NCBI RefSeq assembly: GCF_007997035.1
Contig: NZ_VOSS01000029.1
Coordinates: 1-64,000, forward strand
Reading direction: 5' to 3'
Length of the DNA stretch: 64,000 nucleotides
Origin: Ralstonia sp. TCR112
Lineage (GTDB): Bacteria; Pseudomonadota; Gammaproteobacteria; Burkholderiales; Burkholderiaceae
Part shown: piece after piece, positions 1 through 64,000 of the stretch
Position numbering within the stretch: the stretch's first letter is position 1
Layout of the letters: each line of letters begins with the position of its first letter
Made by a program: the position numbers and the translations under genes
The notes under the pieces: model-generated
The model's input: only the letters and a program-made list of their open reading frames with translations
The model's database searches: none
What the model was told of the DNA's origin: nothing

Positions 1-131
1 GCTCTCCGAGCTTCAAATTTTCGACCTCGGAGAGCCGCGTTCCAGCCTCGGACAGTCGACCGCCACGGTTGGAGGGTCACGGTCGACCGTTTGACCGTGA
101 CGCACCGCTCTCGGAGGTCGAAAATTTCGAG
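1..131. repeat. Nested inverted repeats in intergenic DNA
   Basis: A perfect 10-bp inverted repeat pairs 1-10 with 26-35 around an AT-rich loop. A near-complete inverted copy of the same segment lies at about 107-131. Between them, 76-84 pairs with 93-101 (GTCACGGTC / GACCGTGAC). The block lies downstream of the kinase gene that ends at 235 on the minus strand. There is no T-tract, so it is not a simple terminator. Its function is unknown, and the window edge cuts off its left context. Confidence 0.55.
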
Positions 132-234
132 CCAAAACAGCGGCGTTCCACGGTCTGAGTGCCGTGCGTGAGCCTCCGACTGTGGAAGACGGATCTCAGA
201 GGACCGAATGCCGCCCTCAACCCCCCGCGCTCGG

Positions 235-2622
235 CTATGTGTCGGTGGCCACCCGCTCTCGCGCCATCATGGATTGCAGTGCGTGCTGCAGCTGATCGAG
301 CGTGTAAGGCTTGCGTAGCGCCGTCCACCTGAACGCAAAGCGGTCATGGTCGGGGATCGGGTTGCCGGAAGCGAAGACCACGCGCAGTTCCGGATGCAGT
401 GCGGACGCACGCTGCGCGAGTTCAATGCCGGACATGTCGGGCATGATCACGTCGGTAAAGAGAACGTCGAACGCCTTCGCCCGCAGGGCTTCGAGCGCCT
501 GCGCGCCGCTGGCCGCCTGCTGGGGCGTGATCCCGATCAGCATCAACAGCTCGCACACCGCGCCACGCAAGGAAGCGTCGTCCTCCACCACGAGGATGCG
601 CAGGCGCGCCGGCTCCCACACTGCGCCCGTGTCGAGATCGGGCGGTGTGTCGCCTTCTTCCGTTTCGGCCGCTTGTACGGCATCGCTTCCGAGCACCTGG
701 CGGATCTTGAAGGCGAGCTGCTGGCGGCTGTACGGCTTGCTCAGCAGCTCGACGCCAGGGTCGAGCCGCCCGCCATGCACGATGGCGTTCTGCGTGTAGC
801 CGGAGGTATAGAGCACCTTCAGCGCGGGCAGTGCCTGCACGGCTCTCCGCACCATCTCCGTACTGCGCAGGGCGCCGGGCATGACCACATCGGTGAAGAG
901 CAGGTCGATATGCACGCCGCTCTCGATCACGGCCAGCGCTTGCTCGGCATTGTTGGCCTTGAGCACGGCATAGCCGAGGCCGCTCAGCAGATCGACCACG
1001 GTCTCGCGAACCTTTGCGTCGTCTTCCACGACGAGGATCGTCTCGTTGCCATGCTTGAGCGCTCCGGCTTTGACGCGTGCGGGCTCAACCGCCATATCGG
1101 TGGAACGGGGCAGATAGATGCGCACCGTCGTGCCCTCACCGACCTCGCTGTAGAGCCGGATATGGCCACCGCTCTGTTTGACGAAGCCGTACGCCATGCT
1201 CAGCCCTAGCCCAGTGCCCTCGCCTTCGCGCTTGGTACTGAAGAACGGGTCGAAAGCCTGCTCCATGACTTCGGGGGCCATGCCGGTGCCGGTATCCGTC
1301 ACGGCCAGCATGACGTACTGCCCCGCCGGCACGTCGGGTAGCGCGACGACATAGTCGTCGTCGAGTGTGGCGTTGGAGAGTTCCAGCGTGAGCTTGCCGC
1401 CGTCCGGCATCGCATCCCGCGCGTTGATGGCCAGGTTCAGGATGACGTTTTCCAGTTGATGCGGATCGACCGCGGTATTCCACAGTCCGCCCGCCACCAC
1501 CGATTCGATCTCGATCGCCTCGCCCAACGCGCGCCGCAGCAGATCGTCCATGGCGCGCAGTTGCCGCGCGGGGTTGATCACGACGGGTGCAAGCGGTTGC
1601 TGACGTCCGAAGGCCAGCAACTGGGCCGCGAGCTTGGCCCCCCGGTCGACGGCATCGATGGCGTTTCCCAGCCGCTCGGCGCTCCAGGCATCGCGGCCAT
1701 GCCGGCTTTCGAGCAGTTCGAGGTTGCCGCGCAGCACCTGCAGCACGTTGTTGAAATCGTGCGCAACGCCGCCCGTGAGCTTGCCCAGGGCCTCCATCTT
1801 CTGGGCCTGGAACAGCGCTCTTTGCGTTTGCTCCAGTTGCTCGCTGGCGCGCCGTCGTTCCGTGATGTCGCGCGTGACCTTTGCGAAGCCGACCAGTTCG
1901 CCATCTTCGTAGATGGCATCGATGATGACGTGCGCGAAGAAGCGGCTGCCGTCGCGCCGCACCCGCCAGCCTTCGGCCTCAAATCGACCGTCGCGCCGCG
2001 CGGTCTCGAGGCCACGGAACGGCACGCCGGCCGCAACGTCCTCGGGGGTATAGAACCGCGAAAAATGCGAACCGATGATCTCGTCTTCGGTATAGCCCTT
2101 GATGCGTCGGGCGCCCGCATTCCAGCTCGTAATGTGCCCATCGGGCGACAGCATGAAGATGGCGTAGTCCGTCACGCCCTGAACCAGCAGCCGGAAATTC
2201 CGCTCGCTCTTGAGCACGGCGTCGTGGGCGGCCTTCTTCTCACTCATGTCGCTGATCACGGCGCCGAACCCGATCAGGGCGCTGGTGCTGTCACGCAGTG
2301 CCGTGATGGCGACGTTGGCCCAGAAGGGCGTGCCGTCCTTGCGGATGCGCCATCCCTCATCGACGTGCCGCCGCGTTTCAGCGGCCGCCTGCAGCGCGGC
2401 GTCGGGCGCACCCGACGCGCGGTCCTCCGGCGGATACAACAGTGCCAGCGGCTGCCCAATGATCTCGTCGGCCCGATAGCCCTGCATGCGTTCTCCGCCG
2501 GGGTTCCACGTAGCGACAACGCCGGTGCGCGACAGGGCAAAGACGGAGAAATCCGAGGTGGATTCGGCCCACAACCGCAGCCACGCAAAACCGGATTCAG
2601 CAGACAAGGGATCGTGATTCAT
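235..2622 (-). CDS. PAS-PAS hybrid histidine kinase with two receiver domains
   Basis: The 795-residue product is a cytoplasmic hybrid sensor kinase with no membrane segment. Domains in order are PAS (about 18-130), PAS (about 140-258), HisKA with phospho-acceptor His288 in GGVAHDFNN, and HATPase (about 380-505, N-box NLAINARDAM, G-box EGTGLGLSM). Two receivers follow: REC1 (about 527-645, Asp578, Lys629) and REC2 (about 675-790, Asp724). Tandem C-terminal receivers suggest an internal phosphorelay or phosphate sink. No DNA-binding output is present and no histidine phosphotransfer partner is adjacent. A kinase gene is divergent across a 272-bp gap, so the two may share a control region. The signal is unknown; PAS domains often sense redox state or small ligands. 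Confidence 0.9.
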   Translation of the reverse strand: MNHDPLSAESGFAWLRLWAESTSDFSVFALSRTGVVATWNPGGERMQGYRADEIIGQPLALLYPPEDRASGAPDAALQAAAETRRHVDEGWRIRKDGTPFWANVAITALRDSTSALIGFGAVISDMSEKKAAHDAVLKSERNFRLLVQGVTDYAIFMLSPDGHITSWNAGARRIKGYTEDEIIGSHFSRFYTPEDVAAGVPFRGLETARRDGRFEAEGWRVRRDGSRFFAHVIIDAIYEDGELVGFAKVTRDITERRRASEQLEQTQRALFQAQKMEALGKLTGGVAHDFNNVLQVLRGNLELLESRHGRDAWSAERLGNAIDAVDRGAKLAAQLLAFGRQQPLAPVVINPARQLRAMDDLLRRALGEAIEIESVVAGGLWNTAVDPHQLENVILNLAINARDAMPDGGKLTLELSNATLDDDYVVALPDVPAGQYVMLAVTDTGTGMAPEVMEQAFDPFFSTKREGEGTGLGLSMAYGFVKQSGGHIRLYSEVGEGTTVRIYLPRSTDMAVEPARVKAGALKHGNETILVVEDDAKVRETVVDLLSGLGYAVLKANNAEQALAVIESGVHIDLLFTDVVMPGALRSTEMVRRAVQALPALKVLYTSGYTQNAIVHGGRLDPGVELLSKPYSRQQLAFKIRQVLGSDAVQAAETEEGDTPPDLDTGAVWEPARLRILVVEDDASLRGAVCELLMLIGITPQQAASGAQALEALRAKAFDVLFTDVIMPDMSGIELAQRASALHPELRVVFASGNPIPDHDRFAFRWTALRKPYTLDQLQHALQSMMARERVATDT

Positions 2623-2894
2623 TGGATTGGCAGATCAGCGTGTGCCGCCGCACGCGTGCGGCAGCGCAGAGCGACGAGTGGACCGCGCCCGACATCTTTA
2701 CCGAAACCGGCACGATGCGCGACTGAAACGCCACCCCATCGCACCGTCAGGCTGGAAAATCGAGCGCGGTTTGCATACCTTGGAGCGGAAAACTCAGCAT
2801 CGGCCGTTCCCGAGAACATGGAGATCGGTACGACAGCGGCGCGGCGCACGAGGCGGCTCCTCGACCATGGCTTTCGCAACCATCAGGGAAACCC

Positions 2895-4016
2895 ATGAAC
2901 CTCTCCGACTTCATCGAGGCAAACCTCCCCGGCCTGATCGACGACTGGACGGACTATGCGCGCAAGCTCAATGCCGGCCGCGCCCGGCTCTCCGATCCGC
3001 AACTGCGCAATTCGGCGCGTGACCTTCTCCGGCGGATTGCTGCCGATATGCGCGAGGGGCAGACGCCCGCACAACAGCGCGCCAAATCGGAGGGCGACCG
3101 GGCGCCATCGGAATCGGGCTTCAATGAAGCCGCCCACGAGCATGCCGACGACCGCCTCTCGCACGGTTTTGACATCAACGATCTGGTGGCGGAATACCGC
3201 GCATTGCGCGCCAGCGTGCTGCGCCGGTGGCAGCAGGATCCGCAGGCGCACGCCCTGGCGCTGCAAGAGATGATCCGGTTCAACGAGGCCATCGACCAGA
3301 TGCTTGCAGAATCGGTGCGCCAGCATGCCCAGCAGACCGAGCGCATGCGCGACCTGTTTGCCGGCGTGCTGGCCCATGACATGCGCTCGCCGCTCGGCGC
3401 GATCCTCGCGTCTGTAGAAACGCTGCTGCACGATGATGGCCTGTCTTCGCGCAGCGTTCGGGCGGTCGCCTTCATCCAGCGCGGTGCGATGCGCGTGCAA
3501 AAGATGATCGACGACCTGCTCATCTTTACACGCACGCGGCTGGGGGATTTTCTTTCTACGCGTTTCAGTAGCCAGGATATGGGGCGACTGTGCAGCGATG
3601 CCATCGACGAGGTGTGTGCGTCGTACCCCGACGCGAAGATCGATCTGCGCCTGGCAGGCGAACTGCGTGGCACCTGGGACGGCAGCCGGATCGGCCAGTT
3701 GCTGGTCAATCTGTTGACCAACGCGGTGCGCTATGGGGTCGGTGGGGTCGCCATCGAGGCGGCCGGGCGCGACGGGCAGATGACGATTGCCGTTTCAAAC
3801 GAGGGCAACCCCATCCCGCCTTCTGCTTTTCCGACGCTGTTCGACCCGCTCACCCGCGCGCAGCGTCCCGACCACAGCGGGAGCGCCGCGGGCATCGGGC
3901 TTGGCCTGTATATCTGCCGCTGCATCGTGCAGGCGCATCGCGGGACAATCGATGTGCAGTCATCGGAACACGGCACGACGTTCACCGTGCGGATTCCTCT
4001 TTCTGTGACGGCTTGA
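2895..4016 (+). CDS. Sensor histidine kinase with RsbRD-like N-terminal domain
   Basis: The 373-residue product is a soluble histidine kinase. Residues 1-140 are mostly helical and resemble the RsbRD-type N-terminal sensor domain often seen in such kinases. HisKA has the acceptor His161 in AHDMRSPLG, followed by an HATPase domain with N-box NLLTNAVRYG and G-box AGIGLGLYI. There is no transmembrane segment and no receiver, so the response regulator must be encoded elsewhere; the divergent kinase with two receivers is one candidate. The ATG follows an AGGG-type ribosome binding site. A strong hairpin terminator lies 30 bp past the stop. Confidence 0.88.
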   Translation: MNLSDFIEANLPGLIDDWTDYARKLNAGRARLSDPQLRNSARDLLRRIAADMREGQTPAQQRAKSEGDRAPSESGFNEAAHEHADDRLSHGFDINDLVAEYRALRASVLRRWQQDPQAHALALQEMIRFNEAIDQMLAESVRQHAQQTERMRDLFAGVLAHDMRSPLGAILASVETLLHDDGLSSRSVRAVAFIQRGAMRVQKMIDDLLIFTRTRLGDFLSTRFSSQDMGRLCSDAIDEVCASYPDAKIDLRLAGELRGTWDGSRIGQLLVNLLTNAVRYGVGGVAIEAAGRDGQMTIAVSNEGNPIPPSAFPTLFDPLTRAQRPDHSGSAAGIGLGLYICRCIVQAHRGTIDVQSSEHGTTFTVRIPLSVTA

Positions 4017-4042
4017 CCCTTGCCGGTCGCCCAGCATGAAAA

Positions 4043-4078
4043 AAAAAGGCCGGCACCCTGAGGTACCGGCCCTTTTCT
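4043..4078. terminator. Bidirectional rho-independent terminator
   Basis: A 10-bp GC-rich stem (4048-4057 with 4062-4071, one mismatch) is flanked by an A-run on the left and CTTTTCT on the right. It can stop transcription from the kinase gene on the plus strand and from mctP on the minus strand. Confidence 0.85.
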
Positions 4079-4120
4079 CTTCCTGCTTGCTTCTTGCTGC
4101 TTGCAAATCGGCAGTGTCGA

Positions 4121-5632
4121 TCAGCTTGCCTGACGCAACGCAGCAGCTTCCTGCCCGCGCTTGCCCATCAGCAACTGCACCACCACCGCAACGATGATGT
4201 TGAAGGCCAGTGCGGCCAGGCCCGTGTAAACGGTGTACTTGTCGCCGCCAATCACGAAGGTGTGCACAGGCTTGATGCCGTCGGAGAAGGCCAGCCAACT
4301 GCCGGCGATCATGCCCGCCGCCCACCCCGCCAGCAGCGCCGGTGCACGGAAGCGGTTCGAGATGTTGAACAGCCCGAACACCACCGACGGGAAGGTCTGC
4401 ACGATCCACACACCGCCCAGCAGCTGCAGGTCCAGCGCAAACTTGGTCGGCAGGAACAGGATGAACACCAGCGCGCCTGCCTTGACGATCAGCGAGATCA
4501 CCTTGGCCACCTTTTCCTCGCCGGCGTGCGTGAGGTCCGGGGCCACATAGGGCTTCCAGAAGTTGCGCGTGAACAGGTTGGCCGCGCCAATCGACATGAC
4601 CGCCGCCGGCACCAGCGCACCAATCGCGATGGCCGAGAACGCAAAGCCCGTGAACCAGCTCGGGAACAGCGCGTTGAACAGCGCGGGCACGACGTCGTTG
4701 TTGTTGGTGACCTTGATGCCTGCCGCATAGGCCATGAAGCCCAGCAGCGCAATCAGGCCCAGCAGCACGGTGTAGGCCGGCAGGAAGACGGCGTTCTTGC
4801 GGATGGTGTCTGCACTGCGCGCGGCAAAGATGCCCGTGAGCGTATGCGGATACATGAACGCCGCCAGCGCCGAGCCAATCGCCAGCGTGGCGAACGGCAG
4901 GAACTGCGCGGGCTTGAGCGTGAGGCCCGTGGCGCCGCCCTTCACCGCAAACGCATCATGCGCATTGGCGAACACCGCACCGTAACCGCCCAGCTTGGCC
5001 GGCACCAGCACCACCGCCACCAGCACCACGATGTAGATCATGATGTCTTTGACGAAGGCGATGAGCGCAGGCGCCCGCAGGCCAGCGGAATACGTGTACA
5101 GCGCCAGGATGATGAAGGCGGCCGCCAGCGGCAGCTCGCCCGTCAAGCCCAGCGCCTTGATCACGACTTCCATGCCGATGAGCTGCAGGGCGATGTAGGG
5201 CATCGTCGCCACCACGCCCGTCAGCGCCACCGCAAACTCCAGCGCGCGCGAGCCGTAGCGGCCGTACACCGCATCGGCCGCCGTGACGTGGCCGTTGGCA
5301 TGCGCCACCTTCCACAGCTTGGGCATGATCAGGAAGACGATCGGGTACACCAGGATCGTGTACGGCAGCGCGAAGAAGCCATACGCACCCACCGCATACA
5401 CGAGTGCCGGCACGGCGATGACGGTGTAGGCGGTATAGAAATCGCCGCCCACCAGGAACCACGTGATCCAGGTGCCGAAGTTGCGGCCGCCCAGGCCCCA
5501 CTCTTCAATGTGGGCGCCCTTGTCGGAGTTGCCGCGCTGCCAGCGCGAGGCGATGAAGCCCAGCACCGTGACCAGCGCGAAGAAGAAGATGAAGACGCTG
5601 AGCGCCGTCCAGTTGATTTGTCCGTCCATCAT
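4121..5632 (-). CDS. mctP: Sodium/solute symporter, MctP-like monocarboxylate transporter
   Basis: The 503-residue protein of the solute:sodium symporter family has about 13 hydrophobic helices, starting MMDGQINW and ending RQAS. Conserved SSS features include GGRNFGTWITWFLVGGDFYTAYT near the N-terminus. Pairing with a DUF3311 membrane peptide is typical of MctP-type carriers of pyruvate, lactate or acetate. The reading frame stays open far upstream to 6349, but the ATG at 5632 is preferred: it has a GGAGAAG ribosome binding site, overlaps the DUF3311 stop codon as ATGA, and matches family length. The substrate is inferred. A related acetate or proline carrier cannot be excluded. Confidence 0.88.
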   Translation of the reverse strand: MMDGQINWTALSVFIFFFALVTVLGFIASRWQRGNSDKGAHIEEWGLGGRNFGTWITWFLVGGDFYTAYTVIAVPALVYAVGAYGFFALPYTILVYPIVFLIMPKLWKVAHANGHVTAADAVYGRYGSRALEFAVALTGVVATMPYIALQLIGMEVVIKALGLTGELPLAAAFIILALYTYSAGLRAPALIAFVKDIMIYIVVLVAVVLVPAKLGGYGAVFANAHDAFAVKGGATGLTLKPAQFLPFATLAIGSALAAFMYPHTLTGIFAARSADTIRKNAVFLPAYTVLLGLIALLGFMAYAAGIKVTNNNDVVPALFNALFPSWFTGFAFSAIAIGALVPAAVMSIGAANLFTRNFWKPYVAPDLTHAGEEKVAKVISLIVKAGALVFILFLPTKFALDLQLLGGVWIVQTFPSVVFGLFNISNRFRAPALLAGWAAGMIAGSWLAFSDGIKPVHTFVIGGDKYTVYTGLAALAFNIIVAVVVQLLMGKRGQEAAALRQAS

Positions 5633-5808
5633 TCTTCTCCTTTGCCCTGACCGTTCTTGAAGACGATCCAGATCAGCAGCGAGGTGAGCGGCACCCACAG
5701 GAACTGGTACCAGTAGAAGAACGGAAAGCCAAAGAGGGCGGGCGTTTCCTGGTTGTAGAACGGCACCCACAGCAGGCCGATGAAAGGCAGTGCGAGCAAG
5801 AACTTCAT
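5629..5808 (-). CDS. DUF3311 small membrane protein, partner of MctP
   Basis: A 59-residue peptide beginning MKFLLALPFIGLLWVPFYNQ, with two hydrophobic helices (about 2-18 and 30-51) and a charged tail ending GKGEE. The start has a good AGGAGA ribosome binding site. The stop overlaps the mctP start in an ATGA junction, so the two are translationally coupled. DUF3311 proteins routinely precede SSS carriers and probably act as small accessory subunits; that role is inferred from gene linkage. The upstream region has a 14-bp palindrome at 5981. Confidence 0.85.
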   Translation of the reverse strand: MKFLLALPFIGLLWVPFYNQETPALFGFPFFYWYQFLWVPLTSLLIWIVFKNGQGKGEE

Positions 5809-5980
5809 GGGTTGTCTCCTGGTTCGGGGACTTCGGATGTTGTTTTGAACAGGTGAGGTGCCACGCCCGATGCGTGACCAGACGGATGTCTGACGGATTG
5901 CTTTCCGCCTTTGTTGTTATCCGGCGCACTGTGATCGCGCACCTTCTGGAAAACCATCCGCACCTGTACGCAGCAGCCAC

Positions 5981-5994
5981 ACGTAGTACTACGT
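5981..5994. promoter_or_regulatory. 14-bp perfect palindrome upstream of DUF3311-mctP
   Basis: ACGTAGTACTACGT is a perfect palindrome located 173-186 bp upstream of the DUF3311 start. It fits a dimeric activator or repressor site controlling the carboxylate transporter. The cognate regulator is not visible in this window. Confidence 0.45.
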
Positions 5995-6142
5995 AGCAAG
6001 CGTAGGCTTTTCGCGTGAAATAACCAATCGCTAAGGTGGGCGCGGGTTTCCTAGGGTTTTCACGAATTCCTGTCATGACAGACAACTGCAGAACGCGTGA
6101 GCCAAACTCGCGAGTGGCCACGGTGCCGCATGGCATCAAGCA

Positions 6143-6171
6143 CAACGGGGAGCCGCAGTGGCTCCCCGTTG
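6143..6171. repeat. 12-bp stem inverted repeat (hairpin)
   Basis: CAACGGGGAGCC pairs perfectly with GGCTCCCCGTTG across a 5-base loop. The right flank, ATTGTTGTG, is only weakly T-rich. It may be a terminator or an RNA stem within the long gene-free gap between 5809 and 6762. Confidence 0.5.
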
Positions 6172-6379
6172 ATTGTTGTGGCGCAGCATAGGCCCTGGCG
6201 TGCTCAGGGTTTCTGCACGGTGCAGCGCTGCAGCGTTGCCAATTCTTCTCGGCCAGATGTGGGCCGACATGCAGCGAATGCAAATGGCTGCTTGTGCAGA
6301 GGTGTGCGTGCAGAGGGCGCCCCCGCAACAATCGATCCGGATGAGTCAATCATGAAAGACGGAATTGAATGAATCGGTT

Positions 6380-6697
6380 TATTCAAATCGAATTAAATCC
6401 ATCAACGATCTTTTATTCCCATTTTTGCCGGCATTCTTTGCCTTGGAGGCCGTGATCTTTACATTGATACCCACCAAAGGAAATCGTTTGCCCGCTACCC
6501 GCAAATGGCGCAGCCATCAGGAAAAACCCGTACACGAATAGACTTTCAAGCGCTTGTTTCTTTAGAGCGAACACTCAAAAACGTGTGGGGTTTTGAATTT
6601 GTTTTCAATCTGAATGAAGAAATACTTGTAAGGTGGTTCCATCGTACAGATTCACATCCCACTTAGCCCGGCAATCCCCTCGCCGGGTCTTTTTTTG
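6380..6697 (+). ncRNA. Possible small RNA in AT-rich intergenic region
   Basis: The stretch is clearly AT-richer than its neighbours, has no convincing ORF, and ends in a canonical rho-independent terminator (6667-6697) on the plus strand. No plus-strand gene precedes that terminator; the nearest gene to the left is on the minus strand. The simplest reading is an unannotated small RNA. The 5' end is a guess, as no clear promoter was identified. Confidence 0.3.
6667..6697 (+). terminator. Orphan rho-independent terminator
   Basis: The stem CCCGGC/GCCGGG (6667-6672 with 6682-6687) is followed by TCTTTTTTT. No coding gene on the plus strand precedes it, which supports a non-coding transcript. 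Confidence 0.75.
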
Positions 6698-6762
6698 GGC
6701 GGTGCATCAAATGGCTGCGGGCGCGAAGATCCACCGCAAGAACGCGGGGCATTGCAAAGCGT

Positions 6763-8139
6763 TCAGTGGCGCTCGGCACCATGCCGCCACGCCACGGCCG
6801 CGCAGGCGAACTGCACCGCGCCGCCGCACAGCATGGCCACCCGCAAACCCGATGCGCCGCTGCCGCACACGGCATACACCGCCCCCAGGATCGCCACGCC
6901 CAGCGTCGCCCCGCTCATGCGGGCCACGTTCACCAGCGCCGACGCCGTGCCCGAACGCTCCGGCTCCACGGCACCCACTGCCGCACCCATCAGCGGCCCA
7001 GTGGCAAAGCCCATGCCGAGCCCCGTGAGGGCCAGCCCGATGGAAGCCGGTACCACCGATGCGGCGCCCGCAGACGCCCCCAACGTGAGCAGCCCCAGCG
7101 CGATGATGCCCACCCCGCCGGCCGTGGCCAGCCGAGCGCCAAGGCGGCGCGCCACCGTGCCCGACAAGGGCGATACCGCCATGAAGACCAGCGCCATCGG
7201 CATCAGCGCAATGCCCGCACCAATGACGTTGAAGCGCCCAGTGCTCTGCCACATGAGCGGCAGCAGGAACAGCGCGCCGTACATGCCGAACGTCATGCCG
7301 GCCGTGGCGACGATGGCGCCGCGAAACGCGCGCACGCGAAAGAGTTCCAGCGGCACCAGCGCCTCGCTGCCGTGGCGCGCCTCTACGCGGATGAACCACG
7401 CCAGCGCGATGAGCGCCACGGCCAGCACAGTCGCCGCCACAACGGGGGCATGATGCGCTTCGATGGCGGCGAAGGCCGATCCGCCCAGCGCGATCGCGCC
7501 CAGCACCTGCGCCAGCGCGTCGAAACGGCGATGCGCGGCGTCGGACGATTCCGGCACCACGCGCACAGCCAGCGCCATGATGGCCACACTTACCGGCACC
7601 ACCACCCAGAACACCGCGCGCCAGCCGAAGTGCGTGACCAGCACGCCGCCGGCCGTCGGCCCGATCGCCATGGCCAGGCCGTTGCACGCCGCCCAGACAC
7701 CCAGCGCATGCGCACGTTCGCGCGCGTCGCGCCACACCACCCGCAAGATCGCCAGCGATGCCGGCAGCAGCAGCGAAGCGCCCACGCCCGCCATCGCCCG
7801 CGCGCCGGTCAGCCAGCCGATCGACGGCGCCAGCGCGCACAGCACCGATGCCACCGAGAACACCGCCGCACCCGACACAAACGCGCGCCGCCGGCCGTAC
7901 AGGTCGGCCAGCAGGCCGCCGCTGAGCAGCAGTGCGGCATAGGCGAGGTTGTAGGCATCGATCACCCACTGCAGCGGGCCGACCTGGGCATGGAAGAACT
8001 GGCCAATCGGGCGCACGGCCAGGTTGACGACGGCGGTGTCGATCTGCGCGATCAGCACGGCCATCGACAGCACGCACAGCACCAGGCGCTGATGTGTCGC
8101 GGTGTTGGCATGCGTTGGTTGCATCGTGATTCCATCCAT
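6763..8139 (-). CDS. MFS drug exporter, DHA2 (EmrB/QacA-like) family
   Basis: A membrane transporter of about 458 residues with multiple predicted helices. The motifs IDTAVVNLAVRPIGQ, WVIDAYNLAYAALLLSGG and LADLYGRRRAF (motif A) are typical of DHA2 proton-drug antiporters that export cationic drugs and dyes. The start MDGITMQPTH at 8139 is chosen; MQPTH at 8124 is an alternative, and the further upstream in-frame extension lacks a ribosome binding site. An ArsR-type regulator is divergent from it across about 135 bp and probably controls it. Substrates are unknown. Confidence 0.85.
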   Translation of the reverse strand: MDGITMQPTHANTATHQRLVLCVLSMAVLIAQIDTAVVNLAVRPIGQFFHAQVGPLQWVIDAYNLAYAALLLSGGLLADLYGRRRAFVSGAAVFSVASVLCALAPSIGWLTGARAMAGVGASLLLPASLAILRVVWRDARERAHALGVWAACNGLAMAIGPTAGGVLVTHFGWRAVFWVVVPVSVAIMALAVRVVPESSDAAHRRFDALAQVLGAIALGGSAFAAIEAHHAPVVAATVLAVALIALAWFIRVEARHGSEALVPLELFRVRAFRGAIVATAGMTFGMYGALFLLPLMWQSTGRFNVIGAGIALMPMALVFMAVSPLSGTVARRLGARLATAGGVGIIALGLLTLGASAGAASVVPASIGLALTGLGMGFATGPLMGAAVGAVEPERSGTASALVNVARMSGATLGVAILGAVYAVCGSGASGLRVAMLCGGAVQFACAAVAWRHGAERH

Positions 8140-8274
8140 CTCGGGGCCTTTGGTTTCTGGCTTTAGCAAGCGATGGCCCCAGCGTAGTGCCGGCACCCCG
8201 GGCAACGCTTCGATGCGTGTCGAAACATCGCGGCGCGCGGCTCCCTAGAATGGCCTCATGACGAGGAGCCCGAC

Positions 8275-9000
8275 ATGTCGCATCCGAACAGCTTTTCCGG
8301 CACGGCCTTCCTGATTGCCGACCCGGCGCGGGCCGCCATGCTGACGGCGTTGCTGGATGGGCGCGCGCTGCCTGCGGGCGAGCTGGCGCATGCAGCGGGC
8401 GTCACCGCGCAGACGGCCAGCACGCACTTGGCCAAGCTGCTCGACGGTGGCTTGCTGGTGGTGGAGACCGAGGGGCGACACAAGTACTTCCGGCTGGCCG
8501 GCGCCCATGTGGCGCAAGCGCTGGAACACCTGGCGGCCATCACGCCCGCAGCGGCCGTGCGGCGCGCCACGCCCAGCCCAAAGGCGCGTGAACTTGGTTT
8601 CTGCCGCTGCTGCTATGACCACCTTGCGGGGCAGGTGGGCGTGGCCGTCACGCAGGCGCTGCAATCACGCGGTTACCTGCTTCCGATGCCCGACAAGCAG
8701 TACGAGATCACGCCAGCCGGCATCAGCTGGTTTGGCGATGTTGGGCTCGACGTGCGCACCATTCGCCCCACGCGGCGCGGGCTGGCGCGGCAATGCCTGG
8801 ACTGGACGGAGCGCACGCATCACCTGGCCGGTCCGCTGGGCGTGCAGTTCCTGCGTCGCCTGTGCGATGTCGGCTGGATGCTGCGCGCACGCGATTCACG
8901 CGCGGTGCTGGTCACGCCCAAGGGCTGGCAAGAGCTGCATCAGCGCCTGGGCGTGGATGAGGCAACGGTGCGCAGCCAGGCCGAGCACCGTCATGCATGA
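8275..9000 (+). CDS. ArsR-family helix-turn-helix regulator
   Basis: The 241-residue protein has an N-terminal ArsR winged helix (about 10-90; LAHAAGVTAQTASTHLAKLLDGGLL is recognition-helix-like). A C-terminal extension of about 130 residues contains a cysteine cluster, FCRCCYD. It is longer than minimal ArsR proteins (about 100 residues), so the extension may sense a ligand or metal; this is inference. The ATG has a GAGGAG ribosome binding site. Being divergent from an MFS exporter, it most likely represses that gene. Confidence 0.85.
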   Translation: MSHPNSFSGTAFLIADPARAAMLTALLDGRALPAGELAHAAGVTAQTASTHLAKLLDGGLLVVETEGRHKYFRLAGAHVAQALEHLAAITPAAAVRRATPSPKARELGFCRCCYDHLAGQVGVAVTQALQSRGYLLPMPDKQYEITPAGISWFGDVGLDVRTIRPTRRGLARQCLDWTERTHHLAGPLGVQFLRRLCDVGWMLRARDSRAVLVTPKGWQELHQRLGVDEATVRSQAEHRHA

Positions 9001-9013
9001 GTGACGTCGTTGG

Positions 9014-9841
9014 TCAGTGCCCGGCAAAGGCCAGCACTTCCGGCAGGCGCGCAAGCAGCGCGTCGCGCGAGCGGATGCCGCCTGACGTCGGCTCAACCTT
9101 GTCGTCCTGGATGAGGTTGGCAAACACGTAGGTCTTGTCACCCTTCCTGGCCCAGCCGACAAACCAGCCGTAAGCGTGCGCCTGGTCCCACGTGCCGTCG
9201 GGCGACGTATTGCCCGGCGCCGGGCCGGCGGTGCCCGTCTTGCCCTGCACTGACCAGCCACCCGGCACCTGCCAAGTCTGCACGGTACGGTCGACCATCT
9301 CGTAGGTGCGCGTCGACACCGGCAACTGTCGATTGACGATCCGGCGCATGAAGCTGACTTGCTCCTCCGGGGATATCTTCAGCGACGAGGTGATCCACGA
9401 GCGGTCCATGCCGTTGTTCTTGCCAGGGTCGCCCCTCACGTCCATGTTGCCGTAGCCGAGCTTGCGCACGTAGGCCTGGAATGCTTGCGCGCCCATCGCA
9501 TGCGTAATGCGCTGCGAATACCAGACCACCGAATACTTGAGCCACAGCGCCGGGTCGACGGGCTGGCGCCAGGCTTCGCCGCCCCAGTCGGGGTCGCCGC
9601 GCCTGAAGTGCTCGACCGGGGTGTGCTCGTCTTTCAGGAAGCCGTGGTCGAAGCCCATGACGGCCAGCGCGAGCTTGAAGGTGGAAGCGGGGGTCACGCG
9701 CTCGTCGCACTTGCCTTCGTGCAAGACGGCCTTGCCCGTGGCGGCATCGGCCACGATCGTGCAGATCGGGTGCTCGGCGTGGGCAAACGTGGCAAGCGCG
9801 GCCAGCAAGGCACCGGTGGCGGCGTGGCGGAGTTTCATCAT
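9014..9841 (-). CDS. blaOXA: Class D beta-lactamase, OXA-22-like
   Basis: The 275-residue periplasmic serine beta-lactamase has a signal peptide ending at AHA (about residue 22). Class D motifs are complete: STFK with catalytic Ser53 and Lys56, SVV at 104-106, YGN at 130-132, and KTG at 201-203. The sequence closely resembles OXA-22, the inducible oxacillinase of Ralstonia pickettii, and is the best species marker in the window. The gene is monocistronic and convergent with the ArsR gene. No dedicated regulator lies beside it. The exact OXA allele number cannot be assigned by eye. Confidence 0.95.
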   Translation of the reverse strand: MMKLRHAATGALLAALATFAHAEHPICTIVADAATGKAVLHEGKCDERVTPASTFKLALAVMGFDHGFLKDEHTPVEHFRRGDPDWGGEAWRQPVDPALWLKYSVVWYSQRITHAMGAQAFQAYVRKLGYGNMDVRGDPGKNNGMDRSWITSSLKISPEEQVSFMRRIVNRQLPVSTRTYEMVDRTVQTWQVPGGWSVQGKTGTAGPAPGNTSPDGTWDQAHAYGWFVGWARKGDKTYVFANLIQDDKVEPTSGGIRSRDALLARLPEVLAFAGH

Positions 9842-10019
9842 CGATCAACCTCATGTGGGGGGGAATGCGGACAACTGCGCGGCAGCGTAGCAGCGAGGTC
9901 CCCGCGCTGCTGACCGCCACACGCGTAACGGCTGTAACCCAGCGCGCCGGTGGAATAGCCGAGCAGAAAAGAAGGGCTTGCAAATTTTTCCGGGGCCGGT
10001 AGAATGCGCCGCTCACCTA

Positions 10020-10104
<85 letters not shown>

Positions 10105-10137
10105 AGACACAGTCCCGAGCAGTTCAGGGGCGACCAG

Positions 10138-10172
10138 AAAACCCGCGTGGCGATGAGCCTCGCGGGTTTTTT
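10138..10172. terminator. Terminator after tRNA-Leu, likely bidirectional
   Basis: The 10-bp stem AAAACCCGCG (10138-10147) pairs with CGCGGGTTTT (10161-10170) and is followed by TTGTTG. It serves the tRNA on the plus strand and probably the kinase operon ending at 10278 on the minus strand. Confidence 0.85.
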
Positions 10173-10277
10173 GTTGTCCGTGCATCGCCTCACATTGCGC
10201 CGATGGCGTCGCGCAGTGGGATACAAACATGCCGTATCGAAATCCGGCGGACGCATGCGCCCGGTGCGCCCCCTGCG

Positions 10278-12005
10278 TCAGCGTCCGTGCAGCGGCAAGA
10301 CGAGCCGAAAACACGTGCCACGGCCAACTTCGCTACGCACGTCGATCTGCCCACCATGCTTCCGCACGATGCCGTAAGAGACGGACAGGCCGAGCCCCGT
10401 CCCCAGGCCAACGGGCTTGGTGGTGAAGAACGGGTCGAAGATGCGGCTGAGATGCTCGGGCCGGATACCGCCACCGGTGTCTTCCACCTCCACCCAGACG
10501 TTGCCTGCGTCGTGGCCCGTTCGCAATGTGATGCGCCCGTGGTCCTGAATGGCCTGGCCGGCATTGACCAGCAGGTTCATGAACACCTGGCTCAGTTGTG
10601 CGGGCCTGCACTCGATGTCGGGGATTCCGCCATATTCGCGCACCAGCTCAACCTTGTACTTGAGCTCATTCCAGACGATCTTGATCGTCGTTTCCAGACA
10701 CGTTTCGAGATTGGCAGGCTGCGGCTGCGCTTCTTCCACATGGGAGAAATCCTTGAGGCCCTGCACGATCGTCTTGACCCGCTGCAGCCCCTCCTGGGAC
10801 TCCATCAACAGCGCCGGCACATCTTCACGCACGTATTCAAGATCGGCCGCCTGCTTGACCTGCGCTAGTGCAGCCCGGGTGGCGGGCGCCAACTCTGCCT
10901 CGTGGGATTCGTAGGCTGACAGCGCGTCGAGCAACCCTGCAACGTAGCGCTGCAAGCTGCCCAGATTGGCTTTGACAAACGAGACGGGGTTGTTGATCTC
11001 ATGGGCCACGCCGGCAGCGAGCTGGCCGATTGACGCCATCTTTTCCGACTGCAGCAGTTGCCCTTGCGTCTGGGCCAGTTCGTGCAGCAGTTGCTCCTGG
11101 CGCGCACGCTCGGCCTGCAGTGCCTCGTGGGCCAAGGCAAGCTGCCACCGGTCACGCTGGAATTGTTCGACCGCGCGCGCCATCTGGCCGATCTCATCGT
11201 CGCCATCGACGGGTACCGCACTGGGCGCCCCCTCCGAATGCCCTTCGCGCAAGCTGCGGCTGACCTGCAGCAGGCGCTGAAGCACATGGCGCCCGAGCAG
11301 CCCGTAAGCCGCCAGGCAGGCAAATACGACGCTGGTGGCGAGCAGCGCGGTCACCCAGCGCTGATTGCGCTCGGAGACCACCGCCAACGCCTGCATCGCC
11401 TGCTGAAACGCCCGCGTGTGCTGCTCCGACACCTGCTGTGCCGAGACCACCATGGCCCCGGCCTGCATGTAGAGCGCATCCAAGGACCGGCGCCCGGCAA
11501 GACTGCGCTCGGATGCCGGCGCCTGCGCGGCTGCGGCAGTTCCGGCATGCTGCAGCTCGCTTTCCCACCACTGCGCGACGATGTTGACGACGTTGCGAAA
11601 CAGCTGGGTCGACTGATGCAGATCGAGCACTTCAATGTCGTCGTCGGTTGCGGCAAGCCGTTCGGACAACTGCTCGAACGCCTCAAGGTTGCGCAGGATC
11701 TCGGCATAGTGCCGTCGCAGCGCTTCCACCGATGAGGTTTTTTCCAGCTGCGCCGATTCGCGCTCGATCAACAACGTGCGCTGAACGAGTTCCTGCGCCT
11801 CGCGCAATTGCATGAGCTGCTCGCTGGCGAGCGCGCGGGTCGCTTCCGCCGACGTGCGCAGGGCATAGACCGCCGTGATGCCGCCTGCTGCGATCAGCAG
11901 CGCCAGCATGGCCACGACCAGCGTGAATTGACGCCCGAGCGATCTGGGCCACAGACCATACCGCGGCGTGCGCGCCCATCGGATGGCAGCCGCTGCGCTG
12001 AACAT
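10278..12005 (-). CDS. Membrane sensor histidine kinase with HAMP domain
   Basis: The 575-residue kinase has transmembrane helices at about 27-49 and 216-238 flanking a helical periplasmic region. A HAMP-like linker (about 240-290), a coiled coil, HisKA with His335 (GVAHEINNP) and an HATPase domain (G-box [13 protein letters not shown]) follow. It is the last gene of a six-gene operon and starts one base after the stop of a periplasmic binding protein gene. That order recalls LuxP/LuxQ-type sensing, in which a binding protein presents its ligand to a membrane kinase. Its catalytic half is strikingly similar to the kinase at 15614, suggesting duplication. There is no receiver domain. Confidence 0.9.
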
Positions 12006-13151
12006 TCAACGGCCCCATATCCGGCGATACACGGACCGGTAGCCGTTGTCCGGGTCATATTGCCCGAGCGGTCCGCCATCGAAGGCGACGTTCTTGGCCG
12101 TCACCAGGTGCACGGGGGCCACATAGCCGGTGACTGCCTGATGGGCCAGCAGCCGGTTCACTTCGTCCACCAGTTGCCAGCCTTGCAGGTTCAACGGCTC
12201 GGCCACCGTGCTGGTCTGAAACGCCCCCGCCTGGATGCGCAGGAACGCCGCGGCGCTGCCGTCGCCGGCAGACAGCATGTGGATGCCGTCGGGCTTGCCG
12301 GCGCGGGTCAGCTCGGCGGCCGCGTAGTCGAAGTAGATGTCGTTGATGGCCAGCGCATGCGTCCACACACGGCTATACCGCTCCAGCAGACCGCGCATGA
12401 CGGCGGGCATGGCCTGCGCACTGCCCGAGATCGGTACGTCCTCGACGGCCAGCAAGCGGCAGCCCGTGCATGCGCGGATCACCTCTGCCATGGCCGCAGC
12501 CTTCGCGCTGGCGATCTGGAAGTTGGAATCGGTAAAGATGACCACGTTGGCGTGGCCGGCAGATTCCACGACAGCCGCCATGGCCGTGAGGCGGGCGACG
12601 GCCATCGGGTCGGTGGAGACATTGATGGCGATCGGGCTGTCCGCGATGGTGCCGGCCGTTGCGGCAACGTGCCAGCCAACCACGGGCCTGCCCTGCTGCA
12701 CGAAGGGCGACAGCTCTGCCTGCATCGCACGCGCGTCGCCCCCAACGAGCACGACGCCGTCCGGTTGCAGCGCCCGGGCCGATGCCATCGCACGCTTGCG
12801 GCCCTCCGGCGTCCCGCCGGCGTCATAAACGCGGATTTTCCAGCCGATGGCGCCAGCGGCCTCCTTGATGCCTTTCGCAACACCGAGGATGCCGCCGTTG
12901 CGCAGGTCTTCACTCACGACGGCGAGCGTCATGCCGGCCTGCGCGCGAGGACCTGTCTGGGGACCATCCCACGCCGCCCCGTGTTCGCTGGCGCGCGCGA
13001 CGATCTGCTGCATGCGCGCGTCGTCGGCGGAGCCCCCGGAGGCCATCGCGTGGCCTGCCATCGCTCCCCACCCGAATGCGCACAGCAGGTACGCCAACAT
13101 TCGCTTGCCGGTGCCTGCGACCATCGCTGCCTCCCGAGGGTCATGCTTCAT
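12006..13151 (-). CDS. Periplasmic sugar-binding-like protein (RbsB/LuxP type)
   Basis: The 381-residue protein has an N-terminal hydrophobic signal segment (about 18-37) and a type I periplasmic binding fold. Fold markers include MTLAVVSEDLRNGG, PDGVVLVGGD, NVVIFTDSN and THALAINDIYFDYAA. No ABC permease or ATPase gene is near, so it is unlikely to serve transport. Its stop abuts the start of a membrane kinase and its start overlaps the stop of the REC-HD gene by 4 bp (ATGA), so it probably acts as a ligand receptor for that kinase. The ligand is unknown. Confidence 0.85.
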   Translation of the reverse strand: MKHDPREAAMVAGTGKRMLAYLLCAFGWGAMAGHAMASGGSADDARMQQIVARASEHGAAWDGPQTGPRAQAGMTLAVVSEDLRNGGILGVAKGIKEAAGAIGWKIRVYDAGGTPEGRKRAMASARALQPDGVVLVGGDARAMQAELSPFVQQGRPVVGWHVAATAGTIADSPIAINVSTDPMAVARLTAMAAVVESAGHANVVIFTDSNFQIASAKAAAMAEVIRACTGCRLLAVEDVPISGSAQAMPAVMRGLLERYSRVWTHALAINDIYFDYAAAELTRAGKPDGIHMLSAGDGSAAAFLRIQAGAFQTSTVAEPLNLQGWQLVDEVNRLLAHQAVTGYVAPVHLVTAKNVAFDGGPLGQYDPDNGYRSVYRRIWGR

Positions 13152-14569
13152 GCTGCTGGCGGCGTGTCTGCCGCATCCGTCGCATTGGGCACGGGCGCAT
13201 AGACAAGAATCGCGAACGGCACATCCTCGTGGGTTTCGAAGCGCCTGATCTGCAAGACCTGGTGCGCACTGACGGTGCTGTCCCGTGTAATGAGCAGCAC
13301 ACCGCGCCGCGTGAGGAGATCGTCGGCCAACCGCATGCCTTCCCGCAGTTCGGCTGCAGAGATCTGCCGCACAGGCATCACCTCGCCCTGCTGTCTGAGC
13401 ACGGCGACGAAGCGCACGACCACGTCGGGGTCATAGCGCAGGCCCGATTGCGCCTTGACCATCTCCAGCGCTTGATCGCCCGATACGTGGTCTTTGATGA
13501 TCTCGCCTGCCAGAAGCCCTTCGAAATCGCGAGCGACCGCCAGGATGCGTGCACCGATCGGGATGGCCGCTCCGGCCAGTCGGTCGGGTGTCCCCCGTCC
13601 ATTGAAGCGTTCGTACTGGTGCCGGATGATTTGCGCCACGTGCTCGAGCTGCGGCACGGGGGTGAGCACCATCTGGGCACGCAGCGGATGCTGATAGAAC
13701 TGCTGCGCCTGTTCAGCCGTGAGCCTGTCGAGCGACGTATGCAGCAGCGCATCGGGCAGCGACAACTTGCCAATGCCGTGCAGCAGGCCAGCGTGGAAAA
13801 TGTCCTGCACCTGCAGCCCCGTCAAGCCGCATTCAATGGCAATGCGGCGCGCCAGATCGGCCACCCGCAAGGACTGGCGCGCCATGGCACCGCAGCGCAT
13901 CTCGATCATGCTGGCGCATACCTTGACCATATTCGTGAAGTTCGCTTTCTGGTCGCGCTGGGCACCTTCCAGGAACATCACGGTCTGGCGAATTTCTTCG
14001 GTGCGGGCCAGCACCTGGGTTTCAAGCCCGGCATTCAATTGCTGCAGCGTCTCGTTCTGCCGCTGCGTCAACTCACTCAGGCGCCGGGCCTCGCATGCGA
14101 GCATGCGCTGCTCGATCGCATGCCTGACGGTCAGCAGCAGATCCTGGTCGTCCCACGGCTTGTTGAGGTAGCGATAGACGCCGCCTTCGTTGATGGCCCG
14201 CACGGCCGAATCGACTTCGGAGTAGCCCGTCAGCAGGATCCGCATGATGTCCGGATAGCGTTCGCGAGCACGTGCCAGGAACTCGGCGCCGTTCATGCCG
14301 GGCATCCGCATGTCGGAAATAATCAGGTCTACCGGATACACCGATAGCATGTCCAGTGCGGCCGCACCGCCCTCGGCGGTGATCACGCGGTAGCCCGTGG
14401 GCCGCAGCAGCCTGCGCAGCGACGAGAGCACGCCTGGCTCATCGTCCACCAGCAGGATCAACGGCGTGGCATCCGTAGGCGTTGCAGAAGCGGGCGCAGT
14501 GTCAGGCTGCGCAGCGGCCTGGGCGTCGGGTGCGCTCGCTTGCGCAGTGGCTTCGTCGTAAACAAGCAT
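13148..14569 (-). CDS. Response regulator with degenerate HD-GYP output domain
   Basis: The 473-residue protein has an acidic/Ala-rich leader, a REC domain (about 37-155, Asp86, Lys137), a coiled coil, and an HD-GYP-like domain (about 210-400). Intact HD-GYP enzymes cleave cyclic-di-GMP. Here HDIGK is replaced by HGIGK (264-268), HHE by RHQYE (316-320), and GYP by GTP (325-327), so key metal ligands are missing and phosphodiesterase activity is doubtful. It may act as a binding or scaffold output. It overlaps the downstream binding-protein gene by 4 bp. Confidence 0.87.
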   Translation of the reverse strand: MLVYDEATAQASAPDAQAAAQPDTAPASATPTDATPLILLVDDEPGVLSSLRRLLRPTGYRVITAEGGAAALDMLSVYPVDLIISDMRMPGMNGAEFLARARERYPDIMRILLTGYSEVDSAVRAINEGGVYRYLNKPWDDQDLLLTVRHAIEQRMLACEARRLSELTQRQNETLQQLNAGLETQVLARTEEIRQTVMFLEGAQRDQKANFTNMVKVCASMIEMRCGAMARQSLRVADLARRIAIECGLTGLQVQDIFHAGLLHGIGKLSLPDALLHTSLDRLTAEQAQQFYQHPLRAQMVLTPVPQLEHVAQIIRHQYERFNGRGTPDRLAGAAIPIGARILAVARDFEGLLAGEIIKDHVSGDQALEMVKAQSGLRYDPDVVVRFVAVLRQQGEVMPVRQISAAELREGMRLADDLLTRRGVLLITRDSTVSAHQVLQIRRFETHEDVPFAILVYAPVPNATDAADTPPAA

Positions 14570-14607
14570 GGCTGGCGTCTCTCGGTTCGATGGCTGGCGG
14601 GGCGCGT

Positions 14608-15219
14608 TCAGAGCGCCTGCAGGAATTGCTCCAGCGCGTGCTTCATTTTTCGGATGGCGGTTTCGGGCAACAACATCACCAACTGGGCCACAAAGCCGCC
14701 GCGCTCAAGCGTGAATCGCACTTCCAGCAACAGCGCCACATCCCAACGATCGAACTGCTCGCCGGACAGTGCTTGCTGGAGCACCGCAGCCGGAACGAAG
14801 CTTGGCCGCGAGAAGGACAGATTGCGTCCGAGTTGCTCGAAAACGCTTCGTACGCAGGCACCGACAAGCAAGTTGGCGATGTCGGACAGGGCTTCGCTTT
14901 CGCTGTTCACGTCGGCATCGTCGTAGCCCATCAGTTCTTCGAGTTCTTCGCGGCCGTCCTTGCCGAACAGCACGATCGCCTCGCCCGAAATGTCGGACTG
15001 AAACGCCTGCCGCACCGGTGACGGCGCGTCGCCTGCCATGTCGCGGCCCAGAAGCTCAGCCTTGAGCTGGGCAGCGTTGACGAGCTTGATGCCCGGGACC
15101 GAGAGCGTCACAAACGCGCCCAGCAGTTCCGCCAGCGCCGCGCCCGCCTTGCCCATCCCGATGTTGGCGATTTCCTGCAGAGCGTCGCGCTGGTCTTCAT
15201 TCAGTGTCAGGTCATTCAT
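14608..15219 (-). CDS. cheC: CheC-like CheY-P phosphatase
   Basis: A protein of about 203 residues with two CheC/CheX-type helices: EIANIGMGKAGAALAELL near the N-terminus and LSDIANLLVGACVRSV about 100 residues later. The E-x-x-N signature of CheC phosphatases is present in the first helix, while the second has D-x-x-N. The start MNDLTLN at 15219 is chosen; it overlaps the end of the CheY gene by 8 bp, and the track-length extension upstream is not needed. CheC proteins dephosphorylate CheY-type receivers, and the adjacent single-domain receiver is the obvious target. Confidence 0.88.
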   Translation of the reverse strand: MNDLTLNEDQRDALQEIANIGMGKAGAALAELLGAFVTLSVPGIKLVNAAQLKAELLGRDMAGDAPSPVRQAFQSDISGEAIVLFGKDGREELEELMGYDDADVNSESEALSDIANLLVGACVRSVFEQLGRNLSFSRPSFVPAAVLQQALSGEQFDRWDVALLLEVRFTLERGGFVAQLVMLLPETAIRKMKHALEQFLQAL

Positions 15220-15580
15220 AGAGCCCGTACCCCCGCAGGATCGGAACAATGCGCTCGGCAGAGACCGGCTTTGGAATGAAGCCGATGGCGCCGAGGTCCT
15301 TGACGCGCTCGACGGCGCCGGACTGGATGTCGGCGGACACCACGATGACGAAGGCGTCTTCGCCGGCCTTGCGGATATGTTCGAGCACCTGGAAGCCGTC
15401 CATGTCGGGCATGGTCAGATCGAGAAAAACGACCGTGCCCTTGCCGGCGCGAAACAGCTCCAGGGCTTGCGCACCGTTGGAGGCCTGCGTGACCTCGACA
15501 TCCCAGTCGTCCGGCAAGGCGTTGATCAGAAGCTTGCGCGCCAACGATGAATCGTCGGCAACCAGCACAGGTAGCGCCAT
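15212..15580 (-). CDS. CheY-like single-domain response regulator
   Basis: The 122-residue stand-alone receiver has the acidic pocket DD at 9-10, the phospho-acceptor Asp in VFLDLTMPDMDG, a Ser/Thr switch (VSAD) and the conserved Lys in FIPKPVS. There is no output domain. It lies between a PAS kinase and the CheC phosphatase that overlaps it by 8 bp, so phosphorylation and dephosphorylation partners are encoded on either side. The target is probably another protein of the operon or the motility apparatus. Confidence 0.92.
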   Translation of the reverse strand: MALPVLVADDSSLARKLLINALPDDWDVEVTQASNGAQALELFRAGKGTVVFLDLTMPDMDGFQVLEHIRKAGEDAFVIVVSADIQSGAVERVKDLGAIGFIPKPVSAERIVPILRGYGLYE

Positions 15581-15613
15581 GGTGTGTCCCCCTTCAGGCG
15601 TGAAGCGCGAGGC

Positions 15614-17014
15614 TTACGTTATGGCCAGCGCAGTCGCGGCCGGCGGTTGTTGTTCGAGAGGCGGGGCATCCGGCCCGCGTCGGGGCAAGGTCACACGGAA
15701 GGTTGTGCCCACACCCACCGTGCTCGACACGTCGATGCGTCCGCCATGCGCCGTGACAATGCCGTAGGTGAGCGACAGCCCCAGGCCGGTGCCCTTGCCG
15801 ACCGGCTTGGTGGTGAAGAACGGATCGAAGATGCGCTTCAGGTTTTCGGGCGCGATGCCGCTGCCCGCGTCGGCCACCTCAAACCAGATCGATGCGTCGT
15901 CGGTTGCATCGACGCCGGTGCGGACGGTAATGCTGCCGCGCTCGCCGCCCTGTGTGCCTTTGCCTGCATACGACTGCGCCGCGTTGACCACCAGGTTCAG
16001 CACCACTTGGTTGATCTGCGACGGGATGCAGGTCACGGGCGGCAGCTCGCTGTACTCGCGCACGAGGTCGGCCTGGTACTTGATTTCGTTGTGAACGATG
16101 TTGAGCGTCGACTCGATGCAGCGGTGAATGTCCACCTGATCCCACTGGTGAGCGCTGTCCACGCGTGAGAAGTCGCGCAGGTCCACCACAATGTCGCGCA
16201 CACGGGTCAGGCCTTCCTGCGATTCCGCAACCAACGCCGGACCATCTTCGGCCAGGAACTCGATGTCGGCCGCCTGCGCAAGCGCCAGCAACTGGGCATC
16301 CAGTGCGGGCGCGTGTTGGCCGATCAGCTGATCCAGGCTACGTGCGTAATCGAGCAGCGTGCTCATGTAGCGCTGCAAGCTGTTCAGGTTCGAGAGCACG
16401 AACCCCACGGGGTTATTGATCTCGTGCGCAATGCCCGCGGCAAGCTGGCCAATCGCGGCGAGCTTTTCGGACTGCAGCAACTGCTGATGCGCCTGGGCGA
16501 GTTCTTCATTCAGCGCCGAGAGCTGGGCGTTGCGCACGGTCAGCTCCTGCAGTGCATCGGTGACCGTTTTTTCGCGCTTCTTCAGTTCACCATATGCCAG
16601 GCACACGTCCGTCGCATCGAGCAGGGTAATGCCCACCGCGATGACCGCACCATTTCCGTCTTCGATCGGAATAAAGCTGCAGTTCTGCTGCATCCATTCA
16701 ATCGTGTCGGTAATGGGCCGCGTGTGCCGAAAACGGAACAAATACGGGCGGTGCTCCCAGGAAGTGTACGCAGAGACACCCAGAACAAATACGCTCTCGA
16801 TTTTCTTGCGCAACCATTTCTCGGGTAACTCCGGAAACAGGGCAAACATGTCCTTACCGATCACATCGTCGCCGGAGAAACCGCTGTGATATTGCATAAA
16901 GCGGTTCCACGACAGAATGTGCATTTGACGATCCACAGAAAACACGCCGCAACTTACCAATTGCGCAATGGCGTCGGATAACTGGGGTTGGGTAATGTCC
17001 GGCATGTTTGGCAT
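15614..17014 (-). CDS. PAS sensor histidine kinase
   Basis: The 466-residue cytoplasmic kinase has a PAS domain (about 12-140, with [11 protein letters not shown] and a [12 protein letters not shown] segment), a coiled-coil linker, HisKA with His197 ([12 protein letters not shown]) and an HATPase domain with G-box [13 protein letters not shown]. Its HisKA-HATPase half closely matches the membrane kinase at 10278 of the same operon, including SQEGL-RV and DFS-V segments, so the two are internal paralogues. It is the first gene of the operon; the next gene starts 33 bp after its stop. It probably phosphorylates the CheY-like receiver next door. Confidence 0.9.
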
Positions 17015-17301
17015 GCTTCCTGCAAGACGGGAGTGTTCGCTGTCGACCCCCTGCTGATTCCCGGGCCGTTTGTGTATTTATCGACAGGATTTTTGCCCAG
17101 GCAGATGCGTATAAATCCCTATTAAGGCGGGAATATCGGCGTTAACTGCATCGGTCGCAAAATAATCTAGAGTTCAGTCCGACACACTCCTCGTGCGTAA
17201 TACGGGCGTTTGCCGGACATACTGCCCCGTGGCGCTCCCATTCATGCGGCGAAGGGAGACCGTCACTTGCCGGAGAATGATCCAGCCAAGGAGAGAGGAA
17301 T

Positions 17302-18509
17302 TTGGAGCACCTTCTCACCAGCAGCCTCCTCGAAGCCGACCTTGAGGCGACTGCCCACATTGCGCAAATCCTGCGTGCCGTGCGAAGTCATTTGGGAATG
17401 CCGTTCGCGTTCGTCTCCGAGTTTGTCGGGACGGAGCGGGTTTTCCGGTATGTCGATAGCAGCGCCGAACATCCTCCCTTCAGCGCGGGCGATTCCGGCC
17501 CCCTTGCCGACAGCTATTGCGCCCGAGTGATCGACGGCCGCCTACCGCCGCTGATACAGGACGCCGCCGACCTGCCAGCCGCGCGCGCGTTGCCCATCAC
17601 CGCCGCATTTCCCGTCGGCGCTCATATCAGCGTGCCGATTCAATTGGCCGACGGCACCGTGTTCGGCACGTTCTGCTGTTTCAGTGACCAACCGGATGAC
17701 TCACTGAACTCCCCCTGGAGCTCATGACCGCGTTCGCTGGCGTGATCGCGCGCCAGATCGAACGACATAAGGCCGCGACACGGCAGATCAGCGAAAAGCT
17801 GTCGCGCGTACAACGGACGATCGAAGACGACCAGCTCTCCATCTTCTTTCAGCCCATACGGTCTTTGGTGGACGGACGCCTGGTCGGACTCGAAGCGTTA
17901 TCGCGGTTTCCCGGCGGGCAGCAACGGCCCCCGTATCGCTGGTTTGCGGATGCCTGGGAAGTCGGTCTTGGCGTTGAACTCGAAATGCTTGCCATCAAGA
18001 AAGGCCTGCACGCATTGCACGCGATTGGCGGTGCCTATCTGGCAGTGAACGTCTCTCCTGCCACGGTGCTCAGCGGCAAGCTGGAAGCGTTGGTACATGA
18101 CGTTCCACCTCATCGCCTCGTCCTGGAAATTACCGAGCATGCCCTGGTCGACGACTACCCCAGCCTGCACGAAGCGCTTCTGCCGCTGCGTCGCCACCTG
18201 ATCCGTATCGCCATTGACGACGCCGGGTCGGGTTACTCGACGATGAACCACATCATTGCGCTCAAACCGGATCTCATCAAACTCGACGCCTATCTGACGA
18301 CCAACCTGGAAGACGACCCGATCAAGCGCGCGCTCCTGAAGGCCATGGTGACGTTCGCCAATGAAATACGGTGCGACCTCGTCGCCGAAGGTATCGAGAC
18401 AGAACCTCAGAGAACAATGCTGGCCGACCTTGGCGTCCGTAACGGCCAAGGCTATCTGCTGGGGCGTCCGGGCCCGCTCGAAGCCATTTCTGCAAGCGCG
18501 CCGGTGTAA
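17302..18509 (+). pseudogene. GAF-EAL cyclic-di-GMP phosphodiesterase, split by a frameshift
   Basis: Residues from 17302 form a GAF domain of about 140 residues. After a shift to the next frame at 17724 an EAL domain of 261 residues follows. Together they match the usual GAF-EAL layout, with the junction at a C5 run (17711-17715) where one base appears missing. EAL catalytic features are intact: EALSR, NVSP, EITEH, DDAGSGYS (A replaces the usual F), KLD, AEGIET and GQGYLLG. It would hydrolyse cyclic-di-GMP under GAF-ligand control. The TTG start is chosen for its AAGGAG ribosome binding site. Two coupled genes (ATGA overlap 17724-17727) are the alternative reading. Confidence 0.75.
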
Positions 18510-18672
18510 TGCCGGCATGACAAAGCACGGAATATTCAACCATCACTCGGCCGCCCTCAGCTAGGACTGAGCTACCCGGTTGCGAGGTCCAGAAGCTGCC
18601 GTCGCTGCCGTGGCTGGACCCGTCCAGCGCGCTGCATATCCTGCGCATCGTGCAGGAGTGCATTGCCCCGCA

Positions 18673-19212
18673 TCAAGCCGTAACGGCTTCCTGCATCCCA
18701 AGCAGGGCCAATGCCCGTGCAACACACTCTTCAACGGATTGCACGCCGGTATCCACCATCAACTGTGGATGTAACGGCGGCTCGTAGGGCTCGCCAACGC
18801 CCGCGAGATTGGCGATCGTTCCGGCTCGGGCCATGCGGTACAAACCCTTCGGGTCGCGCGCTTCACACACCGGCAGCGGTGTCGCGACATGCACCTCGAA
18901 GAAGCGTGACGCGCCCACCATCTGTCGCGCGCGCTCCCGGTCTTCACGGTATGGCGAGATGAGTGCAGCAATGGCCCACGTCCCGGTGTTGTTCATCTGC
19001 GCGCACCACTGCGCCACGCGGCGCGCGTGTTCGCTGCGATCCGCGCGCGAGAAACCAAGGTCCGCGCAGAGCTGCTGGCGCAAGGCACCGCCATCGAGTA
19101 CGCGACACGGCAGGCCCCGCGACGTCAGCGTCTCGGCCACGGCCAGCGCCAAGGTGGTTTTGCCGGCGGCGCTCAGCCCGGTCAGCCAGAGTGTGGAAGG
19201 TGTGGGTTGCAT
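18673..19212 (-). CDS. cysC: Adenylylsulfate (APS) kinase
   Basis: The 179-residue stand-alone APS kinase phosphorylates adenylylsulfate to PAPS in sulfate activation. The P-loop GLSAAGKTTLA is at about 11-21. The APS-binding segment (LDGGALRQQLCADLGFSRADR) and the lid motif DPKGLYRMARAG are present. The start MQPTPSTLW at 19212 matches family length; the ORF extends 35 codons further without support. No other sulfate genes are nearby, so it may serve a sulfation pathway rather than assimilation. Confidence 0.9.
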   Translation of the reverse strand: MQPTPSTLWLTGLSAAGKTTLALAVAETLTSRGLPCRVLDGGALRQQLCADLGFSRADRSEHARRVAQWCAQMNNTGTWAIAALISPYREDRERARQMVGASRFFEVHVATPLPVCEARDPKGLYRMARAGTIANLAGVGEPYEPPLHPQLMVDTGVQSVEECVARALALLGMQEAVTA

Positions 19213-19453
19213 GTCATGTAGCCCGCCGCAGATGCGCCATCGCGCTGCCACGGCGGGTTCAACTGGCTTGGTGCAACCCAGTATACGAACGCTGTACGGC
19301 GCCGCTCTGTAGAACAAATGTGCTACAGCGCGCCGCCGGACGGTGCATTTACAATTCCGACACCTTGCCGCTGACGGCGCTGGTTCCGAGTCGCTCCCCG
19401 GCCTATCGGACGCGTCAGACGCGACCGAGGCACATTCGGCAGATTGGATTCAA

Positions 19454-19492
19454 CAAAAGGCCCGCGGTATTCCTGCGGGCCTTTTGCTTTTT
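19454..19492. terminator. Rho-independent terminator, likely bidirectional
   Basis: The stem CAAAAGGCCCGC (19454-19465) pairs with GCGGGCCTTTTG (19475-19486) and is followed by CTTTTTTG. It lies just beyond the stop of the D-threonine-aldolase-like gene on the minus strand. Confidence 0.85.
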
Positions 19493-19512
19493 TGACATGC
19501 CGGGCGGACGAC

Positions 19513-20661
19513 TCACCAGCCGTGGAACCGCGCCCACGTCTGCACCGCACCCTGCGGCGACACCGCCTGGTATTCCGGGAACTGCGCTCCCGTGGCGCAC
19601 GCATGGTTCGGCAGCACACGCAGCTTCGTGCCGACCGGGAAACGCGCCACGAGGTCGTCACGCACCGAACCATCGCTGGCCGCCAGAATGCCGTGCTCCT
19701 GGTTCGCGCCGATCAACGTAAGGCCGTCGAGCGGCGTGCCGTCGAGCGCGCACGGCTGCCCATAGCCAAAGTCACGCGACTGCTTGGCGGTGCCACGGTC
19801 ACGGCTCATCGCCATCCATCCGGCGTCGACAATCACCCAGCCTTTGTCGGGCTGATGGCCGATCACGGTGGTCAGCACGCTCAGCGCAATCTCGTCCATC
19901 GCACACACCCCCACGTTGTGCATGACCAGATCGAAGAACACATAGACGCCGGCGCGCACCTCCGTCACGCCGTCCAGTTGTTCCGTCGCCAACGCCGTGG
20001 GCGTGGAGCCCACACTCACCGCCGCACACGGCACGCCGGCTTCGCGCAGGCGCTGTGCCGCGCGCACGCAACCGGCACGCTCCTGCTCGGCCAGGGCCGC
20101 CAGCGCGGCACGGTCGTTCAAGTCGTAGCTGGAGCCGGCATGCGTCATGACGCCGCCCACGTCGAGGCCGCCGTCCTTCAGGATGCGGCCGACATCCAGC
20201 AGCGCGTCCTGCTCGGGCGTGATGCCGGAGCGGTGCCCATCGGTATCGACTTCGATCCACACCTCGCAGCGCTCGCCGTGTGTGCGGGCGTAGTCGACCA
20301 CAGCGTGGGCCGCCTCTGCGTTGTCGACCACAAGCTTGAGATCGCAGCCGCGCTTGCGCAGCGCCATCGCGCGCGGCAACTTGGTGGCCACAATGCCCAC
20401 CGCGTAGAGGATGTCCTTGATGCCGGCGGCAAAGAAGGCCTCGGCCTCCTTCAGCGTGGAGACGGTAATGCCCTGCGCGCCGGCCGCCAGCTGGGCGCGA
20501 ACCACATCGAGGCACTTGGTGGTCTTCACATGCGGGCGGAATTTCACGCCCAGCGCGTTCATGCGGTGCTGCATGCGGGCGATGTTGTGCTGCATGCGCG
20601 GCAGGTCGATCAACGCTGCGGGCGTGTCGATGGTTTCCAGTGTGTGCGTATCAGCGGTCAT
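19513..20661 (-). CDS. DSD1-family PLP enzyme, D-threonine aldolase-like
   Basis: The 382-residue fold-type III PLP enzyme carries its PLP lysine in RPHVKTTK near residue 50. The HxC zinc motif (PNHAC) near the C-terminus is characteristic of D-threonine aldolase, 3-hydroxy-D-aspartate aldolase and eukaryotic-type D-serine dehydratase. Substrate preference cannot be told from sequence. The ATG at 20661 has a GAGG site that overlaps the stop of the upstream HAD gene, so the two form an operon. A TTG start seven codons upstream is possible but less likely. Confidence 0.88.
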   Translation of the reverse strand: MTADTHTLETIDTPAALIDLPRMQHNIARMQHRMNALGVKFRPHVKTTKCLDVVRAQLAAGAQGITVSTLKEAEAFFAAGIKDILYAVGIVATKLPRAMALRKRGCDLKLVVDNAEAAHAVVDYARTHGERCEVWIEVDTDGHRSGITPEQDALLDVGRILKDGGLDVGGVMTHAGSSYDLNDRAALAALAEQERAGCVRAAQRLREAGVPCAAVSVGSTPTALATEQLDGVTEVRAGVYVFFDLVMHNVGVCAMDEIALSVLTTVIGHQPDKGWVIVDAGWMAMSRDRGTAKQSRDFGYGQPCALDGTPLDGLTLIGANQEHGILAASDGSVRDDLVARFPVGTKLRVLPNHACATGAQFPEYQAVSPQGAVQTWARFHGW

Positions 20662-20671
20662 GGCTGCATCC

Positions 20672-21367
20672 TCATGCGGCAAAACGGCGGGCCCAGGGCA
20701 GCAGGTCGTCGAGCGTGGGTGAGGTGATTTCCGGCAGTTGTGCTCCCTCCACCGGCGTCAGCCCGATGCGGTTGTGCCAGTACGTACGCAGACCGACCAC
20801 CGCCGTGCCGAACATGTCGTAGCTGGAGCCAGCAACAAACGCCGCGTCGGCTGCCTCCACGTCAAGCTGTTCGAGCGCCATGCGATACGGCTTCGGGTCG
20901 GGCTTGTACACGCCCGCCTGCTCGGCCGTGATCACGACATCCCAGGTGACGGGTAGCAGCGCCGCGGCCTGGCGGCCCAGCCGCTCCGAGCAGTTGGTGA
21001 CCACGGCCAGCTTGCAGTGCGGCTGGAGTTGGGCCAGCGCTTGCGCAGCGCCGCTCCACGGTGTGAGCTGCAGCCAATTGGCTTCCAGCGCTTCGGGCGT
21101 GGAAGCCGGCAAGCCGACGTTCTGCGCGGCCTGCCGGACCATCGCTTCATAAGGAACGTACGCGCCGCAGCCGTACGTGAGCCGGAGATACTCGGCGCGC
21201 CATGTGCGGCCCGCCTGCTCGGAACCGGCGGCGCGGTTCCACAGCGACCACGAATCGAGCAGCGCGGTCAGCAGATCGAAGAGGATGGCCTTTGGATAGC
21301 CGGAGTCGGGAGAAACGGTAGAGGCGGTGGAAGCGTTCACGCTGGTGACCTGCAAATCGGTGGACAT
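20672..21367 (-). CDS. HAD-superfamily hydrolase, haloacid-dehalogenase-like
   Basis: The protein of about 231 residues has HAD motifs I (FDLLTALLDSW, nucleophile Asp), II (VVTNCS), III (YKPDPKPY) and IV (AGSSYDMFGT). The second Asp of DxD in motif I is replaced (DLLT), which favours dehalogenase-like or unusual chemistry over phosphatase activity. It is transcribed with the PLP aldolase gene immediately downstream (11 bp from stop to the next ATG). The substrate is unknown. Confidence 0.85.
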   Translation of the reverse strand: MSTDLQVTSVNASTASTVSPDSGYPKAILFDLLTALLDSWSLWNRAAGSEQAGRTWRAEYLRLTYGCGAYVPYEAMVRQAAQNVGLPASTPEALEANWLQLTPWSGAAQALAQLQPHCKLAVVTNCSERLGRQAAALLPVTWDVVITAEQAGVYKPDPKPYRMALEQLDVEAADAAFVAGSSYDMFGTAVVGLRTYWHNRIGLTPVEGAQLPEITSPTLDDLLPWARRFAA

Positions 21368-21443
21368 CGATGCAACCGATTGTAGGCACCGCACGCCGGC
21401 TTTCGGTGAAGCCAGTTTGAATCAAAGATTCAGTGTTGCTACA

Positions 21444-22349
21444 TCAAGCGCGCCAGGGCGGCTGCGGCTTGAAACGGCTTTGCAGCACCTGCATGAAGTG
21501 ACGCGTACGTTGCGGCAACCCCGCGCGGTTGTGCGTGAGGGCGATCACGTTGGCGTCGGGCGCCTTCCAGCCGGGCAGCAATCGCACGAGGCGGCCTGCG
21601 CGCAGGTCGTCGGCGACATCCCACTCCGAGCGCAGGATCACGCCGCGCCCTTCGCACGCCCACTGGCGAATGACATCGCCGTCGTTGCAGATGAGTTGCC
21701 TGGGCACGCGCACGCTGCGGCTCGTGCGGCCTTTGCTGAAGTGCCAGAGCGACACGTCTTCCTTGTTCTCGCGCAGCACGATGCAAGGCAGCGCGGTAAG
21801 GTCATCGGGCGTTTCCGGCAAGCCGAAGCGCTTCACAAACGCGGGTGACGCGCAGACAAAGCGCGCATTCGGCGCAATCGCGTGGCCGACCAGGTTCGAC
21901 ACCTGCAGCGCGCCGATATGCACCACCACATCAAAGCGGTCCGCCGCTTCGACAAGAGGCGCATCGGAGAGCGCCAATTCGATGTCGACATCAGGATGCT
22001 GCTGCTGAAAATCCGCAATGACGGGCGCCACGTAACGCCGCCCAAACCCCAGCGGGGCATTCACCTTGAGCGTACCGACCAAGCCGCCCCGGCGTGTGTG
22101 CAAGTCTTCGGACAGGGCGTCGAGCTGGCGGATCAGCTCCGCGCCACGCTCGCACAGCAGCGCGCCCTCTTGCGTAAAGCGGAGGCTGCGCGCGGTGCGA
22201 TCAACCAGCCGTGTGCCCAGCTTCTTCTCCAACTGCTGCAAGCGCTGCGACACGGCCGACGGCGTCAGGTCCAACGCGCGCGCCGTCGCCACCAGGCTGC
22301 CGCTGTCCTGGATGGCGAGCAGGAAACGCAGGTCGGCGGAATCCGTCAT
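21444..22349 (-). CDS. LysR-type transcriptional regulator
   Basis: The 301-residue protein has an N-terminal winged helix (about 5-63; GSLVATARALDLTPSAVSQRLQQLE) and a LysR substrate-binding domain of the CrgA/DmlR-like subgroup (LVGTLKVNAPLGFGRRYVAP). It lies upstream of the HAD-aldolase pair and 3 bp after the stop of the iminopeptidase gene, all on the minus strand. It may regulate the D-amino-acid operon, but the divergent arrangement usual for LysR targets is absent, so this is only a guess. Confidence 0.88.
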   Translation of the reverse strand: MTDSADLRFLLAIQDSGSLVATARALDLTPSAVSQRLQQLEKKLGTRLVDRTARSLRFTQEGALLCERGAELIRQLDALSEDLHTRRGGLVGTLKVNAPLGFGRRYVAPVIADFQQQHPDVDIELALSDAPLVEAADRFDVVVHIGALQVSNLVGHAIAPNARFVCASPAFVKRFGLPETPDDLTALPCIVLRENKEDVSLWHFSKGRTSRSVRVPRQLICNDGDVIRQWACEGRGVILRSEWDVADDLRAGRLVRLLPGWKAPDANVIALTHNRAGLPQRTRHFMQVLQSRFKPQPPWRA

Positions 22350-22352
22350 GGG

Positions 22353-23406
<1,054 letters not shown>

Positions 23407-23425
23407 TAATAATAGCGAACCCACC

Positions 23426-24058
23426 ATGTCGTCCAGTCCGTCCCCCATCGAAGCCGGCCGTCGCGAACGCAAGCGCACCCAGACGCTGGACCATCTAGCG
23501 GCCACGGCGTTTTCCCTATTCGAGCAGCACGGTTACGACGCCGTGACGATGGAGCAGATTGCCGCGCAGGCCGATGTGTCCAAGGGCACGCTGTACAACC
23601 ACTTTCCGGTCAAGGAAGCCCTGCTGGCGCACCAGTTCCACGCCGAACTGGCGGCGGGCGGCGCGCAGTTGCGTGCGCAGATCGACGCACAGCCGGATTT
23701 CGCGTCGCGCCTGGCGGTGCTGCTCTCCGCCTCGGCCGATTGGTGCAACGTGCGCCGGCCGTATTTGGCCGCGTATTTCCGCTACCGCTTTGCCAGCGCC
23801 GACCTGGCCGCCCGCAATCGTGACCCGGAGAAGCGCAGCGGGCTCGAAGCGGTGTTCATGGCACTCATCGACGCCGCACAGCGCTCGGGCGAACTCGACA
23901 CGCGGCTCGATGCGGAGCAACTCGCAGCGCTTTTCGAGTACTTGTATCTCGGCGCGCTGATGCGCTGGCTTGCACGTCCAGACACCGACCTGCACGCGGG
24001 CTTCTCCGCCGTCATCGACCTGTTCCTGCACGGCATGGCCCGCAAGGAGGCGCGATGA
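23426..24058 (+). CDS. TetR-family transcriptional regulator
   Basis: The 210-residue regulator has an N-terminal TetR helix-turn-helix (about 12-60; DAVTMEQIAAQADVSKGTLYNHF) and a ligand-binding C-terminal half. The ATG at 23426 (MSSSPSPIE) is preferred over an upstream TTG that would place the start inside the candidate operator. Its stop overlaps the start of the PEP-utilising enzyme gene by 4 bp (ATGA), so the two are cotranscribed and the enzyme is presumably de-repressed by a TetR ligand. Confidence 0.9.
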   Translation: MSSSPSPIEAGRRERKRTQTLDHLAATAFSLFEQHGYDAVTMEQIAAQADVSKGTLYNHFPVKEALLAHQFHAELAAGGAQLRAQIDAQPDFASRLAVLLSASADWCNVRRPYLAAYFRYRFASADLAARNRDPEKRSGLEAVFMALIDAAQRSGELDTRLDAEQLAALFEYLYLGALMRWLARPDTDLHAGFSAVIDLFLHGMARKEAR

Positions 24059-26582
24059 ACTCGCTCGTGCTCGATTGGCCCGCTGCTGCGGCGGCCACCG
24101 CCGCAGTGGTAGGCGGCAAGGGCTGGCAGCTTGGCCGGATGGCGATGCTCGGCGTGCCGGTGCCCGATGGTTTCGTGCTGGCGGCAGATGCCAGCCGGGG
24201 GCGTAGTCGCGGAGATGCGCTGCCCGACACGGTGCTCGCGGCCATCGCGCAAGCGCTGGTCGCGCGCGGCTGGCAGGACACGCCGCTGGCTGTACGCTCG
24301 TCCGCGCCGCAGGAGGACTCAGCGCAACGCTCGTTCGCGGGCATTCACGAGACGCGCCTGAACGTCATCGGGGCGCAGGCGCTGGCGGACGCGGTGCGCG
24401 CCGTGTGGGACTCCGCGCAGGCACCGCAGGCGCTGGCATACCGCGAGCGCTTCGGCATCGACACCACCGACCCGGCGATGGCCGTAGTCATCATGCCGAT
24501 GCTGCCGGCGGTGGCCGCAGGCATCGCGTTCACGGGCGACCCGCTCACAGGCCGCGACGACCACATCGTCATCAACGCGCACTGGGGCCTGGGCGAAGCG
24601 CTGGTGGGCGGCCAGGCCGATGGCGACGTCGACCGGCTCGAAGTCGCGCCGCAGGACGATACGCTGCGCGTGGTTGAACGCCAGGTCGGCACGAAGCGCC
24701 ACATGACGCGCGCGCTGACCGAAGGCGGCACGGCACTCGCCGACACCGCGACAGAAGACGCCCGCCGCGCCGTGCTGGACGCCGCGCAGCTCATCGCCTT
24801 GGCCACGATTGCACGCGACACAGCCCGCGCGCTCGACTTTGCCCAGCCCCGCTATGACATCGAATGGGTGTGGGACGGGCAGCGCTTCTGGATCGTGCAG
24901 GCGCGCCCGATCACCACGCCGCGCGCTGCACCTACCCCGCCCTGCAAACCCAGCCGACGTTCTGGACGCGCGGCAACACGCGCGAGGTGTTCCCCTCGCC
25001 GCTGTCGGCCATCGACTGGTCGCTGTACGGCCATGCGGCCAACCGGATGCTGACGCTGGCGTACTCGCTGGCGGGCTACGCGCTGCTGCCGGGCCTGGAG
25101 CGCGCCAGGCTCTTCGGCGGCCACGTGTATCTCGATGTTTCGTTGATGCAGTGGGAGGCGTTTGACGCGTTCGGCATTGCGCCCGATGCCATCAACCGCA
25201 TGCTGGGCGGCACGCAGCCCGAGATTGCGCTGCCCCGCACCACATGGCCGCAGCGGCTGGCGCGCGGCGCGCGGCTCGTGCGATATCTACTGAAAGCAGG
25301 CGCGGCACGCCGCCATGCGCAGAGCGATCTGAACCGGGCCCGCAAGCAAGCCGCGCAATGGCGCGAAGACGCATGGCCCGAAACAACCGCCGAGCTGGCC
25401 ACCTGCCTGCGCGAGCGCTTCAACATTACCCGCCGCGCAGACAGCCTGTTCTTCCTGCAGGGCTCGGCGGGCGGCGCCGTTTCGGGGCTGGTTGACGTGA
25501 TCGAAAAACAGTGCCCCGGCGAGGGCCACGCGCTGGCCGCCGCGCTCATGGCCGGTGCAGAACCCAGCGTCACCGCGCAGCAGAGCTACGACCTGATGGC
25601 GCTGGCACAAACGGCCGCCGCCGACATCGAAGCGCTCCCCTGGCTTCGCGCCGAGAAGCGTATCGGCGCGCAATGGGCGCAGCAGCTGCCGCCGCACAGC
25701 CCGTTCCGCCAGCATTTCAGTGCGTTTCTGGAGCGCTACGGCCATCGCGCCATTGAAGAAAGCTACTTCCGCCACCCGCGCTGGCGCGAGCAGCCGGACT
25801 ACTTGCTGGACCTCGTGGCCGGACTGATCGGCAGCGATGCGCGCGCCGTGCGGCAACGGCAGCAGGCGGCGTCTGAGCGCGCGTGGGCGCGCCTGCCGTT
25901 CTGGCTGCGACCGATCGTGCGCGGCATGCTCAAGAGCGCCGTGCGCGACAGCAACCAACGCGAAGCGGCACGCAGCGCGCTGGTGGCGTATCTGGAGGCG
26001 TTGCGCACCGGCCTGCTGAAGCTGGCTGACAGGCTGACCGGCGACGAAGGGCTCGATGCGCCCGAAGACATCTTCAACCTGACGCTGGACGAATGCGTGG
26101 CCGCGGGCACCGGCGCGTTGCCGCTGCGCTTTGCCGCCCAGCGTGCGCGCGCACGCCGCCAGCAGTTGAGCGATTGGGCCGCCCGGCAGGAGCCGGACAT
26201 CGTTACCGAACATGGCGAGGCGGCGGTCGCGGCCGCTGCGCCAATCGCCCTGGCCGGAGATACCTGGACCGGCACCGCCGTCGGCGCAGGCTCGGCACAG
26301 GGGCTGGCACGGCTGGTCGACCACGCTGCCGCCGGCACGGCGTTGCAAGCGGGCGACATCCTGGTCGCGCCTAGCACCGATCCGGCGTGGACGCCGCTGT
26401 TCCTGAAGGCCGGCGCGCTCGTCATGGAAACCGGCGGCTACCTGTCGCACGGCGCCATCGTGGCGCGCGAGTTCGGGATTCCGGCGGTGGTGAACCTGCC
26501 GGGCATCCGGGCCCGGTTGAAAGACGGCGAGACGATCCGCGTGGATGGCAACGCCGGCACGGTCAGCAAAGTGGCCGGTTAG
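24055..26582 (+). pseudogene. PEP-utilising enzyme (rifamycin phosphotransferase/PEP synthase-like), frameshifted
   Basis: The N-terminal 290 residues form a PEP/pyruvate-binding ATP-grasp domain (VGGKGWQLGRM, LAVRSSAPQEDS, WIVQARPIT). The remaining 540 residues continue in the next frame with WTRGNTREVFPSPLS and end in a mobile phosphohistidine domain (METGGYLSHGAIVAREFGIPAV, catalytic His). One base appears missing between about 24911 and 24935. The restored length (about 842 residues) and domain order match rifamycin phosphotransferases as well as some PEP-synthase-like proteins. Coupling to a TetR regulator suggests inducible detoxification. Activity on rifamycins is unproven. Confidence 0.75.
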
Positions 26583-26667
26583 CCACCCACATGTGGTCAC
26601 GAGGCGACACTGGTAAATGCGGTTTGCTGCGCCGCAATATTCGGACTAACATTCGGGTATTCCCTAC

Positions 26668-26681
26668 TAGGGTTATCCCTA
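26668..26681. promoter_or_regulatory. Inverted repeat TAGGG-N4-CCCTA upstream of small ORF
   Basis: TAGGG (26668-26672) and CCCTA (26677-26681) flank TTAT. An overlapping CCCT-ACT-AGGG repeat begins at 26662. The element sits 25 bp before the start of a 48-residue ORF, close to where a promoter or operator would be. Confidence 0.4.
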
Positions 26682-26705
26682 AATCAGTCCTCAGAAGGAA
26701 TCGCC

Positions 26706-26852
26706 ATGAACACCGTCGCTCTCAAAGCCGCCCGCACCTCGCGTTTCGCCCGTTTCTGGCAAATCGTGCGCCGTGAAGCCAGCCGCGCCGTCGCGCTGCA
26801 CGTGGAAAGCTGCGGCATGATGGCCGAGCTGTATCGCCGTTCGGGCCACTAA
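26706..26852 (+). CDS. Small basic protein of unknown function (48 residues)
   Basis: MNTVALKAARTSRFARFWQI is followed by an Arg-rich, helical stretch that ends AELYRRSGH. A strong AAGGA ribosome binding site lies 7 bp upstream of the ATG, and an inverted repeat lies in the promoter region. The ORF stands alone between two unrelated genes. No domain is recognised. High Arg content could indicate nucleic-acid or membrane interaction, but this is speculation. Confidence 0.6.
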   Translation: MNTVALKAARTSRFARFWQIVRREASRAVALHVESCGMMAELYRRSGH

Positions 26853-26922
26853 GCTCAGTCAGCCCAATCGCACGGCGCTCATGAACGTTGCGCCGGGCCA
26901 TCCCAGGTGCGGTGCGCTCAGA

Positions 26923-27609
26923 TCACGTCTCGCTCCACTGCCGCATCAGGTTGTGATACACGCCGATCAGCGTGCGACGCGCGGTGGCATCGGCGTCGGT
27001 CTGGTTGAGCGTCTGGATGGCGTTGTCCAGGTCGAACAGCATGGCGCGCTGCGCGTCGTCGCGAATCAGGCTCTGGATCCAGAAGAAACTCGCTACGCGC
27101 ACTCCGCGCGTGATGGGCGTGACCTGATGCAGGCTCGTTGCCGGATAGACGACCAGGTCGCCGGCATTGAGCTTGACGCTGTGCATGCCATAGGTGTCTT
27201 CGATCTGCAGTTCACCGCCGTCGTAGCTGGCGGGGTCTGACAGAAACAGCGTGGCCGAGATATCGGTACGCAGCTTTGTGCCGTTGTGCGGGTGGATGCG
27301 CACGCTGCCATCGACGTGCGCGCCGAAAGTCATGCCCTCGCCGTAGCGGTTGAACATCGGCGGGTACACCACGTTGGGCAACGCCGCGCTGATGAAGCGC
27401 GGGTGCCGCTCCAGCACGCTCAGGATGAGCTGCTGGCACTGCAGGGCCACTTCCGCGCCCTCGTCGATCTGCTGGTTGACCTTGACCGGCGCCCCCGAAT
27501 ATCCGGCCGACACGCGGCCATCCACCCAGGCGTCGCCCGCGTTGTCGAGCAGATCGCGCAGCGCAGCCACCTGCGCGGCGTTGAATACGTTCGGAATGCA
27601 GACCAGCAT
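26923..27609 (-). CDS. PiuC/YbiX-like Fe(II)/2-oxoglutarate-dependent hydroxylase
   Basis: The 228-residue PKHD-type dioxygenase carries iron ligands in HVDGSVR (H-x-D) and the distal His in TSLHQVTPI; the downstream Arg (RGVR) binds 2-oxoglutarate. The start MLVCIPNVF at 27609 matches the family; the frame extends upstream into the receptor gene without meaning. It follows a TonB-dependent siderophore receptor by 47 bp in the same direction, the usual PiuA-PiuC arrangement, and is probably iron-regulated with it. The molecular substrate is not known for the family. Confidence 0.9.
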   Translation of the reverse strand: MLVCIPNVFNAAQVAALRDLLDNAGDAWVDGRVSAGYSGAPVKVNQQIDEGAEVALQCQQLILSVLERHPRFISAALPNVVYPPMFNRYGEGMTFGAHVDGSVRIHPHNGTKLRTDISATLFLSDPASYDGGELQIEDTYGMHSVKLNAGDLVVYPATSLHQVTPITRGVRVASFFWIQSLIRDDAQRAMLFDLDNAIQTLNQTDADATARRTLIGVYHNLMRQWSET

Positions 27610-27656
27610 GGCGCTCGAAGGAAAAGGGATGCAGCCGAGGGCCCATCCCCCAGCCA

Positions 27657-29885
27657 TTACATCCGATACACCACCGACAGCATCGCCGCACGGCCGGTGC
27701 CCGGCACGGCGCGGCCGCCATCGGACGGAATCAGCGCATCGTAATACGTCTTGTTGAACACGTTGAACAGGTTCAGACGCACGTCGTATTTGGGTTGGTG
27801 GTAGGCCAGCATCGCATCCCAGCGCACGAAGCCGCCCACCTGCACCGTGTCGGTGTTGTTGGCGTAGCGCTGCGACATGTAGAACGCGCCTGCGCCCACT
27901 TCCCAGTTCGGCAGGAAGGCGTAGCTCGTCCACACCGTCGCGGCGTGCTTGGGCGTGTTGGCCGGCGTCATGCCGTGCGTGCCCGCGGCGATGCCGTTGA
28001 CGATCTGCGCATCCAGGTACGTATAGCCCGCGAAGATCTGCAGCTTGTCGGTGACGTGGCCCGTCGCACCCAGGCGCGCACCGCGCACGCGGATCTTGCC
28101 CGCCGAGGTGTACGTCGTGCTGTCGATCTGCGTGCGGGCGTTGTCCTTGGTGATCTGGAACAGCGCCGAGCTGACCGACAGGTCGCCGTTGAGCAGATCC
28201 CACTTGCCGCCGGCCTCGTACGACTTGTTCTTCTCCGGGTCCAGCCCCTGCTGGCCCGTGGTGCCGACGAGTTGTTCCAATGACGGGTTGAACGACGTGC
28301 CGTACGAGACGTAGTACGACTGCCAGTCCGTCGGCTGCCAGATGCCGCCCAGGCGCGTGCTGACAAAGTTCACGGTCTGCTGCGCGTACGGCAGCGCGGT
28401 GATCTTGGCCGACGCCGGCGTGTTCGCCGAATTCAGCGAGTTCGAAATGCTCGCGATGTAGCGGTCATAGCGCAGGCCGGCGACAGCCTTCCATTGCTTG
28501 TTGAATTCGATCGAATCGTTGAAGTACGCCGCGACCGTGTTGGCCGAGCCGCCCTGCAGGTTGCCCAGGCTCGACGGCGTGCTCGCCGGCGACGTGGTGT
28601 AGCTCGGGCTGACCAGCGGCTCGCACGAGACAAAGCCGCTCGTCATGCTCGACTGCGCCAGCGGCGTGCCGTTGCACGAACCGTTGCGATAGTAATTCTG
28701 GTTGTCGTAGCCGTCGTGGCCGAACTCGGTGCCGACCAGCAGCGTGTGCTTGACCGAACCCGTATCGAATTTGGCCGTCAGCTCGGTCTGGTTGAACAAC
28801 GAGTAGTCACGGATGCGGCGGTCATGGCTTTGCAGGCGCACCGACAGCGCCGAAAGCGGCAGATTGCTGTTGGTCAGCGCCGTGAACACGCCCGACGAAT
28901 TGACCGTACCCACCGCGTTGGGCGCTGTCTCGCGCGCGTCGGTCTGCACGTAGTTGAACTGCGTCTGGTTGCGCAGCCGCAGGTTGGGCGAGAACTTGTG
29001 ATCGATGTTGGCCGAGAACGACGCCACGTCCTGCGTGGTGCGGTCGTCGGTGTAGCCGTAGTACGTCTTGGGGCTGACGTTGACCGGGTGGCCGTTGAGG
29101 TTCGGCAGGCCGTAATCCGGCATGTCGCGGTTGTGCTGCAGCAGCGCGGACAGCGTCACCTCGGTCGGTGTGCCGATGCCGAAACGCCACGACGGCGCGA
29201 TGCCGAAATCCTGCGCGGTCATCTCGTCGCGCGTGCTCGTCTTGCCGTTCTGCGCCATCGCGGCGATGCGGAAGGCCGAAGTGTCCGACGTCGGCGTGTT
29301 GACGTCGGCGGTGGCACGCACCAGGCCGTTGGTGGTGACCGAACCGGTGATTTCCGTCGCGGCCTTCAGCTTCGGCTTCTTCGTCACCTGGTTGATGACA
29401 CCGCCCGTCGAACCGCGGCCGAACAGCATCGACGACGGGCCCATCAGCACTTCCACCGAATCGAGGGCGAACAGGTCGCGGTAGTACTGGCCGCGATCCC
29501 GGAAGCCGTCGAGGTAGATGTCGGTACGCGCAGAGAAACCGTTCAGGTTGATGTTGTTGCCGATCTGCCCGCCTTCGGCCGCACCGATGGTGATGCCCGG
29601 CACGTTGCGCAACGCATCGGCCAGCGAGCTGCCGCCTTGCGCGTCGGTCAGCGCCTTGGGCACGACCGTCACCGATTGCGGCACATCGCGCAGGTTCTCG
29701 GGCAGCTTGGAAATGGAGCTTTTGGCGGCGTTGTAGTCGTCGCGCGGGGCGGCGCCCTTTACAACGGCTTCCGGCAACGTGGCGGTGGTGGGTGCCTGCG
29801 CAAGCGTGGCTTGCTGGGCAAGTGCGACGGTGGGCGTGGCAAACAGGGCCAACAGGGCGCTGGCGACGGGCGTGCGGCGGTTCAT
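27657..29885 (-). CDS. TonB-dependent siderophore receptor (PiuA/Fiu-like)
   Basis: The 742-residue outer-membrane receptor has a signal peptide (ends ALAQQ), a plug domain (about 60-170; DVPQSVTVVPKAL, GRGSTGGVINQVTKKP) and a 22-strand beta-barrel ending in VVYRM with a terminal aromatic-rich strand. Similarity of layout and linkage to a PiuC-like hydroxylase suggests catecholate siderophore uptake. The ATG at 29885 has a GGAGAA ribosome binding site. A Fur-box-like sequence lies about 110 bp upstream. Such receptors are also entry routes for siderophore-conjugated beta-lactams. Confidence 0.92.
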   Translation of the reverse strand: MNRRTPVASALLALFATPTVALAQQATLAQAPTTATLPEAVVKGAAPRDDYNAAKSSISKLPENLRDVPQSVTVVPKALTDAQGGSSLADALRNVPGITIGAAEGGQIGNNINLNGFSARTDIYLDGFRDRGQYYRDLFALDSVEVLMGPSSMLFGRGSTGGVINQVTKKPKLKAATEITGSVTTNGLVRATADVNTPTSDTSAFRIAAMAQNGKTSTRDEMTAQDFGIAPSWRFGIGTPTEVTLSALLQHNRDMPDYGLPNLNGHPVNVSPKTYYGYTDDRTTQDVASFSANIDHKFSPNLRLRNQTQFNYVQTDARETAPNAVGTVNSSGVFTALTNSNLPLSALSVRLQSHDRRIRDYSLFNQTELTAKFDTGSVKHTLLVGTEFGHDGYDNQNYYRNGSCNGTPLAQSSMTSGFVSCEPLVSPSYTTSPASTPSSLGNLQGGSANTVAAYFNDSIEFNKQWKAVAGLRYDRYIASISNSLNSANTPASAKITALPYAQQTVNFVSTRLGGIWQPTDWQSYYVSYGTSFNPSLEQLVGTTGQQGLDPEKNKSYEAGGKWDLLNGDLSVSSALFQITKDNARTQIDSTTYTSAGKIRVRGARLGATGHVTDKLQIFAGYTYLDAQIVNGIAAGTHGMTPANTPKHAATVWTSYAFLPNWEVGAGAFYMSQRYANNTDTVQVGGFVRWDAMLAYHQPKYDVRLNLFNVFNKTYYDALIPSDGGRAVPGTGRAAMLSVVYRM

Positions 29886-29995
29886 TGCGTGGTTTCTCCG
29901 ACGGCGCTCTTCTGTTGAGTGCCAGCCGCTCCGGAACGCCCTCCTGCGCCCGTGCCGCCGTGCACGAGAGCGCACTACGTATTGCGGACGCAAAT

Positions 29996-30014
29996 ATAAA
30001 TGATAACGATTCGC
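29996..30014 (-). promoter_or_regulatory. Fur-box-like operator
   Basis: ATAAATGATAACGATTCGC resembles the classical Fur consensus GATAATGATAATCATTATC in its central TGATAA-N-ATT. It lies in the AT-rich promoter region of the siderophore receptor and supports iron repression. Confidence 0.6.
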
Positions 30015-30164
30015 AACAGCAACAAATTGTCGCAATCCCTCCAAAAAGTTCCCGAAAAGGCACACGAAAAAGCAATCTAACGATCGCTTTCGCTTCTATT
30101 TAGCTGACAAGGCAAGCTTGTCGCGTCGGAACATTTATGACGGGGTGATCGATCAGCGTTAAAG

Positions 30165-30180
30165 CGTACCTATTTCTGCG
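30165..30180 (+). repeat. Dispersed RepA-type iteron
   Basis: CGTACCTATTTCTGCG differs from the core CGTACCCATTTCTGCG at one base and has the AAAG left flank. It overlaps the last codons and stop of the ClC gene, and is 24 kb from the origin. Confidence 0.65.
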
Positions 30181-31573
30181 TGCCGTCTGATGGCGCTGGA
30201 AGGTGCGCGGCATCGTCGCCCGTGTCCTCGCGATTGCGCGCCAGCGCACGCGCATACACGGACGGCGCGCCCGCTGCATGGGCCGTCACATAGCCGGTAA
30301 TGCACGCCAGCATGAGTGGCAGCACCACCTGATACGACAGCGTCATCTCGAAGATCATCAGGATCGACATGAGCGGCGCGTGCGTGGTGGCGGCCAGCAG
30401 CGCGCCCATGCCAACCACCGCGTAACTGACCGGCACCGGCGCCGCATCCGGCAGCAGCGCGTGCATGCCTGTGCCATACAGCAAACCTAATGCGGCGCCG
30501 CAGAACAGCGTGGGCGTAAACACACCGCCGACGGCGCCCGACCCTGCGCTCGACGCCGTCGCCACCACCTTGCAGATCAGCACCAGCGCCACCGTCTGCC
30601 ACAGCCACGGCTCGTGCAGGAACGCGTTGACCACGCTGTAGCCGTTACCCCAGACCTCGGGCACGCCCGTGGAAAGCGCACCGACGATCAACCCGCCGGC
30701 AGCCAACCGCAACGTGAGCGGCAGCTTGGTGCGTGCAAACGCATCGCGCGCGCGGTCGATCAAACCGAGCAGCAGCGGCCCCGCCATCCCCGCGGCCAGA
30801 CCCAGGCCCAGATACGTCAGCACTTCCCAGCCGGAAACGAAATCGAAGTGGGGCATCTCGTAGACGGCCCCGTAGCCGAAGAATTGGCGCACGACGATAT
30901 CGGCGGTGACCGCCGCCACGAGCAGCGGCCCGAGCGTCGCCGTGGTGATGACACCAAACACGATTTCGCAGACGAACACGGCGCCCGAGATGGGCGCGTT
31001 GTAGGCAGACGTGATACCGGCAGCCGCACCGCATGCGACCAGCAGGCGCAATTGCTCGACGGGCACGGCGGTCCAGTGCCGCAGCACACGGCCGACCAGC
31101 GAGCCGCACATTGCGGCCAGCTGCACCATCGGCCCTTCGCGCCCGATCGATGCGCCGCTGGCCACCGAGCACAACGACGACGCGCTGCGTACCAGACTCT
31201 GCCGCGCGCTGAGCACGCCATCGCCCACGGCAATGGCCTCCATATAGTCTTCGGAGCCTTTTCGCGGAATCCACTTGAGGCCCACCTGCAAGGTGATGCC
31301 GGCCAGCAGTCCACCCACCGTCGGCACCAGCAGGCGCGCCCACCACGGCAGCGCCCGCGCCGTGGCCACCAAACCTTGGTCCGTACCCGAAAGCCACCAT
31401 TGCAGTTGACGCAGGCATTCGCGAAACAGGATCGTCGACAAGGCGCCCGCGCAGCCGATGACCCCGGCAATCACGAACACCAGATGCTCGCGACCAAACG
31501 GCAGTCGGGCAATCGCGCGCCGCCACCATGGCTGGCGCGGCACATCAGGTTGAGGCGGCGGCGTGTCGGTCAT
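30170..31573 (-). CDS. ClC-family chloride channel/antiporter
   Basis: The 467-residue integral membrane protein of the ClC family has the ion-pathway motifs GASIGREGP (gating Glu present), CEIVFGV (a Glu at the position typical of proton-coupled exchangers) and GSGAVGGVFTPTLF. Both glutamates favour H+/Cl- exchange over a pure channel. It has no CBS domains, as in short bacterial members. The final codons and TAG stop lie inside an iteron copy. It probably functions in pH or ion homeostasis and is encoded as a single gene. Confidence 0.9.
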   Translation of the reverse strand: MTDTPPPQPDVPRQPWWRRAIARLPFGREHLVFVIAGVIGCAGALSTILFRECLRQLQWWLSGTDQGLVATARALPWWARLLVPTVGGLLAGITLQVGLKWIPRKGSEDYMEAIAVGDGVLSARQSLVRSASSLCSVASGASIGREGPMVQLAAMCGSLVGRVLRHWTAVPVEQLRLLVACGAAAGITSAYNAPISGAVFVCEIVFGVITTATLGPLLVAAVTADIVVRQFFGYGAVYEMPHFDFVSGWEVLTYLGLGLAAGMAGPLLLGLIDRARDAFARTKLPLTLRLAAGGLIVGALSTGVPEVWGNGYSVVNAFLHEPWLWQTVALVLICKVVATASSAGSGAVGGVFTPTLFCGAALGLLYGTGMHALLPDAAPVPVSYAVVGMGALLAATTHAPLMSILMIFEMTLSYQVVLPLMLACITGYVTAHAAGAPSVYARALARNREDTGDDAAHLPAPSDGTQK

Positions 31574-31625
31574 GTCGATTCGCGCAAGGACAGGTCGACA
31601 TGATAGCGACGGCGCCGCGGCCGTT

Positions 31626-31943
31626 TTAAGTCGATGTCGCGACCACGGCGTCTGGCAACCACGCCTGCGGTGTGTCTGCGCTGCGACGATTCGGGCCCCA
31701 CGTAATGACGCGCGCCTGCACGAGGTTTTCGATCACGAAAGGGTCGCGCGCGACGATGGCGTCGATCTCTTCACGGGATTCGGCACGCGCAAGGATCCCG
31801 CCGCCCTCACGCGGGAAGAACGGCCCCGACATCAGGAAGTGGCCGCTCGCATAGTGGGCGTCCAGATGCTCGCGGTGCGCAGGCAGCACACGATCAAGTG
31901 CTTCGAGCGGTGCGGTGTAGTTGAAAAGAATCAGGTACAGCAT
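31626..31943 (-). CDS. YciI-like protein
   Basis: The 105-residue protein starts MLYLILFNYTAPLEALD and has the YciI-fold pattern HREHLDAHYASGHFLMSGPF with the conserved His and Asp, followed by DPFVIENLVQARV. YciI-like proteins have a ferredoxin-like fold related to muconolactone isomerase, and their substrate is generally unknown. The ATG at 31943 has an AAGGAG ribosome binding site. It is downstream of the quinone oxidoreductase gene, with an iteron copy (32022) in the gap. Confidence 0.85.
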   Translation of the reverse strand: MLYLILFNYTAPLEALDRVLPAHREHLDAHYASGHFLMSGPFFPREGGGILARAESREEIDAIVARDPFVIENLVQARVITWGPNRRSADTPQAWLPDAVVATST

Positions 31944-32021
31944 GCGATGGCTCCTTATGGGATGAGGTAACACCTTCGAAACGCGAGACCCGGCAGCGTG
32001 AAACAACCACGCTCAGTGTCC

Positions 32022-32037
32022 CGCAGAAATGGGTACG
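32022..32037 (-). repeat. Dispersed RepA-type iteron
   Basis: A CGTACCCATTTCTGCG copy on the minus strand with flank AAAG, in the gap between the YciI and quinone oxidoreductase genes. Confidence 0.75.
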
Positions 32038-32071
32038 CTTTGCGCGGAAACCCTTTCGCCGCGCGGGGCTC

Positions 32072-33070
32072 TCAAGGGCGCAAGAGCAACGCCCCGACGG
32101 TCTGTCCGGCCTCCAGCGCGGTGTGTGCGGCAGCGGCGTCTTCGAGTGCATAGGTACCGCCAACCGGCACGCGCACACCATCGAGCATGCGTTGCAGCGC
32201 GGCCTGCGCACCGGTCCGATAGTTCGACAGATCGGCCATGTATCGGATGACCCCCGGCCGCGCCAACGCAATGGATCGCGATGGCCCGAGCGCTGCAAGA
32301 TCGACGGCATTTGTCTGGGCGTTGCCGACATCGCCCGCCTGACCGATGCTCGCCACCATGCCGAAGGGCCGCGTCACCGCTAGCGAGGTCTGCAGCATGG
32401 CACCGCCGATGCCGTCGATCACGTAGTCGACGCCTTCCCCGCCGGTGAGCTGGAGCACGGCTTCGCGCACATCTTGCTGGCGATGCAGCACGACGTGGTC
32501 CGCGCCGTGGCCGATGGCGATGGCGGCCTTGGCTTCGCTGCCCACCGTGCCGATCACGCGCGCCCCCTGACGTTTGGCCCACTGCACCAGCAACGCGCCC
32601 AGGCCACCGGCCGCTGCATGCACCAGCAGCGTATCGCCGGCGCGCACCTGCCGTACCCGCGTCAGCAGCATATGCGCGGTGATGCCGCGGACCAACGTGG
32701 CTGCCACGGTTTCGTCATCCAGCGCATCAGGCAAGGCAATCGCCCGCTCCGCGGGGATGTTGCGGTGGCTGGCGTAGCCGCCGGGCGCGCCGTTCATCAG
32801 GCCAGCCCAGGCCACGCGCTGGCCCACCACAAAGCCGCGCACCTCCGTACCCATCGCTTCCACCACGCCGACGCCCTCCACCCCGAGCACGGCCGGAAAT
32901 GCCGGCACCGGATACAAGCCGGTCCGGTGATACACGTCGACAAAGTTCACGCCGATAGCCGTGTGCCGCACCGTCAACGCATTCGGCCCGGGCGGCGGCA
33001 ACATCAGGTTGGCGGGCCGCAAACCCAATGCTGGTCCGGGTTCACGGAGTTGGATCACCTTGGCATGCAT
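32072..33070 (-). CDS. NADPH:quinone oxidoreductase (zeta-crystallin-like MDR family)
   Basis: The 332-residue medium-chain reductase lacks structural zinc ligands and has the quinone-reductase signatures NFVDVYHRTGLYP and VHAAAGGLGALLVQWAK (Rossmann nucleotide binding). It likely reduces quinones with NADPH by one or two electrons in the cytoplasm. A LysR regulator is divergent across 130 bp and is its probable controller. Iteron copies flank the gene on both sides (32022 and 33083). Confidence 0.9.
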   Translation of the reverse strand: MHAKVIQLREPGPALGLRPANLMLPPPGPNALTVRHTAIGVNFVDVYHRTGLYPVPAFPAVLGVEGVGVVEAMGTEVRGFVVGQRVAWAGLMNGAPGGYASHRNIPAERAIALPDALDDETVAATLVRGITAHMLLTRVRQVRAGDTLLVHAAAGGLGALLVQWAKRQGARVIGTVGSEAKAAIAIGHGADHVVLHRQQDVREAVLQLTGGEGVDYVIDGIGGAMLQTSLAVTRPFGMVASIGQAGDVGNAQTNAVDLAALGPSRSIALARPGVIRYMADLSNYRTGAQAALQRMLDGVRVPVGGTYALEDAAAAHTALEAGQTVGALLLRP

Positions 33071-33082
33071 GGCAAATGTCCT

Positions 33083-33098
33083 CGCAGAAATGGGTACG
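33083..33098 (-). repeat. Dispersed RepA-type iteron
   Basis: A CGTACCCATTTCTGCG copy with flank AAAAG on the minus strand, in the divergent promoter gap between the quinone oxidoreductase and LysR genes, 12 bp from the oxidoreductase start. Confidence 0.75.
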
Positions 33099-33200
33099 CT
33101 TTTCGGTTTCGGTGGTGACGGGTATTGCGTTCGTCACGTTGTGAAACAAGCGTAATCCGTTCAGAATCACCCGGGAATTCACTAAAACCGATCAGCTTCT

Positions 33201-34148
33201 GTGCAAAAAAGCCCAGGTCGGCCAAAAAATGCGCGTGCCTTGGCGCGTGCGGCGGCGGCCGAACCTTCTTCTTCCTTGCAGTGGGATGACGTGCGCTACT
33301 TTCTCGTGCTCGCGCGCGAGGGCAGCTTGTCGGCTGCCGCGCGGCGACTGGCGGTAGAACACACCACGGTGGCGCGGCGCGCAGACGCACTGGAGCAATC
33401 GTTGGGCGTGCGCCTGTTCGACCGCCTGCCGCGCGGCTGGCGCCTGACCGCCGAAGGCAACGCGCTGGCCGAGCGCGCTGAGCGCATGGAACAGGAAGCG
33501 GCCGGCTTTGCACGTGCCGCAGCAGGAGCGGGCAGTTTGCGCGGGACGGTTCGCATCTCCGCGCCGCCCACGGTGGCCAGCCACATCATTGCGCCAAACT
33601 TGGCGACGCTGCGCCGTCAATGGCCCGGCATCGACCTCGTGCTGCTGGGCGAAAAGCGCAACGCCAACCTGATGGCACACGAAGCCGATCTGGCAGTGCG
33701 CTTGTCGCGTCCGACGTCATCGGCTCTGGCGACACGGCCGCTGGGCGACCTCGGCTACGGTCTGTACGCCACCGCAGAGGTGTTCGCTCGCCCCGAATCC
33801 GAATGGGAATTCATCGGCTACGACGAAAACCTGCGTCACGTCCCGCAGCAGCGCTGGCTGGACAACTACGCGGGCGAACGTCGCGTGGTTTTACGCTGCA
33901 GCGATCTGGCCGCGATGCATCAGGCCGCACTGGCCGGACTGGGTGTCGCGGCGCTGCCGCACCTGCTTGGCGCTCCCGCAGAAACGGGTACGCTTTTACG
34001 CCGATTGCCCGTCGACGACCCGGCGTTGCATCGAGAAATCTGGTTGGTGATCCATCCCGACGTTCGACGATCACCGCGCGTGCGGGCCGTAGCCGACGCA
34101 TTGATCGCGCTGTTCGAGGCACAGCGACACGTTTTGGCGGGGATTTGA
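33201..34148 (+). CDS. LysR-type transcriptional regulator
   Basis: The 315-residue regulator has an N-terminal basic leader, an HTH at about 28-88 (GSLSAAARRLAVEHTTVARRADALE) and a LysR effector domain. It is divergent from the quinone oxidoreductase gene, the classic LysR-target layout. A GTG start is used at 33201. An iteron copy lies inside the coding sequence and is translated as AETGT-L, showing that the repeat has been accommodated in the protein. Confidence 0.87.
   Translation: MQKSPGRPKNARALARAAAAEPSSSLQWDDVRYFLVLAREGSLSAAARRLAVEHTTVARRADALEQSLGVRLFDRLPRGWRLTAEGNALAERAERMEQEAAGFARAAAGAGSLRGTVRISAPPTVASHIIAPNLATLRRQWPGIDLVLLGEKRNANLMAHEADLAVRLSRPTSSALATRPLGDLGYGLYATAEVFARPESEWEFIGYDENLRHVPQQRWLDNYAGERRVVLRCSDLAAMHQAALAGLGVAALPHLLGAPAETGTLLRRLPVDDPALHREIWLVIHPDVRRSPRVRAVADALIALFEAQRHVLAGI
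33977..33992 (-). repeat. RepA-type iteron inside lysR coding sequence
   Basis: A perfect CGTACCCGTTTCTGCG (minus strand) with flank AAAAG. It lies within the LysR gene and encodes Ala-Glu-Thr-Gly-Thr-Leu in that frame. Confidence 0.75.
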
Positions 34149-34153
34149 ACGTA

Positions 34154-34169
34154 CGCAGAAACGGGTACG
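34154..34169 (-). repeat. Dispersed RepA-type iteron
   Basis: A perfect core copy on the minus strand with flank AAAG, 6 bp after the lysR stop codon. Confidence 0.75.
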
Positions 34170-34185
34170 CTTTGGGATGAAAATA

Positions 34186-34212
34186 AACCGCAAACCCAAT
34201 GGATATGCGGTT
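34186..34212 (-). terminator. Weak terminator after livF
   Basis: AACCGCA pairs with TGCGGTT across a 13-base loop. Read on the minus strand it is followed by TATTTTC, so it may end the liv operon. Confidence 0.45.
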
Positions 34213-34255
34213 CTTGCGCCTCGGCAATGTTGCATGCCGAGCGCCTTCAAAACAC

Positions 34256-34977
<722 letters not shown>

Positions 34978-34981
<4 letters not shown>

Positions 34982-35775
34982 GCCGTCTCCTTCTGCGCGG
35001 CATTGCCGTTCGCGTCATCGTCGTCATCGCGGCCCAGGTACGCCTCGATGACTTGCGGGTCGTTGCGGATGGCCTCAGGCGGCCCTTCAGCGATGATGCG
35101 GCCGAAGTTCAGCACCGCAATGCGCTCGCACAGGCCCATCACGAAGCGCATGTCGTGTTCGATCATGAAGATCGTGTAGCCGCGCGCCTTGATGTTTTCG
35201 ATCTCGGCCATCAGGTCGACCTTCTCGCCGGTGTTCATGCCGGCCACGGGCTCGTCAAGCAGCAGCAGCTTGGGCTCGGTTGCCAGCGCGCGCGCCAGTT
35301 CGAGCTTGCGCTGGTCGCCGTACGAAAGGTTGTCGGCAATGTCATGCGCCTTGTGATCGAGCTTCACCCACGAGAGCAGCTCGAGCGCACGGTCGCGCGC
35401 ACGGCGCTCGGCCGCACGGTACTTGGGCAGCGACAGCAGCAGGCCCGGCGCGCCGTAATCCAGATGCCGGTGCATGCCCACCACGACGTTCTCCAGCAGC
35501 GTCATCTCCTTGAAGATGCGGATGTTCTGGAACGTGCGTGCGATGCCCATCTGCGTAATCTCGTGCGGCTTCTTGCCGACCAGGTTTTCGCCGTTGAACG
35601 TGAGCGAGCCGCCGGTGGGCGCCAGCAGGCCCGTGATCAGATTGAACACCGTCGTCTTGCCGGCGCCGTTCGGGCCGATCAAGCCAAAGATGCTGCCTTG
35701 CGGCACTTCAATGTTGACGTCCTGCAAGACCGACAGGCCGCCAAAGCGCTTGGAAATGGAGGTGAGTTTCAGCAT
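34978..35775 (-). CDS. livG: Branched-chain amino acid ABC transporter ATPase LivG
   Basis: The 265-residue ATPase has Walker A GPNGAGKTT, signature LSYGDQRKLELARAL and Walker B LLLLDEPVAGMN, plus the LivG-specific insert around NLVGKKPHEITQMGIARTFQ. The start MLKLTSISKRFGG at 35775 has a GAGG ribosome binding site; an ATG seven codons upstream overlaps livM and is less likely. It overlaps livF by 4 bp and follows livM by 7 bp, so the operon is tightly coupled. Confidence 0.93.
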
Positions 35776-35782
35776 GGCGGCC

Positions 35783-36691
35783 TCAGTGCGATTCATTGGA
35801 AGCAGCCGGGGTGTTGCCCGTGCCAGGCATGGTGCTGCCGCGCTTGATGCCGAACCAGCGCGCGAAACGCGACGGGTCCCAGATGCCCTTGGGCAGGAAC
35901 AGCACGATCACCATCAGGATCACGCCGTTGACGACCAGGCGGAAATCTTTGAACGCACGCAGCAACTCCGGCAGCAGCGACAGGATCAGGCTGCCGAGCA
36001 CCGGGCCCGTCAGGCCATTCGTGCCGCCCAGGATCGTCATCGTCAGAATTTCGACGCCGCGGTCGAAGCCGAATTCGTTCGGGCCGATGAAGAACGTGAG
36101 GTGCGCGTTCAGTGCACCGGCCAACCCGGCGATGGCCGCACCCAGCGTGAAGGCCAGCAGCTTGGTGCCGGCCACGTTGATGCCCATGAGGCCGGCAGCC
36201 GTTTCGTCTTCCTTGATGGCCTCGAATGCGCGGCCCACCTTCGAGCGGCGCATGCGCGCCAGCACGAACAGCGTCGCCAACACGGCCACCGCCACATGCC
36301 ACCACTCGGTCAATTGCGGAATGCCGTTCAGGCCCAGCGCGCCGCCAGTCCAGTTTTCGGTGTTCAGGATCAGCACGCGCACGACCTCACCGAAACCCAG
36401 CGTGGCCATGGCCAGATACACGCCCGAAAGGCGCAGCGTCGGCCGCCCGATGACAATGGCCACCACGGCCGGCGCCGCCATGCCGCCCAGCAGCGCGACG
36501 GAAAACGGCATCTCGGCGTTCATCGTCAGCAGCGCCGCCGTGTAGGCGCCGATGCCCATGAAGGCCGCATTCGCCATCGCCAGCAGGCCGCACGACAGCG
36601 TCAGGTAAATGGACAGCGCCAGCAATGCATTGATGCCCAGCGTGAGCACCAGGTTGCTGTAGACCGACCAGAAATTGTCGAACCATTCCAT
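35783..36691 (-). CDS. livM: Branched-chain amino acid ABC transporter permease LivM
   Basis: The 302-residue inner-membrane permease has about 8-9 helices and the LivM signature GRAFEAIKEDETAAGLMGINVAGTK (coupling region) plus GTNGLTGPVLGS. It forms the channel with LivH. Its ATG has a GGAG ribosome binding site 10 bp after the livH stop. The C-terminal tail is hydrophilic and enters the livG start region. Confidence 0.93.
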   Translation of the reverse strand: MEWFDNFWSVYSNLVLTLGINALLALSIYLTLSCGLLAMANAAFMGIGAYTAALLTMNAEMPFSVALLGGMAAPAVVAIVIGRPTLRLSGVYLAMATLGFGEVVRVLILNTENWTGGALGLNGIPQLTEWWHVAVAVLATLFVLARMRRSKVGRAFEAIKEDETAAGLMGINVAGTKLLAFTLGAAIAGLAGALNAHLTFFIGPNEFGFDRGVEILTMTILGGTNGLTGPVLGSLILSLLPELLRAFKDFRLVVNGVILMVIVLFLPKGIWDPSRFARWFGIKRGSTMPGTGNTPAASNESH

Positions 36692-36701
36692 ATCGGTCTC
36701 C

Positions 36702-37583
36702 TTAGGCCTTGCGTTCCAGCACCTTGCCGAACAGCCCTTGCGGCCGCACCAGCAGGATCAGGAACAGCAGACCGAACGCCACCGCATCGCGCATGGTGGA
36801 GCCGATGTAGGCCACCGACAGCACCTCGGCAAAGCCGAGGAACAGCCCGCCCAGCATCGCGCCGCGAATATCGCCCAGGCCGCCGAGGATGATGACCGCG
36901 ATGCCCTTGTGCAGCATCGGCTGACCCATCAACGGGAAGACCGCGTTGGAGTACAGGCCGATCAGCACGCCCGACAAGCCGCCCAGCGCAGCGGCGGCAA
37001 ACGAGGTCAGGAGGAACAGGCCTTCGACATTGATGCCCAGCAGCGCGGCGGCTTTCGGCGACTCCGCGATCGCGCGCAGCGCGCGGCCGAGTTGCGTGCG
37101 CTTGAGCAGCAGCATGAGCGCGGCCATCAGTGCGAACGACAGCACGATGATGCTCAGCTCCAGCGGGGTGAGGTGGATGCCGCCCAGGTCCAGCGAGGCA
37201 TCCGAGACGAGCCCGGCCGGGAAGCGCAGGTTTTCGGCCCCGAACACGCCCTGCATGGCGTTGTTGATGGCGATGCCCGCGCCGATGGTGGCAATCATCG
37301 GGATCAGGTGCGGCGCGTTGCGGCGGCGCAGCGGGCGCAGCAGCAGCACATCGATGATGAGACCGGCGACGCCGCTGACGACAAAGCCCACGGCCAGTGC
37401 CGCCCACAGCGGCAGCTCGAAATGGAGAACGACCTGCAGCGCCGCATAGGCACCGAGCATGAAGACCGCGCCGTGCGACAGGTTGATCACGCCCAGGATG
37501 CCGAAAACCAGCGTGAACCCCAGGGCGAACAACGCATACACGCACCCGAGCGACAGCGCATTGACGAGTTGCTGTTCCAGCAT
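36702..37583 (-). CDS. livH: Branched-chain amino acid ABC transporter permease LivH
   Basis: The 293-residue permease begins MLEQQLVNALSLGCVYALFALG and has about 8 helices and the coupling segment LGRALRAIAESPKAAALLGINVE. It is the partner of LivM. It starts a block livH-livM-livG-livF on the minus strand, separated from livK upstream by a terminator, so the membrane genes are probably expressed at a lower level than the binding protein. Confidence 0.93.
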   Translation of the reverse strand: MLEQQLVNALSLGCVYALFALGFTLVFGILGVINLSHGAVFMLGAYAALQVVLHFELPLWAALAVGFVVSGVAGLIIDVLLLRPLRRRNAPHLIPMIATIGAGIAINNAMQGVFGAENLRFPAGLVSDASLDLGGIHLTPLELSIIVLSFALMAALMLLLKRTQLGRALRAIAESPKAAALLGINVEGLFLLTSFAAAALGGLSGVLIGLYSNAVFPLMGQPMLHKGIAVIILGGLGDIRGAMLGGLFLGFAEVLSVAYIGSTMRDAVAFGLLFLILLVRPQGLFGKVLERKA

Positions 37584-37639
37584 GATGAATCAGAGTGAGG
37601 TGCGGCCGAACGTGACCGAAGCAGTCACGACGCAGCCAC

Positions 37640-37675
37640 AAAAAAAGCGATGGGGCGTAGGTTTAGCTACGCCCC
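37640..37675 (-). terminator. Terminator between livK and livH
   Basis: The 9-bp stem GGGGCGTAG/CTACGCCCC (37652-37660 with 37667-37675) is followed on the minus strand by a T-run of seven (37640-37646). It lies after the livK stop and probably sets excess of binding protein over permease. Confidence 0.85.
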
Positions 37676-37713
37676 GCCTGTCTCGTTCAAAGGGTTTCAA
37701 CGAGAACCGAAGA

Positions 37714-38874
37714 TTACTTCTCGATCGTGTACTTGCCGTTCTTGGTCACGCTCACGATCGGCGTCTGCACGGCATCGTAGCCGGCCGGCTTGCCACGTGC
37801 GGTGACCTGACGGAAGGCAAACGCGCCCGTCGCGCCGGTGTGCTTGACTGCCGGCAATGCATCGCGGATCGCCTTGCGGTCGGCTTCGAGGTTGCCGCTG
37901 AACTTGACCGTCTTCAGCGCCTTGCTGGCGATGTACATGGCGTCATACGCCTGCGCCGCAAACTGGTCCGGCGCTGCCTTGTACTTGGCGGTGTAGGCAG
38001 TGATGAACTTGCTGTTCTCGGGCGTGTGGTTCTCGATCGACCACGGGCTGCCCACCCACAGGTTGTCGGACTTGTCCTTAGCCAAGTCGAACACCTTGAC
38101 CGAGTTCATGCCGTTGCCGCCGATGACCGGCACATTCAGGCCAAGCTGGCGCGCCTGTACCATGATCGGACCACCTTCGGCAATCAGCGCCGACAGCACG
38201 ATCGCATCCGGATTCGTCGCCTTGATCTTGGTGAGCTGGGCCTTGAAGTCCACGTCGCCCTTGGCGAAGGTCTCGGTGGTCGTGACCGGAATCTTCAGGT
38301 CTTCGAGCGCTTTCTTGAAGTTGTCGTAGCCGCTCTTGGTGAAGACGTCGTCGTTGCCGTACAGCACGGCAACCTTCTTCACGCCGGCCTTCTTCACAAC
38401 GGTCTGGATGGTGGCCGGCAGCACATCGGCTTCGGTCACGGAATTGCGGAAGACGAAATCGCCGATGCTGGTGATGCCGTCTGCGGTGTTGGAGGTGCCA
38501 AAGGCCACCGTCTTGGCAGCCTGCGCGATCGGGTCAGCCGCCTGAGCCGAGTTGGACAGCGTGGGGCCGAACACCATCGCCACCTTGTCCTGGAAGATCA
38601 GCTTCTTGAAGACGTTGATGGCCTCTTCCTTCTTGCCCTGCTCGTCTTCGATCACCAGCGCGATCTTGCTGCCGTTGATGCCGCCTGCAGCGTTGATCTC
38701 TTCAGCCGCCAGTTGGAAGCCGTTGCGGATGGCCACGCCGTACTGGGCTGCACCGCCCGACAGCGCTTCGGCCACACCGATCTTGATGTCCTGGGCCGCG
38801 AACGTCGTGCCCGTTGCGATTGCCCCCCCCGCAGCCACTGCCGTCAACAGCAGCCGTTTGATCATTTTTTGCAT
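37714..38874 (-). CDS. livK: Branched-chain amino acid-binding protein LivK
   Basis: The 386-residue periplasmic binding protein has a signal peptide MQKMIKRLLLTAVAAGGAIA ending near TFAAQ. Mature-protein markers are IKIGVAEALSGGAAQYG, AAEEINAAGGINGSK and KVAVLYGNDDVFTKSG. It delivers amino acids to LivHMGF. The ATG at 38874 has an AAGGAG ribosome binding site; the frame extends upstream without support. A run of eight C (38823-38830) encodes Gly-Gly within the signal peptide and is a potential slippage site. Confidence 0.93.
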   Translation of the reverse strand: MQKMIKRLLLTAVAAGGAIATGTTFAAQDIKIGVAEALSGGAAQYGVAIRNGFQLAAEEINAAGGINGSKIALVIEDEQGKKEEAINVFKKLIFQDKVAMVFGPTLSNSAQAADPIAQAAKTVAFGTSNTADGITSIGDFVFRNSVTEADVLPATIQTVVKKAGVKKVAVLYGNDDVFTKSGYDNFKKALEDLKIPVTTTETFAKGDVDFKAQLTKIKATNPDAIVLSALIAEGGPIMVQARQLGLNVPVIGGNGMNSVKVFDLAKDKSDNLWVGSPWSIENHTPENSKFITAYTAKYKAAPDQFAAQAYDAMYIASKALKTVKFSGNLEADRKAIRDALPAVKHTGATGAFAFRQVTARGKPAGYDAVQTPIVSVTKNGKYTIEK

Positions 38875-39319
38875 GCGAACCTGCTCCTTGTTTGTCCGTC
38901 GCGATTGCTTGAATGCGATGCGTCTCGAAGATGCGCTGGCCCAACACCGTCGCTCCCCCGCATGCGCCCTGCATCGCGTCCGGACGCTCGCCTGCCGGTT
39001 TCGCGCCACGCATGACCACGTTGGCGAAATAACGGAAGACCTGCCGGGCGAGCGATGCCGGATCGGGCATGCGCGCACCGGGAGTGCGTCGAAGTGTGAA
39101 GCGAAGGCGCCATGGGTGCAGCGCTCTTGTGCGACGCGCCGGGGTGGCCGGCGCGTGCAGTCAGTCGCGGGACTTTACCGGAAAGCGCACGACCGTGCGA
39201 TAGGGGATTGTCCGCCGCCCGGCCTGGGGGGCCGATGTTGCGGCGCAATATTGCCTGCGCAATACCGTCGGATCGGCGCCAAGCGTACCCGTTTCTGCGT
39301 GCCGTGCGGCGCTGCGAAA
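38875..39319. other. Intergenic region upstream of livK
   Basis: 445 bp without a convincing gene. It must hold the livK promoter (minus strand) and carries one iteron copy at 39284. No terminator for livK-distal genes or other clear element was seen. Confidence 0.5.
39284..39299 (+). repeat. Dispersed RepA-type iteron
   Basis: A perfect CGTACCCGTTTCTGCG with flank CAAG, 20 bp beyond the stop of the diguanylate cyclase gene. Confidence 0.75.
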
Positions 39320-42001
39320 TCAGCCCGCCGACAGCTCGTCGGCGCTGACAAACAGGCCCTTGCCGCGCGATTTGGCTTCGTACAACGCCTCATCGGCAGC
39401 TTCGAAGACGGCGCTTTGCGCCAACGTGCGCGCGTCGAAAGTCGCGATACCGATGCTCGCACCGACCTGCACCATCGCCTCACGCAAGCGAAACGGTTTG
39501 TTGCATGCGGCAAGGATGTTGGTAGCGACAGTCTTCGCGTCGTCCGGATGCGACAGATGTTCCAGGATGACGGCGAACTCGTCACCGCCAAAGCGCGCTA
39601 CGCCGTCGTACGGCCGCACGGCACGTGCCAAGCGTTGCGCGAAGGTCCGCAGCAGCGCATCGCCCACGGCATGTCCGTGCGTGTCGTTGACGACCTTGAA
39701 GCCGTCGAGGTCGACCAGCAGCAGCGCGCCGGTGGATCCGTTCACGCGCGCCTGGTCGAGCGCCGCCAGCAAACGCTCTTCAAAGCCGGCGCGGTTCGCC
39801 AGGCCCGTGAGGTGGTCGGTGGTGGTCAGCGCGCGCAGGCGCAGCTCCTGTTTCTTGCGCTCCGTGATGTCGAGCGTGACGGAATGCACACCAGCCACGC
39901 GGCCTTGCGCGTCAAACTGCGGAAGGTAGCTGACCTCTTCGCAGCGGTACAAATCGCGCCCGCGAAGTTCGCGCTCGAAGACCATCGTCTCGCCGCCCAG
40001 CGCGCGCCGCAACGCATCACGAAGAATGCTGTAAGCATCGTCACCCACGACTTCACGCAGCGTCTGTCCGAGCATGCTGGCGGCTGAGCGTCCGTACGCC
40101 TTCTCGTAGGCGGCATTCAGGAAGCGGAAGCGCTCGTCGGTGTCGATGAAGGCCACCAGCGCAGGCAGCGCGTCGGTCACGGTCTGCAGCGTTTCGCGGC
40201 TGCGCTGCAGCGCTTCCTTGGCCGCCCTGTCCTGCGTGATGTCGCGCATGACGGACGAGAAGTACTCCATATGCCCGGCAGGATCGCGGTGCGCGATGAT
40301 CATGTGGTTGATCGGCACAACCTGACCTTCGGCCCCACGCACAGTGGTTTCGCCAATCCATACACCATCGCGCGCGGCTGCGGGCACGGCCACCTCGCGC
40401 AGCCAGCCCATCGTCTCTGGCGGGTAGAAATCGGCAACGGTCAGGCCTTGGAGATTGGCGTCCAGCGGGATCCCAGCGAAGCGGCGGCCGGCCGGATTCA
40501 TGTAGGTGACGTTGCCCTGGATGTCGCTCTGCGCGACAAAGTCGGTGGTGGAGTCGAGGATCTTGGTCAGCACGCGCGACGCCTGTTGGGCCCGCGCCCG
40601 CACGGTGATGTCTTCCATGACCCCAACGTGGCCGACTACCTCGTCGTCCACCCGCACGGGTGCCGTGGTGACGACCAGCAACCGCTCGCCGATGCCCGGC
40701 ACGATCACGCGCTGCTCGGCGCTGTAGCCGGCGCCGCGCGCGAGGGCGTCGCGCCAACCGGCCATGGTGGCATCGCGGTCGTCCGGATGCAGGCGCGCAA
40801 GCCACACGTCGGCCAGCGCCTCCTCGGGCGTGGCGCCGAGCAGGCGGCGATACGCCTCGTTGGTATAGACGGTCCGGCCGTCCGCATCCGAACGGAACAA
40901 CCCCAGCGGCGAGGCATCGTTCACCGCTTCCAGTTCGGCGCGCTGGCGGACGACCTCGCCCATCAGCTTGTGGAACGCTGTCGACACCGCCTCGATTTCC
41001 GCCGAGGCACCGCCCAGTTCAAGCGGCGGCGCATTGCGCAAGTCCGTGGCAGAGAGCTGCGTCATGGCGGCGTGCAGCCGGCCAAGCGGGCGCAGCAGCC
41101 ACAGCATCGCCGCCCACACCGATCCGCCGATCAGCGCCGCGAGCACCAGGAGCGACCAGCGGAAGCGCTGGCGCATGAGGAAGAGCTGCCGGTTGGCCTC
41201 GGCGCCGGGCAACACGGCAGCGAGCGTCCAGCCGGCCGCGATGATGTCTTGCGTGGTGACCACGTCGCCGCCGCGCTCGGGCAGCGCATCGGGATCCGCG
41301 CGGAAGGCCGAGGCTGCCGCCGGATCGGCGTCAAGCGGCGCGAGCGTCTTGTCGGCCTCGGGGTGAACGATATAGACCGGGTTCTCACCTCGCGTGGCCA
41401 GGTAGACATGGCCCGTCTGGCCTACGCGCATGTCGCGCAGGTCGCCCAGAAAGTTCGGCTTGAGCAGGTACAGCGAGGCGCCGATCAGCCCCACGAGATT
41501 GCCGTCCTGGTCATGCACAGGCGCCGCCATGATGACGATGGGCTCACCACCCACGCGGTTGCGCAGCGGCGCGGAGATGGTCGGCTGGTCGACCACCAGG
41601 ACTTGCCGGAAGTAGTCCCGATCCGAAATGTCGATGCCGACCACGCTTGCGCGGCGCGTCGAGGTCGTTGTCACCTTGCCGTCGGCCGAGGCCAGGAACA
41701 CGCCGTCGAACAGGCCGCTGGCCGGCTGGATGGACTGGTAGAACGCGGCTTCCTGCGCGGGCGTGTCGAACCGCACGCTGCGCATCTGCTGGGCAGTGCG
41801 TTCGAGCACGCCCAGATAGGTGTCCAGCCGCTGTTTGAGATCTTCCGCCGATTGCTTGACCAGGGCCGCCTGCTGCACCTTGATCTGCGCCATCACCTCG
41901 CGGCGGATGGGCTCGCGTTGCGACCAGCCGAACACGCTCACCACCGCCACGCTGATGACGGTCGCCATGATGGCCGCCTGCGACTTCAGGGTCAGTTTCA
42001 T
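39320..42001 (-). CDS. Membrane PAS-GGDEF diguanylate cyclase
   Basis: The protein of about 893 residues has an N-terminal transmembrane helix, a large periplasmic dCache-like sensor (to about 275), a second helix, HAMP, three PAS domains and a C-terminal GGDEF domain. The active-site motif RFGGDEFAV is intact, and an RPYD I-site five residues upstream predicts product inhibition. It would make cyclic-di-GMP in response to an extracytoplasmic ligand. There is no EAL domain. Start MKLTLKSQ at 42001 is chosen; a GTG eight codons upstream is possible. It could oppose the GAF-EAL protein encoded at 17.3 kb. Confidence 0.9.
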   Translation of the reverse strand: MKLTLKSQAAIMATVISVAVVSVFGWSQREPIRREVMAQIKVQQAALVKQSAEDLKQRLDTYLGVLERTAQQMRSVRFDTPAQEAAFYQSIQPASGLFDGVFLASADGKVTTTSTRRASVVGIDISDRDYFRQVLVVDQPTISAPLRNRVGGEPIVIMAAPVHDQDGNLVGLIGASLYLLKPNFLGDLRDMRVGQTGHVYLATRGENPVYIVHPEADKTLAPLDADPAAASAFRADPDALPERGGDVVTTQDIIAAGWTLAAVLPGAEANRQLFLMRQRFRWSLLVLAALIGGSVWAAMLWLLRPLGRLHAAMTQLSATDLRNAPPLELGGASAEIEAVSTAFHKLMGEVVRQRAELEAVNDASPLGLFRSDADGRTVYTNEAYRRLLGATPEEALADVWLARLHPDDRDATMAGWRDALARGAGYSAEQRVIVPGIGERLLVVTTAPVRVDDEVVGHVGVMEDITVRARAQQASRVLTKILDSTTDFVAQSDIQGNVTYMNPAGRRFAGIPLDANLQGLTVADFYPPETMGWLREVAVPAAARDGVWIGETTVRGAEGQVVPINHMIIAHRDPAGHMEYFSSVMRDITQDRAAKEALQRSRETLQTVTDALPALVAFIDTDERFRFLNAAYEKAYGRSAASMLGQTLREVVGDDAYSILRDALRRALGGETMVFERELRGRDLYRCEEVSYLPQFDAQGRVAGVHSVTLDITERKKQELRLRALTTTDHLTGLANRAGFEERLLAALDQARVNGSTGALLLVDLDGFKVVNDTHGHAVGDALLRTFAQRLARAVRPYDGVARFGGDEFAVILEHLSHPDDAKTVATNILAACNKPFRLREAMVQVGASIGIATFDARTLAQSAVFEAADEALYEAKSRGKGLFVSADELSAG

Positions 42002-42108
42002 CGGACCGTCGGCTGGCACCGGCACCCCTCGCGGCCGGTGTCTTGCTGTAGTGGGAGGGCAGCCACCATAGTGCTATGCCCGCCCGTCATTGTCGAGCCG
42101 CCGCGGCG

Positions 42109-42549
42109 CTAGCGGCGGCCGCAGACGTAGGCAGCAGAGCGCGCCGCGAGCGTACCGGAGCGGATGCGCATCCAGTGCGCGCCTGCCGCGGTATCGGTAT
42201 CGAGAGTGGTGCCGTCGGGGCCGCGCACCACGTAGTCCACCAGGCGGATGCGATGGCGATGGCAGTCAATTTCCTGCCGCGAAAGGATCACCGTGCCGGG
42301 CCGGTAGTGCGCCCCGTGGGCGCGGCGTTCGCTGCGCTTCAGCACGGTGCGCGCCAGAAAGGTCTTGTGGCCGGTACGGCTCGAGCGCAGCGACGTGCGG
42401 TCGATGGATGCCGCGACGGACGTCGTCGTCAGGTATTGGTGCCAACGTTCGGCCTGGGCAGGCACCGCCACGCCGAAGGCGCCAGCGCCGACAGCGCATA
42501 TCCAGATCCACCGCCACAGCATGCGTTTCACGACCGTCCGTCCTGCCAT
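42109..42549 (-). CDS. Exported protein of unknown function
   Basis: The 146-residue protein has a signal peptide (hydrophobic about 11-28, cleavage near AQAE). The mature part begins RWHQYLTTTSVAASIDRTSL and contains two cysteines (EIDCHRHR and YVCGRR) that could form a disulfide. The pattern resembles small periplasmic or surface-adhesin-E-like proteins of betaproteobacteria, but no catalytic motif is seen. It stands alone upstream of a divergent membrane-protein gene. Confidence 0.7.
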   Translation of the reverse strand: MAGRTVVKRMLWRWIWICAVGAGAFGVAVPAQAERWHQYLTTTSVAASIDRTSLRSSRTGHKTFLARTVLKRSERRAHGAHYRPGTVILSRQEIDCHRHRIRLVDYVVRGPDGTTLDTDTAAGAHWMRIRSGTLAARSAAYVCGRR

Positions 42550-42674
42550 ATCAAGAAGCCAAGAAGCGGCACTGGTGCCGCAGCCACATATTGTAACAAT
42601 CGGCCCGCAAGACTTGCGCCTGAGCGCTCAGGTAGCATGCCGCCAACTCGATCGCACCGACTTCCACATCCGCC

Positions 42675-43471
42675 ATGCCCACCGTCGCTCCGTCTGCCCT
42701 CGTTGCCCACGCCATCGCAGCCTTGCTCATTGCAAGCGTGCCCGTTGTGGCGTGGTTTTGGCTGCGGCGGCGCTTTGACCTGGCGTGGCGTGATATCGGT
42801 GTGGGCGCTGCGGTGTTTGTCGTGTTTGCGCTGGTCCTGGAGCGCACGCTGCACCTGTATCTGCTGCAACTCAATCCGACGACGGCGCATTGGCTGCGCA
42901 TGCCTGCGCTGTTCGTCATCTACGGCGCGCTGATGGCTGGCTTGTTCGAAGAAAGCGGCCGCTGGCTCGGCCTGCGCTTTCTCGTGCGCACGCCCGGCGA
43001 CGCCGCCACACCGGTCGCGTACGCGCTCGGGCACGCTGGCATCGAGGCCTGGCTGGTCGGTGCGGCATCGCAGGCGCAGATGGTGATGTTCGGCATTGCC
43101 GCCAATCGGGGCGAGCTGGAGTCGCGTCTCGCCGCCAGCGGCGCCGAAGCCATGGCCGGGACGATTCACGCCATGCTCGCGCAGCTTTCGCCGTGGCTCG
43201 CGCTCGGTGCGATCAGCGAACGCGTTGCGGCGATGCTGATCCAGTTCACGCTCACGCTGGTGGTGTGGCACGCGGTGCGCCAGCGGCGTTTTGTGATTGT
43301 CGTGCTGGCGGTCCTGCTGCATGCGCTGGCGGACCTGCCGGCTGCGCTGTACCAGGTGCATGTGCTGCCCCTGGCCGTGACCGAAGCGATCTACGCGGTG
43401 GCGGCCGTGCTGCTGGCAGCAACGTGCTGGCCGCCACAGGGCGGCCGCAAGATCGGCGAATCTTCGCTGCG

Positions 43472-43475
<4 letters not shown>
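42675..43475 (+). CDS. YhfC-family membrane protein (putative intramembrane metalloprotease)
   Basis: The 266-residue protein has about seven hydrophobic helices. Conserved polar motifs inside helices are FEESGRW (Glu-Glu), YALGHAGIEA (His...Glu) and LLHALADLPAA (His...Asp), typical of YhfC and related to CAAX-type intramembrane proteases. Proteolytic activity is inferred only from these motifs. It converges with dctD (4-bp overlap at 43472-43475). Confidence 0.8.
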
Positions 43476-44826
<1,351 letters not shown>

Positions 44827-44830
<4 letters not shown>

Positions 44831-46742
44831 GTGGGTTTCACAACGCGTTCAAGCTCGATGATGAATTCTGCGCCACCTGCATCGTCACCCGCATTGCGAC
44901 CTTCGAGCCGGCCGCCAAAGTCTTCGATGATCGCCAGCGAAATTGCCAGCCCAAGCCCCAGGCCCTGACCATCGTCCTTGGTGGTGAAGAATGGCTCAAA
45001 CAGACGCGGCAACACATCGGCGGGAATGCCCGGGCCGAAGTCGCGCACGGTGATGCGTACCCATTTCTCGATGGGCTCGACACCCACGCGCACGATCGCC
45101 GATTCGGCTGCGGGCGCCTCGGCGGTGGCGTCGATGGCGTTGCGGATCAGGTTGACGAGCACTTGCTCGAGCCGCACGACATTGGCCCACACAGCAAGGT
45201 CTGCCGGCACCGGCTCGGTCACCACGGTCACGCCGGCCTGGCGCCGACGCGTCTCGATCAGCATTAGCGCCTGGCGGATGGCTTCGTCCACCGACACCGC
45301 TGCGCGTGCCGCATCGCCCTTGCGCGAGAACGCCTTGATGTGTGAAACGATGCGCCCCATGCGTTCGGCAAGTTGGCTGATGTGCGTGAGGTTGCCGCGC
45401 ACCTCGTCGATGCGGCCGCGCTCGGCAAGCTGGTTGGCGTTGTCGGACAGCGTGGTGAGCGCGGTGAGCGGCTGGTTGAGTTCGTGCGTGATGCCGGCGG
45501 CCATCTGGCCAAGCACGGCGAGCTTGCCGGCCTGCACGGCGGCATCGCGCGTTTCGCGCAGGATGCGTTGCGCAGCGTCGAGCGCCTCGACCTTGCCGGC
45601 GAGCGCGGTGTTGGCGGACGTCAACTCGGCAGTGCGCTGGACAATGCGCGCTTCCAGGTCGCGCTGGACTTCGCGCAGGGCGGCGCGCGCGCGGCGCTGC
45701 TCTTCGCGCCGGCGCTGACGCAAACGCAAAGCGACGAGCACGGCAAAGATGAGCGCCATCGCAAACGCGGCGCTCGCCCCGGCCACGAGCGCAGTGCGCT
45801 GCTCGTCGCGCGGGTCGATCAGCACGGCGACCTGCCAGCCGAGCAGGCCCACCGGGCGGTACTGCACACGCAGTGTCGATACCGATTTTCCGGGCAACGC
45901 CACGCGCACAGTCTGCGGCGGTTCGTCCGCAGAAAAGGGTACGCTCGCGCCTTGCCCGTCGTTCATGCCGAGCGGCGTGAGGATGTGCGGCGCGTATTGG
46001 CGCGTCGCGTCGAGTGCGGCGCGCTGGTCCGCGCTCAAGGTGCCGAGCGTGCGGTATTTCCACTCCGGTACGGACGACAGGAAGATCACCCCGTGGCGAT
46101 CCACCAGCAGCACCGTATCGCCGCTGCGCGACAACGTCGCTCGAACGCATCGAGGTTAACCTTCACCACCACCACGCCGATCGGCGTGTTGCCTTCGCGC
46201 ACGGGCGCGGCGACAAAATAGCCCGTCTCGCCCGTGGTGTTGCCGACGCCATAGAAGCGACCCAGCCCTTCGCGCATGGCTTCGACAAAGTACGGGCGGA
46301 ATGCGTAGTTCTGGCCGACGAACGAAGTGGGCAGATCCCAGTTGCTGGCGGCAATCGTGAGACCCGTCTTATTAATCAGGTGAGCGGCAGCCAGGTCGGT
46401 GGCCGCCTGGACTTCTTTCAGATAGGCGTTGGCTGCACGGCGCGGAACGGCGTCGCCGGCCTCGGGGTTCTCCAGAAGCGCGACGTGCAGCACGTGCTCC
46501 AACGCAGCCAGCCTCGGCAACGATTCATAGCGCGCCAGCGTGCTGCGCAGATTCTGCGCGTAGAAGGTCGTGCGCTGGCCGGCCTCTTCGGCACGGGTGG
46601 CAACGTAGCGCTGCAGGGCGATGGCGTAAGCGCCCCACCCCGCCGCCGCGCAGCACGCCGCCATGGCCAGCGCGACGGCCACGCGCCACCCTCGCCCGCG
46701 TGCGGGTGGGGCAAGGTCGGCGTGGCCGTCGGTTGGCGACAT
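44827..46742 (-). pseudogene. dctB: DctB-like sensor histidine kinase, split by a frameshift
   Basis: Residues from 46742 give an N-terminal transmembrane helix and a periplasmic double-PDC sensor (KTGLTIAASNWDLPTSFVGQNYAFRPYF, GETGYFVAAPV). The rest continues in another frame from about 46140 (SGDTVLLVDRHGVIFLSS) to a second membrane helix, coiled coil, HisKA (GITHELNQPLTAL) and HATPase (GQGLGLGLAIS). One base is missing near 46135-46138, where restoring it gives AFERTLSRSGDTV. The restored length is about 638 residues, as in DctB. It overlaps dctD by 4 bp and starts 3 bp after the kgtP-like stop. An iteron lies within it at 45928. Confidence 0.85.
45928..45943 (-). repeat. RepA-type iteron inside dctB
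   Basis: CGTACCCTTTTCTGCG on the minus strand, one mismatch to the core, with flank CGAG. It is in the sensor-domain coding region. Confidence 0.55.
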
Positions 46743-46745
46743 GGG

Positions 46746-48086
46746 TCAATGTTCGATGCGGGAATGCTCGCGAGTATCGCGCATGAACACGTACACCAAC
46801 AGCGACAGGAAGATGGCCCCTGTCACATACCAGTAGAACAGCGACTCATGACCCGCCTGCTTGAGCCACAGCGCGATGTACTCAGCCGTGCCGCCAAAGA
46901 TCGACACCGTAAGCGCATACGGCAGACCCACGCCCAGCGCGCGGACCTCCGCGGGGAACAGCTCCGCCTTCACCACCGCGTTGATCGACGTGTAGCCCGA
47001 GACGATCACCAGCGCGGCCATGATCAGGAAGAACGCCGTCCACACGTTGGTGGTCTGGCTGATGCCGGTCATGATCGGCACGGTGAACAGCGTACCCAGC
47101 ACGCCAAACGCAATCAGGATCGGACGGCGGCCGATGCGGTCAGACAACCCGCCCACGATCGGCTGCAGCATGGCGAACAGCAACAGCGTGGCGCCGGACA
47201 CCAGCGTCGCCTGATCCTTGGACAGACCCACCGTGTTCGCCAGGAACTTCTGCATGTAGATCGAGTACGTGTAGAACGCCACCGTACCGCCCATCGTCAG
47301 GCCCACGACCGTCGCAACGGCGCGTGGATGTTTGGCGAGCTCCGACAGCGTACCGCGCTTCTTGTTGGCTTTCGCTGCGGTAAAGGACTGCGTTTCCTCC
47401 ATGTGCGAGCGCATCGCCATCGCCACCAGCGCACACAGCGCGCCGATGAAGAACGGAATGCGCCAGCCCCACGCCTCAAGCTGCGCCGGCGACAGCACGA
47501 ACTGCTGCAGCACGATCAGCAGCGCCAGCGCCGTCAGTTGGCCGGCGATGAGCGTGACGTACTGGAAGCTCGAATAGAAGCCGCGGTTTTCCTTGTTGGC
47601 GACTTCGCTCAGATACGTGGCGGAGGTGCCGTATTCCCCGCCAACCGACAGCCCCTGCAGCAGCCGCGCCAGCACAAGCAACGCCGGGGCCGCCACGCCG
47701 ATCGTCGCGTAGCTCGGGGTGAGCGCAATGATCAGCGAGCCCGCGCACATGAGCACCACCGAGAAGAACAGCGCGCGCTTGCGGCCGTATCGATCGGCAT
47801 AGATGCCCATCAGCCAGCCGCCCACCGGACGCGCCAGGAAGCCCACCGCAAACACCGCCGCCGTGTTGAGCAGCTGCGCGGTCTGGTCACCCTTGGGGAA
47901 GAACGATTTGGCAAAGTACAGCGCAAACGCCGAGTAGACGTACCAGTCGTACCACTCGACCAGGTTGCCGATCGAACCGGAGAAGATGGATCGCAGACGA
48001 CGGCGAACATCTGCGGGAGTGTCTTTGGTGGGGGCCTGCGCGGGCGAAAAGTCGCCCGTGACCGCGCCAGCCTGAGGCTGCGTCAT
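46746..48086 (-). CDS. kgtP: MFS metabolite:H+ symporter, KgtP-like
   Basis: The 446-residue transporter of the MHS family has 12 helices. Motifs include GNLVEWYDWYVYSAFALYFAKSFFP, YADRYGRKRAL and GGEYGTSATYLSEVA. Family members carry 2-oxoglutarate, citrate, proline/betaine or shikimate. Linkage with dctB-dctD makes a dicarboxylate such as 2-oxoglutarate likely. Start MTQPQAGAV at 48086 has an AAGGAG ribosome binding site. It is the first gene of a three-gene operon on the minus strand. Confidence 0.85.
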   Translation of the reverse strand: MTQPQAGAVTGDFSPAQAPTKDTPADVRRRLRSIFSGSIGNLVEWYDWYVYSAFALYFAKSFFPKGDQTAQLLNTAAVFAVGFLARPVGGWLMGIYADRYGRKRALFFSVVLMCAGSLIIALTPSYATIGVAAPALLVLARLLQGLSVGGEYGTSATYLSEVANKENRGFYSSFQYVTLIAGQLTALALLIVLQQFVLSPAQLEAWGWRIPFFIGALCALVAMAMRSHMEETQSFTAAKANKKRGTLSELAKHPRAVATVVGLTMGGTVAFYTYSIYMQKFLANTVGLSKDQATLVSGATLLLFAMLQPIVGGLSDRIGRRPILIAFGVLGTLFTVPIMTGISQTTNVWTAFFLIMAALVIVSGYTSINAVVKAELFPAEVRALGVGLPYALTVSIFGGTAEYIALWLKQAGHESLFYWYVTGAIFLSLLVYVFMRDTREHSRIEH

Positions 48087-48304
48087 GGTGTCTCCTTGGA
48101 GCGTTGGCGGCGACCTTTGCTTGTGACATATCGGCACACTTGGCTGCGTGCGCGACGTCCGAGCGGTCCGCCGGTTTATGGGTGATCGCTCTTACTCAAG
48201 AAGCATTCCATGCGAAAAGCAGACGCGCCGATGTGCCGCAAATGCCATGGCACAAGGCTTTACGGGAAATCGACGGAACAGGGGACGACGGGAGGAGTGT
48301 GCGG

Positions 48305-48362
48305 TTTCTCAGAATCGACCGGGGCAACCTGTGCGGAAACCCGCACGACCGATTCTGAGAAA
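48305..48362. repeat. Large two-tier inverted repeat upstream of kgtP
   Basis: A perfect 13-bp outer stem, TTTCTCAGAATCG (48305-48317) with CGATTCTGAGAAA (48350-48362), encloses an inner hairpin GTGCGG-AAAC-CCGCAC (48331-48346). It lies 15 bp after the galU stop on the minus strand. No T-tract follows on either strand. It may be an unusual terminator, a protein site or a palindromic repeat element. Confidence 0.6.
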
Positions 48363-48376
48363 GAGAGAGGCGAGGC

Positions 48377-49327
<951 letters not shown>

Positions 49328-49490
49328 GACAGCTCCATTGGTGAGACGTAGCGTCATGAGCAAGTCATATGCCAGCACAAAGCCAAGGGGGTCGACCCTT
49401 TGATGGAGCGCCATCTGGGGTGCCCTCCGTATTGTCACGGCGACCGTCTTGGCGTTTTTCCTACAACCGGTTGCAACTCCGTCGCCGCGA

Positions 49491-49506
49491 CTTTCAGCGC
49501 CGAAAG
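49491..49506. promoter_or_regulatory. parS-like palindrome (one mismatch)
   Basis: CTTTCAGCGCCGAAAG matches CTTTCAGCGCTGAAAG at 15 of 16 positions. It lies between galU and the KfrA-like gene, 8 bp from an iteron. Confidence 0.5.
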
Positions 49507-49514
49507 TTGAAAAG

Positions 49515-49530
49515 CGTACCCAATTCTGCG
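49515..49530 (+). repeat. Dispersed RepA-type iteron
   Basis: CGTACCCAATTCTGCG with flank AAAAG, next to the parS-like palindrome at 49491. Confidence 0.75.
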
Positions 49531-49603
49531 TACTGGTCGCGCCGCCTGTGTGCACGCCGGAACGGTCGGCATCCGCTGACGGCGTCTTCAGGAATTCAGG
49601 AAT

Positions 49604-50422
49604 TCAGGAGGATGGCTTGACCCAGCCGCGGGAGACCGGCGTGGTGCGCTCGGGCGCGCGCCGGTAGGCGTCAATCTGCGCGTTCAGTTGCGCGACCTCA
49701 GCTTCGAGGGTGCGGATGCGCTGCCGGAGTTGATCGGCTTCGTTTTGCGTCTGCTGACGCACCGCATCGTTCTGCAGGCGGAGAAAGCGCTCCGTACCGG
49801 CCAGCGCGTTGGCCGCGCCCTCAAGCCGGGACACCGTTTCCATGGTCTGTTCCAGGCGCTCTAGGGTCGCGTCGGTCAACTTTGGAGGCACAGCAGGCGC
49901 AGTCGCGAGCGCCTCGCCAAGACGGCGCTCCAGGTCCGCCATCGCGGCCTGTAATTGCCGGTTGCGCGCGGCCTCGTGTTCCAGCGCGCGCTCCGCCACT
50001 TCGGCCCGAATGCGCGCTTCCATCCACTCCGCGCCGGCCCCCGGCGCGCCAATCGCACGCGAGGCGATACGGTTGCGCTCCTCACCCGGCGAAAGCGTAC
50101 CCGTTTCTGCGTGCGCCGACGGGATCGGCCACGGTTCAACGGCATCCGCGACAACGCCGCTTGCCGCAGTCCCACGCCCCTGCGCTCGATCGACTGCCTT
50201 TTGCAGCGTCGTATTGCTCGGACGTCGGCGCACTCCAGCGTCCGCCAACCACTGCACGTAGCGCCGAACGCCATAAACACGGCGCGTCACGGTGTGAACG
50301 GCTTCGATCACCTCATCCAGGAACACTGCGTTGTCGTGCGGGAAGGCAATATCCAGCCTCCGGATCGCTTCGACGATCCGCTGTTGCTGTTCAGGCGAGA
50401 AATAGAGACCGGGGCGTGCCAT
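49604..50422 (-). CDS. KfrA-like DNA-binding coiled-coil protein
   Basis: The 272-residue protein has an N-terminal helix-turn-helix-like region (about 8-90) that resembles the plasmid replication-region/KfrA N-terminal domain. It is followed by a linker and long coiled coils (about 125-255). KfrA proteins of plasmids bind their own promoter and form filaments that support partition. Its place beside parAB and repA fits such a role. An iteron copy lies in the linker-coding region and is translated as AETGT-L. The start has an AT-rich promoter with an 8-bp palindrome. Confidence 0.72.
   Translation of the reverse strand: MARPGLYFSPEQQQRIVEAIRRLDIAFPHDNAVFLDEVIEAVHTVTRRVYGVRRYVQWLADAGVRRRPSNTTLQKAVDRAQGRGTAASGVVADAVEPWPIPSAHAETGTLSPGEERNRIASRAIGAPGAGAEWMEARIRAEVAERALEHEAARNRQLQAAMADLERRLGEALATAPAVPPKLTDATLERLEQTMETVSRLEGAANALAGTERFLRLQNDAVRQQTQNEADQLRQRIRTLEAEVAQLNAQIDAYRRAPERTTPVSRGWVKPSS
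50096..50111 (+). repeat. RepA-type iteron inside the KfrA-like gene
   Basis: A perfect core with flank AAAG. In the minus-strand reading frame it encodes Ala-Glu-Thr-Gly-Thr-Leu, the same peptide as the copy in the LysR gene. Confidence 0.75.
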
Positions 50423-50442
50423 AGGGGCTGTGAAATGTCCTT

Positions 50443-50474
50443 ATAGTGTACACGAAGGGTTAAAAACCTCAACA
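50443..50474 (-). promoter_or_regulatory. Promoter with palindrome upstream of the KfrA-like gene
   Basis: On the minus strand TTGAGG and TACACT or CACTATAAGG form a sigma70-like promoter. The palindrome GTGTACAC (50446-50453) overlaps its -10 region, which fits autoregulation by a KfrA-type protein. Confidence 0.4.
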
Positions 50475-50632
50475 TCTCCGATATAGCGTTCATTATTTTT
50501 CATTTATTCGATTTTTGTTGCAGTCGCATTCCGAGCCGCTGAGTCCCGTCCCAAACACCGAGTCTGCCTGTTTCGGCGCATGTTTGCCGCCGACGGCAGC
50601 CGTGTTGGACGCACAACCAAGCAAATTGGACA

Positions 50633-50648
50633 CGCAGAAACGGGTACG
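50633..50648 (-). repeat. RepA-type iteron between kfrA-like gene and parB
   Basis: A perfect core on the minus strand with flank TTGG, so it is of the origin type rather than the AAAG type. Confidence 0.75.
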
Positions 50649-50688
50649 CCAAGGAGGGCGAGGACGTTTGAGCACCGCAGAATCGACG

Positions 50689-50716
50689 CAAAAAAAAAAA
50701 GCGCCCTATCGGGCGC
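50689..50716 (-). terminator. Terminator of the parAB operon
   Basis: The stem GCGCCC-TATC-GGGCGC (50701-50716) is followed on the minus strand by a run of at least ten T. It lies 26 bp after the parB stop. Confidence 0.9.
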
Positions 50717-50742
50717 TCCTGGCAGGTAGAACGGGGACCGGA

Positions 50743-51753
50743 CTACAGCAGCGCAACGTCCAGGCCAAATCGGCTTTTCAGTGCCTCGACCAGCGATTCC
50801 CGCGCGCCACGATCTGCCAGCTTCACATCGAGCATCACGCGTCCGGAATCCCATTCCTTGATTGTGCCGAGAAGATCACCTTCAGCGCTTCGAATTTTGT
50901 ACTGCCGGCTGACTTCCTTGACCTTGCGGGTACGCCCCTCCTGAGCCACCTTGCGGATCTGTTCGACGTCGCGGCTGGAGAGCCCTTCTTCCAGCACACG
51001 ATGCACCAGCTCCCGTGTGCGGTCTTCGCCGGCGCTCTTGAAGTACAACGTCAACTCATATCCGGTCGCGATACCGATGCCCGCCGGCCGCTCCTTCATC
51101 ACTTCGAGGACAGACTCCGGCAACTTCAACAGCGCCAGGGTCTTGTTGACCGTTCCCGCAGAGACGCCGGTAATTTCACAAATATCTTCTTCTTTTTTTA
51201 CTTTTCCTTCGTCAAGTAGCTGCCGCCAGGCGATGGCATTGTCCAGCACCGATTGGCCGGAACGCTGCTCGTTCAAGACGAACGACAGACGGTAGAAATC
51301 GATATCTGAGAGCCCGTCTTCGATGAAGCAGTCCATCTCGGCCTTCCCAGCGGCAGCCAAGGCACGCTTGCGGTAGTGGCCATCGATCAGGACATACCAG
51401 CCGGGCCGTGCCGGGTCTGGTGCCGCCAACCCAGGCGTCTGCTGACCATGCGTAGCGATGGATGCGGCCCGCTCCTGGACGATCTGCGGATCGTAAATGC
51501 GGCGGGCATTGAGCGGATTTTCCTGCAGTCGGTCCAGCGGGACCTTGATAACGCGCCGTTCGGAACTATTCGCAGGCGTGGGACTTTCAGCGCTGAAAGC
51601 GGAGGCGGGAGCCGGTTGGCCGAGCAGCCCGCGGGGGTGCGACGTAATCGCTTTCTCTGCCAAAGCAAAACGATCGACCGGTATTGCCTTGGTCTTCTCT
51701 GCGGCAATGCCGGCCAGCATGCCGTCTTTGAGCGATTTCAACTTCGCGCTCAT
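50743..51753 (-). CDS. parB: Chromosome/plasmid partition protein ParB
   Basis: The 336-residue protein has a ParB/Srx N-terminal domain (about 70-160; VPLDRLQENPLNARRIYD, LIDGHYRKRALAAAG with the CTP-binding loop) and a central HTH (about 185-225; ICEITGVSAGTVNKTLALLKLP). It also has a C-terminal dimerisation region. It should bind parS and spread, working with ParA to segregate the replicon. Its start overlaps the parA stop by 4 bp. A perfect parS candidate lies within its own coding sequence at 51584. Confidence 0.93.
   Translation of the reverse strand: MSAKLKSLKDGMLAGIAAEKTKAIPVDRFALAEKAITSHPRGLLGQPAPASAFSAESPTPANSSERRVIKVPLDRLQENPLNARRIYDPQIVQERAASIATHGQQTPGLAAPDPARPGWYVLIDGHYRKRALAAAGKAEMDCFIEDGLSDIDFYRLSFVLNEQRSGQSVLDNAIAWRQLLDEGKVKKEEDICEITGVSAGTVNKTLALLKLPESVLEVMKERPAGIGIATGYELTLYFKSAGEDRTRELVHRVLEEGLSSRDVEQIRKVAQEGRTRKVKEVSRQYKIRSAEGDLLGTIKEWDSGRVMLDVKLADRGARESLVEALKSRFGLDVALL
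51584..51599. promoter_or_regulatory. Candidate parS centromere site
   Basis: CTTTCAGCGCTGAAAG is a perfect 16-bp palindrome inside the parB coding region. The identical sequence occurs at 52429 next to parA. It differs from the primary-chromosome parS consensus TGTTNCACGTGAAACA. Confidence 0.65.
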
Positions 51754-52418
51754 ACACGTTCCTCCTGCAACAACTGCAACACCTCGTCGATCAAGATGTC
51801 GACTTCACTGATGGCTTCCCGGGCGCCCGACACGCCGTGCACCGTCGCTCCAATCGCCTGGCACTCACGAAACGCAGAGCGCGAGCCGATCATGGAATCC
51901 ATCAAAGGAATATCTCCATCATCACCAAGAATCTCAATTGCTTGTTTAGCGAGCGAGACGCGTCGCTGAACCATATTCGCGAGCACACGAATACGGAGCG
52001 TTTCGTTCGTCACCTGAGCCTGCTGAGCGAGAGCCTTGGCAGCGACCGCAGCCCACAGATCGGGCGGGGACGGCACGACAGGGATCAAGGCAATGTCGGA
52101 GATCAGTAGCGCGCTCGATGACGACGGCGAGTGAACCGCCGGAGGGCAATCGACCACGATGTAGTCGTAGTCCGCCACAAACTTGCGGACCTCGCGGTGC
52201 ATGGCACCGCCAGACGGTGCCAAACCGATCACAGAGGCAGGAAAGGGCTTGTCTTCCGGTGCTTGAGCGGCCCATCGCGTGGCCGTGCCCTGCTCGTCCA
52301 TATCGACGAGCAGCGTTTTGCTTCCCCGCAAACCAAGGGTTCCGGCGATGTGCATGCTGACCGTCGTCTTGCCGCAGCCGCCTTTCTGATTGAATATCGT
52401 TACGATCTTGGCGCTCAC
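51750..52418 (-). CDS. parA: Partition ATPase ParA
   Basis: The 222-residue Walker-type ATPase has deviant Walker A KGGCGKTT (12-19), Walker A' VDMDEQGTATRW and Walker B VVDCPPA. It is short and lacks an N-terminal HTH, as in type Ib ParA proteins, so autoregulation by ParA itself is unlikely. It positions replicon copies through ATP-driven nucleoid binding with ParB-parS. It overlaps parB by 4 bp. A perfect parS candidate sits 10 bp upstream of its start and may also control the operon. Confidence 0.94.
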   Translation of the reverse strand: MSAKIVTIFNQKGGCGKTTVSMHIAGTLGLRGSKTLLVDMDEQGTATRWAAQAPEDKPFPASVIGLAPSGGAMHREVRKFVADYDYIVVDCPPAVHSPSSSSALLISDIALIPVVPSPPDLWAAVAAKALAQQAQVTNETLRIRVLANMVQRRVSLAKQAIEILGDDGDIPLMDSMIGSRSAFRECQAIGATVHGVSGAREAISEVDILIDEVLQLLQEERV

Positions 52419-52428
52419 TGGCCCTCCA

Positions 52429-52444
52429 CTTTCAGCGCTGAAAG
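52429..52444. promoter_or_regulatory. Candidate parS site upstream of parA
   Basis: CTTTCAGCGCTGAAAG, extended to an 18-bp palindrome (52428-52445). Its position 10 bp from the parA start would let ParB repress parAB. Confidence 0.65.
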
Positions 52445-52445
52445 T

Positions 52446-52698
52446 CAGCAGCGCTCATCTTAGGGAAGACCGACAAAAAACACAAGATCGATAAAATTCA
52501 ATTCATATAAATTTCACCGATGGGCCTCATCGCGGGCACGCCAAAGGCCGGAAAAGACTGGGTTTTCAATTCACCTAAATTGAGATCTAAATGCGGTCTT
52601 TAGCGCATAACGATAGGCGTTCAGCCTTGTATTTACGAGCTTCCTAGGTGTTTACCAGTGAGGTGCATAAAAGCGACATTTGGGAAAAATGCCGCCCA
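52446..52698. other. AT-rich intergenic region between parA and csp
   Basis: No convincing gene. It is AT-rich at 52475-52525, which probably holds the parAB promoter on the minus strand. No iteron was seen here. Confidence 0.5.
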
Positions 52699-52727
52699 TC
52701 GACACTCTGCTCCAAACTGGTTATGAT
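52699..52727 (+). promoter_or_regulatory. Sigma70-like promoter of csp
   Basis: TCGACA and TATGAT are separated by 17 bp. The predicted start near 52734 gives a 5' leader of about 110 nt before the cold-shock gene, a length typical of temperature-responsive csp leaders. Confidence 0.55.
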
Positions 52728-52842
52728 GCTTAGACAGTCGTCTGAAGACTTTGTCTACGCAAGATTCGGAATCAGCCGGTTCTTCGTGCGATGTCCGGAT
52801 CGGCTGGACGACGTGTTTTTTGTTTTTTAAAGGAATTTTTGC

Positions 52843-53046
52843 ATGGCCACGGGTACTGTCAAATGGTTTAACGAAACCAAAGGCTTCGGCTTCATCACTC
52901 CGGACGGCGGCGGCGCAGATCTGTTCGCGCACTTCTCCGAAATTCAGGGTTCGGGCTTCAAGACCCTGAAGGACGGCCAGAAGGTCACCTTCGAGGTGAA
53001 GCAAGGCCCGAAGGGTCTGCAAGCCTCGGCGATCAAGCCGGAATAA
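52843..53046 (+). CDS. Cold-shock protein (CspA family)
   Basis: The 67-residue single-OB-fold RNA chaperone has RNP1 KGFGFI (13-18) and RNP2 DLFAHF. Length and sequence are typical of CspA-type proteins. It is monocistronic, with its own promoter, a leader of about 110 nt and a strong terminator. It lies between the partition operon and repA but is in the opposite orientation to both. There is no evidence that it is part of the replication machinery. Confidence 0.95.
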
Positions 53047-53073
53047 GTTTCGGGCTGATCGCCTGAGATGAGA

Positions 53074-53105
53074 AAAGGGGAGCATCTGCTCCCCTTTCTT
53101 TTTTG
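53074..53105 (+). terminator. Terminator of csp
   Basis: AAAGGGGAGCA pairs with TGCTCCCCTTT and is followed by CTTTTTT. It may also serve repA on the minus strand. Confidence 0.9.
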
Positions 53106-53125
53106 CCCGACGCTTTCGCTTGATT

Positions 53126-54202
53126 TCAGGCCAGCTTCCGTACACTGGTACGCGAGGGCTGCAGAATCAGCGCCTTGGAAGAGTCTGCGTCCACCTTCGC
53201 GTCCGGATAGACGACCAGTACGTCCTTCAGCGCCTTGCGGAACAACGCGCGGAATTTCCGCTCGCTTTCGGTTTCAGTTCCGAACTGCATCTGCAGCGCT
53301 TCCCAGGGGATCTCTGTACGCTTTTGGATCGTGAAGAAGCGGTATGTAAGCCAGGAATACACATCCAGCGCGAACGGCGATTGTTTGAGTGCTTTCAATG
53401 CGCGCATATCCACCGGCACCGGCCGATTTACAAGTTCGTTGAAGAACGGTTCGGACAGCACCACGAAGCTCTCGAACATCGAGCCCTGGCCCGGCTGCAT
53501 CGGATCCCACCAGGTGGACAGCTGGTCCGCCAGCAAGTAACCAATGCGATCGATCGAGAGCGGCTCCTGGTTCTGATTCTGGCTGCTCGGCGCCGACTTG
53601 TTCTGCACGATGGCGATCGTGGCCGAGAACAGGCGAATCATCTGCTGGCGCACCAGCGTCATGGTGCCCCGCTTGCCGCCCGTGGCCATCGGGATGCCCA
53701 GGTTGTACATGAACTCGGACAACGAGTTGCCCAGCGAAATGCGCCGGTCTTCCACTGTGCCCTGGAATTCGCCGCGCTTCTTCTTCGCCATGATCTCCTT
53801 GCCGATCCAGGCGAGCATCAGGCGCGGATACGAACCATACGGATAGCCGAAAGAGACCGTCTCCGAAACGATGCGCTGGCGCCCATTGCTGGCCCGCTCC
53901 GAACGCTGCTGCGTGAAGTAGCCCGGCTGGATCATCAACGAAATGTTGCCGCTGGAGCGTGTCCAGACCGGCGGCGCGCCCTTGGGAGCACGATAGGGGA
54001 GCGTGACCTGGACGCTGGCGCGGCTGAGGAAGCCGACTTCGCCGCTTTGCCAGGCGTCTTCGCGTTCCATTGCCTGCGCTTCATCGAACAGGCGCTGAAA
54101 CTTCTCCGGCGCGGCAATGACTTGCCCTCCCGAGGGGACGATGATGCGGCCGGACGCATTGTCGTCCGGTTTCCCATTGGGTGTGAGGCGTTTGGTGACC
54201 AT
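53126..54202 (-). CDS. repA: Replication initiator RepA
   Basis: The protein of about 358 residues is of the plasmid RepA family. Recognisable segments are MIRLFSATIAIV, SIDRIGYLLADQLSTWWDP, SPFALDVYSWLTYRFFTI and PWEALQMQFGTE near the C-terminal DNA-binding winged helix. It should bind the iterons that begin 53 bp upstream of its start and initiate replication of this replicon. The nearest iteron (54255) is placed to allow autorepression. ATG at 54202 is chosen; a TTG three codons upstream is the alternative, and neither has a strong ribosome binding site. Confidence 0.88.
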   Translation of the reverse strand: MVTKRLTPNGKPDDNASGRIIVPSGGQVIAAPEKFQRLFDEAQAMEREDAWQSGEVGFLSRASVQVTLPYRAPKGAPPVWTRSSGNISLMIQPGYFTQQRSERASNGRQRIVSETVSFGYPYGSYPRLMLAWIGKEIMAKKKRGEFQGTVEDRRISLGNSLSEFMYNLGIPMATGGKRGTMTLVRQQMIRLFSATIAIVQNKSAPSSQNQNQEPLSIDRIGYLLADQLSTWWDPMQPGQGSMFESFVVLSEPFFNELVNRPVPVDMRALKALKQSPFALDVYSWLTYRFFTIQKRTEIPWEALQMQFGTETESERKFRALFRKALKDVLVVYPDAKVDADSSKALILQPSRTSVRKLA

Positions 54203-54254
54203 GGTGGGCAAGAATTGTTCAGAGCCTTTGTACTAAAACGCCTTCGCCTTGTCA

Positions 54255-54270
54255 CGCAGAATTGGGTACG
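54255..54270 (-). repeat. Iteron nearest repA
   Basis: CGTACCCAATTCTGCG on the minus strand, 53 bp from the repA start and within its likely promoter. Confidence 0.75.
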
Positions 54271-54441
54271 TTTTCTTATTTTTGCTCGTTGTCGCGGGAA
54301 GGGCATCGGTGGGCAACCGTCAAGGTTGTCCACGGAAGACCTTTCCTCACTACAAGCCATATATACCTTCTACGTTTACTACAGGTAAACCGTATACGCG
54401 GCCCGCAAAGCCTTGCCGGTATTAGGTTCAGGGGGGTAAAC

Positions 54442-54546
54442 CGAACCAGATTCTGCGACTGCCCGAACCAGATTCTGCGCGATGGCGTACCCGCTTCTGC
54501 GCGAAACCGTACCCGCTTCTGCGCATTGGGCGTACCGGAATCTGCG
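54442..54546 (+). repeat. Regular iteron array (five copies)
   Basis: Copies start at 54442, 54464, 54486, 54508 and 54531, so spacing is 22, 22, 22 and 23 bp, about two helical turns. The first two are divergent (CGAACCAGATTCTGCG) and the third and fourth carry CGTACCCGCTTCTGCG. All face the same way, which places RepA on one DNA face. Confidence 0.85.
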
Positions 54547-54560
54547 GGGATAACATCATG

Positions 54561-54581
54561 TTGTCCACAGTGTTATCCACA
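54561..54581 (+). promoter_or_regulatory. DnaA boxes
   Basis: TTATCCACA (54573-54581) is a perfect DnaA box, and TTGTCCACA (54561-54569) is one base off. They follow the regular iteron array directly. A weaker match, TTGTCCACG, is at 54326. Confidence 0.75.
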
Positions 54582-54626
54582 GAAAACAGAGGCTGGGCAG
54601 CGTGATCCGGGCTGTTTTTGTCTGTG

Positions 54627-54861
54627 CGTACCCGTTTCTGCGGCCGATTCGGCGTTCTTTTGGCAGGCCCTCGACCTGACAGCTGGAGATGCGTACCCGT
54701 TTCTGCGGGGATATGGGCTGGGTCGACACGATCACCGTACCCAAATCTGCGCGTGTGCGGATCGCTGTGATTGTTCGAGCCGAGTCTGTTAAACGCTTCC
54801 CATGAAAGCGAGCACACGCTCTACACAGTGTGGCTGCGTTACGTGCGTACCCGTTTCTGCG
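54627..54861 (+). repeat. Origin iterons, four copies
   Basis: Copies at 54627-54642, 54692-54707, 54736-54751 (variant CGTACCCAAATCTGCG) and 54846-54861, all on the plus strand with irregular spacing. Confidence 0.8.
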
Positions 54862-54927
54862 CCGCGGCTCTCGGGCAGAGCTGATCGCGCCCCATCGAAC
54901 GTTTTGTCTTGATGCTCGAATTCCGAA

Positions 54928-54943
54928 CTTTCATCGCTGAAAC
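54928..54943. promoter_or_regulatory. parS-like site in the origin
   Basis: CTTTCATCGCTGAAAC matches the parS candidate at 14 of 16 positions and is embedded among the iterons. Confidence 0.35.
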
Positions 54944-54996
54944 CTTCAGGGAAGGGAGCGGTTTGCTGATACCTCCAGGCTCCGGCTGCTGGCCAC

Positions 54997-55347
54997 CGTA
55001 CCTGTTTCTGCGGGTAAAAAGCCTTATTGGCCAAAGGCTTGGCGTGACGCCTTGCAAACCAGGCGTACCCGTTTCTGCGGAAGCCCGCGCAGAAACGGGT
55101 ACGCCCGATTCGGGCCCCACTCGCAGAAACAGGTTCGCTTTGAGACAGAGATGACGCGCGAGCATGCGCAGAAACGGGTACGGCTTCGCCTTCATGGCCC
55201 GCAGAAACGGGTACGCATCTGCGTTGTGGTTGCGCATGCCGTCCCTTGGAGATGTACGTACCCGTTTCTGCGGAGCCACGCGCAGAAATGGGTACGTCAA
55301 TCGCTACGCACGCCGCGTAGTATCTGGTTTTCGCAGAAACGGGTACG
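54997..55347. repeat. Origin iterons, nine copies in both orientations
   Basis: Plus-strand copies start at 54997, 55064 and 55257. Minus-strand copies start at 55088, 55122 (variant), 55167, 55200, 55281 and 55332. Two head-to-head pairs (55064/55088 and 55257/55281) each have starts 24 bp apart and form large inverted repeats. Confidence 0.8.
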
Positions 55348-55637
55348 GTTTATGGAAGATTCGGACAGCCTTCGCCGCCGACGTGGCAGGTCTTGTCCCA
55401 TGGGTGCACAGGTCATGCGTTTCGGGCATCATGCGCATCCCGCACGCTGGCCCGACCCTATGGCCGGCGCGTTCTCCATCATCCGATTCGCATGAACAGT
55501 ATTTGGACCGCGCCGCCTCGTGGTGCCGGAAGCTTGCTAAGAGTAGCCTCGCCCCATGGTGGGCGTGCAGTGGGGGAGCCACGCGCAGGACAGCGCCGGC
55601 CGACGATGACACTTCACAACAAGAGGAGACAACCTGA

Positions 55638-56941
55638 ATGACTTGGCTCGCGCGCACCTTCAAGCTCGAGGAACATCAGACCGACGTTCGCACGGAAGTG
55701 CTCGCCGGACTGACGACGTTCCTGACGATGGCGTACATCATCTTCGTCAACCCGAACATCCTGGCCGACGCCGGCATGCCCCACGACGCGGTGTTTGTCG
55801 CCACCTGCATCGCCGCGGCGATCGCACCATCATCATGGGGATGTACGCGAACTACCCCATCGCGATGGCGCCGGGCATGGGCCTGAACGCCTACTTTGCG
55901 TACGCGGTGGTCAAGGGCATGGGCTTTACGTGGCAGGCGGCGCTGGGCGCGGTGTTCATTTCCGGCTGCCTGTTTCTGCTGGTGAGTGTGTTTCGCATCC
56001 GCGAGATGATCGTCAACGGCATCCCGCATTCGATTCGCGTGGCGATCACGGCCGGCATCGGGCTGTTCCTGGGCATCGTGTCGCTCCGGGGCGCAGGGCT
56101 GATTGTCGGGAATCCGGCGACGCTCGTGACGCTGGGCGATGTGCACCAGCCCTCGGTCATCTTGGCGGTGATCGGCTTCTTCGTGATCGTGGCGCTGGAC
56201 CACCTGCGTGTGAAGGGCGCCATCCTGATCGGCATTCTGGCCGTGACGGCAGCGAGCTTCTTCTTTGCGGGCAACACCTTCCACGGCGTGGTCTCGATGC
56301 CGCCGTCGCTTGCGCCCACGCTGATGCAGCTCGACATCATTGGCGCGCTGTCGGTCGGCATCCTGAATGTCGTGCTGGTGTTTTTCCTCGTGGAGCTGTT
56401 CGACGCGACCGGCACGCTGATGGGCGTGGCCAACCGCGCGGGCCTGCTCAAGCAAGGCAAGATGGATCGTTTGAACAAGGCACTGCTGGCCGACAGCACG
56501 GCCATCATGGCGGGCTCGCTGCTGGGGACGTCGTCGACCACCGCCTATATCGAAAGCGCTTCGGGCGTGCAGGCGGGCGGCCGAACGGGGCTGACGGCGC
56601 TGACGGTGGCCGCGCTCTTCCTGCTGTGTCTGTTCTTCTCGCCGCTGGCGGGCGTGGTGCCGGCGTATGCGACGGCGCCCGCGCTGCTGTATGTGTCATG
56701 CCTGATGTTGCGCGAGCTGGTCGACCTGAACTGGGAAGACACCACCGAGGCCGTGCCAGCGGTGCTGACGGCGCTGATGATGCCGTTCACGTATTCGATC
56801 GCCAACGGCGTTGCGTTCGGCTTCATCACCTACGCGGGCCTGAAGCTGTTCACCGGGCGCATGCGCGAGGTGCCGGTCATCGTGTGGATCATCTCGGCGG
56901 TGTTCCTGTTCCGCTTCTTCTATCTGTCCGGCGGGCATTGA
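55638..56941 (+). pseudogene. Purine (AzgA/PbuG-like) permease, split by a frameshift
   Basis: The first 60 residues (MTWLARTFKLEEHQTDVRTE, then LTTFLTMAYIIFVNPNIL and AVFVATCIAAAI) run in one frame. The rest continues in another with IIMGMYANYPIAMAPGMGLNAYFAY and the later motif GTSSTTAYIESASGVQAGGRTG. The sequence at 55821-55829 lacks one G compared with the expected ATC-GGC-ACC. The restored protein of about 434 residues has 12-14 helices and matches guanine/hypoxanthine/adenine:H+ symporters. The start has an AGGAGA ribosome binding site. No purine riboswitch was recognised upstream. The frameshift may be a sequencing error. Confidence 0.85.
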
Positions 56942-56970
56942 GCGCCAGTGTCTTCAAGCGGATCACAACG

Positions 56971-56997
56971 AACGCGGACTTTCGGGTCCGCGTTTTT
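56971..56997 (+). terminator. Terminator after the purine permease
   Basis: AACGCGGAC pairs with GTCCGCGTT across a six-base loop and is followed by TTT. It lies 30 bp beyond the permease stop. Confidence 0.85.
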
Positions 56998-57019
56998 CTT
57001 TGGAGCATTTGCGCCGAAG

Positions 57020-57213
57020 CGTACCCATTTCTGCGTGCGATTGCGCAGACGAGCGTACCCGTTTCTGCGTACTGCCGTCGACGATTCAACGACAAAGCGT
57101 ACCCAATTCTGCGGACGAGGTAAGCGACAACTGTCGCGCAAATCGCGCCGACAATTGGTTTCGACAATGCGTTGATATGGCACCCACGCAGGCGGGGCGT
57201 ACCCGTTTCTGCG
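57020..57213 (+). repeat. Iteron cluster downstream of the permease (four copies)
   Basis: Copies at 57020-57035, 57054-57069, 57098-57113 and 57198-57213, all on the plus strand, in the gap between the permease and the integrase-like gene. Three have AG before the core. Confidence 0.8.
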
Positions 57214-57230
57214 CGATGTGTGGAGGAATG

Positions 57231-58492
57231 TCAGGGAGAGGGCACGGCCAGTCTGCGTGCGGCGTCGGCAATGCTGGCGACCAGATCGGCTTCGCGCGCC
57301 CGCACGGCGGCGCTCGGCAGGGCAGCCAGGCCAAGCGCGTGGGCAACGTCGGCTGCCGGCTCACCGGTGGCAAGCCGCTCGCGCAGATGGGCGCCGCGTA
57401 GGCCGCGCAATGAGGCATTCGCGAGGCGTACGGCAGCGTCGGCGTGGCCGATGGCGCGAGCGTATTCAGCGGCTTCGCCGAGCATGGCCTTGACGATGAG
57501 CAGCAGTTGCGAGCGCGAGGCGATGCCCTTGCGCTCTCCGAAATCGCGGCGCAGGGCTGGTGAGTCGATGATGGTGCCGTCTGCGCGTCGCGGCGAGCGC
57601 TTGCGCACCGACAGCAGCAGCGGCGTGGCTTCATTCGGCAGGGGCAGCGGCGAGAGGCCAAAGGCCGTGCGGTACTCGCGCAGCGCAGACATCAGCGCAT
57701 CGCAGGGCAGCCAGCGCTGCGAACGGCCTGTGCCGACCTCCAGCAGCCAGACCGATGCCGGCAGCTGTGCGTCGGCTGTTGCGTGCGAGGCCGGAACGGC
57801 GTGCAGCGCCACGTCGCCCATCCGCGCGCACATCAGCTCCGATACACGCATGCCCGCCTGGGCGAGCAGCACGGCGAGAAAGTGGTCACGCGCCTGACGC
57901 AGGCGGCCTCCCGGCCGAGCGCGACGCGCGCCCGCACGGCATCGATGATCAATGCCATGTCGGACGCGCCCAGTGCGGTGTCCGGTCCGGCCGCTGCGAC
58001 GGACCGGGGCGCGGGCGTGCTCGGCGCCGGCACGGTAATGACGATCGCATCGTCATCGAGAAACGGGTTCGCGCGCAGATAGCCCATGCGCAGCAGCCAG
58101 CCGCAGAGGTTCGCCGCGATGATGCTGCTCTGGCGTGTGGAGCGTGCCGAAAGCGGGCCGCGCAGCGGCGTCCAGTTCGCATCGTTGCGTTCGATGCCGC
58201 GCGCACTGATCGCCCATGCAGGCGGTTCTTGCAAAAAGCGCAGATAGGCCGACGCGTCGTCGCGCTGCCAGCTTGCGATCGGCTTACCGAAGGTGCGCGC
58301 GTACCAGCACACGCGCTCGGCTTCCACGCGGTACTGCGACAGCGTGGAAGCGCTCACCGCACGAGCGCCGGAAGCGCGCGCGGCGAGCCACGCCTGCACG
58401 CGCTCGCGCTCGTGCGCGAAGGCCTGCAAATCGGCCTCGGAAGCGGCGTTATCGGGAAGGGGCACGGCGTCGGCCGGGCGCGGTTCAAGCAT
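57231..58492 (-). pseudogene. Degenerate tyrosine recombinase/integrase-like protein, frameshifted
   Basis: The N-terminal part has a core-binding region (VSASTLSQYRVEAERVCWYARTFGKP, ASAYLRFLQEP) and the C-terminal part an integrase-like fold with the conserved Arg in LLAQAGMRVSELM. The box-II segment is altered (RGAHLRERLATGEPAADVAHALGL) and no catalytic Tyr is visible at the expected place, so strand exchange is doubtful. One C appears missing at 57903-57907; restoring it gives REARLRQARDHFLAVLLAQAG. Start 58492 is a guess. It lies next to the iteron cluster and 3 kb from the origin, and may have a maintenance role. Confidence 0.65.
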
Positions 58493-58789
58493 GCGGAGCG
58501 TGTGTGGAACACGAAGACAAAACGGATCGCGCAAGTATAGCGATCCGCATTCACGCCCCGCCGCCTGCAGCGATTGGAGGCCGCATTCAAGTGCGATGGG
58601 CACGCGCCATGCTCAATGCGGGAACGTCGCTTCGTATGTCGGACGCTTCCGACAAAACGATCGGAACCGGTTCGATAGGCGCGCTGAATGTGCGCGTTTA
58701 TCTTCGGCTCCACAAGTCGACAACAACGTACATGGGCGCGTGATGCATGCGGCCCGGTTCATGACAGGACTCTCCCTCCGAGGTGCAAG

Positions 58790-59572
58790 ATGAAGATACA
58801 GATCAGGAAGATCGTCGCCGTGCTGGCGCTGGGTTCGTTGGGCGTGATCGCTGGATGCGGTGGCGGTGACGACGACATCGGGCAGATCATCGGCACCAGT
58901 TCGCCGCAGTACCGCACGGTGCACGCCAACCCATTCATCGGCAACGTTGACTTTGGTGTGAACGGCACCACGAAGATCAGCAATGTTGGTTTCAAGAACG
59001 TCAGCAACTACTTCGGCATTGACGCCACGGCCAGCACGGCCACCGTGTCCAACACGGGCAGCAGCACGCCGCTCGCCTCGACGGGGTTCACGCCGGCAAA
59101 CGGCCACCGCTATACCGCGCTGGCCATCGTGGGCGCCAACGGTTCGGCGACGAGCCTGGCGCTGATCGATGACCCGTATAACAAGTCGATCCTGTCAGAC
59201 AAGGCGCGCGTGCGGACCTTCAACGCTTCGTACAACGCTCCGAATGTGGACGTGTATGTGACCGCGCCCAATGTGGACCTGGCTGCCATCGCGCCGACCA
59301 TGAGCGGTGCATCGTACGGCGGCGCGGCGCCGGCCAGCACCCAGGATTCGATCTACGTCGACGGCGGCACGTACCAGGTGCGGGTGGCGACGGCGGGTAC
59401 GAAGAACGTCATCTTCACGTCGCAGCCGTTCAGCCTGGCCAACAACGCCGACTGGCTGATTACCACGCTGCCCGCGGGCGGCGTGGGCGCCGTCACACCG
59501 AACGCGATTCGCGTGCTGGTGGCACAGGCCAACGGCGCTTCGCAGACGGCTTCTGAGCTGCCCTCGCAGTAA
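58790..59572 (+). CDS. DUF4397 lipoprotein
   Basis: The 260-residue exported lipoprotein has lipobox LGVIAGCGGG (Cys near residue 23), followed by a DUF4397-type beta-rich region with repeats such as VRTFNASYNAPNVDVYV and a stretch that ends NAIRVLVAQANGASQ. The ATG at 58790 has a GAGG ribosome binding site; the frame extends upstream without meaning. The function is unknown; DUF4397 proteins are cell-surface proteins. A strong terminator follows. Confidence 0.85.
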   Translation: MKIQIRKIVAVLALGSLGVIAGCGGGDDDIGQIIGTSSPQYRTVHANPFIGNVDFGVNGTTKISNVGFKNVSNYFGIDATASTATVSNTGSSTPLASTGFTPANGHRYTALAIVGANGSATSLALIDDPYNKSILSDKARVRTFNASYNAPNVDVYVTAPNVDLAAIAPTMSGASYGGAAPASTQDSIYVDGGTYQVRVATAGTKNVIFTSQPFSLANNADWLITTLPAGGVGAVTPNAIRVLVAQANGASQTASELPSQ

Positions 59573-59591
59573 GCCGGCTTCACGCCCTATG

Positions 59592-59620
59592 ATGCGGTGC
59601 TGCGGCACCGCATTTTTTTT
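59592..59620 (+). terminator. Terminator after the DUF4397 lipoprotein
   Basis: ATGCGGTGC pairs with GCACCGCAT around TGCG and is followed by a run of eight T. Confidence 0.92.
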
Positions 59621-59660
59621 GAGGGCGTGCCGGGAATGAAAACTGCTAACGAAGGGCGCA

Positions 59661-62078
59661 ATGAGTGAATCCGTAACGGGCTGGTCGGCAGCCGTGCGCG
59701 CACCGTGCGCGGCGCGTGCTGCACCGGCCGTCAGGAAGCAGGCTGACGTGTTCTGGGTAGACGATCCTTTGACGGGCACGCGTCTGCACGTAAGCGCCGG
59801 AGCGCAGACGTGGGGCGTGCAGCCCGATTCCCTGTGCGGCGCTCGCGACCGCTGGCTCGCCCATGTGCATCCAGATGATCACATGGCATTGCGTGCTGCC
59901 TGGGACGGCTTGGCACGGGGGCAGGAGTTCGTGCTCGAATACCGATGGCTCGGAGATGACCACGGCGAAGCCCGCGAATATCGCGTTCGCGAACGGGGCT
60001 ACCTCATGCCAAGCGTCGACGGTGCATCGGCGCACGCCGTGGGCGTGGTCGAAGACGTGACGCACGGCCATCAGACCCTTGCCGCGCTCACCGAGTCGGA
60101 ATTCCAGTTGCAATGGCTGACCGAAAGCGTGCCGTTTCCGCTGGTACAGATCGACCCGCAGCACCGCGTGCGCTTCGCCAACCGCGCGTACGCGCAGCGC
60201 TTGGGCTTTCGGCACGAGGACGTGCTCGGGCGCCATCTGCGTGAACTGATGGGCGAGGCCGCCTATGCGCGGGTCCTGTCGCATCTGAACGATGCATTCG
60301 CGGGGCAACGCGTCGAGTTTGAAATGGAACTGCAGTACCCGGCCGGCGTTGGCCGCCGGTTCGTGCACGCTGCGTATTCGCCGCAGCACGGGTCGGACGG
60401 CCAAGTGCAGGCGCTCGTGTGCGTGGTCGAAGACATCACCGAGCGCAAGGCGGCCGAGCACGAGCGTTTTCGACATCAGCGCGAATTCGTCACGCTGGTG
60501 GAAAACGCGCCCGACGTGATCGCACGGCTCGATCGCGAACTGCGCTGCGTGTATGTGAACCGCGCGGTGAACGACGCGTTTGGGGTGGCCCCCGCCGTGA
60601 TGATTGGCAAGACGCTGGTGGCATCGCCCCTTTCCGTCGAGGTCACGGAGCCGCTGGAGGACGCTGCGCGCCGCGCGTTCGACCTTGGCGCAGAACAGAC
60701 GCTGGCGTTGCATCTCGACGTGCAGGACGGTCGCCCGCGCGGGGCCCACTACAACGCGCGCGTCATTCCGGAAGCGGACCGGAATGGCGCCATCGAATCG
60801 GCGCTGCTGATTATTTACGACGTGACTGAACGCACGGAGGCCGAGCGCGAGCGCGATGCGTTGTTGCTGCGTGAACAAGCTGCGCGTGCACAGGCGGAAG
60901 CTGCAGCACTGGCCCGCGATCAGTTCCTGGCGGTGGTGTCGCACGAACTGCGGTCGCCGCTCAATGGCATCCAGAACTGGGCGTACGTATTGGAAAGCCA
61001 GGTGGCCGGCGGGGCGCCCCTCATGCAACGCGCGCTGGCGGGCATCAAGACCGGCGTCGAGCAGCAGGTACGCCTGATCGAAGACCTCCTGGACGCCACG
61101 CGCGTGATGAGCGGGAAGCTGCGCCTGACGCGCGAACCGTTCGTGCTGCGCACGGCGCTGGAACGCGCGCTCAACAGCGTGCACACCCTCGCTGCGGAAC
61201 GCCGCGTCGCCCTGCATACCACCATCGACCTGAACGATCATGAGATCGACGGCGATGCCGATCGCGTCGAGCAGATCGTGTGGAACCTGCTGACCAACGC
61301 CATCAAGTTCACGCAGGAAGGCGGCGATGTCTGGCTGTCGGCCGATCTGTTGGGCGAGGTGGCGCGCATTGTCGTGCGCGACAATGGCCGCGGCATTGCA
61401 CCGGCGTTCCTGCCGTATCTGTTTGATCCATTCCGCCAGGCTGACGGCGCGCACACGCGGCGCACGGGTGGTCTGGGGCTTGGGCTAGCTCTGGTCAAGC
61501 GTCTGACCGAGTTGCACGGCGGGCGCGTGTATGCGCGCAGCGAAGGCGACCAGCATGGCGCCACGTTTACCGTGTACCTGCCGTTGCATGCCGGGGCTGA
61601 TCTGATCACGCCGCTGGCGGAAGATCCGGAACGCACCGGGCCGTTGCCTTCACTGGCAGGACTGCGCGTGCTGCTGGTCGACGATCAGCAGGACGCTCGC
61701 GACGCGCTGGCGACGTTGCTGACGCAGGTCGGCGCGGAAGTCGGCAGCGTGGGCTCCGGCCACGAGACGATGGCGCTGCTCGACGTCTGGGGTGCACGGG
61801 GCGAAGCGGGCCACCCGCAGGCCGTGGTGTGCGACATCGCGCTGCCCGATGAGGACGGCTACGCAATCCTGCAGAGAATCCGCACGTGGGAACGCGAGCA
61901 CCTGCCCGCCGGGGCTACGCCGATGGCCGCCATCGCGCTGACCGCATTTGCGCAGCCGCACGATCGCGCGCGGGCGCTGGCCACGGGCTTTCAGGAACAT
62001 CTGATCAAGCCTGTGTCGCCGTACGATCTGGTGCGCACGTTGCGCACGCTTGCCATGCGGGTCTCCGCACCGACCTAG
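59661..62078 (+). CDS. Multi-PAS hybrid histidine kinase with C-terminal receiver
   Basis: The 805-residue soluble kinase has three PAS domains (about 30-135, 145-262 and 275-390; each ends in a VVEDVT/VVEDIT/IYDVTE segment), a coiled coil, HisKA with His428 (SHELRSPLNGIQ), HATPase (NLLTNAIKFTQEGG, RRTGGLGLGLALVKRL) and a C-terminal REC domain (VLLVDDQQDARD, VVCDIALPDEDG, IKPVS). There are no membrane segments. The start has a GAAGGG site. It has no partner regulator gene beside it; an AI-2E family permease gene follows. Confidence 0.9.
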   Translation: MSESVTGWSAAVRAPCAARAAPAVRKQADVFWVDDPLTGTRLHVSAGAQTWGVQPDSLCGARDRWLAHVHPDDHMALRAAWDGLARGQEFVLEYRWLGDDHGEAREYRVRERGYLMPSVDGASAHAVGVVEDVTHGHQTLAALTESEFQLQWLTESVPFPLVQIDPQHRVRFANRAYAQRLGFRHEDVLGRHLRELMGEAAYARVLSHLNDAFAGQRVEFEMELQYPAGVGRRFVHAAYSPQHGSDGQVQALVCVVEDITERKAAEHERFRHQREFVTLVENAPDVIARLDRELRCVYVNRAVNDAFGVAPAVMIGKTLVASPLSVEVTEPLEDAARRAFDLGAEQTLALHLDVQDGRPRGAHYNARVIPEADRNGAIESALLIIYDVTERTEAERERDALLLREQAARAQAEAAALARDQFLAVVSHELRSPLNGIQNWAYVLESQVAGGAPLMQRALAGIKTGVEQQVRLIEDLLDATRVMSGKLRLTREPFVLRTALERALNSVHTLAAERRVALHTTIDLNDHEIDGDADRVEQIVWNLLTNAIKFTQEGGDVWLSADLLGEVARIVVRDNGRGIAPAFLPYLFDPFRQADGAHTRRTGGLGLGLALVKRLTELHGGRVYARSEGDQHGATFTVYLPLHAGADLITPLAEDPERTGPLPSLAGLRVLLVDDQQDARDALATLLTQVGAEVGSVGSGHETMALLDVWGARGEAGHPQAVVCDIALPDEDGYAILQRIRTWEREHLPAGATPMAAIALTAFAQPHDRARALATGFQEHLIKPVSPYDLVRTLRTLAMRVSAPT

Positions 62079-62129
62079 TCGGCGGGGGCACGAGTTTTGC
62101 GCAGAGAAGGTTGAACCACTTTCTCTGTC

Positions 62130-63397
62130 ATGCCAGCCGAACCCACTCCCTCCACCTCGCCGCCCGAACCCTTGCACGGCAGCCTCCTCGATGGGCTGCG
62201 GCAGCCGGCTTGGCGCGTGGCGATGGTGCTGGTGGCCATTGGCGGCACGTTGGTGTTTCTGCAATGGGCGCGAGCGTTTCTGGTGCCGTTCACCCTTGGT
62301 GTGGTACTCGCGTTTGCCTTGAACCCGGTGGTGGTGTGGTTGCGGCGCTGCTATGTCCCGCGCCCGATTGCTGCCGCTATCGTCGTGCTCGGCTTGTGGA
62401 TCGCCGGTGCGGTACTGGCGTTCGGGATGCAAGACGGCGTCTCGGCCATGGCGAACCGGTTGCCGGTCGCCGCGGAGCGCATGGCGCAGGCCATCGACGG
62501 AATGCGCGGGCACATGGGCGGCGCGTTCGACAAGATGCGCGATGTGACCGTCGCGCTTGAGCACGCCGCCGAAGGCGTGCAGGGCAAGCCGCGCCGGCGC
62601 CTGCCAAGCGTTCGCCTGCGGCCGCGGCGCCTGCCGAGGCAGCTTCCGCGCAGCCGGTGCTGCCGGTGCGCGAGTTTCTATGGACCGGCTCCGCCAATCT
62701 CTTCGCGCTTGCCGGGCAGCTCGTGGTGGTCTCGTTTCTCGTCTACTTCCTGCTTGCATCGGGTCAGGCGCTCAAGCGCAAATGGGTGCGCGCAGTGGGC
62801 AACACGCTGAGCGAGAAGAAGCGCGCGGTGCGCATGATGGCGGTCATCGGCACGCAGATCCAGTATTCCCTGCTGGTGCTGTTCGCGACCAACATCGTGC
62901 TGGGCATCCTCACCACGGTGGCCTTTGTGCTGCTCGGCATGGAGGACGCGGCGGTCTGGGGTCTGGCGACCGCCGTGCTGCATTTCGTGCCGTATCTGGG
63001 TTCGGTGGTCATTGCCGTGGCCAGTGGTATCGGGGCATACCTGCAGATGGGCGCGTGGTCGGATGCGCTTGTCGTGGCAGGGGTGACGCTGCTGCTTGCC
63101 ACGCTGGTCGGCACGCTGCTCGTGACATGGCTGCAAAGCCGGGCGTCCAAGCTCGACCCGTGTGTGGTCTACATCGGCCTGCTGCTGTGGGGCTGGCTGT
63201 GGGGCCTGTGGGGCTTGCTGCTGGGCACGTCCATCACGGCGATGATCAAGGTGGTATGTGATCACGTCGAGCGCCTCCGCCCGCTCGGCACGCTGCTCGG
63301 CACCGCCGATGCGCCGGCCGGCGTGTCGCAGCGTCTGCTGGACCGACTGCGCGGCCGTCCCACGCGGCGGCGCGAACGTGCGCACCACCCCCGCTGA
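62130..63397 (+). pseudogene. AI-2E family permease, split by a frameshift
   Basis: The N-terminal part (LLDGLRQPAWRVAMVLVAIG, FLVPFTLGVVLAFALNPVVVWLRR) and the C-terminal part (PVREFLWTGSANLFALAGQLVVVSFLVYFLLASGQ, LGILTTVAFVLLGMEDAAVWGLATAVLHFVPYLG) are in different frames. The join lies at 62586-62590, where AAG-GCC appears to have lost a G. Restoring it gives an Ala/Pro-rich linker. The protein would be a membrane transporter with about 8 helices; family members include TqsA, but the substrate is unknown. The frameshift may be a sequencing error. Confidence 0.8.
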
Positions 63398-63622
63398 CGA
63401 CGCCTGGGTCACCTTGCGCAGCAAGCGTTACAAGCGCGTGTAACCCTTACGCAACGACCGCGCCACGGCGGGAGCAGAGGCATTGCTACCCCGCCTCGTT
63501 TGCGCCGCGTTGCGGTGCAGTGGTGGTGCAGGTCTTGTCGGCTGGATGGCGGAGACGGGTGCGGTGGGCACGTCGGTTGCGGTGCGCAAGGCAACCAGAT
63601 CACGTTCGCAGGAGAGCGCCAT

Positions 63623-64000
63623 GAACCGACTCCGCCCCGCCTTATGCGGCCCCCATCAGCGCGGCGAACGTCCCGCGGGCACGACCCCGCCGCGTGCGCC
63701 CGGCGCGGGCCAAAACTTCCAAAGCATCGACAAGATGCATGGCGACGCCGAGCACGACGAGCCCGCGTCGAGCGCGGCCGAGCGGCTGCCGCACGAGCGC
63801 GACCAGCATCTTGAAGAGCAGCATTCCGAACCGCGCAGCAGTGCCAAACAGGCCGCGCGCGACATCGAAAGCGGGCAGCTCGACACCGATCTGCACGACA
63901 CCCCTGGGGTAGAGCGCGTCGTGCGCGACCGCCATCCGGCCAATCGCGATGATGGTGATCGCCAGGTCGCTCACCGCAGCGCAGACGACCTCGCGCACAA
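63623..64000 (+). CDS. Hypothetical hydrophilic protein, truncated by the window edge
   Basis: The open frame starts MNRLRPALCGPHQRGERPAG and has no stop before the end of the window. It encodes a charged, His- and Asp-rich stretch (SIDKMHGDAEHDEPA and later DIESGQLDTDLHDTPGVERV). An AGGAG ribosome binding site lies 6 bp upstream of the ATG. No domain is recognised. Opposite-strand frames here look less plausible because they lack a ribosome binding site. Confidence 0.6.

Follow-up and report, generated by a model that had tools for sequence, protein, structure and literature searches.

The window (the whole 64,000-nucleotide stretch of Ralstonia sp. TCR112 DNA analysed here) carries the replication and partition genes of a Ralstonia chromid (second chromosome or megaplasmid), together with a 16-mer that is repeated both in an array beside repA and at scattered positions. 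The features of the replication and partition region are:

50743..51753, minus strand: parB (HTH_ParB, TIGR00180)
51584..51599: candidate parS, a perfect palindrome (CTTTCAGCGCTGAAAG), within parB
51750..52418, minus strand: parA (AAA_31, CbiA/ParA)
52429..52444: candidate parS, second copy, upstream of parA
53126..54211, minus strand: repA, chromid replication initiator (RepA_C, PF04796; Pfam E 1.4e-32)
54255..54270, minus strand: iteron about 50 bp before the called repA frame, in its upstream (promoter) region, putative autoregulatory site
54442..55347: origin iteron array, 18 copies
54442, 54464, 54486, 54508 and 54531: the five array copies nearest repA, spaced 22-23 bp
54561..54581, plus strand: two DnaA boxes (TTGTCCACA, TTATCCACA) within the array, at 54561 and 54573

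The RepA protein is 97-99% identical to other Ralstonia RepA proteins and 87-95% identical to those of Cupriavidus-type loci; R. solanacearum is absent among the RepA loci compared by identity. A comparison by sequence with PDB chains gave no match at E up to 1. For the predicted fold, the nearest structures in a Foldseek ranking are RctB, at the top, RepE54 and Pi. A PF04796 initiator with a predicted Rep winged-helix fold, beside direct repeats about two helical turns apart and DnaA boxes, is what characterizes an iteron-type origin. An array of at least 15 copies is present in 50/50 RepA loci, and in 43 of the 50 an iteron precedes the repA match by no more than 150 bp. The origin array is a mixture of consensus copies and weaker copies (CGAACC..., ...AATCTGCG), and the weaker ones may act cooperatively. 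Published accounts, in the passages available, describe iterons of the same motif as (putative) RepA-binding sites: 12 repeats beside repA-parA-parB in R. mannitolilytica (PMC10986519), at least 12 in CH34 (PMC2864759) and 20 in NH9 (PMC6379261), the last two sets being placed at the origin or upstream of repA. Repeat positions are absent from those passages of the R. mannitolilytica account, and outlying copies go unmentioned in those of all three. Among the matches listed, the 16-mer is abundant only where the genome has a RepA of the same type. From this co-occurrence and from a related plasmid iteron we infer that the 16-mer is what RepA binds at the origin, as has also been proposed in print.

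The first-pass annotation had placed the 16-mer, CGTACCC(G/A)..., 14 times outside the origin. All 14 coordinates are real, ten being exact copies and four (30165, 45928, 49515 and 57098) having one mismatch, although the list was incomplete, a fifteenth copy with one mismatch at 48957 having been overlooked. The outlying copies are:

30165..30180, plus strand: one mismatch, AAAG-type, overlaps the 3' end of a clcB-like gene
32022..32037, minus strand: exact, AAAG-type, intergenic
33083..33098, minus strand: exact, AAAG-type, divergent gap
33977..33992, minus strand: exact, AAAG-type, within a LysR-type regulator gene
34154..34169, minus strand: exact, AAAG-type, convergent gap
39284..39299, plus strand: exact, flank CAAG, directly downstream of a GGDEF/PAS gene
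45928..45943, minus strand: one mismatch, within a histidine kinase gene; 16/16 positions invariant in 10 aligned sequences
48957..48972, plus strand: iteron-like copy, one mismatch, within galU; weakest member, unmatched in G033
49515..49530, plus strand: one mismatch, AAAG-type, intergenic; 16/16 positions invariant in 11 aligned Ralstonia sequences
50096..50111, plus strand: exact, AAAG-type, within a coiled-coil gene adjoining parB
50633..50648, minus strand: exact, intergenic, directly downstream of parB; in 10/10 Ralstonia loci
57020..57213, plus strand: four iterons (57020, 57054, 57098, 57198) directly 3' of a purine permease gene

Chance repetition had been called implausible, which agrees with the 31 copies at up to two mismatches found in the window against 0.08 expected from shuffles (maximum 1). 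Positions 1-30164 and 57214-64000 are empty, as claimed. Outside the origin, the window holds 10, 5, 0, 3 and 14 matches with zero to four mismatches, while the reversed motif gives 0, 0, 0, 1 and 17 in the same region, so the outlying copies are a discrete class. The statement that most lie in gaps between genes also stands, 10/15 being intergenic and 5/15 overlapping called coding frames by home-made gene calls. The 27-kb span is true of the window and is only a lower bound for the chromid, on which three more copies lie farther out.

These three were found by a motif scan of the whole assembly (5.44 Mb in 292 contigs, completeness 97.6%), the check that the first-pass annotation had proposed. 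The scan gave 32 copies at up to one mismatch, 29 in the window, two on contig C201 and one on C236. A further 20 copies have two mismatches, 18 of them beyond the window, and these resemble background (the reversed control gives 17 at up to two mismatches). In four relatives, copies with flanks matching those of the C201 and C236 copies lie on the repA contig, 75-255 kb from that gene, and we therefore assign the C201 and C236 copies to the same chromid. Equal abundance on the other chromosome had been named as evidence against the proposal; in this assembly the copies with up to one mismatch are confined to C212, C201 and C236, three contigs that map to the chromid, so the proposal withstood this check.

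The same concentration is seen in distances from repA. In four complete Cupriavidus chromids, 69/75 outside-origin matches lie within 150 kb of repA, where 8 are expected, the CH34 part of this count taking in two degenerate distant matches. Each of the four chromids has 15-23 outside-origin matches, on both sides of the origin, and this halo reaches about 150 kb. By position, then, the putative initiator site recurs on its own replicon beyond the origin yet close to it, as is expected of titration sites. More distant copies also exist. Among the matches listed, HN-2 has copies at 231, 315 and 748 kb, and two of its smaller contigs together carry three exact ones; on the 4.69-Mb repA contig of C. 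necator A5-1, at least seven non-degenerate copies are separated from repA by more than 150 kb. An exact copy (G007:C8:3153986) also sits, inside open frames, on another A5-1 contig, of 4.3 Mb; the non-repA contigs of G003 and G033 have degenerate matches only. The distant and other-contig copies of HN-2 and A5-1, and the 5/15 window copies that overlap called genes, are counterpoints to a role of the halo. G013 (g5), whose RepA is 89% identical, has only three iteron-quality outlying copies, which indicates that a large halo is dispensable for RepA function.

A distribution of this kind brings to mind centromere sites. Near parAB, the parS sites of other genomes form clusters that extend across about 100 kb, and the 16-mer shows a similar pattern. 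We nevertheless rejected the idea that the motif is the parS of the chromid ParB, to which we give next to no credence: the 16-mer is non-palindromic, a separate palindrome, CTTTCAGCGCTGAAAG, fits parS, and it is the 16-mer that builds the origin array with its 22-23 bp repeat adjoining DnaA boxes. The 14-bp core of the candidate parS is present in 50/50 RepA loci. On other chromosomes parS sites extend over a scale of about 150 kb, and because the candidate parS core here is not spread (2-3 copies in 6/6 genomes or records searched) there is room for another organiser. RepA bound to the halo could bridge its sites and the origin and so condense or position the region, replication control being secondary; a halo centred on the origin and spanning about 150 kb is consistent with this. 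However, bridging of distant sites by RepA in vivo is unsupported, single 16-mers are sparse, and ParABS is already present for segregation, and we consider such an organising role unlikely.

The outlying copies form a distinguishable, extended class. They are nearer the consensus than the origin copies, and an upstream AAAG is found in 47/133 of them versus 13/149 origin copies. The flank and gap figures come from fetched loci, which cover 19/21 outside-origin copies in CH34, 15/16 in EM10, 19/30 on the A5-1 repA contig and at least 11 in G001; copies in one cluster or common to related species are not independent in these counts. AAAG is a minority feature among the outlying copies (47/133). 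Within Ralstonia the outlying sites are conserved, the 16-bp core being kept while the flanks diverge, as judged from the nine sites of the window that lie closest to repA, each compared over 3 to 11 sequences (50633 over just 3). The weakest conserved site, 57020, has a core identity of 0.94, which is equalled or exceeded by 19% of 16-base windows. This conservation bears on the possibility that the copies are decaying neutral relics, to which the origin gave rise by duplication, conversion or plasmid integration. Exact or near-exact copies on smaller contigs of HN-2 (among the matches listed) and G004 could have arisen in this way. Yet decay products with two mismatches are missing outside the origin in the window (10/5/0), little sequence is shared outside the 16-mer and its near flanks, and both the strong preference for gaps and the conservation of the core against diverged flanks argue against relics, which makes this explanation very improbable.

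The gaps themselves are informative. In Cupriavidus 106/118 outlying copies lie between genes, with 22 expected, a figure that is conditional since the loci were chosen around sites. Convergent gaps hold 26 sites against 11.7 expected and divergent gaps 21 against 39.1, counted over the 87 sites whose gap measures 20-700 bp, with home-made gene calls and some locus-edge sites unclassified. Some sites do lie ahead of genes, in divergent or tandem gaps, where RepA or another protein might use them as operators for nearby genes. This excess of convergent and deficit of divergent gaps counts against operators, and the adjoining genes mostly differ between Ralstonia and Cupriavidus (cut-offs of 55% identity and 50% coverage, fetched Cupriavidus loci only). 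The exception is the permease cluster, the only outlying group at the same gene in Cupriavidus (7/7 records examined), and it lies 3' of the gene. Judged by the Cupriavidus gap types and the neighbours in the two genera, the sites do not show the marks of an operator regulon, which are placement upstream of genes and the same targets in relatives. In Vibrio cholerae, according to the available passages of the report (PMC11711613), the only transcription that RctB appears to control is its own. Regulation of neighbouring genes is thus distinctly improbable, and of the roles listed by the first-pass annotation titration or handcuffing fits best, the transcription-factor option being unsupported by gap types and differing neighbours.

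We therefore favour, with a probability of roughly 0.6, the reading that the outlying copies are strong RepA sites which, copied soon after initiation, titrate or handcuff RepA. The halo would provide about 18 further RepA sites, 15 within 24 kb of the origin and three that lie at 75-255 kb in relatives. Because they are near consensus, often with the extended 5' flank AAAG, the outlying sites are probably strong and stand-alone, and because they are mostly close to the origin the halo would be doubled within minutes of initiation. The newly copied sites would take up RepA and could be bridged by it to the origin array (handcuffing), initiation-competent RepA would fall at both daughter origins, and a second round would be blocked. 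Autorepression of repA via the iteron at 54255 would act in addition, and the replicon would thereby be copied once per cell cycle. The quantity maintained would be the dose of near-origin sites and mostly not the site beside a given gene. Binding of RepA at the halo, its higher affinity there, the titration or handcuffing and the effect on timing are all things that we infer. In an illustrative toy titration model, with assumed protein numbers, affinities and fork speed, free RepA 180 s after initiation is 0.23-0.55 of its prior level with the halo versus 0.52-0.73 without it, which suggests that the halo deepens the drop only moderately. As a counterpoint, an autorepressed initiator can compensate for titration.

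Titration of RepA would have a precedent in V. cholerae, where, in the available passages of the account, extra-origin sites titrate RctB and lower origin copy number, and deletion of one such site gave no growth phenotype (PMC3937223). As with the RctB sites outside ori2, the sites here are putative sites of a chromid initiator, lie on the same replicon and would be replicated early, and RctB is the nearest solved fold. As far as those passages go, the systems differ in initiator family (RepA_C versus RctB), in the two-sided halo (15-23 matches in Cupriavidus) and the extended AAAG class, and in that no second site type akin to the 39-mer was identified here. For a main-chromosome site like crtS, the scan covered the iteron motif: in this assembly no copy with up to one mismatch lies outside the chromid contigs, A5-1 has an exact one on its 4.3-Mb contig, and a crtS of other sequence would escape the scan. 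Judging by parts of two accounts (PMC3937223, PMC6090056), the halo also resembles E. coli datA, an initiator-binding locus near the origin that is duplicated early, but datA is a single DnaA locus and here there are many dispersed single sites for a plasmid-type initiator.

Three plasmids whose RepA is related have iterons only at the origin (two searched whole, the third over 50 of 106.6 kb). In IMG/VR, a 17-mer scan hit 12 stretches, once each; phage carriage of the motif was discounted, these matches being judged background from a rough estimate of collection size, without a control. In the literature covered (titles, the starts of abstracts and some passages, with supplements and subscription papers excluded), we found no report of outlying iterons in Ralstonia or Cupriavidus. 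For Burkholderia-type chromids extra-origin copies of the chromid iteron are already in print, in passages that assign them no function. The Burkholderia-type iteron has matches in 18 genomes, and in the three picked for distances, those with a placeable Rep3 gene, 17 of the 18 outlying copies carried by the Rep3 contig lie within 160 kb. In other genomes the copies are distributed over several contigs, and in G053 one lies about 210 kb away from the next. Rep3 (PF01051) was found in 4/5 Burkholderia-type loci, a single frame having been scanned in the fifth (L172). The initiator (Rep3 versus RepA_C) and the iteron differ from those of Ralstonia, while the halo is similar.

We tentatively speculate, at somewhat less than even odds, that chromids generally gain a halo of initiator sites when a plasmid is domesticated, across Rep winged-helix families (RepA_C, Rep3, RctB), and that the RepA_C halo is a separate class of AAAG-iterons (about 20 bp) with its own mode of RepA binding which sets once-per-cycle replication. 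The conversion of a plasmid-type origin into one that fires once per cycle on a replicon the size of a chromosome is understood mainly from Vibrio. A halo that is conserved and specific to its initiator, that tracks RepA, that the three related plasmids examined lack and that recurs with two other initiator families is a concrete candidate, and through it the once-per-cycle question becomes testable at defined sites of 16-20 bp.

The stretch covers the opening 64 kb of a contig 88.9 kb long; the whole assembly amounts to 5.44 Mb in 292 contigs.

Features near the replication origin
49604-50422, (-) strand: coiled-coil protein of 272 aa, after parB; KfrA-like by eye, no Pfam family above cut-off
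51584-51599: candidate chromid parS, perfect palindrome CTTTCAGCGCTGAAAG, within parB
52429-52444: candidate chromid parS, same palindrome, upstream of parA
52843-53046, (+) strand: gene for a cold-shock protein, in the parA-repA interval
53126-54211: repA, initiator, RepA_C (Pfam), sharing 97-99% identity with its counterparts in other Ralstonia

A RepA_C initiator nearly identical to that of other Ralstonia, with parA and then parB after it, indicates that the replicon is the chromid (second chromosome or megaplasmid) of a Ralstonia. Flanked by repA on one side and a purine permease gene on the other, the origin contains two DnaA boxes, a run of five iterons spaced at 22-23 bp and 13 further copies in both orientations, with a single iteron about 50 bp upstream of repA. 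Three GTWWAC sites (GTTTAC, GTAAAC and GTATAC) are also found upstream of repA, at 54374-54397. The cold-shock protein is 95-97% identical in Cupriavidus, where an additional copy (68-70% identical) is located across the origin on its other side. Outlying iterons are found within the coiled-coil gene and on either side of it, and KfrA_N proteins also adjoin the iteron array in Burkholderia-type (Rep3) chromids. We rejected the idea that the iteron is itself parS, as the palindrome CTTTCAGCGCTGAAAG at parA/parB is separate from it and has a 14-bp core present in 50/50 Ralstonia and Cupriavidus RepA loci and numbering just 2-3 in each of the six genomes or records searched. One palindrome half, TTTCAGCG, is similar to the end of the iteron, TTTCTGCG, a resemblance that may be accidental.

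The first-pass annotation reported 14 iterons outside the origin; all of these hold CGTACCC(G/A)TTTCTGCG, 10 exactly and four with one mismatch, and a motif scan of the window added a 15th, with one mismatch, at 48957. Allowing two mismatches, the window has 31 iterons compared with 0.08 expected from shuffles, and the broader pattern CG(T/A)ACCNNNNTCTGCG has 34 matches, 19 in the origin and 15 outlying. Outside the origin the window holds 10, 5, 0, 3 and 14 iteron matches with zero to four mismatches, while the reversed motif gives 0, 0, 0, 1 and 17. This marks the outlying copies as a sharply separated class and not as a continuum's tail. Across the whole assembly 32 iterons have no more than one mismatch; the window holds 29 of them, contig C201 two and C236 one. 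The flanks of these last three match three distant copies in relatives, which lie on the repA contig in each genome, at 87-183 kb (G003), 130-218 kb (G004), 136-256 kb (G005) and 75-141 kb (G033) from repA. This assembly scan, together with G033 (three contigs), where the repA contig carries 36 of the 37 pattern matches and C1 the remaining one, a degenerate form, argues against an equal frequency of the motif on the other chromosome, the finding that the same annotation had named as refuting its reading. Another repeated 16-mer, CGTACCCATCTCGGCG, two mismatches from the iteron, occurs in eight places in the assembly (position 86048 of the window contig, and contigs C18, C23, C45, C49, C89, C179 and C266) and looks like another repeat family.

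The layout recurs in relatives. Arrays of 15 or more copies mark the origin in all 50 RepA loci (L031-L080). Outlying copies, one or more per locus, are present in 49 of them; L043, which ends 1.8 kb upstream of repA, has none. Copies matching those at 50633, 50096 and 49515 are present in 10/10 Ralstonia loci; all nine that extend far enough also have the four of 57.0-57.2 kb. Four complete Cupriavidus chromids have 21, 15, 16 and 23 matches outside the origin, of which 19, 14, 16 and 20 are within 150 kb of repA (expected 2.4, 1.6, 1.9 and 2.5). Exceptions are HN-2, with copies, among the matches listed, at 231, 315 and 748 kb plus exact ones on two smaller contigs (three in all), and C. necator A5-1, whose repA contig (4.69 Mb) has no fewer than seven non-degenerate copies farther than 150 kb from repA and whose 4.3-Mb contig has one exact iteron (G007:C8:3153986). 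Isolated exact or near-exact iterons on smaller contigs, perhaps plasmids, are those at the following positions (G002:C3:20514; G002:C4:62784 and 198425; G004:C15:2442; G004:C34:42379 and 42555; G004:C38:21792); these and the copy on the 4.3-Mb contig are possible RepA sites on other replicons. Three plasmids with a related RepA were scanned, two over their full length (64.7 and 38.0 kb) and one over 50 of its 106.6 kb, and no iteron was found beyond about 2 kb from repA.

According to a home-made gene call, outlying copies are intergenic in 106 of 118 cases in Cupriavidus (22.4 expected) and in 24 of 38 in Ralstonia (5.2 expected), the latter being largely the same sites in four genomes. In Cupriavidus gaps of 20-700 bp, convergent gaps hold 26 sites (11.7 expected from length), divergent gaps 21 (39.1) and tandem gaps 40 (36.1), the reverse of operator placement. 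Alignment of nine window sites across Ralstonia gave core identities of 0.94-1.00 compared with 0.58-0.92 in the flanks. The two genera have in common just the group lying 3' of the permease gene (7/7 Cupriavidus genomes or records); the other window genes adjoining outlying sites have no relative in the fetched Cupriavidus loci. Site dose near the origin is maintained while most positions turn over.

Outlying copies also differ from origin copies. Among 133 outlying and 149 origin copies, pooled from the window and the fetched loci of seven Cupriavidus genomes or records, the canonical 16-mer accounts for 109 outlying and 69 origin copies, G is found at -1 in 119 and 96, and AAAG lies immediately 5' of 47 and 13 (p 4e-8). 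AAAG precedes other CGTA occurrences at 0.07-0.3%, and is a tendency only, being absent from 86 of the 133 outlying copies. The exact 19-mer AAGCGTACCNNTTTCTGCG occurs eight times in the whole assembly and never in the origin. A natural reading is that solitary sites would require more contacts than array sites, that is, a higher individual affinity.

In a predicted fold comparison RepA and RctB have a common Rep winged-helix fold; Rep3, a Pfam family other than RepA_C to which RepE and Pi belong, also has this fold. B. cenocepacia c2 has a different iteron with extra copies, some of them clustered 140 kb away (PMC4948915). This iteron has matches in 18 of 60 family genomes (the reversed control has zero throughout), and a Rep3 initiator was found in four of five such loci. 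For three genomes the Rep3 gene could be placed, and of the 18 outlying copies on its contig 17 are within 160 kb; G020 has one more copy, on a different contig. In each of G058:C3, G060:C2 and G020:C2 such copies, single or clustered, lie about 147-155 kb from Rep3, resembling the B. cenocepacia cluster (PMC4948915) and possibly marking a conserved distant regulatory locus. Vibrio RctB also has extra-origin sites (PMC3937223). A similar layout is therefore seen around initiators of three sequence families.

The best reading of the halo of outlying sites is initiator control by dose. The halo would double within minutes of initiation, and the doubled halo would take up or bridge RepA. Assuming a fork speed of 700 bp/s, 12/21, 11/15, 11/16 and 13/23 matches outside the origin in the four Cupriavidus chromids are copied within one minute, and in a toy equilibrium model with assumed numbers, which is illustrative only, free RepA drops deeper with the halo than without it. 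However, autorepression may compensate, deletion of one Vibrio site was reported to have no growth phenotype (PMC3937223), and outlying copies of iteron quality number just three in genome G013, whose RepA is 89% identical. Alternatively, the halo may organise the origin domain, which is the main rival to dose control and compatible with it. Origin iterons of the same sequence have been published for R. mannitolilytica (PMC10986519), C. metallidurans (PMC2864759) and C. necator NH9 (PMC6379261). Extra-origin sites are already known for RctB (PMC3937223) and mentioned for B. cenocepacia (PMC4948915), and the literature searched, available in part, yielded no description of a RepA_C halo that has an extended class of sites, prefers gaps, turns over and co-occurs with RepA.
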